DNA from: Aphrocallistes beatrix
Taxonomy: Eukaryota > Porifera > Hexactinellida > Sceptrulophora > Aphrocallistidae
Length of the DNA stretch: 64,000 bases
Direction: 5' to 3'
NCBI GenBank assembly: GCA_963281255.1
Contig: OY725504.1
Coordinates: 1,426,001 to 1,490,000 of the forward strand
Within the stretch, counting starts at the first letter, position 1. Every line of letters begins with the position of its first letter. Of the stretch, positions 1 through 64,000 are shown piece after piece. The notes beneath the pieces were generated by a model, which saw only the letters and a program-made list of their open reading frames with translations, had not been told where the DNA came from and searched no databases. Both the position numbers and the translations under genes were made by a program.

Positions 1-520
1 TCCTTTTATAAGTTAGGATCGGGATCTGGATCTAGATCCTTTTTTTGAGGATCGACTAATGTCACATCCAACCAAGGACGGATATCCTGTTCTGAGACTG
101 ACATTCCTTCACCAGATAGTTTGCTGGCTCCGCGTGCCGGAAATCTTGGCAGGATTCCCCGCGATGGCAACCGAGACGATGTTGGCCTTTACTATAATAG
201 CTAACTTTTGACTTTTTCAACCGATTCATTTAATTTTTTCAGATTTGAATCGCAGAGTTTCTTCTGCAAAACTGCATTAATAATCGAAATAATTCAACAG
301 ATAAATTTTTTTTAAAAAAATTGGTCAATTTACAACGAAGAAATCGGACACAATATGCTTACAACCCTTTAGAAACTTTTCAAATTCTTTCATAAATGAA
401 TGATCTATCTAATGAACAGACAGATTTTTGAAATTTTGAAAATTGTTAAAAATTCACACTAAGAGGAGGAATTTTTTTTAGCAATTTTGACAGTATTTTT
501 TTCATAATTATCTTTTTATT

Positions 521-550
521 CTTAATCGAGTTTTAATAGTAAAGATAATA
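521..550 (-). repeat. Family H 5'-end fragment
   Basis: Reads on the minus strand as TCTTTACTATTAAAACTCG preceded by A, the 5' end of the dispersed family H repeat (full description at 53766-54256). The rest of the unit is absent. The remaining sequence in 1-580 is AT-rich with no gene I can support. Confidence 0.5.
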
Positions 551-579
551 TGAATATTTTATGAGTTATTAAAATATTG

Positions 580-1015
580 ATATACATATTTTCACACCTT
601 TTGGAAAATTATTATTTTGAGCTAAAAGCGAGTTCTCAACGGCTAATATAAGATGTTTTAAAATGTAGATTCCGATTTTCGCACTTTGAAAGAAATAATG
701 TGTTGTTAGCACATACGTATATATACATATTTTCACACCTTTTGAAAAACTTATATTTTACGCTAAAAGCGAGTTCTCAACGGCAACGGCTATATAGGGT
801 ATTTTAATACAGTCAGAGTCGCTTATTATGAACCCGCTTAATATGAACATTCATTTATTATGAACTAACCTGGTCCCAATTTCATTTTTTAGATAGGATT
901 TGTATTGAATCAAGTTCGCTTAATATGAAGTACGTATCTCTATTATGTACATATTTTTTGGTCCCCTGGTGGTTCATAATAAGCAACCCTGTCTGTATGT
1001 AGATTCCAAATTTCA
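580..1015. repeat. Direct repeat of about 110 bp; second copy interrupted by a MITE
   Basis: Two diverged copies share ATATACATATTTTCACACC, then GCGAGTTCTCAACGGC, then TGTAGATTCC. The first runs about 580-690. The second runs about 722-809 and continues at 996-1015 after the MITE at 810-995. Removing the MITE realigns the second copy with the first. Confidence 0.7.
810..995. mobile_element. pogo/Tc1-type MITE, 186 bp
   Basis: The ends are CAGTCAGAGTCGCTTATTAT and the reverse complement of a matching sequence (CAGACAGGGTTGCTTATTAT), with TA on both sides as in the Tc1/mariner/pogo superfamily. There is no coding capacity. A second copy of exactly the same length lies at 49199-49384. Confidence 0.8.
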
Positions 1016-1317
1016 CACTTGGAATGCTTTAAAATAACTCTTTCCCGATGCTTCCGATCTTCACATTTCATGTTCCTTTGATTGAGTCACTTCCTGGGGC
1101 TGCACTATCGGTCTGTCGACCGATTTAATGGCGTTTTCATGACCAGTATTTGAGTCTTTATTCAATGTAAGAATGCTATGCCTGAACATTTCGCAAATTT
1201 CTTTAAATGAACTGTCTAAGGCAAAAACTACCATCCTATAATGGCTAGATTTTTATGTTTTTCAATTCTTCTACAACTATTCGATTATATCTAGACGTAT
1301 TCCAGTGACAAGTTACA

Positions 1318-1881
1318 ATGATTGCAACCTTATCACCACATCCATCCACTCCCACTCCACATAGAGAAGATAACACATTAGTTGATACGATAAGTGGATG
1401 GCCATCAGCTGGTGCAACAAGCAACCGACCACAAAGTACATTGGCAACCACCGATAAACCCCGTTTTTACCAGCGGCCTCTATCTTCTCGAACATATTCA
1501 AACTCTCAACATATTACTGATGTTTCTAATAAAAAACCTTACAGTAGTAGTATGCAGGTTTCAAGTCGTTACCAACCAAATTTAAATCCTAACTCTTTAG
1601 ATTATATGGCGACCAAAAGGCACTATTCTGCTACCACCCAAAGTGCTTGGGACGAAATTGACTGGAATAAAAAGCTTCATCCGACTTTTAAACAATGCAA
1701 CCCCCAATCGAATCAACATCCTGATCCAGTTGCTAATTCCAATAGAATTCCTCGCTATTATCCATCTTCTAACAATTGGCAAAAACTTGGAAACAGCTGG
1801 GATTACATTCAAACTAGAAAAAAATTGGAAATAAAGTATGGAGATGCAGAATTCATTAGCCCTTATAGAAAAAGCTTTCAG
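1318..1881 (+). CDS. Exon 1 of a two-exon gene, putative ciliary/sperm microtubule-associated protein
   Basis: An open frame starts at ATG 1318, just after an in-frame TGA at 1306-1308, and encodes 188 codons up to CAG|GT at 1881/1882. The frame runs only about 5 codons past that donor, as expected for an exon edge. The product is rich in Ser, Tyr, Pro and Asn, with no transmembrane segment, coiled coil or enzyme motif. It contains WDEIDWNKKLHPTF and a Tyr/Trp-rich tail. Exon 2 at 47377 starts in the same phase (0) and adds two PGYxG motifs, a feature of small proteins lining ciliary doublet microtubules (CIMIP2/FAM166-type). The family assignment is an inference from these motifs and composition. 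The donor (GTTGTT) is weak, so another donor or extra internal exons are possible. Confidence 0.6.
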
Positions 1882-1984
1882 GTTGTTTTTATATTATAAA
1901 TTTGTAAAGTTGTACAGCATTCTATACACTAAGACAAATTTTTAGTATATTCAGGTCTATTCACTAATTTAAATCAAAGTCCGT

Positions 1985-2985
1985 TGCAAGCACTCTAGGT
2001 AATATTCCTTAAAATGCAGTTGCCGGCATTCGAGCCACTGATATTACGTGAAAAGGCCTATATCCAAATTATGAAAATCTTTTTGATAATTACTACTTAT
2101 ACTCCGTAGCTCAGTAGCTTAACTCATTTATACAATTGGTCCGGCCATTCTAAAGTTGAAAATTTTCCATCCCGAATCCTTCAAACTATAGAAGCTGTTT
2201 GGAATTGAGCGACTTTATTTTTATTTAGGCTTGTTATCGTATTTTCATCTGATTTTCCTATTGTTACGGTACAAAATAATGCATTTGGGAGTTATGGTTT
2301 TTTGAAGACATAGAAAGCCTTCACAAATTTTTTGCCTTCTAAAAATCATCACTCCTAAATACAACCTTTTACCATCATTCTGGGCTAATAACAAGAAAGA
2401 TCCTAAATATGGCAACTCAATTCTTTACTGTTTCTCTACCTTTCGAAGGATTAGGAATGGAAATTTGGAAAGTTTCAACACAATTTAATCTGACCAATTT
2501 CAAACTCTTTGCTTAAAAAGTATCTCCAGGGCCGTTTCTGCTGTTTTAGTTAAGTGTTAACTAATTTCATTTTTTTTAACAAAATGTGTCCTTTTCACAA
2601 TTTTTGAAAATAAGCCTTTTTTCCGTAATATACCATTATGGTTTAGAAAATATTCGATTGCCGGCAGTTCAAGGTTTATAACTAGAGTGCATTTGTCGGC
2701 ACACCTAAGTCAAATTCCTTAAATCGTTGCCGGCACATTAATACTGAAAATTCGAATGCCGTTTTTGGAACTCTAGTCATTGTCTAAAGGCAAAATAAAA
2801 TCGTCTCCTGTGCAAGATAGACCATAGAAATATATTACCGAGTACATAATGTTGTGACCTAGAAGTCCTGACCGAGATAACGAATATTAAGGAATTCAAT
2901 TAAGGAGTATAGAAATATAAGCTTTGGATGCAAACAGTAAATGAGTTAAACTGCTGAGCTACGGAGTATAATAAATATGCAAGTT
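1985..2985. repeat. Decayed foldback repeat
   Basis: TATACTCCGTAGCTCAGTAG near 2098 is mirrored by CTGAGCTACGGAGTATA ending near 2971, each next to a variant of AACTCATTTA. TTGCCGGCA motifs occur near both arms (about 2020, 2660 and 2725). No coding sequence was found. It looks like an old palindromic element. 2985-3410 shows only AT-rich sequence with short A/T palindromes. Confidence 0.5.
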
Positions 2986-3512
2986 TAAGAGCCTATTGCT
3001 CCTTGCCTCTAGGTGTTCTACTTGGGGGCTACTGGGGTCTATATATCCTAGTCATAACAATAACATCAATTTTTTTGTTATCACCTTTTTGCACAAGATA
3101 TATCTAGGCCAAATTTGGATATTTTTTAAATTTGCCCTATTCAATACTACTAGTATTATTAATGTTTATTTATGAAATTTGACTATCAAATTGTTGTATA
3201 ATAATAAGCTCTTATATTTTTGCAAATGAATTATATTAGTGAATATGAAGCTGTTTACTATCAAATTGTAAAATTTGATAGTGCGAGCATTTATAGTTTT
3301 AAGATATAGTAAATAAACAAGCTTGGTGCAAAATCGGGTGATGACAAAGCACATTTTGATGTAGCGGATTCAAGTACTTTGATACATAGTATGATATAAT
3401 CTTGCTTATACACTACCCGGACAAAAGTATCCGACCACCACGAAAACCTCCATACTATTCTGTAGTCCTGTGCAAGAGATGAATTTACTTTATGGGGATA
3501 GCTTGAATATAC

Positions 3513-3737
3513 TGTTATAGTTGAGTATTAGTTCCCACTCTTGATTAGCTATTTAGTTTACACTTCGTTGCTTAGTTACCAACTGTATTCGACCACCCAA
3601 CTAGATTAGACCAGTAGGATACCTCTTATATACCGTTGCTCACTTACTACTCTATTATTTACTTTCTGTATTCATTCAAAATTGTAATATTAAAGTTCAC
3701 TTCATCTGATAATAACTTATCGTACTTAGCCGTAACA
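3513..3737 (+). repeat. 5' LTR of gypsy element 1, 225 bp
   Basis: Starts TGTTATAGTTGAG and ends CCGTAACA. It matches the 3' LTR (8498-8722) at all but two positions I could find. The target duplication ATAC flanks the element at 3509-3512 and 8723-8726. The sequence directly after the LTR (GAATATTACAATTTG) is not an obvious TGG-type tRNA primer site. Confidence 0.9.
3626..3632 (+). promoter_or_regulatory. TATA-like box in the LTR
   Basis: TTATATA lies about 110 bp before the end of the 225-bp LTR. It is conserved at the matching position in the 3' LTR. The role is inferred from position only. Confidence 0.4.
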
Positions 3738-3776
3738 GAATATTACAATTTGTTCGTTAACGACTACGATTAGTAA

Positions 3777-5411
3777 ATGGCAACTCATCACCCACTGACG
3801 ATCCCGCCCTTAATGAAAGACGACAGAATCGAGGACTGGCGACTTCTCTTCGAGGCAGGAGTTCGATATATTATTGAAGCAGAGGATGGTGAGAGGAAGG
3901 CTCTACAGATTTTACCGGCTTGTGTTAATCGAGATATAGCTGACAGAGAAGCAGTTCGAGACGTGTCGAAGAATGCCCCTTCCGTTAAAGAAGCTTTAGA
4001 TAAACTGGCAAGGATACTAAACCCCCCTGTTGACCAATTTGCATCTCTTCAGGAGCTGGGTAGGATGAACTGGCAACCAGGGATGGAGATAGGGGAGTAT
4101 TTCTTTTCAATTAAGCGTAAAGCGTTTTATGCCAAAATGGGCATGAAACATGTAGCATCGATCTTAGCGATGCAATTACCGAGAGATGTGCAAAACAAAA
4201 TCAAAGAGAAAGTAACCTCTATCAATGATGATTTAGAACACGAAAACGCCCATGATCTCATTCTTCAAGTAAAGACGGAACTCGTAAATGCAGGACATTC
4301 GCTAACGGAAGGAAACCGTAGTTTCGATACAGTGTCCAAGGTCGCAGTGGCTGAGAAATCTCGAAAATGTGAACAAACAGACCGATTAGACGATAAGAAT
4401 AATTTTGATCTAGAAGTTAATTGGACACGCGGACGTTATGCACCTGATAATCCAAAAGGAAGAAAATATCCACTAAACTCTCGGTACTATGTAAAGAAAC
4501 AAGAAGGCTGCTACATTTGTGGAAAAGACCATTTCTGGCGCTATTGTCCAGATAAAAGATGTGCCAAATGTGGAGAGAGAGGACATACTATGCGGGATTG
4601 TAAGGGTAATCCCACATCCTCCAAAGGAAATCAAGTAATGGCGGCAGAACCCAGACCAGGAGAGGTAGGAATGTCAGTAATCTCACCAATCAGACTGTCG
4701 GGTGAACACGTCAATGCGTTACTTTACAGCGGAGCGGGCCCTTCGGTCATCGATAGAAGAACAGTGCACGATTTAGGACTCGAGCAATTCATGGATGTTA
4801 GAGAAGGCGAAGTATACGGGTTGTCGCATGAACCAGTAAAAGTGATCAGGAGTCTCAAACTTACAGTTGACTTAGGCGATCAACAAACGTTAGAACATCA
4901 GTTCGAAGTAGTTACTGAAACCGGACCGACCTGTATATTGGGACGTAACTTCCTCAAGAGGTTCGGTACAACCGAATTCGATTGGGCGAAAAATCAGGTA
5001 CGCCTAGGGGTATGGAAAACACCGCAAGTAAGAGTGGAAGGAGGCGAGCCACTATCAAGAGCAAGTGTAGCCGCTATAGAGAACTGCGAAGCGGACCGAA
5101 CCATTGGCGAATTTCAGGACGGTTTCATAATTTGTAGGAGGTTATCCGATCAACAGCGCTTATTAATAATTGAACTCTTGAACAAATACCGCAACATCTT
5201 CGCTATTAATCCCAAAAATCCCAACCCAACAAAAGGAATGAAGCACCGGATTGTTACAGGTGACGCACAGCCGATTAAGCAGAGACCCTATCCAGTAAAC
5301 GCTGAAATGGAAAATGAAATCGACAGACAGGTAGTGGAGATGCTCCAGAATGACATTTGTCGCCCCTCAGATTCTCCTTGTGCCAGCAGATTGATAATTA
5401 TTAGTCACTAA
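3777..5411 (+). pseudogene. gypsy element 1: gag, zinc knuckles, protease and start of reverse transcriptase (broken)
   Basis: A 544-codon frame starting 39 bp after the LTR. It has a helical gag-like region (residues about 1-190), two CCHC knuckles at residues about 245-275 (CYICGKDHFWRYC and CAKCGERGHTMRDC), a retropepsin-like domain (about 300-410; flap and ILGRNFL motif seen) and the start of the reverse transcriptase (KQRPYPV region). Two defects are visible. The catalytic Asp of the protease is Tyr: LLYSGAG at 4725-4727, where the family has DSGA or DTGA. A frameshift near 5395-5412 ends the frame inside the reverse transcriptase. The polyprotein is therefore not functional as read. The domain order is typical of Ty3/gypsy. 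Confidence 0.85.
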
Positions 5412-6930
5412 ACGAGATGGCTCCAAAAGGTTTGTCGTGGACTATCGTATACTGAACAATGTAACTCAAACGGATAGCTATCCTATGCCTAACCCTCGGG
5501 ATATTCTGGACCTATTGAATGGGGATGTTTACTTCAGTACACTAGACTGTGCCAGTGCCTATTGGGCGATCGAAATAGCAGAGGAGGATCAACATAAAAA
5601 TGCATTTGTCTGCCCCAGAAGTTTGTTTGAGATGAACATAATGCCATTTGGTTTTGTAAATAGCCAGTCGAGCTATCAACGCCTCATGGATACCACTTTC
5701 AAGAACGTTAAGCATGCCGAACCATGCATTGACGATATCTGCGTCCACTCTAGAACTTTCGAGCATCATCTCGAGGATCTCGAGTCAGTATTTCAGGCCC
5801 TGGGAAATGCAAATATTCAGCTCAGGAAAGAAAAATGTAATTTCGGGTTCAGGGAAGTTGAATTCATTGGCCATGTAATATCGCACGATGGCCATCATCC
5901 CACGCCACGCCTCCTCGAGAAGATCCGTGATGTTCAACCACCTAAAGGGAAGAAGGATCTGCAGAGGTTTTTGAGCTTAGCGAATTTCTCCAGGGATCAC
6001 GTCCCAGGTTTTGCTCAAATCGCTGAACCCCTATATAAACTCACTCAAAAGGAAATACTGTGGATATGGGACAACGCAGCTGATAATGCATACTCCGCAC
6101 TTAAGAGGGAACTTACTGATATCCCTGTAATTTTGGCTTACCCTAATTGGAAAAAGGAGTTTCTCTTGCAAACGGACGCCTCATCTATCGCAGTCGGTGC
6201 CGTACTGTCACAAAGAGATGAAGAAGGACATATCAAGCCAATTTCTTACTTCTCTTCTGGACTCACACCCGCTCAGAGGAACTATTCCGCGGGAGAATTG
6301 GAATGTTGGGCTCTTATTGCTTCAAGTAGAAAATTCCAGAAATATTTACAGGGAGCCCCTGGTGTGGTATTTTTATTCGACTACAATCCCCTTATCTGGC
6401 TGAAAAAGCAAAAGGATACTCGTGGGAAGTTCACACGATGGGTGCAAGAGTTAGAGGCATTAAATTATAAAGTAGAATACATTAAAGGGAAAAATAATGT
6501 TACTGCAGATTGCCTGTCAAGATTACACTCAAAAATCGATGAAGGTATTAACGATGAAAATGAACACTTCGAAAGACATCTCTATTCTATCCTAGACGAG
6601 GAGGCTAACCTAGTTCAAAGGCTAAAACAGGCACAGGAAGCCGACGGAGTGGTAAGTACTGCATCGAATCAGATCAGAGAGAAGGGAGCGATTTCAGAGG
6701 GGCAGTTCAAGAAAGATTTTGGCATGGCGATTACCAATGGACTTCTTTACATTGGGCTAAATATAGTTGTCCCTTCCGCGATGAAACATTATTTTGATGT
6801 CGCATATCTCCCGTGGTCTTCTGAAAATCACCGGTACTTCCTTCTCATGGTCGATGGATTCTCCAAGTTTACAGAACTTGTCCCCATGCCAAATCAAGAA
6901 GCCGAAACAATAGTCAACGCTATATTAACT
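5412..6930 (+). pseudogene. gypsy element 1: reverse transcriptase, RNase H and N-terminal integrase (broken)
   Basis: Continues the polyprotein in the next frame from about 5412, with the first Met at 5437. Reverse transcriptase motifs include YFSTLDCASAYW and MPFGFVNSQSSYQ. The catalytic box reads CIDD at 5725-5736, where YxDD or FxDD is usual. RNase H follows with QTDASSIAVGAVLSQ and YSAGELECWAL. A later motif normally written DHNP reads DYNP. Integrase begins near 6570, but its HHCC zinc domain is missing: the frame jumps near 6798 from a residual KHYF straight to the core (DVAYLPW, LLMVDGFSKF), indicating a deletion. The frame is then cut at 6930/6931 by a MITE. Confidence 0.85.
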
Positions 6931-6931
6931 A

Positions 6932-7516
6932 CAGTCGAGATCGGGTTATTTTGACACCGGGTTTTTTGTCCCATTGGGTTATTCTGTCGTCAAGTCAGTG
7001 TAAAAATTGTTTTATTCATACAAGGCTGGATTCGGTTAACCGGTTAACCGCCGTCAATCCCGGTTAACGGTTAAGGAAATCCTCGATCGGTTAACCGATC
7101 GGCTTTATTTTATAAATATTTACACTAATTTCATTGTTTTTCTACGGAGATTCATGAATATTGCTTCTAAAAATTTGATAATACAGTATAATTCCTATTT
7201 TATAATCATATAATATATTTCGAGACCACTGAAAATTATAAAATTATTAATACCAGGTTAAAGATTAGTCCAAAAATCCATATTTTTACTAATTTATATT
7301 GACATCGGTTAACCGGTTAACCGCCCTGGAGGAAACCAAAATGACTGAACCCTAAAATCGGTTAACCAACCCCAGCCCTGATTCATAATTCAATTATAAA
7401 ATAATCGGATTTTTTTGTCTATCGGGTTATTTTGTCTACCGGGTTATTTTGTCTATCGGGTTATTTTGTCGTTTTGGCAGTGCAATCAAATGGACAAAAT
7501 AACCCGATTTCGACTG
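6932..7516. mobile_element. MITE inserted in the gypsy integrase, 585 bp
   Basis: Flanked by TA (6930-6931, 7517-7518). The left end is CAGTCGAGATCGGGTTATTT and the right end is the reverse complement of CAGTCGAAATCGGGTTATTT. GGGTTATTTTGTC is repeated several times next to the ends. The interior holds palindromic GGTTAACCGGTTAACC blocks. There is no coding sequence. Superfamily by TSD and ends: Tc1/mariner-type. Confidence 0.9.
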
Positions 7517-8430
7517 TAATTGGATCTATAGGCACGGTCCGCCTAGAATTATGATCAGCGATCAGGCCCCGAATATGGACGGTGACAGACTCAAGAAAAT
7601 GTTATCCAAATTTGGAGTTGAGAAAAGGCATAGCTCTCCATACCATCCTCAAGGGGACGGCCAGGCTGAGCGCGGAATCAGAAGTACCAAGCAGATAATG
7701 CGTTGTATTCTAAATGAACGGAATATCCAGACGAACAGTTGGGCGCTCCTGTTGCCGGAGGTTAATTACCTAATTAACACAACTCCGAACGCGAGTACCA
7801 AGTATTCGCCATACAAGGTCTTCTATGGAACTGACCCGAAGCAGATATGTACAGCATCTGTTGATTTAGAAATTCCAGTTAACTATAAATCTGTTCAGGA
7901 GTGGATTAAGGATGTTACGGAGATAGAGGAGTTAGTCAATCAGAGACCTGGAACAATCAAGGGAAGTAATGAAGAGAAACTACGACGTTGGGAAGTCTAA
8001 TTCCGTAATTGAAGCTGGTGATTTCGTACTGATAAGAGACGAAGTCAGGAGAGACTGCCTGGAACCCTTGTACAAATGCCCTTTTTGTGTGCTAAAGAGG
8101 ACAGGCCAGAATATCAGAGTACGGATCCACGATGGAAAGGAGAAAGTGATCCACCTTAATCGGTGCAAAAGGTTTATACATGATATGGGATTTCCGTGCA
8201 GCGATACTAACATGTCAAACCCTCCAGATCAGGGTTCTGACCCAGCCAGCGAAGGGGAGATCGGTTTATCAGACCAGGATGAAACCGATGTTGTCAACAC
8301 AGAGCTTATGGAGGGACATGAAATTGGATTTACAGATTTAACGGATTCCAACATTCAGAGATCGAGTCGTATAAGGAGGAAGCCTCAGTGGCTTCAGGAG
8401 GAACAATGGCCAGATGACTGGTCCCCGTAG
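7517..8430 (+). pseudogene. gypsy element 1: C-terminal integrase (two frames)
   Basis: The integrase core resumes directly after the MITE, with the second Asp in MISDQAPNMDG and the Glu in the HPQGDGQAERG stretch. One frame runs to 8000, and a second (7969-8430) carries the C-terminal part, so there is a frameshift near 7970. The second frame has a GPY/F-like module (YKCPFCVLKRTG, with Cys at the usual Gly) and an acidic tail ending near the polypurine tract. Across the MITE junctions the reading frame is compatible once the insert and one TA are removed, so the MITE arrived in an already open integrase frame. Confidence 0.85.
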
Positions 8431-8482
8431 CACTTCAGGTTTTGTAGTGCCCCACCCGCCTCCCGTAGCGTCTCTTAGTTTT

Positions 8483-8497
8483 TTGGAGGGGAGGTGA
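8483..8497 (+). other. Polypurine tract of gypsy element 1
   Basis: TTGGAGGGGAGGTGA lies immediately before the 3' LTR, the expected plus-strand primer site for reverse transcription. Confidence 0.75.
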
Positions 8498-8722
8498 TGT
8501 TATAGTTGAGTATTAGTTCCCACTCTTGATTAGCTATTTAGTTTACACTTCGTTACTTAGTTACCAACTGTATTCGACCACCCAACTAGATTAGACCAGT
8601 AGGATATCTCTTATATACCGTTGCTCACTTACTACTCTATTATTTACTTTCTGTATTCATTCAAAATTGTAATATTAAAGTTCACTTCATCTGATAATAA
8701 CTTATCGTACTTAGCCGTAACA
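8498..8722 (+). repeat. 3' LTR of gypsy element 1, 225 bp
   Basis: TGTTATAG...CCGTAACA, followed by the target duplication ATAC (8723-8726). The differences from the 5' LTR that I see are CGTTACTT versus CGTTGCTT and GGATATCT versus GGATACCT, giving under 1% divergence. Confidence 0.9.
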
Positions 8723-9189
8723 ATACTAATTCATCCATGGTTCAAAACCTAACGAAATCACCATTGCCCTAATGCAGCGGTTCCCAACCTTTTCGGTCAC
8801 GCTACCCTCAAAGTACTTACAATTCTGTATAATTATGATGTCTAGTCTTAACTTAACTATACATGATGGTAATGAGTAGTACCACCTGGTAGCACTAGGT
8901 GATAATTGCATACATAGTAGAAAGAGAATATAGTAATAGGATTGAAATACTCCAATTTGAATGCATAGAATTAAAATATTAATTCAAATAGAGAGTATCT
9001 TTTACAATATGGAACAATTTTCGCTTCATCAATATGCACATTTTGGGATTATTTAATTGGGAAACAGCACTTTGCTCAAATACTATTGTCCGGGCAGAGT
9101 GTATACATCCTGGTAACTCCGCTTAATCTGGATATCTCGAGCCCTGAAATTTTATTAGCGTAGTTCCGCATTAACCGATGAACTAGTTT

Positions 9190-9275
9190 CTACAAGCGTG
9201 CTTTGCGCGCACTTGTGTAGTACGGCTAACGAACACTTCGCGTCCGCAGGGTTGCCCTGCGAGCGTCTGGAGATA
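9190..9275 (-). repeat. Family H 3'-tail fragment
   Basis: CAAGCGTGCTTTGCGCGCACTTG followed by GC-rich CGTCCGCAGGGTTGCCCTGCG is a variant of the family H terminal hairpin and tail on the minus strand, preceded by A. 9276-9900 is AT-rich with no gene I can support. Confidence 0.45.
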
Positions 9276-10987
9276 TTAAAAAATTATTAATATTGATTAC
9301 TTTCCCCAATCCCATTTCGATATTTCCTTAATTAATAGTAAATATTGACCACATAGTTTAGGAAATATGTAATTCGGAATTTACACCCTTAATAAGTATC
9401 CCCTGGTCAACTGCTGAATGCTAGTCTCTAGCATATTTTTGAGATATGTTTACTTTATGATCCCTTGTAAACGAAGTGAAACAAATTTTATTTCATATCG
9501 TCCCGAAAATATGATTTGGGATTCGATACTACTAAAAACCCCAGGTGAGTTTTTCAAAGCTAGTCTCTAGCAATTTTTTCTAAATTCGTCAAAACGTGTG
9601 AAAATGTACACATTATATTTTTTATTGCTATACACTATTAAAATTAACATATGTTTAGTGTTTCTGTGAAATTATAAACTCACTGAAGTTCGAAAGTCGC
9701 GGTCTCAATTTGATTTGAATGCATTTTCGGTCTCAAAAATGGAACTGAAACTAACACTTGAAGTCAAACCGGAACTATTAGATAGCATTCGGGGATATTT
9801 AGGGAACCTAAATTTTAGTGATTAAATAGGTTGTTTTGAAGCATTTTTCACTATATTGAAAATTCCAGACACACCCTAAAATTCCCCATGAGTTATGCAA
9901 AAATCTACTACATACCCTACGACAACAGAGAGGGGCCTAAATTTAAAATCCATAAAAATTGCTATTTATAATCGATGTATATTCAGAAAATGTATTATCA
10001 ATGTATAGTATATCCACCCTAAATAATCGTTTGACCTAGTCAGATCAAGTCTATCACTTTTTATTCATTCATTATGACGTCATCACATTCATTCGAGTCA
10101 GGTTATTTAAGTTTGAGATAGATACATCAAATATATTATCATTGTATAGTATTTCGACCATAAACAATCGTTTAACCAAGTCAGATCATTTCTCTTTTCA
10201 TTTACTCATTATGATGTCATAGCACCTGTTATGTGATGTTAGTGTTCACTACGTATTTATAATACTATGGACTGTCGACTCTCCTACTCGGGTCTTTAAA
10301 ATCGGGTCCATTGTTATTATTGATATCTCGTAATCCACTCAAGTTAGACATGGGAAATGTATTATTGTTAAATAGGAAGTCATATTTTTGGAATCCATTG
10401 GTCATGTTGGCTGACCTCAACTATGTGTGGAATCTGAGTTATGTGGTTTTCACATCTGTTTTTCACAGATTTAAGATCCATTTTGGCGATATTCTGTATT
10501 AGATAGATAATAGGCTTAAAATTTAATACAACAAAATGTAAGAAAGTACCGTATTATCTATCGAATACAGTCAAATTTGAATGCATAGCTAAAACGGTTT
10601 TCAAGATATAGGCTCAAATGATCAAAATGCGTTTCCATAGCAACGATGGAATGTAGCAACATTCCTTTAGAAAAGATCAATTTTATCGAATCAACCCGTC
10701 CCCACCTTGATTATGTTTTAAAATCATACATTAAAACGCTTTAAAATGTGTTTAAAACAGGTCAGAATATCACCAAAATGGATCTTAAATCTGTGAAAAA
10801 CGGATGTGAAAACCACATAACTCAGATTCCACACATAGTTGAGGTCAGCCAACATGACCAATGGATTCCAAAAATATGACTTCCTATTTAACAATAATAA
10901 CAATTGACCCGATTTTAAAGACCCGAGTAGGAGAGTTGACAGTCCATAGCAGTGTTTCTCAAACTAATTTAGCACACCGCCCCCTAA

Positions 10988-13146
10988 TCAGGATTTTACT
11001 GTCGACACTGTAGGGAACGCCAAAGTCAGCAAATTCGCCACCTTCCACATTTGGGAACTTGTTTCGTGTTGACATTTCCGGCCAAAACCGTTCATAGCCC
11101 ATCTTTTTAAACCGACTTTTTTTTCACAGTCGTTATGCATATCGCTTAATTCTTCTTGCAATTCTAGTGAAACTTCATCAATGTCCACACTAAATGGGTC
11201 AATAATCCAATCAGGTGGTTTAAGTTCCAGCAAATCTGTAAATCTCTTAATTTTATCCTCTTTAAGGACTTCGAGATGTTCGCAGTATGCTAGTAAGCAG
11301 GGTTGTTTTGATTTAAATCATTGATTTAAATCATGATTTAAATCACTTAAAAAAATCAAAATCCTGTTATTTGATTTTTTTGGAATATATTTCCTTTTAG
11401 AAATTTCTTCAATGTTTCTTATTTGATAAAAGTGTGATGGCTTTTGTACATTCAAAAGTTAGGAATAGATTAGGTATAGCTAAAGCAGGAAAATTAGTAT
11501 TTATATACAAGCTGCTGAATACTCATAAATAATTTCTTCTAGTTCTACATACATTAATACATACTCTAATTTTTCGCTTTCTTCATTAATATTTATTCTA
11601 ATTTTTCGTTTTCTTTCACTAAAACATTCTATTATACGTAGATAATGTTAAATTTATTCTAGAATTCTATTTGATTATGAGTAGATAAAAATAAACAGAA
11701 GACTAAATGATTATAGATAAAAATATATAAAAATCTAATTTAAATCAAATAAATCTGATTTAAATCAAATAAATCATGATTTTTGATTTTTTTAAAAAAA
11801 TCATGATTTTTTTCCAACCCTGCCGCGCGGCGGCGGCGGCGGCGGCGGCAGTGAGTGAGTAGTAAGTCATCCTCTGTAAGATTGAGCTCTGCTAAACGAG
11901 GAAACTGATAATATTCCCGTCGACCAATGTTTTGTTTAGATAACTTTAGCTTTAACAATGGTTTTACATTTAACTAGAGTGACTATGTTGCCTTGTAGTT
12001 GCAGGGTTCATTGTGTTAAACTTCTCATATAAGTCAGTTAAGTAAGCGATATCAGATTTTGTCGCTAGAACAAGCTGCATTAACTCCAGGTTGTCTTCCT
12101 GTAAGAATTCTACAATGGTGTCAAATAGGCTGTAAAACCGGCAGAGACATTTTCCTTTTGAAAGCCATCTCACTTCGGTGTGTAGAAGCAGACGTCCGAA
12201 TTCCATTTCGTTAGTATGACAGAGTTGGCGAAATATTATGTCCTTGAGTACAGAAGACTTTATTTTATTGACAGCTGTTATGACGATATGCAAAGAGTTG
12301 TGTAGGCGATGACTAAGGTGTTTTGCTACTAAATGTCCTCGATGAACGACGCAGTGCACGACGAAAACGTTAGGAACAGCATTTTTCAAGTATGCAATAA
12401 ATCCACGATGTCGGCCGACCATAGCAGGAGCCCCATCGGTGGCACTCACAATAATATTACACAAGGGGATTTCTTTTTCTTGGAAGAAATTATCCACGAC
12501 TTTGAAAATGGATTCACCTTTTGAATCAATCAAAAGAGGTCTAGCAAACAACATTTCTTCGACCAAATTATCTTCCTGAATAAAGCGGACATATGCAAGG
12601 AGCAGTGCTTCGTTACCTGGCATTGTGGATTCATCGATTTGAAGCGAAAATTCCGTCGTTTTAAGAATATCGCAGATTGTTTTCTCGATGTCATTAGCCA
12701 TTATATGTATTCGCTTCGTCACAGTATCATTACTCAATGGAATTGACTTAATCAGACTACGCCCGTCCGTATGCATGACATTGGTAACTGCTTCCTGGAT
12801 TGCGGGCAGAATAAGTTTTTCACCAATTGTATGTGACTTTCCAGCTTTAGCAATTAGTAGCGAAATGTTATACGATGCAATCAAGCCATCATCGTTTTGT
12901 GAGTCCACTTTTCTGAACATGTTGCCCATCGTTTTGCGATTGTCTCTCAAGTTAATGAAAAATTCTCTTTCTTGTCACTGTGACGGGATTTCAAATGATC
13001 GATCATTCTTGATGGCTTCATTCCTTCATTAGAAAAAACTTATTCGCAAAGCAGGCACATTGGGAGTTGTTCATTGCTTGGAGATTTAACAAAACCATAT
13101 TTTATATAATCAGCACTATATTGTCTACATTTCTTTTTACTGTTCA
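10988..13146 (-). pseudogene. BED-finger hAT transposase (ZBED5/FAM200-like), broken
   Basis: Read on the minus strand from about 13146: a BED-like start (MNSKKKCRQYSADYIKYGF, then CLLCE with the pairing His residues in DHLKSRH), interrupted by a stop and a frameshift near 12960-13070. A 326-codon frame follows (11970-12950) with the hAT catalytic region: LQIDEST, ATDGAPAMVGRHRGF, VHCVVHRGHLVAKHL and the HTEVRWLSKG motif typical of ZBED5/FAM200/Charlie-type proteins. The hAT C-terminal dimerisation region is at 10988-11290 (AYCEHLEVLKED and LELQEELSDMHND), ending shortly before the element end. A nested MITE at 11298-11858 separates the LTEDDLL part from AYCEH. Nuclear DNA transposase by family; inactive as read. 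Confidence 0.85.
11298..11858. mobile_element. Nested AT-rich MITE in the hAT transposase, with a GGC repeat at one end
   Basis: Starts CAGGGTTGTTTTGATTTAAA and has the inverse end TTTTTTCCAACCCTG at 11822, with many ATGATTTAAATCA units between. A further 36 bp of GCGGCGG repeat and GTGAGTGA follow before an imperfect 8-bp duplication (CTAGTAAG at 11290-11297; GTAGTAAG at 11859-11866). The split transposase codons on both sides fit this duplication. hAT-type by TSD length and ends. Confidence 0.7.
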
Positions 13147-13989
13147 TTTTCTGTGATTGAGTATATATCAGTTTGTATTTGATTTCGAATTATACTTATT
13201 TATATTAATTTACTCCTCACTCGGTGACCTATTTGTTTGGAAAAAACAACATGGTTGTCAACTTGTTATGGTTCCGTAAGCCATCAACAGTGTAATTATT
13301 GTATTAATTAGTCACGAGAAACCATTGACAGTGTAAATTACTAATCATTGTATTGTTTAGTCACGGCAAACCATTGATAGTGTGATTATTGTACTGTCTA
13401 GCTCTAACAACTACAGTGAATGTTGAAATTTGTTTCAAAGATTGACCATCAATATTCTGGAATACACATTTTTTGGTTCAAATATCGTAGATGTATTGCC
13501 AACAAAACACATTAGCGCCCCCCTTACATTATAGCAAGCGCCCCCTAACAACCTTTCAGCGCCCCCTGGGTGGCTCTACGGCCCACTTTGAGTATCACTG
13601 GTCCATAGTATTAAGTAGTCTATGATTTGATTATTTTTAGGATTCCTACGACTCGGATTCAAAAATTACAATGCTTAGAAACTCCGGAAAAGTGAATATA
13701 TGCAATTGTGCATCCAAGAAACATGTTATATTCAAGTTCACAATCTACTAAAAATCGGCGAATTTTGAAAAATTTCGAGAAATCTAGAAAAATAACCAAA
13801 AATGACGTTGAATGGTCTCAAACTGGAAATTGAAGAGCATAGAATAATTTTTTGAAAGATTTCCTTGCTTTTAGACACCAAGACTATGCAGAAATTCCAA
13901 GTAGAACAGAAGTCATGGTAGATCGAATTAGGCCTATTAGAATTTTACCGTGACATGAGAGTGTCACGTCCGTTTATATAGGTGTCCGT

Positions 13990-14292
13990 GATAAAGCCAA
14001 ACAGTAACGTGTTGATTTTGGACTAGGGATGCGGTAGGAGATGGTTGAACAAATACATGATCGGACTAAAGTCAGTAGCCACGCACAGTCACTAAATTCG
14101 ATACAGATATTACTAATCAAAATTTTAGCAATGAATATAGATACTACTTTGATACCGTTTGTATATATGCTGGGAATACATTCATAATCTCTACTCTGCG
14201 TGGTTACTGACTTTAGTCAAATCATGTATTTGTCCAACCATCTCCTACCGCATCCCTAGTCCAAAAACCACAAGTTACTGTTTGGCTTTATA
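13990..14292. repeat. Short foldback repeat
   Basis: AAAGCCAAACAGTAACGTGT and ATGCGGTAGGAGATGGTTG (about 13993-14060) recur inverted at about 14235-14290. The unit ending in CATCCCTAGTCC also appears at about 40800 and 42470. 13614-13990 shows no other feature. Confidence 0.65.
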
Positions 14293-14610
14293 TGTAGTAG
14301 ACCATGGATTAGCCTAATGATTATCACGAACTAGTGTATATATTAGAGTTGGCACCACGACTTAGGTTTACCAAAAATAAGTATTCTACGAAAACATAAT
14401 ATGTACGTAGTGAACACTAACATCACATAACAGGTGCTATGACATCATAATGAGTAAATGAAAAGAGAAATGATCTGACTTGGTTAAACGATTGTTTATG
14501 GCCGAAATACTATACAATGATAATATATTTGATGTGTCTATCCATGGACTTCTAAACTACCTGGACAGTCCACTCTATTTTGACTCTATACCAAGTTAGG
14601 CCAGTTTGTA

Positions 14611-14634
14611 TCCTTACTATTAAAACTCGATTAA

Positions 14635-14668
<34 letters not shown>

Positions 14669-14983
14669 AAGCTGATTTTTGGCATGTCGGAGTCTTTTGG
14701 CTATGGCTCCACTAGGTTCTGAGCTCAGAGCAAAATGTCGAATCATCAAGGAATTATGACGTCATTCTCACATTTTTAAAAGTTAAGCAACACAGTTATT
14801 CGAGCATAACTCAGTCATTATATGAGATAGAAGGCTGGAATTTTAATAGAATCTGTATAATAACATACCTCACATATGATGTAACTATCTTTAAAAAATG
14901 ATGACTCATCACTTTGTTATAACGTCATCGTTACGCATCAAAAATTTTTAAATTGACAAATTTTGTGATTTCTCAAGTTATTG
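14611..14983 (+). repeat. Family H copy, 5' part
   Basis: Starts A|TCCTTACTATTAAAACTCG, then a (CT)n(TA)n microsatellite, the body with ATTATGACGTCATTC and GATGACTCATCA, and stops within the body near 14983. The 3' hairpin is absent. Confidence 0.8.
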
Positions 14984-15243
14984 GTATTAAATATATTAAT
15001 GTTGAATAGCAAGTCGTTTATGGGGATTTCATTGGTCACATCGGCATACTTGAAATATTTAAGTTTTTTTAGTTTAGCGGTTTTCACACAATTCCATATA
15101 TGGTAATATCATTGACACCCCTTCCTAGGTTGTGTTTAGGCGGAATGACTACTAGCAACATAGTTTTACCATATAGGTCATACTACAGATACACCTTATA
15201 TAACTGCTACACATATAATGAATAGTTTTCGAGATATCAATAT

Positions 15244-16349
15244 ACAAGCGCGCTTCGCTTGCTTGCGCTGTGCGGCTGGTGGACACTTTGTGTCCGCCGC
15301 AGGCTCCCGTCTGGACGTCTGGGATCACATTGTTTAATTATAAGAGAGATAACATCTCTACATATGTCTATCTTAGTGTTAAAATCTATATCACTCGAGA
15401 AATCACAAAATTTGTCAATTAAAAATTTTTTGATGCGTAATGATGACGTTATAACAAAGTAATGAGTCATCATTTTTAAAGATAGTTGCATCATATGTGA
15501 GGTATGTTAGTATACAGATTCTATTAAAATTCCAGCCTTCTATCTCCTATAATGACTGAGTTATGCTCGAATAACTGTGTTGCTTAACTTTTAAAAATGT
15601 GACAATGACGTCATAATTCCATGATGAGTCGACATTTTGCTCTGAGCTCAGAACCTAGTGGAGCCATAGCCAAAAGACTCCGACATGCCAAAAATCAGCT
15701 TTATAAATATATACAGGGTGTCTCAAAAGTTCTGCAACAAATTTTGCTAATGTATTATACATAGATAAATAGATCGAACATCCGATACCTCATTTTAATC
15801 AAAAATAGTGAGGATTATCTTAATTATTTGGCATTCCAATGGCCTGTATTTCTCAATTTATTTGCAATGATGGATCATATATTTCATTGTCTCTTAAAGA
15901 ATATTTTTTAACTCAATAAAAAATCTCACATCCCAGCTACAGTTTATAGCTATACTTTAAAAAGACTCGTTCTTATCGAAGATTCCTGCAACATAATTCA
16001 AAAGTAATAATATTATTTTAGTATTATGAATCAATTACAGAATATAGAAGTGATTGATGTAATATTTCATTATAAAAATAGTGATCTTCAAACTTAATAC
16101 TTTTGAGCTCCAAATTTTTGAGTAATTAGTATGTAATTATATAAAATTTTATGAGAATCTTTTTTGCATAATGAGTTGGGCTCATTTCTATGCTAGAAAG
16201 GTGCTAGATTTCATTTATGGGGGCTAATTTGGAATACAATCAAGTGATCTTAGTCAAATTAACAAAGTAAAATTGGTTGTTGCAGAACTTTTGAGATACC
16301 CTATATATATAGAGAGAGAGATTAATCGAGTTTTAATAGTAAGGATACA
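15244..16349 (-). repeat. Family H copy, near full length, interrupted by a MITE
   Basis: Reverse orientation: tail hairpin CAAGCGCGCTTCGCTTG at 15244, GC-rich GGACACTTTGTGTCCGCC, body, CRE motif TGACGTCA near 15607, and 5' end TTTTAATAGTAAGGA|T at about 16345. The MITE at 15714-16303 lies in its microsatellite region. Confidence 0.85.
15714..16303. mobile_element. mariner-type MITE, about 590 bp
   Basis: CAGGGTGTCTCAAAAGTTCT at the left and the inverse of TAGGGTATCTCAAAAGTTCT at the right, each next to TA. The short CAGGGTG start is shared with the MITE family at 31878, 42714 and 43610, but the interior differs. Confidence 0.75.
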
Positions 16350-16769
16350 AACTGGCCTAACTTGGTATAGAGTCAAAATAGAGTGGACTGTCCAGGTAGT
16401 TTAGAAGTCCATGGTCTATCTCAGGTTTATTTTAAGGTTGAGACCTTGGTGTAACTCAGCTTAATCACGGTGTAACCACCGAAAAAATATTAACCAAATA
16501 TTGAATTTTTACACCACGATCGCCCTTAAAAAAACCCCTGGTCTATCTCAATCTTAAATAACCTGACTCGAATGACTCGAATGTGATGACGTCATAATGA
16601 ATGAATAAAAAGTGATAGACTTGATCTGACTAGGTCAAACGATTATTTAGGGTGGATATACTATACATTGATAATACATTTTCTGAATATACCTCGATTA
16701 TAAATAGCAATTTTTATTGATTTTAAATTTAGGCCCCTCTCTGTTGTCGTAGGGTATGTAATAGATCTA

Positions 16770-16790
16770 TCTATCTATCTATCTATAGAC
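16770..16790. repeat. Tetranucleotide microsatellite
   Basis: About five tandem copies of CTAT, directly after the outer palindrome arm. Just upstream, 16416-16555 is a short insertion-like segment bounded by two copies of GGTCTATCTCA. Confidence 0.7.
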
Positions 16791-16799
16791 TGTGTATAT

Positions 16800-17071
16800 T
16801 AATATTTTCCAAATATGATATAGCTATAATAAAAAATGCTGACTAATCACTCTGTTATGACGTCATCATTACGCATCAAAAAGTGAAAATTTGACAAATT
16901 TTGATTTTTGAGTGCTATCTATTTTAACAGTAAGTCAGACGGGTGTACAAATATTTAGAGATGTTATCTGCCTTATAATTAATCAATGTGAGCCTACCCA
17001 CCCAAAGAGCGCCTCTGGCGGACATAAAATGTCCGCCATCCACGCAGCGCAAGCAAGCGAAGCGAGCTTGT
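16800..17071 (+). repeat. Family H copy, 3' half
   Basis: Body from GTGTATATTAATATT, with CRE motif TGACGTCA at about 16860, GAGCCTACCCACCCAAAG, a decayed GGACA/TGTCC stem, and tail AAGCGAAGCGAGCTTG|T. Confidence 0.8.
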
Positions 17072-17097
17072 ATATAGCTATCTATACATCTGTAATG

Positions 17098-17645
17098 AAT
17101 TGATTGAAAAAACTGCCAGGCACTGATTTTTGGCATTTGGAGTCTTTTGGCTATGCTCTATTAAGTTCTGACATCCGACGAAAAAGTCTACTCATGGAAT
17201 TTGACGTTATTGTCACCTTTTTTATAATTAGAAATTTCAGTTTTTCGACTATTACTCAGCCATTTTAAGTGATAACAGGCTGAAATTTTAATAAACTGTG
17301 TATATTAATATTCTTCACATATGTATGATACAAGTCTCAGAAAAATTTGATGACTCATCACTTTGTTATGATGTCATCATTTTTTGTATTTTCTGTATGA
17401 GAACTATTCTGGTACTACCAAAAGTTACCGGATTAAGCGGTTGACCTGATTATCCAGTTACCCTATTAAGCGGAGTCGACCTTACTATAGTGATATTTCG
17501 AGTGATTCTGATTCTAACAGTAAGAGAGACTTATTTGGAGATGTTATGTACCTTAAAATTAATCTTTGTTACCCTAGGGACACTTTGTGCCCGCCTCCAG
17601 CGGGCACAAAGTGTCCCTCAGCCACACATCACATGCAAGCGAAGG
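17098..17645 (+). repeat. Family H copy containing a pogo-MITE remnant
   Basis: Starts at TGTAATGAATTGATTG with no 5' end, runs through the body, is interrupted at about 17396-17489 by sequence with GGATTAAGCGG and CTATTAAGCGGAGTCGAC (related to the MITE at 28660), resumes, and ends in a hairpin GCCCGCCTCCAGCGGGC inside a longer GGGACACTTTGTG stem. The last tail bases are lost at the next element. Confidence 0.75.
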
Positions 17646-17650
17646 GGATA

Positions 17651-17817
17651 CAGACTTTTCGTGACAGGACTTTTCGTGACGGACTTTTCGTGACAAGACT
17701 TTTCGTGACGGACTTTTCGTGACAAGACTTTTCGTGACAGGGACATTTCGTGACTAGACTTTTCGTGTCAAGATGGGTGCACCTATATTCTATAATTGTT
17801 GTGGTAAGGCGAAGTCA
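17651..17817 (+). mobile_element. Truncated copy of the TTTTCGTGACA-repeat MITE
   Basis: Starts CAGACTTTTCGTGACAGGAC after TA, with about seven further ACTTTTCGTGAC-like units, then ATAATTGTTGTGGTAAGGCG. It matches the complete element at 27065-27675 and stops at the family H start at 17818. Confidence 0.75.
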
Positions 17818-18151
17818 TCCTTACTATTAAAACTCGATTAATGTTTGTGTATGTAGTATATGTGTGTATATATATATCTCTCTGTAACGAATTGATTGAA
17901 GAAACTGCCAAGAACAGAAAGCTGATTTTTGGCATGTGGGAGTCTTTTGGCTATGGCTCCACTAAGTTCTGAGCTCAGACGAAAAGGTCGACTCATCATG
18001 GAATTATGACGTCATTGTCACATTTTTAAAAGTTAAGCAATACAGTTATTCGAGCATAACTCAGCTATTATAGGAGATAAAAGGCTAAAATTTTAGTAGT
18101 CTATGTATACTAACATACCGCACATATGATGCAACTATCATCAAAAAATGA
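17818..18151 (+). repeat. Family H copy, 5' half, cut by mariner sequence
   Basis: A|TCCTTACTATTAAAACTCG, TG/TA microsatellite, TGTAACGAATTGATTGAAG, CRE motif at about 18007; stops at CATCAAAAAATGA where mariner transposase sequence begins. Confidence 0.8.
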
Positions 18152-18629
18152 CCAGCAAAACTGCTTCGAAAAGCTCAAAAAATGTTTTGATGATCATGCA
18201 CCTTCAAGAACAACTGTCTATGGATGGTATGCTAACTTCAAACGTGGTAGGGCTTCACTTGAAGATGATGCTCGGAGCGGGAGGCCTTTAACGGCGACTT
18301 TGCCTGAAAAAGTTGATAAAGTACGTTTGATGGTTGAGGTAAATCCAAATTGATGACATAGAAGAGTATATCGGCATTGGATCGGCAGCTGTACAATCAA
18401 TTATTCACGAACATTTGGGCTAAGAAAATTAACTGCGCGTTGGGTCCCACATTTTCTAACAGATACTCAAAAAAATGTTCGGGTGGATTGGTGCAACTTC
18501 ATGCTCAGGAAATTCAACGGAGGTGGTTCAAAGCGAGTTTGGGATATCATAACTGGTGATGAAAGCTGGATATACCATTACGATTCCGAATCTAAGAGGC
18601 AATCGATGGTATGGTGTGCACAAGATGAC

Positions 18630-18815
18630 ACGAGTGTTATCTTAGCGACGGATTCAAAATCCTCACTAAAACGCAAATAACTCAAAAAGTATGCGTTATA
18701 TGTTAAAAATAATTATACCAGTGGAAAGAGGAGCATTTGGGTATTTCATAAAACGCCTCAAATGTGTCAAATTTCATAAGGTGACTTAGCATTTTGATAG
18801 TGAATTCTTGTCTCA
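18630..18815. repeat. Left terminal inverted repeat of the 6.2-kb element
   Basis: Begins ACGAGTGTTATCTTAGCGAC and ends GAATTCTTGTCTCA; inverse of 24649-24834 with one C/A difference. Confidence 0.93.
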
Positions 18816-19776
18816 GTTTTTTGTGAATATCTCTGAAAGTAATTAGAAGAAATAGTTTTCCTTTGAATGACACTTATTTCTCAAAATGGGTATTACGCAT
18901 TTTAATTTTCAAGCAAAAATATTAACTTTTGAGAAAATTATTAACGTCTGAATTTTTGCAATATAAATCACGTAGAAAAAATTTGCCCCAGTTTTGCCAT
19001 CAAACTCTTGAAATATTGATACTATAAATATTTCCTTTGGAACACATTTATATACGTTTCGATCTATTTTATATTTCAAATATTGTCTCAAAATATTGAT
19101 TTTTAAAAGAATTATGAACAATTGAAATGTTAGTGAATATGCTCAATTGGAGGAAATCGGTCAATCAGGACAACCGATTATTGGAACAAGTCTCCTGGAA
19201 CGGAATGGTCCCCATACTTAGCCAAAACTAAATTTCAAAGGTTAATTGGAATCCCTGCTTAATCGGGACAAAATTTCCAGGACCAAGTTGTCCAGATTAA
19301 TTGAGTAACGTATTTAAATTGACACAGTATGTATAATCTCAATTTTTATTATGCATAAAAACAATATTAGAACATGTAAACAAGCATGAGCAAACTGTTC
19401 AAACAAATCAATAAATGAATAATCAGAAGTAAATGTTAACGTCGCATCGGTCAGCTTGAAATACAAGTTGGATTGCATTAATACAGATACGAATTCTCAG
19501 AACAATCCAATCCAACCCAACGTGTCCCAGAAGGTCCCAAGAATACCCATATATCTACGTTAAACAGTAATGAAGTTGCGAAAACCTCCAAATCTGTAGC
19601 CCAACTCCCTAACCTATTCATTCCCGTCTTATTCACCCAATCTCTAACATTCCTATAATTACCTTGTGTATATATACATATTTCGTTCGTAAAAAAGTGT
19701 TACAGTTAGTATTCAATTTCCCAAGCATATTTTCAACTAGTAATGACCTTATCTGCTTATGGTAACACTTGCTCCC

Positions 19777-20340
19777 AGTTAAGGATACCGCCCTCGAAAA
19801 ACATCGCCTGACATTAAAAAAAATGGTGAAATTTTTTATTGTTAATTCCATCGGATTATTGAGTAGTCTACCATCTAATCGTACTTGTTGGACGGTATTT
19901 ATTTTGATATTCTAGAACTGAGCACCTAAAGCTCAGTTGTACTAAAAATCGGAAAGTAATTCGTGGTTTTACGGTGCATTCATCAATTATTTTCTAACTT
20001 ATCTGATATTTTTTCAATTATATGAACCTCAAAATGGTTTTGGCCCCTTTAAATATTATAAAACAGATGAATTTAGAAAAAGAGGCACTTAAAATCCAAT
20101 CAAAAATATCTTTATGAGGGACTTCCTTTCTAAAATGCTCGGGAAATGGCCGTTGTGATATTAGCTATTGTGTATAGAAAAGAATTCTGAACATTTTTTT
20201 AAAAAATTTGTTCAGATCCGACCATTAGTTCGTAAGTTATAGTATGTTGTAGGTAAAGTTCGGACATCAAACCTCTCTATGGCCCCGAAAGTGCTCGATG
20301 TCAATGCTTAAAAACTATTGAAGATATATAATCTATTATA
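19777..20340. repeat. Partial copy of the AAGGATACCGC repeat inside the Mutator-like element
   Basis: From AAGGATACCGCCCTCGAAAA to AAACTATTGAAGATATATAA it matches 48606-49187 with modest divergence. It lies exactly at the 3' end of the transposase frame and supplies its stop codon (20336-20338), so it truncated the OTU domain. Confidence 0.75.
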
Positions 20341-21930
20341 ATCTTAATATGAATGAAATTGTCGAAAAATAACAATTGCCATCCCCAGCTATGTTTTCCG
20401 TCAAGTAGGGCTCATAATCAAATAAAGATTCTTTTTCTTCCATGCAATTATAAGAATAAGCGACAGAATTATGAAATTGCAAATTCCACTTTTTACACAT
20501 AAAAATTTGCCACTCAGTGTGGGGCGGACGAAAACTAGGTAAAATATTTCGCACCATTCCTATTTCAACTATTTCGTCATCAGTTATTACCGAAGCTATT
20601 TTTGTGTAAGTTACTTCAATATCCTTACGTAGCTTTGACAACTTTTCACGCTTCTTTGGGATAAATTTAGATATTTTCTTTTTATCTATATTATTTTTAT
20701 ATTTATTTTCTCTTTTAGTTTTATTTTTTAGAGAGAATTTAAATTGTTTTGAATTTAAATAACCACAATGACGTTTATTTTTCCTTGACCACTCTTCACT
20801 ACAGTGTTCTTCTGAAACGTCTCTTGGGCGTTTAAGATTTTTAAATACTTTAGTTGCTATAAGATGGAAAGCAAAGTTAAAGGCTGAAATCCTACTTTCA
20901 ATACTTGGATACAATATTTTAATCAGATCCCCAGGCCTCAAATTTGTTTTTGATCTTAAAATATCTAACTTAAGAATACGCATCCAGTTTTCAACTGTTG
21001 CGTTACTATAATGTGAGTAATTATTACCAACTGAAATACTTTTGGGGCCTAATATAATTTCACTCCATAATGGTAAAATTGGCAAATAGAAAGTTAATAA
21101 ATATTCTATGATATCAGGATGATAACAAATATTTGAATCAAATTTTTCGGCAGTATTGGAAATGTTATTTTTGATATCATCTTGACAATTTCTGGCTATT
21201 TTTACGAAATGTCTACCAAATGGAGACTTCTCTTTATAAGTTTTAACATCCTTATCTATTATTGAATTGGTATCTGTTATATCAGTTTCTAAATCATTAC
21301 TTATATCAGGTGAAATTTGGGAATCCTCACTAATGTAAGATTCTAACTTATCAATATTAGACAAAACTGATTCATCAATATATTTACTCATAAATACTCG
21401 ACATAAGGAATTAAATATATCATTTATTTTAGATAATTCAGTACAGCGTACCATAAATCCTATCACATGTAGAAATAGTCTCCTTACATCTTTATTTATT
21501 TTCAATTTCTTATTTATGTGAAATCCGATGCCGTGCATTAGATGAGCGGAACATAAATGTACAATAACGTTTAAATCTTTAACAGAAGAGTTTAAACCTG
21601 AGCAATTCCAACAAGTATCAAGATAGCTTTCTATGTTACAATTGAGAAAAACATTACAAGTACTATGAATTAAAGCCCAGCTAAAATCTACTTCTATTTG
21701 TCCTATATTAAAATTTCCACATAAAATTTTCTTGGCATCAAGGAACCATTTATGCAAGAAATAGCTTATTTCAGCACTAGTATGAGCTGAACTGATCATC
21801 TCAGCTAGGGGGACTGGGCTAGTGGTATAAGTAGGGTGTTGTACAGTTAAAGCGTATTAAAATACCTTTTTCTGAGAGGGTTCAATCCTTCTAACAATTG
21901 ACCCGGTAGCATCTAAATGGAGAATTATAC
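20336..21930 (-). pseudogene. Mutator-like transposase, catalytic part, fused to a truncated OTU domain
   Basis: A 487-codon frame from 21799, extending upstream in the same frame to about 21930 apart from one stop near 21860. Upstream, LHLDATGSIVRRIEPS (Asp at about 21912) fits the first catalytic Asp. VDFSWALIHS (residue 38 after the Met) fits the second, and HLCSAHLMHG (C83, H86) is the CxxH seen between the second Asp and the Glu in Mutator-like transposases. The catalytic Glu was not pinned down. The last third is Lys-rich (possible nuclear signal). The C-terminus NIAGDGNCYFSTISF has the Asp-Gly-x-Cys box of OTU cysteine proteases, but the rest of that domain is gone. Family placement (MULE/Phantom/NOF-like) rests on motifs only. 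Confidence 0.7.
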
Positions 21931-22354
21931 TTGTTTTTTAAAAACTTTTCAAAAATTTATTTGTTCTTCTGTGTACAGATGAATAATGAAAGGATTATGT
22001 CCCAAAGACTGGATGTAACCCCTTACATGGCGACCAACTAAAGTTTCCTGATAGTGTTGCTGCAAATTAATCAAATGACTCCAATATCATTTGAATATCT
22101 TTGTAAGCTAGACAAATCAAATTTAGCTTTTCTAAGAACAGATGCACTTTTTATTTTATTAAAATTCCCGCTATTAAGGGCAAATTGAGTATTCTTACTT
22201 AATTCGAATTGATTGTAAAAGTATTTACTTATGGATTTTTCTGTCAATTGTGTTGCAACTTCTAACCTAAGTGTATTTGATAAATTTCGAGAATGGACAA
22301 TTTTGTCATCCGAATGCTCCTCAGATAAGGAACCAGAAACTAGATATTCTACAA

Positions 22355-23755
22355 CTATATAGTTATTAGGTTTAAGCTCAAATGTATCCTTTTTAATTGT
22401 GAAAGTATACTTGAGGCAGTTTTTGAATTTACATTCAGCTTTCGCTCTGAAAAAACAGTTATTATTTTTCCTCTATTCAGCTTATTAATTCTTTTGTATT
22501 TAAAACTAAGTACGCATATAACAATTCCTTCTAATTTGGAATTAAACAAGTTAGTCCAGTCTTTTGAAAATATGACTGAATCGCCCTTAATCTGGCAAAC
22601 TTTATTCCATTCATCTAAGCCAATTAAAAATTCACCTCGATTTTCATTGCAAATTAATTCGTCTTCAACAATAATTTCATTGACGACAGAATCATCTCCT
22701 AGTGTTACAAACAATTCAGGACCTGCAGATATATTGGATATAACATTAGAATCTGGTGTTATATCCAATATATCTGCAGCTGGACTCAAATCAGTAGGCA
22801 GCGAGGTTGGTTGGAAAACGGAAGAATTACACTTAATCAGTTCAGTAAGTGATGAATGAAAAGATGTTAATAAGCACAAATTATCTCGTGCTGACATGAT
22901 AAAATTAACTAACAATTCTAGTTTTTCAACAGGAATTAATATATAAGGATTGTCAAAAAGTTCCAACACTTGACAACGTATTTTTTCAACCAATACCCAG
23001 GCAGTTAGTAGACTATTATTTCCCTTAACTAAACTAACATGTTCAAAATTTTCGAACAAAAGATCGCTAAACTTATGGGAACTTTCGTAGAGTTCATCAT
23101 TCACTAGAATAAACTCGCCATTAATATAGGGGCAGTCTAAGCCAAAAAAATTGACTGCACTCAACCATAACAGATTATCGCAGTTAGCGTAGGTCCAATG
23201 GTGAGTATCAGTGGTCCCTGAATGAGGAGGGGATGAAGCCATTGCAATCCTCATACTATGGAGGCCAGGAACTCTACAACCAGATGCCAACAATGCTAAA
23301 AATTGGTCATCAAACACTACTCTCTCTAAACTACTAATACTAAAATCTAATTTACTAAACCTATTACTACTAAAAACTAATTCACGAAACCTATTACTAC
23401 TGAGATCTAAACTATCATTATAATAAGGAACTGATTCTAATTTAGGAGAGATGTGTTCGATGGCCAAACAGGGAATATCGGAATAGCTAGTAATGGGCTT
23501 ACTACTGTTGCAGGGAGTAACTTTTTCAAGTCCTGATTTAACGAGCTGCTGAAAGTTAGCTCGGTTCAGTCTCCATTTGATCGAGAGGGAATTGCGCTTT
23601 GAGTCTTTGTTTTTCCCAAATATTAGAGTTGATAATTTCCCCCAGATAGACTTCGGACTACTCCTACATCCTTTGTCCAGAGCAGGTTTCACGGTCCCGA
23701 AATCCCTGTATCCCAACTGAAGAAGGGCACGGGAGAATTCATCAGGAGAAGCCAT
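22355..23755 (-). pseudogene. N-terminal region of the Mutator-like transposase
   Basis: A long frame; the likely start is ATG 23753-23755 (MASPDEFSRALLQLGYRDFG), as the frame upstream is short and hydrophobic. It includes HHWTYANCDNLLWLSAVNFFGLDC and a Val/Ile-rich stretch, but no domain I can name. After 22380 the coding sense continues in another frame (YIVVEYLVSGSLSEEHSDDK) to about 22070, then in a third (HYQETLVGRHVRGYIQSLGH), leading to the catalytic part. At least two frameshifts therefore separate it from the downstream frame. A perfect 22-bp inverted repeat lies inside the frame near 22723-22780. Confidence 0.6.
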
Positions 23756-24301
23756 GGATAGAATCTTGTATATTACTAAATAAGATGTATTATATATAAA
23801 TAGTATTCCGTCAACAAACACTCAATTACTTTTCATTAAGATATCATATTGACTAAAATCTCGATGAACAATCGGCGGGTCTCGTAAAATTGTCAGGTTA
23901 AATACACTCCGGTTGGAATCATATAGAAACATTGTATTTGTAACACATATTTGTAAGCTTACTGCATACAAAACGTATGTAAGATATATTTTTTTGATTT
24001 AGAACAGCCAATGAGATAAATATGTCATGTGTTATATGGTGTTAAATAATTAATAATTGCAGGTTTTAAATAATCACCGGGGTTCGTAAAAATGCACGGT
24101 AGTGGATTATTGGGGGAGTACATTAATTAATAATTTTCAATTCTAATTAACGGTTTACCTTTGGTTAAAACTTTTGAAAATAAATGCTCTTCAAAGAAAA
24201 AGTCGAAAAAGATTGTGGAAGCTAAAAATAATCAGAATTGAAATATTCCAAGAATTTGCGAGATAGTCTATATATACTATAGTAGTACTAGTAAGCTTAT
24301 A

Positions 24302-24590
24302 CTCAATATCTTACGTAAACATGAAGCTACTGAATAATAACTGACATAGTAGTGCTTTGATGCGATGACCAATATTATTAATTATTGCTAAGAACAATAC
24401 GATCCAATTTATCGCAATTAGAACTCTATTTATTTGTTGTATTCACCATTAGCTGTAGTATGGTTTTAAGACATTGATTTGATTTACACTGCATAAGAAT
24501 GTCTTCATCACTCAATATCTTAGGTAAATATGGAAGGTACTGAATAATAACTGACATAGTAGTGCTTTGATGTAATGACTAATATTATTA
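24302..24590. repeat. Direct repeat of about 85 bp
   Basis: ACTCAATATCTTACGTAAAC...ACTGACATAGTAGTGCTTTG at 24302-24385 recurs at 24508-24590, in the non-coding part of the Mutator-like element upstream of its gene. It could be a promoter or transposase-binding duplication; the function is unknown. Confidence 0.7.
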
Positions 24591-24648
24591 TTACAAATTA
24601 ATGAAAAATACAAGTTATTGATTCGAATTGATAACCTTACTTTTAACT

Positions 24649-24834
24649 TGAGACAAGAATTCACTATCAAAATGCTAAGTCACCTTATGAAATTTGACAC
24701 ATTTGAGGCGTTTTATGAAATACCCAAATGCTCCTCTTTCCACTTGTATAATTATTTTTAACATATAACGCATACTTTTTGAGTTATTTGCGTTTTAGTG
24801 AGGATTTTGAATCCGTCGCTAAGATAACACTCGT
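24649..24834. repeat. Right terminal inverted repeat of the 6.2-kb element
   Basis: Begins TGAGACAAGAATTC and ends GTCGCTAAGATAACACTCGT; inverse of 18630-18815. Confidence 0.93.
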
Positions 24835-25434
24835 CAAGATGACGCACCCCCCACCAAGATTCGGCGGTCTAGGAGTGCTGGTAAGAATATGGTTGCGTCA
24901 TTTTTCAACAAAAGTGGTCATATAAAGACTTCCACTTGATGATCGCAAGACTGTAAACGCGCAATGGTACTGCGAGGTTTGTATTCCTGGCGTGCTCCAA
25001 GCATTACGTGAACGACGTCCAAAGTGTGGAACTCGGGGACTACTCTGGCATCATGATAATGCACCAGCCCACACAGCCGTCCGAACTTTGGACTTTCTGG
25101 AGGCGGAAGGGGTTCAATTACTGCCTCACCCTCCATATTCCCTTGATTTGACCCCTTGTGACTTCTTTTTGTTCCCAAAAGTCAATACTATGTTAAAAGG
25201 CAATTTTTGACAATTTTCTTGCGACGAAGAGGCCGTCGACACCTATTTTGAAGCGGTCTCGACCATCGACAAGGAAGAGTGGGGTGAAGTATTCAAAAAA
25301 TGGTTTGAGAGAATGCAAAAGTGTTTTGATTGCGATGAAATATACTTTGAAAAATTATAATAACTTAATTATACATATAGCTAGCTTATCTTTCATAAAT
25401 CCGGAAACTTTTGGCATGGCCCTTGTAAGTAGCT

Positions 25435-26976
25435 TCAAAGTATAAGCCAGATCGTAAGCTTCCACAGGTAGTTGAAAAGGCTATTAAAAAGTTCAGGTAT
25501 ATCAGTAAGAGTTGCAAACGCGAGTGCAGGTAGCATTCGCACTTTCATTGCAAAGTCGACATCTTGCAAACTATATCTTGCTGCTAGTCCTAATCTTTGA
25601 ACTTTACGCCAGATATTTTGACATATATGAAATAAACAGCCTTGAACCTTTGTAGTAAGAGAGTATTGAGAAAATGTATTAATCGAGGCGATTTCAAAAT
25701 CCACAATTAGATGTGTCGGGCAAGCGGTTGGACATAAATCACGTACTTTGTCCCACATGTTTGCATATATTTCTTGGGTTGTGTTCGCTAGTAGTACGTA
25801 TAAACTTGGAAAAATATGACCGGTGAGAATCAGATTCAGCGCCCTCCTTTCAAACCATGTATCACGTACAGTTGATAAAACAAGCTAGGTACGGTTTTAA
25901 AGGTGCCATCTGCTAACCAGATAGTTGCAGATGAGAGTAACTCCACGTTAGCTTGGGTTCCGAATATTACAATTCTCTGATTTCCACTCTCTGTGCCAGA
26001 ATCGTAGAGCAAAAATTGTTGATCCTTTTTGGTTTTAGTATACTTTCTGGTATATCAAGATGCTGTAGTGATAGTTGTTCAGGCGGAACGTTCTCGACTT
26101 TATTTCTGCTTCTCACAATAGTTTTCTTCAAGCTATTGATTTTAGATAGATGAACAGCAGATTGCTCGCTCAATTCGCTTATTGAAGCTGTCAAGATTGA
26201 ATGCGTTGCTTCCTGACTTTCAGAAGCTTTGTGTTTCATTCCAGCTGCTTTACTATTGTATAGTATATGAAAATTACTCTCATGAAAATGTGTACTCTTT
26301 CTGGCTATTACTTGATTCCCCTTAGTGTGCAATCTTGCTTTGCAGTAAATTCTCTGAACACACTGCCATTGTGTAACATCTCCTGTAACACGGTGTTTAG
26401 AATATGAAAAACTACCATCTAACAACATAAATCCACCCTTAGATGTTTCACAGAGCGCTAGTTCAGTAAGTGTAGGATTGCCTATGTAACTATCCAACTC
26501 ATCGTATTCTTCGTCGTCCAGAGATTCGTATGATAGTGAAACGGTAGGTGTGGAGGCAGGCTTTCATCCAGGCGTACTGGGCGCCTAGAGGCGCGTATTT
26601 GATTCCATGGATCATAATTAGGCGTATGATTTAGGCGCGCGGCATACGCCTACTTAGGCGCGCAGCATAAAACATATATAAAAATGCTATATAAAAGTGA
26701 GTCTAGGCGCGTAGAAAAATGGTGGCGCCCATTTAGGCGTATGACTTCGGAAAGCTGGATGAAACCCTGTGTGGAGGAGTGTTCTGGCGAAGGTGTATTC
26801 AATATATTGACGATTTCTTCATCTAGGGAATCTGAAAATACTGACAGCGGACCTGGAGGTAAATCATATGTATCACTTGAACCATAGTCTGTGAATGTTG
26901 AGTGTGTTGGATTGTAGGCTACATGTTCGTTCTCTGGCAAATTGTTACCAGTAGGCGGGAATTTTGAATAATTCAT
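25435..26976 (-). pseudogene. FLYWCH-type Mutator transposase, broken
   Basis: Minus strand, in order: an acidic N-terminal region (26650-26976), a FLYWCH zinc-finger domain (about 26240-26460: GGFMLLDGSFSYSKHR, WQCVQRIYCKARLHT, THFHESN), a linker to 25967, then the MULE catalytic core in more than one frame (SSATIWLADGTFKTVPSLFY near 25900, THLIVDFEIASINTF near 25700, GCLFHICQNIWRKVQRLG near 25620). Frameshifts lie near 25800-25860. FLYWCH plus MULE is the usual architecture of one animal transposase family. Terminal repeats were not found. A hAT MITE at 26556-26769 separates the N-terminal acidic part from the FLYWCH domain. Confidence 0.8.
26556..26769. mobile_element. hAT-type MITE, 214 bp
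   Basis: Ends CAGGCTTTCATCCAGG and (inverse) CAGGGTTTCATCCAGC; 8-bp duplication TGTGGAGG at 26548-26555 and 26770-26777. The interior is full of AGGCGTA/AGGCGCG motifs. Confidence 0.88.
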
Positions 26977-27064
26977 AAATTAATCTTTTACGTGAACGAA
27001 TAAATTTAGCGATATATACATAATATACATTTTGGAACATCCTACTTATAGAAAATTGGGGATA

Positions 27065-27675
27065 CAGACTTTTCGTGACAGGACTTTTCGTGACAGGGAC
27101 ATTTCGTGACAAGACTTTTCGTGACAGGGATGGGTACACCTATATTATATAATTGTTGTGGTGTGATGAGTTAGGTCATTGCAACTGTTATTAGAAAACT
27201 ACAACAGTAGAACCATAGGACATTAGGTATACCAAACTCTAGTTAACTGTAGTATGCTATTGTGTAGTTCCTTCTTAAGTTATATTTCTCTTGACTTCAG
27301 TTTGCTCTCTCAAGCATAAGTTCGGTCTCACAGTGGTAAGGCGAAGTCATGATAATTATCTGTGAAGATAAAATACTAGTGATATACGAAAAGTCTGTAT
27401 ACAAGAAAGAATGTACTTTAAAAATTTCCAATTGTCTTCTCACTAATTTATATGGTACTGATAATGTAGGTGCAATATGTATTTTATCTTCACAGATAAT
27501 TATCATGACTTCGCCTTACCACAACAATTATAGAATATAGGTGTACCCATCTTGTCACGAAAAGTCTTGTCACGAAATGTCCTTGTCACGAAAAGTCTTG
27601 TCACGAAATGTCCCTACCACGAAAAGTCTTGTCACGAAATGTCTCGTCACGAAAAGTCCTGTCACGAAAAGTCTG
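27065..27675. mobile_element. MITE with TTTTCGTGACA tandem termini, 611 bp
   Basis: TA|CAGACTTTTCGTGACAGG at the left and the inverse GTCACGAAAAGTCTG|TA at the right. Both ends are built of units of about 16 bp (about four at the left, eight at the right). A second inner inverted repeat (GGTAAGGCGAAGTCATGATA at about 27335, inverted at about 27500) encloses a short centre. It carries no gene. At the right it abuts a family H tail (AAGCGAAGCGCGCTTG|T, 27678-27693). Confidence 0.85.
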
Positions 27676-27959
27676 TAAGCGAAGCGCGCTTGTTGTGTAG
27701 AAAAAGTGTGAAAATACCGCATATTAGAACTTCAAACTTATCGCAGACCCACAATTTGATACCTACATGCAATTTTCCATATCCATATTACTTACCAATT
27801 CTTCAATCAATTTGGATAAACAAACAAAAAAAATTCTAGCGTTTTAATATATAAGATGTAGGGGAGCCATTCCATTATTGGAGACTTATCTCAATTGTCC
27901 CGTTTAGCGGTTGTCCCGATTAACTGGTTTCCCAGTTAAGTGGTGTCGTGTGAGCTCTA

Positions 27960-28436
27960 CACTGCCTGAACAAAAGTATTCGTACACCTCATAATTCCCC
28001 ATACAAATAGTTATAATACTGATTTATTTAGCGAGTCAAGGTATTTAATTGGTAAGAGATACACTTAATTTGTCTTCAAATTCGAATTCTCCACATTCAA
28101 ATTACCCACTTTATAAGCTTTTAACTTAATTACTCTCATTCAAAATTAAGTATTTTCGGCATTTGCTACCCTATGGCACATATCACGAGTTATCACCATT
28201 GTATATGATGGCACAAGTGGTACGAGGTGGCACAGTCTGAGAATATTTAACCTTGTGGGAGATTAATCGAGTGGAAAGATCATAAAATGAGTAATTCGAA
28301 TATGGAGAATTCGAATTTGAAGTTAAATTAAGCGTATCTCTTACCAATTAAATACCTTGACTCGCTAAATAAATCAGTATTATAACTATTTGTATGGGAA
28401 ATTATGGGGTGTACGAATACTTTTGTTCAGGCAGTG
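27960..28436. mobile_element. Tc1/mariner-type MITE, 477 bp
   Basis: TA|CACTGCCTGAACAAAAGTAT at the left and the inverse ATACTTTTGTTCAGGCAGTG|TA at the right; arms of over 130 bp share CGAGTCAAGGTATTTAATTG. A truncated copy is at 33319. 27694-27959 holds a family fragment with CCCGTTTAGCGG and no gene. Confidence 0.9.
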
Positions 28437-28659
28437 TATATTATTCTTTTAGAAAACTTATAAGGTAAAAATTGATAACAGGGAAATGCAATTTTATGTG
28501 CTAGTTCATCTTAACTTGGAGATTACTTCATCGAACAACAATATTTAAGTCTTCATTTAATTATAAATTGATTACTAACTTGGTCAAACCTTAGAAATTC
28601 CTTACGCTATCAAGGATTATTCATTTTAGATGTACTACATTGTTAAATTATTACAAATA

Positions 28660-28832
28660 CAGTCGACTCCGCTTAATCGGGTCAACCGCTTAATCGGGCC
28701 ACTTTGGCAGGACTGGAATAGCTCTCACACATAGACGCTAATATACAAAATATTTTCGGTTAATAGGGTTCTCCGCTTAATCGAGACAAAATGTCCTCTG
28801 ACCGATGTGACCCTATTAAGCGGAATCGACTG
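28660..28832. mobile_element. pogo-type MITE, 173 bp
   Basis: CAGTCGACTCCGCTTAATCG at the left and the inverse CTATTAAGCGGAATCGACTG at the right, flanked by TA. The middle repeats the CCGCTTAATCG motif. A remnant of the same family lies at 17396-17489. Confidence 0.88.
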
Positions 28833-29522
28833 TACAAGTAATTGCTATCCTTGTTTTATGAATCAATGTGTGAGCATTCAATCAATGAATGGATTCAATT
28901 GAATGCGAAGAACTATGTGATTTTCTATTTTATAAAAGAGATTTGGCTAGTAACAAAATATGAAGGAATTTTGGAAGAAAGGCATCAAAATTTCGTACAA
29001 GTAGAGGGAATACACTTTACCAAGTAAGTTTCCTATTGTATATTAATGATTCAATTTATTCTAATTTGCAAATTTAAATGTATTCAAATGATCATAGAAA
29101 ATCCAGTTTCCAAATGGGAGTGAATATTTTTTGAATGTCCGCTAAAATCAAAAGTTCCTGAAATCCTGAAGCATAGCATGACACACACCATCCAGGGATA
29201 AATGCTACCCTAACTCAACTCCGGCGCCCCGTTTTTAGAAGTAGTCAGGGCTTTATCGAAACAGCCAGACCACTTTTGATAATTTGTCCGGATTAACAGG
29301 ACCAACCTGTGGCCACTTGAAAAGTGGTCGGATTAAAACTGTACTAACCGGACAAGTGGTACCGGCCCTGTAACTAATATCCGTAGAGAATACTACTGGA
29401 CAGGAATATGTGAAGAAGTCACATAATCATGTCCAATAGTGTTCAAAGAAGTATATTTAAGTTTGAGTATTTACGAATTATAATTTGTTAGGATTTGCTA
29501 CATTAAGACAGTTGAATCAATT

Positions 29523-30118
29523 AGGGAGCGAAGCGCGCTTTTTACTTATGGAAATCGCGCTTCGCTTGCTTACGCTGCGCGGCTTGCTGACAATGCGTAT
29601 CCGCAGAGTCGTCCTGCGTTCTATCAAAGATATGGTTGAATGTTTATAATTCACTGCTAAAAATGCCATTCATCTACGGTGAATCATGATTTCGGAAGTG
29701 GAGAAGAAAAGTTAGGTCCATAATAAAAATAAATCGGAATCTACGCACCTAAAACCCCATATCAACCGTTGGAAGATAATCTCTAGCCTATTATAAAGTG
29801 GATAACATCCCTAAATACGTATGTTTTACTGTTTTAATCAATATCACTCGAAAATCACCAAATTTTTAAATTTTTTAATGCGAAATGATGACATCATGAC
29901 AGAGTCATGAGTCATCATTTTTTGATGGGAGTTGTATCATATTTGAGATATATTAATGTACACATTCTATTAATTTCAGCCTTCTATCACTTAAAATGGT
30001 TGAGTTATCGGCGAAAAACTGAAATTTCTAATTATAAAAAGGGACAATGACGCCATAATTATATGATGAGTCGACATTTTTATCTGAGGTCAGAACCTAG
30101 TAGAGCATAGCCAAAATA
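29523..30118 (-). repeat. Family H copy with duplicated tail
   Basis: Two tail hairpins lie side by side (GAGCGAAGCGCGCTTTT and CGCGCTTCGCTTGC at 29523-29580), then GC-rich sequence, a body segment at 29780-30118, and AACTTCA-type ends missing. A TA microsatellite separates it from the next copy. 28833-29522 has short GGATTAA fragments only. Confidence 0.7.
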
Positions 30119-30154
30119 CATACTATATATATATATTTATATTTATATATATAT

Positions 30155-30632
30155 ATCTGTGACGAATTGATTGAGGAAACTGCAAGGCACAGAAAGCTGA
30201 TTTTTGGCATGTGGGGGTCTTTTGGCTATGGCTCCACTAAGTTCTGAGTTTAAACCAAAATGTCGACTCATCATGGAATTATGACGTCATTGTCACCTTT
30301 TTAATGATTAGAAATTTCTGTCTTTTACCTCAGCCATTTTAGGTGATAGAAGGTTGAAATTTTAATAGAATATGTATATTAATATATCTCACATATGATG
30401 CAACTCTCATCAAAAAATGGTTACTCATCACTGTGTTATGACGTCATCATAAATAAAAAACTGAAAAATTTGGTGATTTTTCGAGCGATATCGACTATGA
30501 CACTAAGACATACGTATTTAGAGATGCTATCTGCCATATAATTAATTATTGTGAGCCTACGCATCCGCAGGACGCCTCTGGTGGACACTTTGTGTCCGCC
30601 AGCCGCGCATCGCAATCAAGCGATGCGCGCTT
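30155..30632 (+). repeat. Family H copy, full body and tail
   Basis: TGTGACGAATTGATTGAGG, CRE motifs TGACGTCA at about 30286 and 30441, TGTCCGCCAGCCGCGCATCG and tail GCGATGCGCGCTTG|T. It faces the minus-strand copy upstream across a TA repeat. Confidence 0.85.
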
Positions 30633-31070
30633 GTTTAACTAAATACTTAATTGCAAAATCACTGATATCTAAGCGATTCCATGAAGTGATTTTACAATTA
30701 CGCAATATTTATCTAACATTTGGTACCCCAGCAATAATATAGCATAACCAAAGCCCCGTATTCAAGTGTAAGGTTAGCAGCTAGCATTTTATTGTGGAAA
30801 CCTGATTTGAATATAATATTACTAGTTGACGTGTAATATTTTCAGGTATTTCAAAAGTTCCAAAGTCTATAAAAGTAGAAAACATATCTACAGCTGCTTA
30901 TCATATACAAAGTAATGACCTTGTGAAATCCCATAACAAAATATTGAATTGGTATTAGCCTTTTCTATTGTAGTTAGATATAGTCATATGTATACACCTT
31001 TTTATTGGTAACAGTCCCTCAATAAAAAGTTATCAATTTATTTAGCAAGATTGAGAAGTTTCGCTTCAAC

Positions 31071-31323
31071 ATGGATGTCGAATGGTCAGATCGAATAAAC
31101 GAAGCATACTTAGCAGCAAATACCGACCTCAAAAAAACTAAAGACTATTAGTCGTTCTGAAGATGAGGACATAGTTGAATTTGAGCCAAGCGAGGACACT
31201 TACGATCCACCACCTGTTAATTCGAATGAGTGGATTGAGGATATGAATTCCTGTCGAACTGTTGAATATCAAGCTGCCAGGGCAAGTATTTTACAATACT
31301 GGGTTGGCGTAATTTTTTTCTAG
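31071..31323 (+). pseudogene. Unrecognised short acidic reading frame with a frameshift
   Basis: ATG at 31071 opens MDVEWSDRINEAYLAANTD and stops at 31150. One frame over, the sequence continues as RSEDEDIVEFEPSEDTYDPP and EWIEDMNSC to about 31323. The composition (Asp/Glu/Pro-rich, no repeats) looks coding. The shift occurs beside a run of seven A. I do not recognise the family. It may be the start of a transposase gene or a host pseudogene. 30640-31070 and 31330-31800 hold nothing I can name except a (GTAT)n run at about 31605. Confidence 0.35.
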
Positions 31324-31804
31324 TGTATTTAGTGCCACTTTTAACTGGGGTCCTTTCTACTTATAGTCGGGATCCCAAATTTATATGGTTTCCCCGCCCA
31401 AGATGGCTATACAAGAAATGACGCAACACATTCCTGGTATAGGAAGGATTAAATAAAATACAAATATTTTAGAAACGTATCAACATAAAGTAAAGTTTAT
31501 AGATTATATACCCCCCGAATCCATGCTAATATGTTCTCAAGGGGTTCCAATCTGGGTGAGGTGCTAAACCTACTGATAGTTGCTGACTGAGGTGTATGCA
31601 GCATGTATGTATGTATGTATATGATTGCATATTTACAGAGAAAAACTCCGCTATCAGTAGGCAAGAAAGATAGCACCTAACTTTACCTTAAGCGAGATGG
31701 CATCCTTAGTGCTTTCAGCACACTAAGGTTTTGCAAGAGTGCATACTCAGATTGCTTCACCGAGCAAAGTAATCGAGAGCAAAATGCAAATGACTAGGGG
31801 CGAG

Positions 31805-32826
31805 GTTAGAATAGTATATTAATATACACATTCTATTAAAATTTCAGCCTTTTATCACCTAAAATGGCTGAGTTATACAGGGTGTGGCTTTTAAGTTCTG
31901 TCCCAAGCTTTATTAGGTATAAAATTTCTTAAACTCAAACAATCTTAGTTATTATGGTCTTAAGATATTGTAATTCGAATATTCTCAATGATTTTATAAG
32001 ATTTTTCGAGCCTAAGAACTGGAACTGTGTTTTGTATGGTGAGTTTTGTGAAAAAGATATGTGTCCTGGCACACAGCGAAAATCGAGAATCAGGGCCACT
32101 GCTTCTGTAAAAAATGTCTCGATAATCGATGTTCCATGACGATTTAGCACCAGATACCTTTCATTCACCATTGAAATATTTCACAAATCCATTGAATTCA
32201 TTATCAGAAACGAGATAAAGTTATTATTTCACGACTTCAAATTAGGTACATTTTGCAAAATCACTCAAAATGGCACTTTTTTTCACATCACCAAAAAATC
32301 TGTTCCAAAAAGGTTCTCAATACATACTGATCTAAACATTCTATATTTCTACAAATTTAGATTATTCGAGGAAAATGTGAGAGCTAATTTGTTCTGAAAT
32401 TTGAAGACTCTAGAAAGATAATTTGAAAAGCAGTGGTCCCTGATTCTCGATTTTCGCTGCGTGCCAGGACACATATTTTTTTCACAAAACTCACCATACA
32501 AAACACAGTTCCAGTTCTTAGACTCGAAAAATCTTATAAAATCATTGAGAATATTCGAATTACAATCTCTTAAGACCATAATAACTAAGATTGTTTGAGT
32601 TTAAGAAATTTTATACCTAATAAAGCTTGGGACAGAACTTAAAAGTCACCCTGTAGTAAAAAACTGAAAATTCTGATTATAAAAAAAGGTGACAAGACGT
32701 CATAATTCCATGATGAGTCGACATTTTCGTCTGAGGTCAGAACTTAGTGGTGCCATAGCCAAAAGACTCCCACATTCCAAAAATCAGCCGTTTGTGCCAG
32801 GCAGTTTCTTCAATCAATTCGTTACA
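31805..32826 (-). repeat. Family H copy interrupted by a foldback MITE
   Basis: Body sequence (CACATTCTATTAAAATTTC, AAATGGCTGAGTTATA) is broken by the MITE at 31878-32653 and continues through AAGACGTCATAATTCC, GATGAGTCGACATTTTCGTC and CAATCAATTCGTTACAT. Confidence 0.85.
31878..32653. mobile_element. Foldback MITE, CAGGGTG family copy 1, 776 bp
   Basis: TA|CAGGGTGTGGCTTTTAAGTT and the inverse at the right. The arms share AAGCTTTATTAGGTATAAAA, CAAACAATCTTAGTTATTAT and GTGTCCTGGCACGCAGCG-type motifs. Copies 2 and 3 are at 42714-43461 and 43610-44383. Confidence 0.9.
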
Positions 32827-32828
32827 TA

Positions 32829-33306
32829 CACTACCCGGACAAAAGTATTCAACCACCACGAAAACTTCCATACAAATAGTATTTAATTGAAACTATTCAA
32901 AAAAGGAACATGTCCTCAAACAGTAGAAAAACTCTATTTTTTATTTCAAATTCGTAATCTATACATTCTAATTACTCGTAATTCAGAGTCTCAACTCAAA
33001 TACTTATTCTTATTTAGAAAATTATCAACCTCAGCCACTTTGTGTCACTAATCGCCATCATATATAATGGCTGTGACTTGGGACAAGTAGCATCAAGTAG
33101 CAAATGTTGATATTTATTAACTTGGGAGTTAGTAATTGAGTTGAGGCTATCAATTATGAGTAATTAGAAAGTGTAGTTTACGAATTTGAAATAAAAAATA
33201 GAGTAATCCTCACGGTTTGAGTACATATTCTTTGATAAATATACCCACTATAATACTATTTGTATGGAGGTTTCTGTGGTGGTCTAATACTTTTGTCCGG
33301 GTACTG
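32829..33306. mobile_element. Tc1/mariner-type MITE, 478 bp
   Basis: TA|CACTACCCGGACAAAAGTAT and the inverse ATACTTTTGTCCGGGTACTG|TA. The interior has inverted GAATTTGAAATAAAAAATAG-type arms. It inserted next to the 5' end of a family H copy. Confidence 0.9.
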
Positions 33307-33318
33307 TATATATATATA

Positions 33319-33610
33319 CACTGCCTGAACAAAAGTATTCGTACACCCCATAATTCCCCATACAAATAGTTATAATACTGATTTATTTAGCGAGTCAAGG
33401 TATTTAATTGGTAAGAGATACGCTTAATTTAACTCCAAATTCGAATTACTCACTTTTTTAATCTTTCAACTTGTTTACACTCCCACAAGGTTAAAAATTT
33501 TCAAACTGTGCCACCTCATACCACCAATGCCATCATATACAATGGTGATCACTCGCGACATGTAGCATAGGAAAGCAAATACTGAAAATACTTAATCTTG
33601 ACATTAGAGC
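33319..33610 (+). mobile_element. Truncated copy of the MITE at 27960
   Basis: CACTGCCTGAACAAAAGTAT and CGAGTCAAGGTATTTAATTG match the left arm of 27960-28436; the right arm is missing. 33611-34200 is AT-rich with no supported gene. Confidence 0.75.
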
Positions 33611-34202
33611 ATTATATTTCCTAAATTCTTTTGCAAGGATATGGCTACACATGATTTTTTACAATTTTATTAATATGTCCTATCGTCATACAGTACAGCA
33701 ACACAACTCTCTTCACGTATCAATCCTTTGATCTTCAACTATGATTAAGATTAATACTACGAGTTGAACCAGGATAAAATTGTTTTCGAAGAACTTTAGA
33801 GTTATCAATTTGAATGAAAGTCTTAAGGATAATAGTAACGCAGTCGTTAACAACAATATATGGACACATAGGTGAACGCCTGTCTAACAAATCTACAAGA
33901 ATATATTAAAAACCCTACATTAGTTTTTGTATAGAAGAAAAATGCATACCCAACCACGTAATTTAGGCACATTTGTGAATCATCAAATACAGGTCAGCAA
34001 TTTATTTTATTTCATTTATAACGAATTTAAAATCAAAATTTATTAAAATATTTCTTCATTAAAATTATCTGCTAACTATTCAAATATTATTCAAAATATT
34101 TGATTACTGTTAATAGTCAAGTTGTTTCAGCTCTAAAAAGACCTTCAGTGGGGATGCGGGCAGGCGTTATATCATTATCATTATCATTATCTCATTATTT
34201 TA

Positions 34203-34610
34203 TCCTTACTATTAAAACTCGCTTAATGTTATATATATCTGTAACGAATTAATTGAAGAAATTGCCAGGCACAGAAAGCTGATTTTTAGTCTTTTGGCTA
34301 TGGCTCCACTATTTTCTGACCTCAGATGAAAATGTCGACTCATCATGGAATTATGACGTCATTGTCATCTTTTTTTATAATTAGAAATTTAATTTTTAAA
34401 AATATAACTCAGCCATTTTAGGTGATAGAAGGCTGAAAATTTAATAAAATGTAGATATTAATATTTCTCACATATGATACAACTATCATCAAAAAATTAT
34501 TACTCGTCACTCTGTTATGATGTCATCATTACGCATCAAAAATTCTAAAATTGACACATTTTGTGATCTTTCGAGTGATATCGATTATACCAGTAAGACA
34601 GAAGTATGAA
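34203..34610 (+). repeat. Family H copy, 5' three-quarters
   Basis: A|TCCTTACTATTAAAACTCG, short TA run, AACGAATTAATTGAAG, CRE TGACGTCA at about 34366, a TGATGTCA variant, ending near AGTAAGACAGAAG. The GC-rich tail is absent. Confidence 0.8.
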
Positions 34611-34651
34611 TAAGAGAATCCATTCACATTTCGTATTTTTGATTTTCTTAG

Positions 34652-34843
34652 ATGGCACATTCATCTTCAAATGATTTGCTCGAAGAAGAAGCTCATATTG
34701 TAGCAATGAAGCGGAAATTTGAAATACAGCAAGTACCAACCAACATAAACAAATTAGTTTTACCCTTGACAAAAAAAACAGCAGAAAATTTCTTCCCATA
34801 TGGTTTAAAAGTTCCCCTTGGCTTGAACGGGATGAAAAATTAA
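34652..34843 (+). CDS. Short open frame of unknown function, possibly an exon
   Basis: A 63-codon frame starts at ATG directly after a good acceptor-like sequence (TTGATTTTCTTAG). It encodes MAHSSSNDLLEEEAHIVAMK, then KFEIQQVPTNINKLVLPLTK and a basic end. It is hydrophilic, possibly helical at the start, with no motif I recognise. No donor or continuing exon was identified. It could equally be a chance frame. 34862-35480 shows nothing further. Confidence 0.25.
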   Translation: MAHSSSNDLLEEEAHIVAMKRKFEIQQVPTNINKLVLPLTKKTAENFFPYGLKVPLGLNGMKN

Positions 34844-35486
34844 TTGGTCGATTCAGTTAGGTGCTGCAACAGCCGATATTCCAGTCCATACGATAATTTC
34901 GACGCGTTACGTGATACGTGTCAACCGTGAGTTTATATGAGTTTGCTGACCGATTTTCTCCCTTCTTCAGTCATCCTGAGTATACTGACTGCCGTAGCTA
35001 TCTGTTTCGTTACGCGAGCACTTTAACAGTAAACAAGTGCTTGAACTACTATAATTAGAACACATCAATTTATGTCGTGAGCATACACTAAATATTTTAA
35101 GCCTATCCTAAGCCTATGTAAAACTAGTTCTACAACAACTGTTACCTAACAATACAATAAAGTACTTACGTATCGTGGCGATATCTATATCGGTACTGAA
35201 CAGTATGTGTCAATGTCTTCATTATATTGCACATATGTCTCTAAATATTATATTATTGACATACAAATCTAGTTCTACTAATAATGCAGTAATTTGCATA
35301 AATATTGACCATGATTAATGATTAAAAACAACAGAATGGATAACGCTCTTGTTGAATTCTATTCATTATTCATCGATTCAATTTAACTCTTGCTCAGCGA
35401 ATCAATTTTAAATGAAGCTGCAACATGGACCTACAAAAGTTTTCTAATATTCTTCATTCGTCTGGTGAATGCAAAGTGGTACACAC

Positions 35487-36293
35487 AAAGGTGGGCACAG
35501 TTAATCGAAATGTTAACTTCGTTAATCGTTAATCCGTTAACCAAAAAGTTAACTTCGTTAACCGTTAATCCGTTAATTCGTTAAGAATGTAACGGAAGTT
35601 AACGATAAACCGTTAACGTTAAATTATATATTACAGACAACAGCAAAATCATTTTTTACAAAATAAAAACACCTAAAAAGTGGTAAAACTATAAAGTGAG
35701 CCTTTATTGTTGTTGTTTTTTAGCTAAAATATCTCCTAACACAACTTTGATATGGTTTATTTTGCGAATAATGAGAGAGATAGTTTAAGGGATCTTAGAA
35801 GGGGACTTTTTAGCCAAATCTAGGGATTTAGAGTCAATTTATGTGGTCATTGATATAAGCATAATCTATTGCAAACATGTCTAAATATTGATTTTAACGA
35901 CTAAAATAGTAATAATAATTATATCAAGGAATTTTAATCCAGGGAAATCATTTAAAATCCTGGAATTTCACTCCCAGAGTCCAAGTAAATTGTCGAAATG
36001 GGTTGGTAAGTATGGAAGGGCAACATGATTTTATTGAAAAAATTCCATGAAACGCATGTTGCCCTTCATGAAAATCAACATGTTGAGGTTTTCATCAGAT
36101 AGAAATGATCTCTTGTCCTTCAAGATGCCCTTCATATTTGTGTTAACGGACTTGTAACGGAAGTTATAAAATGTAACGGAAGTTAATTAGCCCGTTAATG
36201 ATTTTAAAGTTAACTTAAAAGTTAAATCGTTAATGAAAAATTTAACTTCGTTAATTAACGATTAACGGATTAACGGTTTAGTGCCCAGCTCTG
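35487..36293. mobile_element. hAT-like MITE rich in GTTAAC units
   Basis: Ends AAAGGTGGGCACAGTTAATC and (inverse) CAGAGCTGGGCACTAAACCG. Both are followed inward by many GTTAAC/CGTTAATC units. The flanks GTACACA occur on both sides, but an exact 8-bp duplication is not clear. It carries no gene. Confidence 0.55.
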
Positions 36294-36523
36294 GCCGTAC
36301 ACAACCAACAATATCTAGTTTTGCAGGCAAATGTTCGATTGCTGAGTCAACGATTATTAATTACATTTGAAGTACTATAATCAGGTTAGAAGAAATCACA
36401 GAAAAATTAAGTTTTAAATCCAGTCTAATTACTATCTATGAGGTATACAAAATATTCATAAATACTAGCCAATAATCATACTGGGATGAAAAAATGTTTT
36501 TTTATCCAATTTGATTCATTACA

Positions 36524-36725
36524 AGCGCGCTTCGCTTGCTTGCGCTGAGCCCATATTGTTTAATTTTAAGATAGATAACATCTCTAAATACGTCTGTCTA
36601 CTGTTATAATCGATATCACTCGAAAAATAAGTCTATTTTTCAATTTTTGATGCGTAATGACAACGTCATAACATAGTGATGAGCCATCATTTTAAATGAA
36701 AGTTGTGTCATATTTTTGATATACT
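36524..36725 (-). repeat. Family H copy, 3' part
   Basis: CAAGCGCGCTTCGCTTGC preceded by A, then CATCTCTAAATACGTCTGTC and the body up to ATATACTA, where the mariner element begins. Confidence 0.75.
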
Positions 36726-36727
36726 AA

Positions 36728-37822
36728 GGGCAACCCATAGGTTCCAGGATTAGAGAGACAAAAATTAATTAAGCAATAATTAAAAAGACATAACTACATT
36801 AATTGTTCTAAATATTCTCCCTTATTCTGAATACAGAGTTCCAACCGCTCCAACCGCTCCAACCACTTATGAAAAGTTTTTCTGTACTCTTTTTGGGGAT
36901 GGCTTTGAGATACTGGAAAATGGCACTTCCAAGCTAGTGGTTGGTCTCAAAATCTCTACCAGACAGATGCAATTTATGGTTGTTAAACAACCAGAAGTCA
37001 CATGGATGAAGCTCCACTACCCCCAAGGACTCCAACGTATCCTTCACAAGCCGAGTTGTATGGGGCCTAGCATTATCGTGAAGAATTCGCAGGCCTTTAT
37101 ATATTGTACGTGGGCGCCTTTCTTTATAGTGCTGTTCTACTGCAGCAAGGCAGGTAGTGGCATAATACACCCCTGTTACTCTTTGGCCTTTAGCATATTT
37201 GAGCTACTGATCCATGTGCGTCAAAGAAAATTGTGTACAATACCTTCCGTCCAAACCTATCGGGCCTGGCTTTTTTGGAGGGGGGGTTTTCTTGATCCGT
37301 CGTCATTTTTTCATCCCTAGTAAAGATTTCGTGGAGACGCCTAGGGTCTGCATTGCTATATTCTTTTAAGAGTTCTTTGGACATTTTTAGACGTGCCAAT
37401 CGCTGTGAATCGGTGAGTTTATGGGGAGTCCAACGTGCACAAAGCTTTCGCATTTGAAGATCAATGGTCAGAATCCTCTCAACACTTCCCGTTGATATCC
37501 TAGATTCATGAGCAATCTCTTTGATGCTACAGTGTGGGTCCTCATCAACAATGGACTTAACACGAGCGATATTCTCGTCCGTCCGAACCTTAAATTCGGG
37601 CCCTGGTCGAAGGTCATCTTCAACAGATAGTCTTCCTCCTCGGAAGCGAGCTGCCCACTCACATACCCTCGAATACGAAAGGTGACTATCTGAACATACA
37701 ATAACCAGTTCTTCAAATATCGCTTTAGGAGCAAACCCGAGTTTTGTGTGAAACTTGATGTAGGTCCTCTGTTCAATAATGGAATCTGATTCCTTTGAAG
37801 CCATAACATTACCCAGTATCAA
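36728..37822 (-). pseudogene. Second mariner transposase, frameshifted
   Basis: Minus strand from 37822 (a likely start is the ATG of MASKESDSIIEQRTYIKFHT). Helix-turn-helix region (CEWAARFRGGRLSVEDDLRPG), second helical part (DPHCSIKEIAHESRISTGSV), RWTPHKLTDSQ, then the first catalytic Asp in EIFTRDEKMT, where TGDE is usual. The frame breaks near 37190, and the next (36934-37170) has GLRILHDNARPHT with the second Asp and CDFWLFNNHKL with the third. The stretch between them is shorter than usual, indicating a small deletion. The right-hand border lies near AGGGCAACCCATAGGTTCC (36728), a plausible mariner terminus. Different family from the mariner at 18152. Confidence 0.85.
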
Positions 37823-37939
37823 ATAGTCAAGTATTACGATCTCGTGAATCTCAGAAAATATGCGTGCGATTGAGTTGAACTCTGCAATCGAAAGGTAATC
37901 CTCAAATATGTATTACTATGGTAATCTAATATACTATAT

Positions 37940-38275
37940 CAGCGCTGTCCAACAGGCGGCCCGCGGCCTTGCTTTGTGCGGCCCGCGTTGCCTGCTTCAA
38001 TCTCCCCCTTTTTTACCCACTTTTAGACAAATTCTCCAAATTTTTCCATATCATGCATCTCGTTTTCTCATTAGTAGGGGCATAGGGACATAGGGCTGAT
38101 GGACCATGGTCCTACCAATTCTTTTCAATAGATATTAGCTTCTATTGTTCACGATACAAATTGTCCAAAATGCTTCTATCCATACCCATCCCGAGTGCAC
38201 GCCCCTGTATTGCGGGCCGCCACTAAATGGTATCAAGCAGTTGCGGCCCGAAGTAAATATAGTTGGACAGCCCTG
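37940..38275. mobile_element. hAT-type MITE, 336 bp
   Basis: CAGCGCTGTCCAACAGGCGG and the inverse AGTTGGACAGCCCTG. Perfect 8-bp duplication TACTATAT at 37932-37939 and 38276-38283. GGCCCGC motifs sit near both ends. Confidence 0.92.
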
Positions 38276-38348
38276 TACTATATGATCTGATTACGAGTGT
38301 AGGTCAGGATGTAGGTCAACTCCTGGAACCCATGGGTGACAGAGGTCA

Positions 38349-38600
38349 GGGGCCGTATTCACTAACATTTTAAGTTCGTACTTAAGTTCGAACTTAGTAC
38401 TTAAGTACTAAGTTCGAGCTTAAATGGTATTCACTAAGATAAACTTAAGTTCGTACTTAAGTATGAACTTTAAGTAACCTAGTTAAAGCAATAAGTTCGA
38501 ACTTAACTCGTTTTTGCCGAGATCGGTATTCACTGAGATTTAAGTATATGCTTAAGTTTAGACTAAAGTTACAGCTTTAAGTAACCTCCAGAGGTGGCTT
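38349..38600. mobile_element. MITE with GGGGCCGTATTCACTAA terminus, partial
   Basis: Starts GGGGCCGTATTCACTAA, followed by many AAGTTCGAACTTAA-type palindromes. The other end is not visible; related sequence with the inverse end lies at 43500-43535. Confidence 0.6.
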
Positions 38601-38610
38601 TAAATATTCG

Positions 38611-40626
38611 TTAGCTTCTTCTAATTATCGACATATAGTCTATTTTTATTAATGAAGTATCAACACTTCTGACTCGGCGGCAATCACACACATGGGCACT
38701 TGTGCATCCAACCTCATGGTGGTCAGCGGCTCCCTTCTCTGCGATCGCCTCTTGTTTTCTGCACATACTGGACATGAGGCACAGTAACTCTCTATCGTAG
38801 ACCTCATCTTTACCCAAAAGAAGCGGTCCCTCATGTATTCAAAGTTCTTCTGGATCCCAGCATGGAGAGGCGGTGCGCAATTCCGGTTACTTCTTTCTGC
38901 AGTTCCCGAGGAACTACCACTGCTTGTCCCTTACATAACCTTCCGCCATGGTCTAGTCGCATGTCCCGCTGATTTCTAAATGGACCTGAACTCACTCTGG
39001 CCAGCCTGAGGTTCTTGAGTTGCTCGATAGCATTCCGGATATCAGGTTCAGCCTGCTGTGCTGCCATTATCTTATTCTGCAGAGGAACTATTTCATCCTC
39101 CACGAGATAAACAAACCTCTCGAAATATTATTCTTCATCCTCAATATTCTCATCTCGTGTCACTTTTGGGAGCCGACTTAAAAAATCTGCGGCGCCGTTC
39201 TCTGTACTTCGTCTGTATTCGACCTCGTAATCGTACGCTTCGAGCTCGAGCAGCCATCGTGCGAACTTGTTCCTTGGGTCCTTTTGCCGACGGAGCCATA
39301 CGAGCGGATTATGGTCCGTGATAATAATGATTTTCTTTGCTGCCCTCAAATATGTACGCCACCTTCTCATAGCCGCCACGATTGCCCATGCCTCTAGTTC
39401 CCCTGCCGCGTATTTTGTCTGAGCCTGGTTAAGTCCTGCTGAATAGAATTCAATAGGCACTCTCTCACCCTTCCTTCCCATCTGAGTTAAGACCGCCCCT
39501 ATTGCGTTACTCGAAGCGTCGGTCTCCAGGTAGAAGGGTTCATCCCACTTGGGGAAGGCGATTACCCGGGACTCATGTGTTAGTAGGTTTTTTATCGATA
39601 CAAAAGATGCTTCACAACTCGGAGTCCAATCCCAAGCAATCGCGCTCCTAGTCAAGCGATGCAAGGGCTCAGCCAAAGCTGCAATTCCTGGAACGTACTC
39701 TCTGTACCAGTTCACCAGGCCCATGAATCGCCTGATGTTTCTCTTGTTAGCAGGTCTTGGCCACTCTTCTATCCGCGAGAGCGTAGCTGGTACCGGCCGT
39801 CTTCCTTGCCTGGATATCAGGTGTCCCAAGAACTGAACTTTCCCGTATGCAAACTTGCATTTATCGGCTCTGAGTTGGATCCTAGCCCTGGCCAAACACC
39901 CAAGCGCTCGTTCCAAATGCGTTAGATGCGAACTGAAGTCACTGGAATGCACTATGGTGTCATCCACGAACGACTCAGCATTCATAGCTTCTCTTAAAGC
40001 GTCGTCGACAGCTCGCTGATAGGTGGCCTGCGAATTGCAGAGGCCAAAGGGCATCCGGTTAAACTCAAATTGGCCTCTTGTCGATACGAATGAGGTATAC
40101 TCCCGGTAACCTCCCGAACTGGGATACTCAGTATGCCGACGCGCCATCGAGTGTCGAGAATACTTCGCTACCCTCCATCCGGTCGAATACGTCCTTGGAC
40201 TCCGGCATTGGGTATTTCGACCGCGAACCTCTGAGTACCGTCCTTCTTCCGAACAAGGATAATTCTGCTCCCCCAAGGGGACTCCGACGTCCTGATGATA
40301 CCGTTCCTACTCATCTCGTCGATTTGTCTCCCAATCTCTGCCTCTGTGTCTGTAACGCGCGATGGGGATCAGGAGGGCGGTCCAGATTCTGGATAAGTAT
40401 ACTAAGCGCTGCTTCTACATCTCCTGTATCGAGATGTTCTGATACCACCTCAACTACCAGTTCTCGCTCCGCCAAAGTCCTAGAGATGTGAACTGGCAAC
40501 ATCTGGAGCGATTTTTTTCCGCCTCCAGGTTGCCAGAATTCCTGCAGTAGCCGCGTCAAAAAGTGGCTTCCATTTTGCGATCCTCTCGTTCGTACACAAC
40601 TCTGGAATCGTCATCCGTTCAGCCAT
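38611..40626 (-). pseudogene. gypsy element 2, internally deleted and frameshifted
   Basis: Minus strand. The gag start MAERMTIPELCTNERIAKWK is at about 40626. A deletion then removes most of gag and the protease, with RRKKSLQMLPVHISRTLAER joined by about 40310 to reverse transcriptase. Reverse transcriptase includes RNGIIRTSESPWGSR, FSTLDGASAY (another frame), FNRMPFGLCNSQATYQ and an intact FVDDTIVHS active site. RNase H has YLETDASSNAIGAVLTQ and ITDHNPLVWL. Integrase H2C2 follows (38650-38830, YCASCPVCAENKRR), and the copy stops near 38611. No LTR was found at either side. The sequence is more GC-rich than its surroundings. It is related to but distinct from element 1. Confidence 0.85.
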
Positions 40627-40744
40627 GGTATATTATCAAATTAGAATTGTGTGATAAAACAGGAATGTTCCGCGATCAGGAAAACACTAAGTTTGATAGA
40701 ATTCTAATTTGAGAAATGACAATACTAGTAAATATTCGTAGTCA

Positions 40745-42515
40745 ATATATACTAGAACCATAGCCTACTCTAATAATGCCTCACAGTAAAATAACCAAGG
40801 ATGCGGTAATAGCCGAATGGATTAATACACGATTAGCCTAAAGTCGTCAACCATGTAGGATGGGCATTAAGAATGTATTACCAGAATATATAAACATGGC
40901 ATCAAATAACATATATCCGTTGTCAAAATTTCGATTCGTCATCATATCATTGCGCAACAGGTCATTTTAAGCACGATTTTGGCAATTTTCTAAGCTGTTT
41001 TAACCCTATTTCTAAATGATATTAAGGTGTGATTTTTGTGTAGAACCAAGATTAGTACGAGTTGCTTTGAAAAATTTGGAATTTTTCAATGGAATGTTGC
41101 TACATTCCTGCGTTGCTATGGTAATGCATTTTGGTCAGCTTGGGCCATATCCTGCAAACTGTAAGAACTAGGTCTTCAAATTTGATTTTATTTGATAGGC
41201 AATTGGCTACTTCCTATTAGTTAATAATACAATTTAAACTTCGAAAATTCACAGACTATAGAGTTATGAGACAATTTAGTGTTTTGGTCACATTCTTAAA
41301 ACAACCCATAACACAAAACTCGTTGAATTTAGAAGTTCAAGTTGTATTAAGGTGACAGGCCGTCAAATTTTGAAAAAAATTGCCAGAACCAAATATATTG
41401 TAATTTAGTTTTTATTTAATTCTAAGATGTCTAAATAATCCGATAATCAGATATTTTGTCAATCCGATGATTGTTTATGTACTTGTAGCAGGTAGAATCT
41501 GGCCTTTCTCAATCAAAATCTATTAATTTAAATTTTTTAAATTTTCAATTGGCGCACATCCGTTTGATTACCCTAACTCAAAAAATATTCACATTTTAAA
41601 CGCAAACCTATTGGAAAAAACACGCTAAATCATCCGATTAAGCTAGTAGCGATTTTCAAATAGAAGAAAAGTTTAAAAACTGAAAATTATTTTGTCCCAA
41701 AAATTCCTAAGTAAATGGCTCGACAAAATATTTTTCAACATAAACAATTATTAAAGTTAAAATTGAACAAAATAGCTTCGCTACTAGCTCAACCATTCGC
41801 TAATAATGATATTTGAACAGTAAAATCAACCTGATCCTAGTCAATAGTTAGTTATGACGAACGGCACAACCACGGATATTGTATAGGATTTAGACTTTGA
41901 GTAACTATAACTTCATATCTATTCCTAGTTCGCAACTCATATAATGCATTAATTCTTGTACTAACTAGTACTATCCAAAAACAGTATAACAATGGTTGAA
42001 TTAAGACTTTGATTTTTTGGGGTTTTGTCTCCTTAACACCTAATAGGAAGTAGGCCATTGCCTATCAAACACGATCGAATTTGAAGATCTAGCTACTACA
42101 GTTTGCACGAAATGGCCCAAACTGACCAAAATGCTTTACCATAGCACCGCAGGAATGTAGCAACATTCCATTGAAAAATTCCAAATTTTTCAAATCAACT
42201 CGTACTAATCTTGGTTCTACACAAAAATCACACCTTAATACCATTTAAAAATAGGGTTAAAACAGCTTATAAAATCGCTAAAATTGTCCTTAGAATGACC
42301 TGTTGCGCAATGATATGATGACTAATCGAAATTTTTCCAACGGATATATGTACTTTGATATCATGTTTATATATGCTGGTAATACATTCTTAATGCCTAT
42401 TCTGCATGGTTAACGATTTCAGGCTAATCATGTATTAATCCATTCGGCTATTACTTCATCCCTAGTCCATGATTTTCAGTCTACTGTGAGGCATTATTAG
42501 AGTAGGCTATGCTAG
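40745..42515. mobile_element. Large foldback element, about 1.77 kb
   Basis: Left arm about 40745-41220 starts near AGAACCATAGCCTACTCTAA and is inverted at about 42050-42515. The arms share ATCATTGCGCAACAGGTCAT-type sequence, AAGGTGTGATTTTTGTGTAG and the core TGTAGC/TACATTCC. The centre (41220-42050) carries no gene. Single arms of the same family lie at 45335-45455 and 51360-51620. Confidence 0.8.
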
Positions 42516-42604
42516 AACATACACAAGCCTACAGTGTTACTAGAGCATACTCCTACTGAGGTGAATATGACTTGTTGATACTCTCTAGGTAACCTAGTTA
42601 CCTG

Positions 42605-43535
42605 ACACTTAAGTTCGAACTTAGTTAAGTTTAAACTTAAGTTCGAACTTAAATCTTAGTGAATACAATTTAAGTTCGAACTTAACTAAGTTTAAACTTA
42701 GTACGAGTACTTACAGGGTGGCTCATAAGTTCTGATACAAGCTTCATTATGTATAAAATGATTTATACTCAAACTATCTTGGCTATTATGATCTTTAGAG
42801 ATTGTAATTAGAATATTCTCAATGGTTTTAATAGATTTATCGAGTCTAAGACCTGGAACTGTGTTTTGTATGGTGAGTTTTATGGGGAAAAAATGTGTCC
42901 TGGCACGCAGCGAAAATCGAGAATCAAGGTCTCTACTTCTGTAAAAAATGTCTTTATAATCGATGTCCTATGGCGATTTAGCACCAGATACCTTTCATTC
43001 ACCATGGAAATATTTCATAAATTCATTGAATTAATTATCAGAAACGAGAGAAAGTTATTATTTCACGAGATCAAATTAGGTACATTTTGCAAAATACCCA
43101 AAATTGCACTTTTTTTCACATCACCTGAAATCTGATCCAAATGGTTCTCAATATGTACCTGATATAAACATCCTATATTTCTACAAATTTAGTGTTCGAG
43201 GGAAATGTGAGAGCCAATTTTTCGTAGAATTTGAAGACTCTAGAAAGATCATTTGAAAAGCAGTGGGTCCTGATACTGGATTTTCGATGTATGCCAGGAC
43301 GCATTTTCCCCCCATAAAAATCACCTTACAAAACAGTTACAGGTCTTAGACTGGAAAAGTCTTTTATTTAGAATCTCTAAAAACCATAATAGCTAAGATT
43401 GTTTGAGTATTAGAAATTTTATACCTAATGAAGCTTGTCACAGAACTTATGAGCCACCCTGTAAGTACAAATTCTTAGTGAATACGGGTTTTGCTCCTAC
43501 TTAACTAAGTTCGAACTCTTAGTGAATACGGCCCC
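42605..43535. mobile_element. AAGTTCGAACTTAA-rich MITE interrupted by a foldback MITE
   Basis: Repeated AAGTTCGAACTTAA and GTTTAAACTTA palindromes flank the insertion at 42714-43461; the right end is CTTAGTGAATACGGCCCC. A single end of a related unit also lies at about 45840-45898. Confidence 0.6.
42714..43461. mobile_element. Foldback MITE, CAGGGTG family copy 2, 748 bp
   Basis: TA|CAGGGTGGCTCATAAGTTCT and the inverse at the right with TA. It shares the arms of copies 1 and 3. Confidence 0.9.
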
Positions 43536-43609
43536 AGAAGCCATAACCAAAAGCCTCCCACTTGCCAAAAATCAGCTTTATGTGACCGGCAGTTTCTTCT
43601 ATATATGTA

Positions 43610-44383
43610 CAGGGTGGGGAATAAGTTCTACCACAAGCTTCATTAGGCATAAAATTTCTTATACTCAAACAATCTTAGTTATTATGGTCTTCAGAGATTG
43701 TAATTCAAATATTCTCAATGATTTTAAAAGATTTTTCAAGTCTAAGACCTAGAACTGTGTTTTGTATGGTGAGTTTTGTGGAGAAAATATGTGTCCTGGC
43801 ACGCAGCGAAAATCGAGAATCAGGGCCCAATGCTTTTCAAATTATCTTTCTAGAGTCTTCAAATTCTAGGACAAATCCGCTCTCACATTTCCCTCGAACA
43901 CTCTAAATTTGTAGAAATATAGGATGCTTAGATCAGTATATATTGAAAACCATTTGGATCAGATTTTTTGATGATGTGAAAAAAAGTGCCATTTTGTGTG
44001 ATTTTGCAAAATGTACCTAATTTGAACTCGTGAAATAATAACTTTATCTTGTTTCTAATAGTGAATTCAATGGATTTGTGAAATATTTCCAAGGTGAATG
44101 AAAGGTATCTGGTGCTAAATCGTCATAGCACATCGATTATAGAGATATTTTTTTACAGAAGCAGTGGCCCTGATTCTCGATTTTCGCTGCGTGCCAGGAC
44201 ACATATTTTCTCCACAAAACTAACCATACAAAACACAGTTCTAGGTCTTAGACTTGAAAAATCTTTTAAAATCATTGAGAATATTTGAATTACAATCTCT
44301 AAAGACCATAATAACTAAGATTGTTTGAGTATAAGAAATTTTATACCTAATGAAGCTTGTGGCAGAACTTATGAGCCACCCTG
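43610..44383. mobile_element. Foldback MITE, CAGGGTG family copy 3, 774 bp
   Basis: TA|CAGGGTGGGGAATAAGTTCT and the inverse AGAACTTATGAGCCACCCTG|TA. Inner arms are nearly identical (TATACTCAAACAATCTTAGT). Confidence 0.92.
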
Positions 44384-44393
44384 TATATATATA

Positions 44394-44845
44394 TCCTTAC
44401 TATTAAGTAAAACTCGATTAATGTGTATGTGTATACTATATACACTTGTATGTATATATATATATATATATATATCTGTAACGAATTGATTGAAGAAACT
44501 GCCAGGCGCAGAGAGCTGATTTTTGGCATGTGGGGATCTTCTGGCTATGGCTCCACTAAGTTCTGAGCTCAGAAGAAAATGTCGACTCATCATGGAATTA
44601 TGACGTCATTGTCACCTTTTTTATTAGAAATTTCAGTTTTTCGACCATAACTCAGCCATTTAAGTGATAAAAGGCTGAAATTTTAATAGAATGTATATAT
44701 TAATATTATTCACATGCGATACAACTATAATCAAAAAATAATGACTCATCAGTCTGTTATGACGTCAACGTTACGCATCAAAACTTTCAAATTTTGTGAT
44801 TTTTGCTGCAATATCGATTATAACAGTTGGACAGATTATTTGAAT
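44394..44845 (+). repeat. Family H copy, most of the unit
   Basis: A|TCCTTACTATTAAG, then TGTATGTGTATAC and a long TA run, TGTAACGAATTGATTGAAG, AATTATGACGTCATTGTCAC, GATACAACTATAATC, and a second TGACGTCA near 44760. The tail is missing. Confidence 0.85.
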
Positions 44846-44960
44846 ACTTCAATTCTATGACTAATTCGAATGCGTAGATTCCGAGTCTTAAAATCAGATT
44901 ATTTGTATCTCTTCGAGTTTGATTGTATCTTTTTTCATGAAGAGATCCAATTTACTACTA

Positions 44961-45292
44961 CAGTACACCCTCGCTAATCCGAACAGCTCTGTTCCAATGA
45001 TCGAAAAAATCGTTCGGATGAGTGAATTTGTTCCGATTAGAGAAATAACACTAATTCAATAGGGCATTAATAATAATAAATTTGTATTGTTAGAATATTA
45101 TGGATATTATTTCGCTGTGATTGCTTATTTAACGAGGTTTCTCAATCTTATTGATAGATTTAAGTTTATAAACGTTTATTCAAAGCATAAAGGCGAATAA
45201 TATTATATTTTGGGTGTTCGGATTTTAAGAATGAAGTGTTCAGATTAGCAAGGGTTCGGATTGGCGAGGTTCGGACTATCGAGGGTGTACTG
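44961..45292. mobile_element. pogo-type MITE, 332 bp
   Basis: TA|CAGTACACCCTCGCTAATCC and the inverse of CAGTACACCCTCGATAGTCC with TA; CGAACCTCGCCAATCCGAAC motifs at the right end. Confidence 0.9.
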
Positions 45293-45929
45293 TATTTGTA
45301 TGGGAAATAATAAACCGTTCAAATACATTTTACGGCTAGTATAGTATGCTGATAATACATTCTTAAGGTCTATTCTACAAAATTAACGATTTAGGATTAT
45401 CATGTATTGATTCAATGAACCTTCAGCCTCATCCCTGTTTAGTTATTAGTCTTTATTTTCCAGTCGTTTATGCTGTATGTAACAAATTAATCGAAGAAAT
45501 TGCGAGTTACAGAAATTTACTTGTCAGCACACCCGATCAGGGGCGTATTTCATATCTAAAAGTAAGCGTCGCTCCGAAATACTGCGCCATTTTCTAAAAT
45601 TCTGCTTCTTATGTAGCATGATCTGCGAGAAACATTGTATAGCATAATAATGCAAATTCAACATTTTGAATTTTTATGATGAATAATCGTCACTTTACCA
45701 CATATAATATTTATTAAAGGGTGCCAAGGTATATGGTTAAACATTTATTGTTGGAAATTTCTTCTATCACTTTTCATTATCGAGTTATTAAGTTTCTTGC
45801 ATATTGTAGAATATAATCCTTATTTGGATTAGATTAATCTAACTCAGTACGTATAAGTTTAAGTTTAAATTAAGTAGTTTGAGTGAATAAGGCCCCTGGT
45901 TTTCCAAAACGCGAATATGTTTGCTGTGG

Positions 45930-46113
45930 CAAACATAAAATTGACAAATTTGATAATTTTTCGAGTGATATCGATTATAACAGTAAGACATACGTATTTA
46001 GAGATGTTATCTACCATATAATTAATCAATGTTAACCTAGACGCCCAAAGGGCGCCTCCGGCGGACACAAAGTGTCCGCCAGCCGCGCTGCGGAAGCAAG
46101 CAAAGCGCGCTTG
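45930..46113 (+). repeat. Family H copy, 3' third with a clean tail
   Basis: TTGATAATTTTTCGAGTGAT, AAGACATACGTATTTAGAGA, GCGCCTCCGGCGGACACAAA hairpin and tail AAGCAAAGCGCGCTTG|T. Confidence 0.85.
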
Positions 46114-46324
46114 TTAATAATTATTGTGCCTTTGAATTTGTTAGATTACTTGGTTATAATCAAAGTTGATATCTTAGTAATAGTTACCCCTCAACCCCCA
46201 TTATTGGATAATTATCCTTATGGATTCTCACCGAATTGGCTATTCTATTCATTGAACGTGAAATTGTAAACTGTTTGTATTTAACAAATGTTGTTTATGT
46301 GTTTGCTTACAAGCATTGTAACAG

Positions 46325-46625
46325 TAGAAAAATTGTTCCAGTATTTCAACACTTGATTCTTTCCCATACAAATAATGCTAAAATGGCACTATTCATGAAG
46401 AGGGTTACTTCTAAACGGTATGGGAACAGCTAATCGGATTCCAGATTCGAATAATACGCATTCAAATTATTTACAGGTTAATTTTTCTAATTAATCATTC
46501 ATTCCTAACTTTTTGTAATAATCAATCAGTGTCACCTTATGCCACATACACCCATCATGAAAAAATCCGATTTAGTATTATTTGTATGAGAAAGAATCAA
46601 GTGTTGGAATGCTTTTGTCCGGTTG
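46325..46625. mobile_element. Probable Tc1-type MITE
   Basis: TTCAACACTTGATTCTTTCC with CATACAAATAATGCTAAA (left) mirrors TTTAGTATTATTTGTATGAG with AAGAATCAAGTGTTGGAATG (right, ending GCTTTTGTCCGG). The interior resembles the MITEs at 27960 and 32829. The exact ends are uncertain. Near 46745-46777 lies a single hAT-like end (inverse of CAGTGCTTCTCAACTTTTT). Confidence 0.55.
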
Positions 46626-47376
46626 GTATATACCTACATTAACCGTTGAATCCTTACAATAAAATGTCTTGTAGAATATATCATATGCAGGTGTGACTTG
46701 AAATAATGATTTTATTTAAGTGTGCCGCAATGAGAAAAAAGTTGAGAAGCACTGGTTTAGACTTACGTCAATAATATACAGTGACTTGGATATTTTCCCT
46801 AACAAAATGCTTTGTATTTCGCAACGAAATGCTTTTGACAATGAGGTAGCACAAATGAATCGAGTTTTAATTTTAAGGATAATTGTTTTAAATTTTTAAA
46901 AATATTCCTTAATTTAGATTTATTAATTTACCTTTAATATGAGGAGTAAAATACGTTTTGTTTCTTCAAAATAGAAATTTTATTAATTCAGGATCTTTCT
47001 CAAATGATTTCATTACAAAATTTCAAGTCAATTTCGGTAAGACCTCGAATAAAAAACATGTTTCAGTCCAAAATTACCTCCAGTGAAGGTGGGAATGCTT
47101 CTCATTATTTGAAGAATCAAAGCTGGTACTTTGATGTATACTGGGATTTATGAGTTTGTTATTACTTAAGTATCGCATTAAAGTTTTAAAATGTCAAGAT
47201 TAATTAAAATAGCAATAATGATCATATATGCGGTAGCCAAATATTAATGCGAGTGGTGGAGCTGAAATAAGTTTCCAACAATCAGCGGCTAAATGTATAC
47301 TAATTAAAGAATATTTTCTAAATGTTAACACTCTATTTTGACAAAGTTCATATGCTTTTCTTTGTTTTGTTTTTAG

Positions 47377-47712
47377 GTACCTGGGTATACGGGTCATAGT
47401 AGATTAGGTTTGGATGATAGCTTTGGCAGAATTCAAAGGGAAATAAATATTAAAAATTCTAACCATTTTTTTTCCTCAAAAACATCGAGGGATGCTAATA
47501 TTCCTGGATATTCTGGATGCCAGCACTGGACTCAGACCCGACCTACACATCATGTAATGAACCACAAGGGTATATATTCGTCCACCACTCCTCGTGAATA
47601 TGTTTCTTTTCATTCTCAATATTCTAGACTGTCTCCTTTCGCACGGAATGGCCTTCTTTCAAAAATGGTCACTTTAACTAATCCTTACAATCCATTTATT
47701 AATCAGCCTTAA
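47377..47712 (+). CDS. Exon 2 of the putative ciliary/sperm microtubule-associated gene
   Basis: Begins after TTTTGTTTTTAG with GTA CCT GGG, in phase 0, and runs 111 codons to TAA at 47710-47712. Without splicing it has no ATG near its start, supporting an internal or terminal exon. It contains VPGYTGHSRLG (first residues) and IPGYSGCQHWTQTRP about 40 residues later, two PGYxG boxes of the kind found in ciliary microtubule inner proteins, then a Ser/Tyr/Pro-rich end with FARNGLLSKMVTLTNPYNPF. No enzyme motif or membrane segment. Joined to 1318-1881 it would give about 299 residues. Pairing with exon 1 is inferred from phase, composition and strand. Confidence 0.65.
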   Translation, partial: VPGYTGHSRLGLDDSFGRIQREINIKNSNHFFSSKTSRDANIPGYSGCQHWTQTRPTHHVMNHKGIYSSTTPREYVSFHSQYSRLSPFARNGLLSKMVTLTNPYNPFINQP

Positions 47713-48007
47713 AATTAGTTGTCAGCTGTTAAATCTATTACTGTTAGTATTAATACTATTATTAATTCTATTGTACGAATATAATTACTACATATTATTA
47801 TTATTATATTATCGCAATATATCATAATAGGGATATAACCCATAGAAGGAACCTCGTATGTTTTGTAGTGCTAGATATAATTGATAAGATTGGCCTATCC
47901 CTCGCCTGTAGTAAAAATATATAATGAATGAAGAAGATTGTATTATATAACGTGAATAGTCGATGCTATTAGCAGACCTTAGTCAAATCATTTGTGTTTG
48001 ATAACCA

Positions 48008-48013
48008 AATAAA
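48008..48013 (+). terminator. Candidate polyadenylation signal
   Basis: AATAAA about 296 bp after the exon 2 stop codon. Common by chance in AT-rich DNA. Confidence 0.35.
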
Positions 48014-48139
48014 TATATTTTTGATTTAATTTAATGAATTTGGCGAGGTGAAAATCTTGATTGTCGTTCATAAAATGCTCTGAAAATAGAACAAATAATT
48101 TATTTTTCACTCAATCATGGACTGACAGGTCACTGGAAA

Positions 48140-48520
48140 TGATAGAGTGATTTGTTTCCTAATGTATTACAGAACAAGTGACTTCACTATGTTAAAGAGG
48201 AAAAAAACTGATTGCCCAGACATCTCGTATTCTAGCAAACATTCCCCCAAACATAGGCTGCATTGGGCTAGCATGCACATAAAGCGACCCGGAGTATGTC
48301 GCGTTTGTTGCCTGACCTATTGCAGCCTAATCTGACTGAGGTGGACCAAGGTTTTAACCGACAGGCAGTTGCTCACTCTTCCAGACGCTGGCAGAGTTAT
48401 GGTCTTTATTGTAGGTACATTGCACTGGGACTCAAAACTATAAGGGAGCCTATCTGGTTTTCCTATAGGATTCATTATGGATCCCAATGGGCGGGGACTG
48501 AACTCCCCATATGGTAACTA
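48140..48520 (+). other. GC-richer segment with short open frames
   Basis: Two overlapping short frames (48147-48335 and 48296-48517) with an acceptor-like TGTATTACAG before them. The translations (with RPGVCRVCCLTYC and SSRRWQSYGLYC) are Cys/Arg-rich and match nothing I recognise. It may be an exon of an unseen gene or an old repeat; I cannot choose. Confidence 0.2.
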
Positions 48521-48605
48521 CATAGTCGTTCTGGCGGAAAGAGCATTTTAAATTGATGAAAATCAAGGACTTAAAACTGAAGATAGCAAATACATGATTA
48601 CTCTG

Positions 48606-50700
48606 TATAAGGATACCGCCCTCGAAAAACTGGCCTGACGTAGAAAAAAGAGGCAAAATATTTTATTGTTAATTCCATTGTATTGCTGAGTGGTCTACCA
48701 TTTAATCGTACTAGTTGGACCGTATTTATTTTGATTTTTATGAGTTAACCCCTAAAGTTTAGCGTTACTAAAAATTGAAAAATTATTGGAGGTTTTTCGA
48801 CATACGTATTTATCAATTAGTTTCTTACTTATTTGATATTTTTTTAATGATATGGACCTCAAAGGTGTTTTGGCCCCATTGGAGATTATATAACAAAGAT
48901 ATAGAAGAAAGGCCAAATAAAATTCAATCAAAATAGCTCTATAAGGGAGTTCATTTATATAATGCTCAGGAGATGGCCAGATTGATATCAGATATTTAGC
49001 GATAATTGTATCAGGAATAAAATTATGATCATTTTTTTTAATAATTGGTTCGGATCCGACCATTTGTTCGTGAGATATCGCTTATTATAGGTAAAGTTCG
49101 GGCATAATACCTCTCTATGGTCCCGAAAGAGGTCGATGTCATATCTTAAAAACTATTGAAGATATATAATATATTATAAACATAAATGAAAGGATATACA
49201 GTCAGGGTCGCTTATTATGAACACCTTGGGGACCAAAAAGTCTGTTCATAATAGAGAGACTTCATATTAAGCGAACTTGACCTAATACAAATCCTAATGG
49301 AACCTGTTGAATTGGGACCAGAGAGTTAGTTCATAATAAACGAATGTTCGTATTAAGCGGGTTCATAATAAGCGAACCTGACTGTATGCGAAAATATATA
49401 CTAGGTTCCTCAAACATCCCTTTGTCAAAAATTCTCGACTTATCATTGACTTTACTGTAATATAAATTCTATGGAGAACTTTGAATATATTAGAAAATGA
49501 TGGATCTAATCATGAAATATGTGTCCAAATGTGGCTATTATGCTAAATAATGAATACAATTGTCGTTAATAATGTGTACAGAAAAATTGGAGCACTTTTC
49601 ATTATTATTTTGGAAGTTCTGGTCTTGGACCTCCCAGTTTCGGTCAAAACGTCCCATTTATGATCCAAAAAGAGATCTCTCTATCTCTGTATATACGAGT
49701 CCAAATTCTTAGTTCTCACCTCCTAATATACTTTTTATACTGGGATATATATGATTCATTGATAATAATTGCACTATATCTTATGGAATGTTAATTTTTA
49801 GATTTGAGTCATGTGATGACGTAACATTTTTCGAAAATCTTAACTTGGAAACTAAAGGTCGTAGACTTTCGTTCTAACTTCCTAATATACTTTTGAGAAG
49901 CTCTTTAATCATTCTAAACTGATGGATTATACTTCGTAGTGCTAGGAATATGAATTACTATGATTCACTATTATTTCAAAATATTCGGGGTTAGGGGCCT
50001 CGACGAAATTTGTGGATTTTTTCATTGTATTTTTGCTATTTTTTTCCAAAATTTAGTTGGAATATGGCTAAATCATCAGTATAAATGCGAATAAATATCT
50101 GTGAATGCTTTTATTTATCTTTAATAGCACATTTGACATTGTTCTTAACATTTAAACTTGAAATTTATTTATCTCGGGACGGAAAAATTTCAAAATTGAC
50201 CGTTTTTAGAATAAAAAAAGTCAAAATAGCTTTGAGACAGAGGTTTGAACATTTCAAGAGTTGTTCAGTATCGTTGTACGATAAACGTAGGACCACTCGA
50301 TTTTCGATATCTTAAAAACTTTTTAATTTTATTGCTGATTTGCAAAACAAATTTTCAAACCCCTATAACATTGACGATTTTGGTTCTTTAAACTTTCTTT
50401 TAGTCCTATGGGATTGCAAATATGATAGCCTATGTATGAATCAATTTTGGAAGCATTTGTTCCTATGGTATATTCCAAAAAATATACAGAGTGGAGGAGC
50501 GTCTACCATTAGGATGTGCTAGCGAAAATCGACTTTGAGACGCTGTAACTTAAAAACTATAAATGTGAACCAAAAAGGTTTGGCATGCGTCAATATTTTT
50601 TAAAGCCGGTACGTGCCCACGCTTAACATCTTATATATATCTATTCTTAACATATGCTGTAAGCCAAACCTAAGCATTTTTCGCGTGCGGTATCCTTAAA
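48606..50700. mobile_element. Element with AAGGATACCGC ends, about 2.1 kb
   Basis: Left end AAGGATACCGCCCTCGAAAA; right end TTTTTCGCGTGCGGTATCCTT is its rough inverse. The left 580 bp also occur at 19777-20340. No long coding frame. It holds the pogo MITE at 49199-49384. The segment with AGGTTCCTCAAACATCCC (about 49405) recurs inverted at about 54300-54345. Confidence 0.55.
49199..49384. mobile_element. pogo/Tc1-type MITE, 186 bp
   Basis: TA|CAGTCAGGGTCGCTTATTAT and the inverse of CAGTCAGGTTCGCTTATTAT with TA. Same family and length as 810-995. Confidence 0.9.
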
Positions 50701-50972
50701 GAAAGTCACATAAGAAGAAGTTCAATAAATGAAATAAGTGGTCATGAATTGGAACAAAATTCAAGTATGGAATAGAAATGGAATTTCAGGGCAGAAATAA
50801 GGCATCTAATTTTTTGGAGAATCAACTTTGCAAGGAATGAAACAGAGCTCTTGATACACGCATATGAAGTTTTATAGGTTATTATTATTGAATATCTCCA
50901 AAGAATTTACAGTAGACTCTCGTTAGTACGTGAATTTGTAATAATCCCAGTCATCGCATACTCAATATATAA

Positions 50973-51345
50973 TATGCGCGCTTCGCTTGCTTGCGCTGCG
51001 CGGCTGGCGGACACTTGTCTGCTAGAGCCGCCCTTTGGGCGCCTAGGTTCACATTAATTAATTATAAGGTAGATAACATCTATGAATATGTCTTACTGTT
51101 ATAATCGCTATCACTCGAAAAATCAAAAACATTTGATGCGTAATGAATACGTTATAACAGAGTGGTGAGTCATCATTTTTTATGATAGTTATATCATATG
51201 TGAGATATATTAATGTACACATTCTCTTAAAATTTCATCGTTCAATCACCTAAAATGGCTGATTTATATTCGAAAAACTGAAATTTCTAATTATAACAAG
51301 GTGGTAGTGACGTCATGATTCCATGATGAGTCAACATATTCGTCT
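50973..51345 (-). repeat. Family H copy, 3' two-thirds
   Basis: GCGCGCTTCGCTTGCTTGCG, GCGGACACTTGTCTGC, GCGCCTAGGTTCACATTAAT, the body, and GTGACGTCATGATTCC near 51310. It is joined directly to a single arm of the 40.7-kb foldback family (51360-51620). Confidence 0.8.
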
Positions 51346-51887
51346 GAGTGTATATTTAGAGATCGGCTTAAAATAGCTAAGAAAATCGCCAAAATCGTCC
51401 TTAAAATGGCTGTTGCGTAATGATACGGTAACTATTCAAAATTTTCAGCAGATATATGTACTCTAACATCATGTTTATATATGCTGGTAATACATTCTTA
51501 AGGTCTATTCTACATGGTTAACGATTTTCAACTAACCATGTATTATTTCAATCGGCTACTACTTCATCTTAGCCCATAATTTTCAATCTACTGTGAGACA
51601 TTATATTGAGTTGACTATGTGCCAGTATAATGTCAGCATTTGTAGATTTTTAGAACTTAGGGATTGATAACAGAAAGACACATCCATAAATCCGATAGCT
51701 ATTAGTATCACAATATTCTTAAGATGAAATAATATTTTTAAATAGCGGGTGTTTTAGATAACGCATGATATTAATTGTTTTTTTTAATAAATATTTTAGT
51801 TTAAGAAGTTGAAAATGGCCATTGAAACTGGGAAAGATTCGTCTGAACTCCTCAAGTCTGTTATCATTTCAATGAACAGTACCAAAA

Positions 51888-51940
51888 ACGATATTTACTG
51901 ATGAGTGCTCTCAGTGCACTCTTCAGTAAATATCGTTATG
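51888..51940. repeat. Strong hairpin
   Basis: CGATATTTACTGATGAGTGC and GCACTCTTCAGTAAATATCG are near-perfect inverse arms around a loop of a few bases (TCTCAGT). It is not linked to a recognised element. Confidence 0.7.
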
Positions 51941-52232
51941 CCAACCAAATAATTTCATCTTATACACCATGCAATCTTCGCCAGTTGAGCATCAATAATT
52001 GCTGGGACCGAATAACTGGGGTCGTGACCATAATAAGTCTGTTCAGTGACTGGACTAAATGCTTGCTTATTTTATTTTCAGAATAACTATGAATTTTCCA
52101 GAAAGATACGTCTCCAAACTGAAAGAGGCACGAAGGTCTTGATCCACAAAAAGATGAGCATGATTCTAAAAAGTTTTCAGTGAGAAATAATCTTCTGCAG
52201 GCTTTTTAGAGAATAATTTAAGAATGCTAATT

Positions 52233-53490
52233 TTAATCCCGGTTGTGTTTCAAGCACTGGCAATAGCTAATGTGGTATTGTGCACCTGACATCATTCGAT
52301 ACAAACCAAAATGATGCTCAAGTGAATCATTTTGCAAGAATAAAGAAATAACATACGAATAATCACAATTTTCAGTGAGATTGTTAACAAAAGACTGAAG
52401 CGCAATACAAGAGTGACGAAAACTGGTAAAAGTTTGAGGACTTAATTTACCGTTTTTGAAGGCATGGCTCGCCAACACAGCCCAATCAACCACACGTTGA
52501 AGGAAACTAAATCTGGTTTCTTTGTTGGTTAATGGAATGGAGAATTCATCTTTGAGAAGGATACCTTTATTAGGAGTATTGATATATTGATCACCTTCCA
52601 AACACTACAAATAATGGTAATAAAGTCTGCTGTGTGTGAATTTATAGAAGTTTGTATCGCGATTGATGGTTAACATTCAATACTGCAGCTGTCGATTCAT
52701 CGAATATTTTAAGGCTAAACTAACATTTTGTCTTTCAAATATGTATAAGGACAACAAGCCTTAGAAGTTAACCTTGGAGCTAATTTTTCAACTGAGCGTT
52801 GGCCACTCTTGTACAGTTGTCGAATCTCATCAAAAACTGCGGTGTTGGCAACATGAATCTTCTCAAAATCAGGATAAGTAAAGGTTTTATTATAGTCTTT
52901 GATTTAGCCAGTCATTACGGATCAATTTGAGTATATGAACGAAGTCAAAGATTCAAAACAATGACCTATGTAAGTCCAGTGGGTGAGGAATAGTTCAACA
53001 GAAATGAGCTAGCACAGGGAAGTAAACGAAAAATACTGGACCATATTTTAGACAAACTCGATACCATGAAGGAAAATACGGTATTTGCAGGGTCAGAAGG
53101 ATTGAAAGATCCTATTATATTCCCTCCCTTGTATGTGAAAGTTGATTTTACGTGAATTTCATCCATCTGAATCACAACATTACGCTCCTATCTGTTAAAC
53201 TGAGTGGCTGTTTGTTTAACATACAGTGGAATTTGCTTATTAGCAAGACCCATATTGCTCTATTAGCAACCAATATTCAGGTCCCAGGCGAAGCTTTTGT
53301 GTTAATTACGTTTGGCAACCATTTTATGAGCAAAACTCGAGTTGTAATAAGCGAATTCCACTGTAGTTTGTGAGATCAACGTGTCAAAGTGTAGAAATAT
53401 GTGACAGGGATAGGCAATCCGGGGATTGAAGATATTTATAGCAAACTGGCAATAAAAGCTAGCATTTGAGCGACAGGACAAGAGTTTCAA
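52233..53490 (-). pseudogene. P-element/THAP9-like transposase remnant
   Basis: Minus strand, in order: a short helical part (KLLSCRSNASFY, about 53470), an RNase H-like core start (MIQMDEIHVKSTFTYKGGNI near 53170, VFSFMVSSLSKIWSSIFRLL), a central segment (NTAVFDEIRQLYKSGQRSVE, about 52800, and FERQNVSLALKIFDESTAAV), then RFSFLQRVVDWAVLASHAF and the C-terminal motif LFLQNDSLEHHFGLYRMMSG at 52270-52350. This pattern is typical of P/THAP9-type transposases. Several frame breaks and a pogo MITE (53224-53363) lie within it. No THAP finger or terminal repeats were seen. Confidence 0.75.
53224..53363. mobile_element. pogo-type MITE, 140 bp
   Basis: TA|CAGTGGAATTTGCTTATTAG and the inverse of CAGTGGAATTCGCTTATTAC with TA. 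Confidence 0.88.
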
Positions 53491-53654
53491 TGTTGTATCG
53501 CCTTATAGTTTTCGCTACCATAATGTTTTCCAATTGGCATATAATGGACGGAAGACATGAAATTACAGGCTGTTGATCCCCAAGATATTCTCTAATTGAA
53601 GGGGAGAGTAAGTCAATGGCTTAATTAACGAATGTCTTCGTTTGCTTCTCTAAC

Positions 53655-53765
53655 ATGGTGTTGGAATCACTCGAAAAATCCCCAAATTTGTCAAAATTTC
53701 ACTTTCGATGCGCAGAGATGACGTCTTAACAGAATGATGAGTCATCATTTTTTGATGAGAGTTGT
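53655..53765 (-). repeat. Family H fragment facing a complete copy
   Basis: CACTCGAAAAATC, a TGACGTC variant and GATGAGTCATCATTTTTTGA on the minus strand, ending at GAGAGTTGT directly before the plus-strand copy. Confidence 0.75.
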
Positions 53766-54256
53766 TACTATCTGTAACAAATTGATTGAAGAAACTGCCA
53801 GGCCCAGAAAGCTGATTTTTGGCATGTGGGAGTCTTTTGGCTATGGCTCCAGTAAGTTCTGAGCTCAGCCGAAAATGTCGACTCATCATGGAATTATGAC
53901 GTCATTGTCACATTTTTAAAAGTTAAGCAATACAGTTATTCGAGCATAACTCAGCAATTATTGGAGATAGAAGGCTTAAATTTTAATAGAAACTGTATAC
54001 TAGCATACCTCAAATATAATGCAACTATTATCAAAAAATGATGACTCATCACTTTGTTATGACGTCATCATTACTCATCAAAATTTTAAAAATTGATAAA
54101 TTCGGTGATTTTTCGTGCGATATCGATTATAACAGTAGGACAGACGTATATAGGGATGTTATCCCCCATATAATTAACCAATGGTGACCACAGGCGCCTC
54201 CGGCGGACACAAAGTGTTCGCCAGCCGCGCAGCAAAAGCAAGCGAAGCGCGCTTGT
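53766..54256 (+). repeat. Family H reference copy (body and tail)
   Basis: The clearest body of the family. In order: CTGTAACAAATTGATTGAAG, GCATGTGGGAGTCTTTTGGC, GATTGGCTCCA-like TATGGCTCCAGTAAG, GTCGACTCATCATGG, AATTATGACGTCATTGTCAC, AAGTTAAGCAATACAGTTAT, ATGATGACTCATCACTTTGT, TATGACGTCATCATTACTCA, CGATATCGATTATAACAGTA, then GGCGCCTCCGGCGGACACAA, GCGCAGCAAAAGCAAGCGAA and the terminal hairpin ending CGCGCTTG|T. It carries two CRE-type sites and one AP-1-type site. Non-coding. Confidence 0.88.
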
Positions 54257-54295
54257 TAAAATTAAATCAATGAAGAGTCTAGAAATATTTATTTT

Positions 54296-55430
54296 TTGAC
54301 AAACGAATGTTTGAGGAACCTATATATTTTGCATATATCCTTTTATTTAACAATCTAATTTATTTTAGACTGTCTAAAAATAAGGGATTTCGTTAAGTCG
54401 TTCTCCCAGTTGTTGGGTAAGGCATTTTATTATTATACCATCAGTCATTTACTTAATTAACCCCTTTATCTAATTAGTTTGGCTCCAATCATGGTAATTG
54501 CCATATGAGATTAAAAAAGTGGATATTCGCAAAGAGGTCGAAGGAACAAATGTAAAATGTGGCCAGGTCCATGACCTATTAGTAATTTTATACTTAAAAC
54601 GAAATTAGTCATGTCACTGTAACCTAGGAGCTGAGGGACCTTTTGTTTGAATTTGATATTCTTGGTGATTAAATAAACAGAGCAGAAATCTACTATTGTA
54701 TTAATTAAATACAGAATAATACAACGTAACATGGTTTGTATATACGTAGTATACCATATCAGTGTAAACAAAATTATGCTGGCTTTACAACAGGAGATGT
54801 GTTTGCATTTGATCTTTGTCATCACCCAGTCCTAACATACACTTTTATTATACTTAAGTACAAAACATGAGATTTAAGGACCTGATTTAAGGAGATTTAA
54901 GGACCTGCAAACTTTGAAACTCAACATTTTCAATAAAAACATGCAATAAGCACATTTAGATGGCAGAGGTTGTTGCATCATGATTAATTAACCTCAAAAC
55001 AAAACAAAACGTGTTAGCATAGTATGCGGATATACGGATATTGCATAACTCAATGATTAGTGCACAATTGGCTTCATTCTCTAGAACACGATTTTCCCAT
55101 AGACTGTGGCTTATAACAGAAAAATCATTGTAACTCGGTCAATCTTTGTCTGATTTTGAATATCTTCAGTTCATTCTTCATATTTCAACCAGCTCTATAA
55201 CGCTAGAATCACTCCTTTATCCAAATCAGCTGATAAAGGTTCCGGTCCAAAACTATAGTTGTACCATATAGGGATTTATCAAATCGTTACATTACAAGGT
55301 TTAGCATCCAAAAAAGAGCACTTTGCTTTGCCTTTGCCGGACCAGTGGATAATTTGGTCTTCTAATGATATTTCCCTCAATTTATTCATACCTTCTATAA
55401 TAACTAAAAGGTTCATTGCGATTTATTGCT
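54296..55430. other. No gene recognised
   Basis: AT-rich. The start (54300-54345) is an inverted piece of the 49.2-49.4 kb repeat. A short 18-bp doubling (GGAGATTTAAGGACCTG / GAGATTTAAGGACCTGAT) is at about 54860-54910. Short open frames look random. Confidence 0.5.
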
Positions 55431-55870
55431 CACAAGTGCGCCTCGCTTGCTTGTAGACACTTTCTGTCCGCCGGAGGCGTCCTTTGGGCGCCTAGGCTCA
55501 CGATGATTAATTACTATAAGGTAGATAACATCTCTAAATCCTTGTACACCTGACTTACTGTTATAATCGATATCCCTCGAAAAATCACAAAATTTTCCAC
55601 TTTATGATGCTTATTGATGACATCATAACAGGATGATGAGTCATCATCTTTTGATGATAGTTGTAGCTTGAGTGAAAAATATTAATCTACACAGTCCTTT
55701 AAAATTTCAGTCTTCTATCACCTAAAATGACTGAGTTATAGTCGAAAACAGAAATTTGATGAGTCGACATTTTCGTCTGAGGTCAGAACTTAATGGAGCC
55801 ATAGCCAGACTCTCAGATGCCAAAAATCAGCTTTCTGTGTTTGGCAGTTCTTCAATCAATTCGTTACAGA
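55431..55870 (-). repeat. Family H copy, tail and body
   Basis: CAAGTGCGCCTCGCTTGC preceded by A, GCCGGAGGCGTCCTTTGGGC, body, GATGAGTCGACATTTTCGTC and CAATCAATTCGTTACAGATA. Confidence 0.85.
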
Positions 55871-55877
55871 TATACTA

Positions 55878-56462
55878 TATCTTTACTATTAAAACTCGAT
55901 TAATGTGTGTTTATGTATACAAGCGCACTTCACTTGCTTGCGCTTCGCGGCTGGCAGGCACTTTGTGTCTACCAGAGGCGTCCTTTGGACGCCTATGCTC
56001 ACATTGATTAATCATAAGGTGGACAGCATCTCAAAAACGTTTGTCTTACAGTTATAATCGACATCACTCGAAAAATCGCAAAATTTTCACTTTTTGATAC
56101 GTAGTGATAACGTAATAACAGGATGATGAGTCATCATTTTTTTGATGATTATTGTCTCGTACGTGAAGAATATTGATATACATATTCTATTAACATTTCA
56201 GCCTTCTATTCAGTTTCTTCAATCAATTCGTTACAGATATATAGAAACTGTCAGGCACAGAAAGCTGAGTTTTGTATGTGGGAGGCTCCACTAAGTTCTG
56301 AACTCATACGAAAATGTTGACTCATCATGGAATTTATGACGACATTGTCACCTTTTTTGTATTTAGATATTTCAGTTTTTCGACTATAACTCAGCCATTT
56401 TAGGTGATAGAAGCCTGAAATTTAAATATAATGTGTATATTAATATATCTCACATATGATAC
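55878..56462. repeat. Composite: a plus-strand family H copy split by a minus-strand copy
   Basis: A|TCTTTACTATTAAAACTCG and the start of the TG/TA microsatellite (55878-55917) run straight into a reversed tail and body (CAAGCGCACTTCAC, 55918 to about 56238). A plus-strand body then follows (AGAAACTGTCAGGCACAG to about 56462). The simplest reading is one copy inserted in the microsatellite of another. Confidence 0.7.
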
Positions 56463-57339
56463 AATTCCAACGTTCGGTATCATGGTAAACCGTGAAACAT
56501 TGTTCCACTGTATTCATAGATTGAAATCGTTTCAGTTTCGTTTAAGGTTTAATATTTTTTTAATTAGTCATTTCCTTTTTCATGGTATTCGTTAGTGTGA
56601 AACCGTATTTTGGTGGTTTCACTGGGATTCAAGGTCGTTTAATGATGGTTTCGAGGTGGTTTCACAGTAGTACGACTTTTCATGCTTTCGTAGAACACGG
56701 CTGTAATACAGTTAAACAAAATTAGTCAAATATATACATTAGATGTTGATAATAAACTGAAGTTAGTTATAGTATAATTGGTTAAATATACTGCTTTTAC
56801 TACTTGTAAATAATTGAAGCTAATATTAATGAAAATAACCAAAATAATTTGTAAATTTAGTCTTGTGTCCCACTGGTTTTCTTCTCCACTAATCAACTAC
56901 CATTCTTGTTCGCCTCCATACAGGTCAGCTTCATACTCGATCACACTACTGATATCTACAGGAATAACCTGAGCACTACTACGATTGGAATACTTATTCC
57001 TAAAACCTGGCAAATCTGCACTAGTATGCCAATTCCAAGCTCCAAACTGCTCTTCACTAACTCTGAACGTCAATAAATGTCTAACTACTACACCATCAGT
57101 TTGTTCCTCTTCTGCTTCTCTACCAAAAGTATCTGAAGCTATCCAAGGACTATCTAACAATGCTTCAACCAAATATTCACCTACCAAAGGTACCCATAGA
57201 TTCGCATGAGCCACTCTCTCGAGTTTATGAGTAAACTATAGCATTCTATACACGGTAAGGTAATGGTGGTCTCAAAATTTTTGCACCAGGGATTGGTTAG
57301 TATATTTAAGCATATTCACATCACTCACAAAATTTCATA

Positions 57340-58050
57340 TATGTAATGAATTGATTGAAGAACCTGCCAGGCACAGAAAACTGATTTTTGGCATGTGGGA
57401 GTCTTTTGGCTATGGCTCCACTAAGTTCTGACCTCAGACAAAAATGTCGACTCATCATGGGATTGTTACGTCATTGTCAGTTTTTGACTATAACTCAGTC
57501 ATTTTAGAAGATAAAAGGCTTTTAATAGAATGTGTATATTAATATTCTTCACATGTGATACAGCTATCATCAAAAAATGATGACTCATCACCACAGGCGT
57601 AAAGTTTTTGATTTTTTTTCTAAAAGTGTGGGGGGACATTTTCCAAAATCATGTTAAATCGATCCATCAAAATAAGCAGATCTAGTTTTCAAAGTAGTAT
57701 TGAATGTAAAATATTGCTGAGGAAATTTAATATGAAAAGTAAATCGGGATATTTTGAAATATATTTACTAAAGATAACTAATGCTGAGATGATATCAATA
57801 ATATGCTGTGAACCAGTTTCAACTAAAACCAACAGTTATAAGTGTGGGGGGCCGCCCCCCACACTTTGAAACGCTGTGGGGGGCCAGAACCCAACAACTA
57901 GGCTAAGTTTACGCCTATGCTCATCACTGTTATGACGTCAGTATTACGCATCAAAAATTTAAAAATTGACAAATTTGATGATTTTTCGACAATCGATTTT
58001 AATAGTAAGACAGACATATTTAGAGATGTTATCCCCCCTATATTTAATTA
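57340..58050 (+). repeat. Family H copy interrupted by a hAT MITE
   Basis: ATGTAATGAATTGATTGAAG, GGCATGTGGGAGTCTTTTGG, CATGTGATACAGCTATCATC, ACTCATCAC; then the MITE; then TGTTATGACGTCAGTATTAC up to ATTTAGAGATGTTATC. The GC-rich tail is missing. Confidence 0.85.
57592..57919. mobile_element. hAT-type MITE, 328 bp
   Basis: CACAGGCGTAAAG and the inverse of CATAGGCGTAAACTTAGCC; 8-bp duplication CTCATCAC at 57584-57591 and 57920-57927. It has two GTGTGGGGGG/CCCCCCACAC blocks. It inserted exactly in the AP-1-like motif of the family H copy. Confidence 0.9.
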
Positions 58051-58928
58051 TTGTGAGTCCAGGCTCAATAACTGTGAAATCTGAATTTACAATTGCTTGG
58101 CCTAGTACTTTCTCTGCCTTGACTAATTCTTTCGGAATTAGAGATGTTGCAAGAATAGATGCGCTGATACCTGCTGTAGATGTACACTTTCGACGCAAGG
58201 TCTCCATAGCTTGAGCCAACCAATAATTGTCTAACGTTATTCCGGCATGAGTAGTCAATGCGAATCGAACTAAATAAGATCGCAGCCTCGATATACAATT
58301 TTCGCTCATACTATTTGGAATACAAACCGATTCTGAGTCGTTTACACCGTCATCTACTCTCTGTTTCTTTTTCGGAGGAGTGTCAGGAAGATCATATTCA
58401 GCCTCTACTTGCCGCAATATCTCGCTGGTCAAGTGTGTACGCTATTAAATTGTCCTTCTTTTTTTGCATTTAAAAAAATATGCTCCTTGCACCTTCCTGG
58501 GGACCCGGCAAAGTTTGTGCCACAGCGATAACAAACTACAACGGGGCCCTGATAGGAGGTTTGGTTCCGGATTTTCCCCCAAAACCACATGGATACTCCA
58601 CTACTATACAGAATGGCCATATTCTTTAACTTTGGACTCCCAGGAGGGAGAAGAATTTTGAATAACTTGCAAACATCATGACCATCAACTGTGTAGATTC
58701 AAATTTACCTTGATTCCTTCTTCTTTGAGACTCATTCTATCCGAATAGTATATCTAGGTTTGATAAATGATTATTCATGATTTATTTAATGTATTCCACT
58801 AGTCTAGTTCAGTGATTGCGGTTACTGAACAATTCCCAACATTATACCATGGTGAAACAGTTGCAAATATGAAACAGCCGTGAAACCAACTAGAAACGGT
58901 TTCATGGTACCATGATACCGAACGTTGG

Positions 58929-59330
58929 GGAGATATCATCTCTAAATATCTCCATCTTAGTTTTAAAATCGATATCACTCGAAAAATCACCAAATTTGTT
59001 AATTTTTTAAATTTTGATGGGTAATGATGACGTCATAACAAAGTGATGACTCATCATTTTTTGACGATAGTTGTATCATATGTGACGCCTGTTAGTATAC
59101 ATATTCTATTAAAATTTCAACCATCTATCTCCTATAATGGCTGAGTTATGCTCGAATAACTGTGTTGCTTAACTTTTAAAAATGTGACAATGACGTCATA
59201 ATTCCATGATGAGTCGACATTTTGCTCTGAGCTCAGAACTTACTGGAGCCATGGCCAAAATACTCCCACATGCCAAAAATCAGCTTTCTACGCCCGGCAG
59301 TTTCTTCAATCAATTCGTTACAGAGATAGA
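58929..59330 (-). repeat. Family H copy, body
   Basis: GATATCATCTCTAAATATCT, TGATGACGTCATAACAAAGT, GATGACTCATC, CTCATACTCGA-like GTTATGCTCGAATAACTG, TGACGTCATAATTCC and CAATCAATTCGTTACAGAGA. Confidence 0.85.
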
Positions 59331-59334
59331 TATA

Positions 59335-59762
59335 CAGTCGAACCTGCTATAACGGTCACCTGTCTATAGCGGTCACCATTGAACAGTCCCGTCCGAAATT
59401 CCATAATATTGACCCTGTGTATAGCGGTCACCTGCTCAACGCGGCCAGCGGCCACCCATTTGCAGTCCCTTACTGACCCAAAAACTGTGTATAACGGCCA
59501 TCATCTGTCTATAATGGTCACTACCTGTCTATAACGACCATCATCTTTTTCACCTTTTTATGTGTTTATGACAGGACCTGTTACGAACGAAAAACAAGTT
59601 TCATATAATTACTTTTAGTAATGGATTTCTAAAAACTTAATTCATTTCACTACGTTGATACCTTTTGGGGATTAAGACAATCACCTGTATATAACGGCCA
59701 CCTGTGTATAACGGCCAATTTTGTCCAGTCCCTTGGGTGGCCGTTATATACAGGTTCCACTG
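59335..59762. mobile_element. Tc1/pogo-type MITE, 428 bp
   Basis: CAGTCGAACCTGCTATAACG and the inverse of CAGTGGAACCTGTATATAAC, flanked by TA. ATAACGG(T/C)CACCTGT units are repeated at both ends. Confidence 0.9.
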
Positions 59763-59774
59763 TATATATATAAA

Positions 59775-60750
59775 TAAATAAATAAATATACATTAATCGA
59801 GTTTTAATAGTAAGGATTCTTAGCTTATTATCTCATATACCCCCCAGGTTTAGGGCTTCCTGAAAAATCTTTATTTTTATTTTAGTGCTGAACTATTGGT
59901 TTTTAACCATATTCGAATGCCAAATTTACATCTTGTGTTTATCGGTGCCCATGAATAATTATACTGGTTGCTCCAGCCCTCAGGTTTTCTATTACTTTTC
60001 AAAGCCTATAGTAGCTATATAAAGGTGCATAAATAAATTTCATTGTTTATTAATATATCAATCAAATACAGAATGAGATGGGGCATATAAAAACTTATTA
60101 GGGGCATATAAAAGCGTATCCACCATGTTCAGGAATAATCCACCTTATTATCAGAAACTAGTTACACCGAAGAGAGAGAATGTTCTAGGAATTATCTTAT
60201 TTCTCTAGAACGACAAAATTAGAAGAATATGGATAAATAATGAAACAAATGTTGTCAGCTTCCAAGGGTTCGCACCTGGACCCCACTGGGGGCTCACAGG
60301 GCCCCCAGACCCCCAGGTGGCTGATTGGCACCCCCAAATCAATAAAGTGTTCCTATCCCAATGATATTTAGTATTATCCAATAGAAGTCGTCGCTTTGGA
60401 AATCGTAGCTCGCCTTTTCAGATGCTTTTAAATCAACTTTTTTTATTAGATTCGTACACAGATTTCAATCTATTTAGATCAACTTTTAAATTATTATTTA
60501 GAATATTTCCTAGCTAAAATTTGTGATTGCTATTCGATATATGTAAATCGGTTTAGGTTCCTGCCGAAAAATTGGATAATTTTTGATAATCGTGGAATAA
60601 GATCATTACAAGGTCAAATAATTAAGAACCTATGTGATGAAGTAAATGGGAAGTGTTCAACAAGGAATGAAAGGTTCACAAACGGACCGAATAAACGCAA
60701 TTCAGTTCATCTGAGACTGCAAAATGGGCCTGGAGAAGAGTAGATTTATG
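59775..60750. other. Family H 5' end and AT-rich spacer
   Basis: A (TAAA)n run at about 59770 precedes a minus-strand family H 5' end (CTCGATTAAT inverse; TTTTAATAGTAAGGA|T at 59785-59815). The rest shows no gene I can support. A C-rich tract GCCCCCAGACCCCCAGG lies at about 60300. Confidence 0.5.
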
Positions 60751-60752
60751 TT

Positions 60753-61091
60753 TCGTCCCTGGAAATTTCGTCCCCGGAAGTTTCGTTTCGGAAATTTCGT
60801 CCCCTGGAAATTTCGTCTCCGGGAATTTCGTCCCCGGAAATTTCGTCCCCGAACTTTTGTCTCATTAGAGCCTAAAATAAACAGGCACTAATATGTAAGG
60901 AACGGAAAGTGAGGCTTTTGGAGTGGAGTATGTTTGAAATAATGGTGAAAATGAGGCATTTTGATTGAGAAATCAGTAAGTGCGAAAGGGACATTTCAGG
61001 GGACGAAATTTCCAGGGACGAAACTTCCGTGGGACGAAATTTCCAGGGACGAAACTTCCGGGGACGAAATTTCCAGGGACGAAACTTCCGG
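60753..61091. mobile_element. Foldback element made of TTTCGTCCC units
   Basis: About six units of AAATTTCGTCCCCGG-type at 60753-60860 and about seven inverted (GGGACGAAATTTCCAGGGAC) at 60985-61091, with a unique centre of about 120 bp. Non-coding. It has the same layout as the MITE at 27065 but a different unit. Confidence 0.75.
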
Positions 61092-61483
61092 GATTCATCT
61101 CTGTGGTCCGTATTTAGAGGTATATAGATGTACCGAAGAATAAAAAAATTTTAATTTTAGGCTAAAGCTTTCTTCGAATCTCAAAAATATGTTGTGTTGA
61201 AATTCTTAATCAGAACAGAATTTCGCGCAATTTGAGGGTCACATCACATGATCATTCGATGCACTTTAACTCCCTAGCAAGACCATAGCAACATCGGATT
61301 GTGACAACATTCCATTATCTTTTTGATCTGAACTCTATTGAATGACCCCTCCTCTTCCGACTTAACATGGTGTACTAAGCAAGAAACTGAAAATAATAAG
61401 TTGATTCAAAAGCTTCTCTGAAAATGCTGGCTACGATTTCCAAATACTTCAATCTGACACCAAATTTTTGATCCCTAAAAATG

Positions 61484-61489
61484 TTTATT
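61484..61489 (-). terminator. Candidate polyadenylation signal of the SDA1-type gene
   Basis: AATAAA on the minus strand, about 160 bp downstream of the stop codon. The sequence 61200-61400 before it resembles the foldback family core (CATAGCAACATCGG, ACAACATTCC). Confidence 0.4.
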
Positions 61490-61646
61490 CTTTCAGAAAT
61501 TCAAGGTGGCAACCTATCATATTTCAACGATATTATTAGAATTACACTACTAAACAAACTAGTACTAAGGTTAACTTGGTTATTTTTCGGGAATTGCAAT
61601 TATTAATCTAAAATATGAGATCCTAAAATTGAAAACAAAGGAATTT

Positions 61647-63536
61647 TTAATTATCTGCTAAATGTAATCTTCTATATTCTTTTTTAAGAATTCTTTTCAA
61701 TTTCTTATTCTTTCCTTGGTATGATTTTTTAGGTGTAGTAATTTTCTTATCTATAACACTCTTTCCATGACACACCATCATATAATTCTTCCTTCTACAC
61801 ATTTTTTTCTTATTTAAGCCAGAAATTATAGCCTTTTTCCTATTCTCAGATTTATCGACACCATTTTCCATTTGTATATATTTTGGTTTAGTATAAAAAT
61901 GCTCTATATCTGAAACACTCAAGATTCTTCTTTTATCTTTCATAATTCTATAGTTAAGATAAAGTTGTTGGTTTGAAAGTTTAGGGTTTAGCAAGTGATC
62001 CATCTTTTTACGCTTCATATCTTGATAATCATTTTGTGTGAATATATGAGATTGGGATAGTTTTCGAGCAAGTTCAACCCCATGTTCAGAAAAGATGTCA
62101 CCTTTTGCTTCTCCTCCTAACCCTGTGACATTATTTTTCAAAAATATTACATCAGGAATGAAATCATTGGATTGACCAGATATATGTTTTAATTCCTCCT
62201 GGATTATTCTACAATATATTGGTTTGCCTCTATCTTTATTCATAAGTAAATCCGGGTCAATATTCCTATATAGCTGTTGTAGAGAACGTGCTGCCATTAC
62301 AACATTTTTGTTCTTGCTTTTACGATACTGAACTAGGTCAGACAATTTTTCAGAAGTCATTATATGTGGGCATTTGAGAGCGATTTCACGAATTGTATTC
62401 AATCCTACAGTGACAGTTTCTGGAGAATTACGATCACTGATGAAGTTAGAAATAATAGCTTCTATTGGAGGTTCAAGGAAATTTGGTGGGATACCTTCAT
62501 GAGTACCTTGAGATAGATAAGTAAGAATACGAGTAACTTTTAGTTGATGTGGGCTTAGATATCGTTGAATAAATGTGTAATATTGTGGAATAATTAATTT
62601 ATGCGACCAAATAAGTAATCCAACGAGGGAAATTTTGTCTAAAAGGTAATCAAAACTATCTCCTTTGGTTTCAATATGTTTCATTAATTTGGAAGTGAAA
62701 TCAAAAGGATCTCGGATTAATTCAATCGCATAAAATGACTGTGAGCAAGCACTAGAGCACATAGAATTCGTAGTGTTGCTAAGTTTTTTTCTTCTTTTTG
62801 GGTTACGGAAATCAGAGAAATCATCTTCCTCTTCATCAGAAGAATCTTCTGATGCATCTTCTGCATCTTCATAAACTGGATGAATAAAAAATTGCACTGC
62901 GTTAACAGATATTTTTTTAATCTTCGAAAAAATCGCATTTTGAATAAAAAGAACACTTTTCCAATTTCTCCAGATATTCTTCTTATATAATTCAATGGAA
63001 ATTTCTGTAGCTAAATACTGATTCAGTGAATCTTCATCAGATAATTGCTTATAGAAAAAAGATTGGACAGAGGAATTTAAACTGTTTAGGTTTCTACTGT
63101 TTTTGCATATATTAATTATTAGTTGATTATAAATAATTTTCTTTAAAGTTTTGTTGCGGATCAGAAATAATTTGATGAATAACTCAATCATTTCATAAAT
63201 TGAGGCCGCTTTATTATTTTTCATTATAACCATTGATTTTACTAATGTAAGTAACAAGCTGGAATTCTTAACCTCTGGACAATTTGTCAAAAGGGATAAT
63301 ATATTATTCTTGAATTCATCTAAAAATTCTTCATAACGATGAATAACATTACTTAGAAACAAAATCAGTTTTGTTATGCCACTGATATAATGTTGAGGAT
63401 TATGTATGAGTATTTGATAATAAGCTCTGTAAAGAACAAACTGTTCATAAAATTCTTCTTTATAAGAAATACTGTCATCTCTAATGAGGTGTTGCAATCG
63501 ATCAAAATTTATAATAGCAGAAGAAGCGACGGACAT
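61647..63536 (-). CDS. SDAD1: SDA1 homolog (60S ribosome biogenesis), intact
   Basis: Uninterrupted frame of 629 codons from ATG 63534-63536; in-frame TAA just upstream at about 63551 and only a TTG codon between, so this ATG is the start. Motifs known from SDA1/SDAD1 proteins: LQHLIRDDSISYKEEF, TEISIELYKKNIWRNWK, an acidic stretch at residues about 225-245 (DASEDSSDEEEDDF), FYAIELIRDPFDFTSKLMKH, QRYLSPHQLKVTRIL, IPPNFLEPPIEAIISNF, VGLNTIREIALKCPHIMT, KNKNVVMAARSLQQLYRNID and a Lys/Arg-rich C-terminus. SDA1 acts in the nucleolus/nucleus in maturation and export of the large ribosomal subunit. The protein is a little shorter than animal relatives, mainly in the acidic region after residue 440. 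There are no introns in the coding region; no retrotransposition marks are visible. Function by homology. Confidence 0.93.
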   Translation of the reverse strand: MSVASSAIINFDRLQHLIRDDSISYKEEFYEQFVLYRAYYQILIHNPQHYISGITKLILFLSNVIHRYEEFLDEFKNNILSLLTNCPEVKNSSLLLTLVKSMVIMKNNKAASIYEMIELFIKLFLIRNKTLKKIIYNQLIINICKNSRNLNSLNSSVQSFFYKQLSDEDSLNQYLATEISIELYKKNIWRNWKSVLFIQNAIFSKIKKISVNAVQFFIHPVYEDAEDASEDSSDEEEDDFSDFRNPKRRKKLSNTTNSMCSSACSQSFYAIELIRDPFDFTSKLMKHIETKGDSFDYLLDKISLVGLLIWSHKLIIPQYYTFIQRYLSPHQLKVTRILTYLSQGTHEGIPPNFLEPPIEAIISNFISDRNSPETVTVGLNTIREIALKCPHIMTSEKLSDLVQYRKSKNKNVVMAARSLQQLYRNIDPDLLMNKDRGKPIYCRIIQEELKHISGQSNDFIPDVIFLKNNVTGLGGEAKGDIFSEHGVELARKLSQSHIFTQNDYQDMKRKKMDHLLNPKLSNQQLYLNYRIMKDKRRILSVSDIEHFYTKPKYIQMENGVDKSENRKKAIISGLNKKKMCRRKNYMMVCHGKSVIDKKITTPKKSYQGKNKKLKRILKKEYRRLHLADN

Positions 63537-63554
63537 CAGTGATTGCAATTATTC

Positions 63555-64000
63555 TACAAATAGAAAAATAATTTAGCACAAATTGAGGTACTAAGAAAAT
63601 GTTCCCTTATCCAGATTGGGATCCGTATTGAGTGATATAATAAAAATAAGGATACGAGTAAAATAATTTAGAGTATTATAGTTCTTTGATCAATGATAAT
63701 ACAATCAGGATGGCGATTTTTTATACATCGAAGCTATAAGATCAAGGAAGAGCAGTTCGAAAAATGGAAACAGGTCGAAATTTTAAGGCTAGATCGCGTT
63801 TTCTAGATGTCCTATGTAATGCTACAAAGACAAAGTAAATCTCCTAACCAGTGGCGTAGCCAGCACTTTGTGATTGCGGGTGCACAGGTCTAGAATTTTA
63901 ATTATAACATTTGGGTTTATCTAAAACCAAACATACATCAAAGCAAATTCTTTTATGTATACAAGAGCCGCGCTTCGCTTGCTTGCACTGCACGGCCGGA
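63555..64000. other. Upstream region of the SDA1-type gene and a family H tail
   Basis: 63555-63950 is AT-rich and should hold the SDA1 promoter; no box stands out. At 63963-64000 a minus-strand family H tail begins (A|CAAGAGCCGCGCTTCGCTTG) and runs off the window. Confidence 0.5.

Follow-up and report, generated by a model that had tools for sequence, protein, structure and literature searches.

Can two open frames that lie 45.5 kb apart, with transposon-rich DNA between them, belong to one and the same gene? The question is raised by a stretch of 64,000 nucleotides of the sponge Aphrocallistes beatrix (contig OY725504.1; the window in the following), for which the original prediction had proposed a single ciliary-type gene with an open reading frame of about 300 codons and one very large intron. 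The first frame, at 1318..1881 on the forward strand, comprises 188 codons, and as predicted it ends in phase 0 with CAG|GT (AGC TTT CAG|GTTGTT), its length being a multiple of three. The second, at 47377..47712 on the same strand and likewise in phase 0, directly follows TTTTTAG (the acceptor boundary is TTTGTTTTGTTTTTAG|GTACCTGGG) and consists of 111 codons (47377-47709) and a TAA stop (47710-47712), again in agreement with what had been seen. Between them lies the putative intron, 1882..47376 on the forward strand, a GT...AG stretch of phase 0 with 45,495 bases, 35-71% of which could be identified as repeats or mobile DNA.

Joined in phase 0, the frames 1318-1881 and 47377-47709 give 299 codons without any stop or frameshift; both exons are open and both splice sites are intact. 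Combining 17 GT with 36 AG sites gives 213 open joins, and among the 178 of these that were scored the join 1881/47377 ranks first, with 83.0 bits as compared to 27.9 for exon 1 alone and 44.9 for exon 2 alone, while a donor at 1884 is near-equal with 79.7 bits. The exons are also alike in composition, the Ser/Tyr/Asn/Pro-richness that had been noticed being found in exon 1 (Ser 13.8%, Pro 9.6%, Thr 8.5%, Asn 8.0%, Tyr 5.9%) as well as in exon 2 (Ser 12.6%, Thr 8.1%, Asn 8.1%, Pro 7.2%, Tyr 5.4%). Counted along the joined protein, the PGYxG boxes ascribed to exon 2 are PGYTG at residue 190 and PGYSG at residue 231, both within that exon, and each exon occurs at one place in the 100.5-Mb genome.

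Homology across the junction

When compared with ciliary microtubule inner proteins, the joined protein matches the Pfam family SPATA48 (PF15073; curated cut-off 27 bits) with 1.1e-16 and 61.7 bits, and it matches SPMIP7 chains in the PDB, which we take to be mammalian, with 2.3e-20 and 5.1e-20. Exon 2 alone reaches 52.3 bits against PF15073, and this gain by joining supports the reading as one gene. The better of the two SPMIP7 alignments covers residues 81-296 and crosses the junction 188|189 within a conserved motif, which is FISPYRKSFQ|VPGYTG here and FVSPSSRSKYIPLYTG in SPMIP7. Searched separately, exon 1 (2e-5) and exon 2 (3.7e-10) each have SPMIP7 as their best PDB match, and as both halves independently find the same protein and the join is also the best-scoring one, it is more than a chance combination. 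Intermediate coding exons within the intron were considered and set aside, since the homology crosses the junction without a gap; the coding part that was found has a single intron, 1882-47376. Judged from this homology, it can be held with high confidence that 1318-1881 and 47377-47712 are the two coding exons of one SPMIP7 (SPATA48) gene, spliced across an intron of 45.5 kb as had been proposed, and the product is very probably the ciliary/flagellar microtubule inner protein SPMIP7 (SPATA48).

With SPMIP7/SPATA48 (PDB 8otz, 9fqr, 9v10) the sponge protein shares the C-terminal domain, including the conserved motifs FxSP...P.YTG and ANIPGY(S/T)G and a C-terminal SxMVT...PYNPF. It differs in length (299 residues versus 440-441 in the chains), in its first box, which is PGYTG here and PLYTG in both chains, and in that no counterpart of the mammalian residues 1-217 was found, the significant alignment beginning at residue 81 of the query and residue 218 of the chain. 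In the whole genome, PF15073 has one match at E up to 10, which points to a single orthologue without paralogues. The name SPMIP7 refines the earlier ciliary-type label and, by homology, puts the gene among the PYG-repeat microtubule inner proteins. As far as the available part of the source goes, SPATA48 is tabulated within the PYG group and four human PYG proteins are named in the text, SPATA48 not being among them; PYG-repeat microtubule inner proteins given there are FAM166A-C (CIMIP2), C10ORF82 (SPMIP5), FAP129, FAP222, and FAP252 (PMC10973386). The sponge protein resembles this group in its PGYxG boxes with the repeated P-Y-G of the published consensus (PMC10973386), but PF10629 (CMI2B-like) is over its cut-off at three other places of the genome (three of four CMI2B-like PYG matches) and not at this gene. 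The genome also contains dynein heavy chain genes, with 48 DHC_N2 matches, 44 of which are over the cut-off alone and two more together with their neighbours, axonemal and cytoplasmic forms being pooled in this count. In a codon-usage run, both exons scored below background, and as two other genes (an SDA1 homologue and an FG-GAP protein) did likewise, the test is uninformative for the exons; of the seven dynein frames, three had scores below zero once they were omitted from training. No RNA family reached its gathering score in the window.

Mobile elements and the size of the intron

The intron had been described as almost entirely mobile DNA, and this holds for a large part of it, but not for the whole. 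Of three counts, the strictest finds matches to other DNA compared for 35.5% of the intron; the share of repeat or mobile DNA rises to 61.1% when frames resembling transposons and a complete LTR element are added, and to 71.3% when the interiors of stretches bounded by terminal inverted repeats are added too, which leaves 29-65% unaccounted for as mobile DNA. Fifteen intron stretches of at least 500 bases had no match in the DNA compared, though some of them bear transposon-like frames, and the ends of the intron have short matches elsewhere. In the whole-genome DNA searches the best 40 candidates were scored, and an absence in those searches carries little weight.

A Ty3-type LTR retrotransposon lies at 3513..8722 on the forward strand, with 225-bp LTRs (TG...CA) that differ at 2 of 225 positions and with a 4-bp target duplication, ATAC; its matches to reverse transcriptase and RNase H are above the Pfam cut-offs, those to aspartyl protease, zinc knuckle and integrase are below, and its frames are not one open frame. 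On the reverse strand, 18630..24834 is likely a young DNA transposon, with 186-bp terminal inverted repeats that are 99.5% alike and a 9-bp target duplication (CAAGATGAC); its two frames, 506 and 488 codons long, match no Pfam family. With ends so little diverged, these insertions into the intron are probably recent. Inverted repeats also bound 2097..2971 (34 bp, 94% alike), which is likely a small DNA transposon, and 9903..16766 (about 225 bp, 96%), which contains nested inverted pairs. An open, transposase-like frame of 334 codons at 11970..12974 on the reverse strand has no Pfam match and presumably resembles hAT/ZBED5-type proteins. Remnants on the reverse strand are those of a MULE-type transposon (25435..26563; MULE transposase just above and FLYWCH above the cut-off), of a transposase that we take to be mariner-like (37190..37912; a weak HTH_32 match below the Pfam cut-off), and of a second Ty3-type polymerase (39128..40306; reverse transcriptase and RNase H). 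A dispersed repeat at 44857..45330 was found at 39 other genome places, 87-98% alike, among the best 40 of 6,448 candidates.

Elsewhere in this genome, 28 gaps within dynein heavy chain domains were surveyed; they range from 46 to 2,570 bases, and 23 of them are at most 582 bases long; the intron of 45,495 bases is about 18 times as long as the longest. The gene itself is a known one (SPMIP7), and its inflated intron is unusual in comparison to the surveyed gaps, yet of a known kind. According to the available parts of the sources, the Y-linked gigantic genes kl-2, kl-3, and kl-5 of Drosophila are axonemal dyneins (PMC11207136; PMC6508621), and the introns of gigantic genes contain satellite repeats and reach sizes from hundreds of kb to Mb (PMC11207136). 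The sponge gene would be similar in being an axonemal (sperm-tail) gene with a repeat-rich intron far above the usual size, but it is a very small gene with one intron of 45.5 kb, far below that range, and has dispersed transposons where the gigantic genes have satellites. That the transposon-swollen intron times or limits the expression of a sperm-tail gene, beyond being tolerated, as has been discussed for the Drosophila Y-linked gigantic axonemal genes, is by this analogy an unlikely role. One clear large intron with recent insertions, in a genome with short surveyed dynein gaps, makes the case useful for asking how large insertion-filled introns are spliced and tolerated. The small conserved sperm/cilia gene could be recognised by eye despite the 45 kb of transposon-rich sequence in its middle. 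Gene finders that allow only short introns might divide such a gene or overlook it.

Other readings of the two exons

The gene may be real but disabled or truncated, if the 45-kb intron blocks full-length transcripts, which would then either read through exon 1 into VVFIL and a stop or end at a poly(A) site within an intronic transposon. The frame of exon 1 indeed runs on to a stop at 1897-1899, and the complete LTR element and others in the intron could supply signals of their own, but both exons are open, the joined frame is uninterrupted, and the splice sites are intact, and a dead exon 2 would be expected to show decay; this reading is very unlikely. Less probable still is an assembly artefact, in which the exons are truly close and transposon sequence came to stand between them by misassembly: repeat-rich DNA is prone to misjoins, but the contig has 3.6 Mb, and two elements of the intron have intact termini and matching target duplications (ATAC; CAAGATGAC), as real insertions do. 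The least credible reading is that of two separate genes, with the exons in different transcripts and their order a matter of chance. A distance of 45.5 kb would suit it, given that the surveyed dynein gaps are at most 2.6 kb, but the halves match consecutive parts of SPMIP7, agree in order, strand and phase, join gap-free, and are each unique in the genome, and the homology by itself already nearly excludes it.

Transcription, function and gene ends

For one gene that is spliced across the large intron, transcription would begin before 1318 and span about 46.7 kb, with polyadenylation beyond 48008; AATAAA at 48008..48013 on the forward strand, about 295 bases 3' of the stop, is a possible polyadenylation signal. 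Splicing out 1882-47376, as the homologous junction suggests, would leave an mRNA that encodes about 299 residues. Going by its family, the protein would lie along the inner wall of the doublet microtubule, be it in the sperm flagellum or in other motile cilia, and its PGYxG (PYG) boxes may grip the microtubule lattice. The intron was presumably short at first and then enlarged as LTR retrotransposons and DNA transposons kept inserting into it, some of them nested and some recent, and such insertions would have been tolerated since neither the splice sites nor the coding exons were damaged.

At the 5' end, residues 1-80 of exon 1 have no significant match, the SPMIP7 homology of this exon being limited to residues 81-188, and as the alignments gave no counterpart of the mammalian N-terminal part either, an upstream exon or an alternative start is possible. 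A possible acceptor, TTCCAG at 1300-1305, could be a cis acceptor of the 5' UTR or a trans-splice acceptor; an in-frame TGA (1306..1308, forward strand) stands just 3' of it, and use of this acceptor would put the start of the protein at the ATG at 1318.

A probable single SPMIP7 gene across two distant exons

The exon 1 frame (1318-1881, +, 188 residues) ends in CAG|GTTGTT and the exon 2 frame (47377-47709, +, 111 residues, followed by TAA) is preceded by TTTGTTTTGTTTTTAG; the two lie on a common strand and meet in phase 0 across a putative intron of 45,495 bases (1882-47376, +) on the 3.6-Mb contig C18 (window 1426001-1490000; genome of 100.5 Mb in 28 contigs). The joined protein scores 61.7 bits (E 1.1e-16) against the Pfam family SPATA48, whose cut-off is 27. 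Exon 2 alone reaches 52.3 bits with this family, and exon 1 alone finds nothing in Pfam up to E 10. Among 177,635 distinct PDB sequences, the joined protein matches two at E up to 10, and both are SPMIP7 (2.3e-20 and 5.1e-20). Also each exon by itself ranks the two SPMIP7 sequences 1 and 2: exon 1 in three matches (2e-5 and 0.0045; the third is a potassium channel at 0.99), and exon 2 in eleven (3.7e-10 and 4.3e-8; the third is a chain under the name SPATA48 at 0.26, and eight unrelated ones follow from 0.31 up). The better alignment of the joined protein spans query residues 81-296 and crosses the junction between residues 188 and 189 without a gap, within a conserved motif (FISPYRKSFQ|VPGYTG, in SPMIP7 FVSPSSRSKYIPLYTG). 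In a protein search of the whole genome, each exon's protein has itself as the sole match, and PF15073 is found at one place. The Pfam and PDB matches bear out the ciliary type of the gene that had been proposed, and with an ungapped homology across the junction and a joined score above that of either exon, a single gene of about 300 codons is well supported.

The splice sites were examined by combining 17 GT sites in the exon 1 frame with 36 AG sites around exon 2. Of these joins 213 remain open, and for 178 a score was reported with a profile of two SPMIP7 fragments; because this profile was made from the proteins that named the gene, the result is a check of the splice sites and not of gene identity. 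The predicted pairing of donor 1881 with acceptor 47377 came out on top with 83.0 bits, followed by 1884/47377 with 79.7 and a third join with 62.2, and unjoined, exon 1 scores 27.9 and exon 2 scores 44.9.

Content and length of the intron

When the intron is compared with the 134 kb of this region and a further 34 loci (119 kb), matches of at least 50 bases to other DNA cover 35.5% of it, as against 43.3% of 47713-61600 and 0% of either exon and of the SDA1 gene. The intron's share is 61.1% once transposon-like frames and one LTR element are added, and 71.3% when the sequence inside stretches with inverted repeats at both ends is included as well. The original prediction of an intron almost entirely of mobile DNA is borne out for these shares, by the three counts; within 1.6 kb of its 5' end and 0.7 kb of its 3' end, matches elsewhere are no more than short or partial. 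As the DNA after the gene is by the first count at least as repetitive, the content of the intron looks ordinary for its surroundings.

A Ty3-type element (3513-8722) has 225-bp LTRs that differ at two positions, with ATAC on both sides, and an element at 18630-24834 has 186-bp inverted repeats that are 99.5% alike, with CAAGATGAC on both sides. The Pfam scan of frames found a MULE remnant and a second Ty3-type remnant, and one further transposon remnant is presumably mariner-like. Pfam gives nothing at E up to 0.01 for the frames 11973-12974, 20339-21856 and 22358-23821; together with 22071-22472 they are taken to be transposon-like, by likeness or by flanking inverted repeats. Nested inverted pairs lie within 9903-16766, and a repeat at about 44857-45330 occurs at 39 other places among the best 40 candidates scored. 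A repeat of about 300-450 bases (e.g. 14668-15713) has many copies in the window and its flanks, often as inverted pairs, and, close to the intron's 3' end, a sequence of 80 bases (47208-47289) has at least 27 relatives genome-wide, with 78-89% identity.

As a measure of length, 28 gaps between adjacent DHC_N2 pieces within 6 kb were surveyed (40 of 48 rows; each of the other eight stands without a neighbour). They range from 46 to 2,570 bases with a median of 167.5, including five whose flanking pieces share one open-frame length and which may be something other than introns. Within this survey the intron is about 18 times as long as the largest gap; this is no evidence that long introns are rare in the genome at large, because gaps above 6 kb and too weak pieces are excluded and some lone rows are partial. 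Introns of the axonemal Drosophila Y-linked kl genes are described as reaching hundreds of kb to Mb (PMC11207136; see also PMC6508621), whereas the SPMIP7 intron is far smaller and below their definition of gigantic introns. A literature search on giant introns, transposable elements and cilia led to one paper, on the Drosophila Y (PMC9031259). Among the papers listed for SPATA48 and SPMIP7, none dealt with this gene's intron by its title or the start of its abstract, which does not prove that no such paper exists.

Predicted function

A table in PMC10973386 places SPATA48 (SPMIP7) beside FAM166A-C and C10ORF82 in the PYG group of microtubule inner proteins, whose repeat has the consensus proline, tyrosine, glycine; SPATA48 is not among the four human PYG proteins named in that text. 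SPMIP7 is reported from mouse sperm doublets (PMC13066092), and a link to male infertility is believed (PMC12808527). The two PGYxG boxes noticed in exon 2 are PGYTG at residue 190 of the joined protein and PGYSG at residue 231. The genome has 48 matches to PF08393 (dynein heavy chain, counting axonemal and cytoplasmic forms together) and four to PF10629 (CMI2B-like, three of them over the cut-off). From its family we infer that the protein would act within the doublets of sperm or cilia. Most likely, the gene would be transcribed over about 46.7 kb and then spliced, the product would be a doublet-microtubule inner protein, and the intron would have been enlarged through insertion.

Other genes in the genome

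Five dynein heavy chains each occupy one open frame, 4,124 to 5,039 codons long (L011 on C1, L012 on C3, L018 and L023 on C7, L016 on C9), possibly as retrocopies or by intron loss; other such genes are cut by short gaps, and intron-free and intron-bearing forms thus coexist. The SDA1 homologue (61647-63548, -) is one 633-codon open frame (SDA1_HEAT, 2.1e-82). A frame of 677 codons (L006:6907-8937) lies about 11-13 kb upstream of the window; its FG-GAP match exceeds the cut-off, its beta-propeller matches are weaker, and it is probably a neighbouring gene.

COX1 on the mitochondrial contig C28 (locus L045) has 11 in-frame TGA. In an alignment with one PDB COX1 chain, read by eye, many ATA stand at conserved Ile, AAA stands at Lys in three of four places, and AGA at Ser in 5 of 11 (Gly 3, Ala 2, Asn 1). 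COX1 would be best read with TGA as Trp, ATA as Ile, AAA as Lys and probably AGA as Ser, and the pattern is consistent with an animal. In the usual invertebrate table ATA is Met, and in the flatworm/echinoderm table AAA is Asn; the reading would correspond to neither. The gene order on C28 is, by eye, nad3-cox1-cox2.
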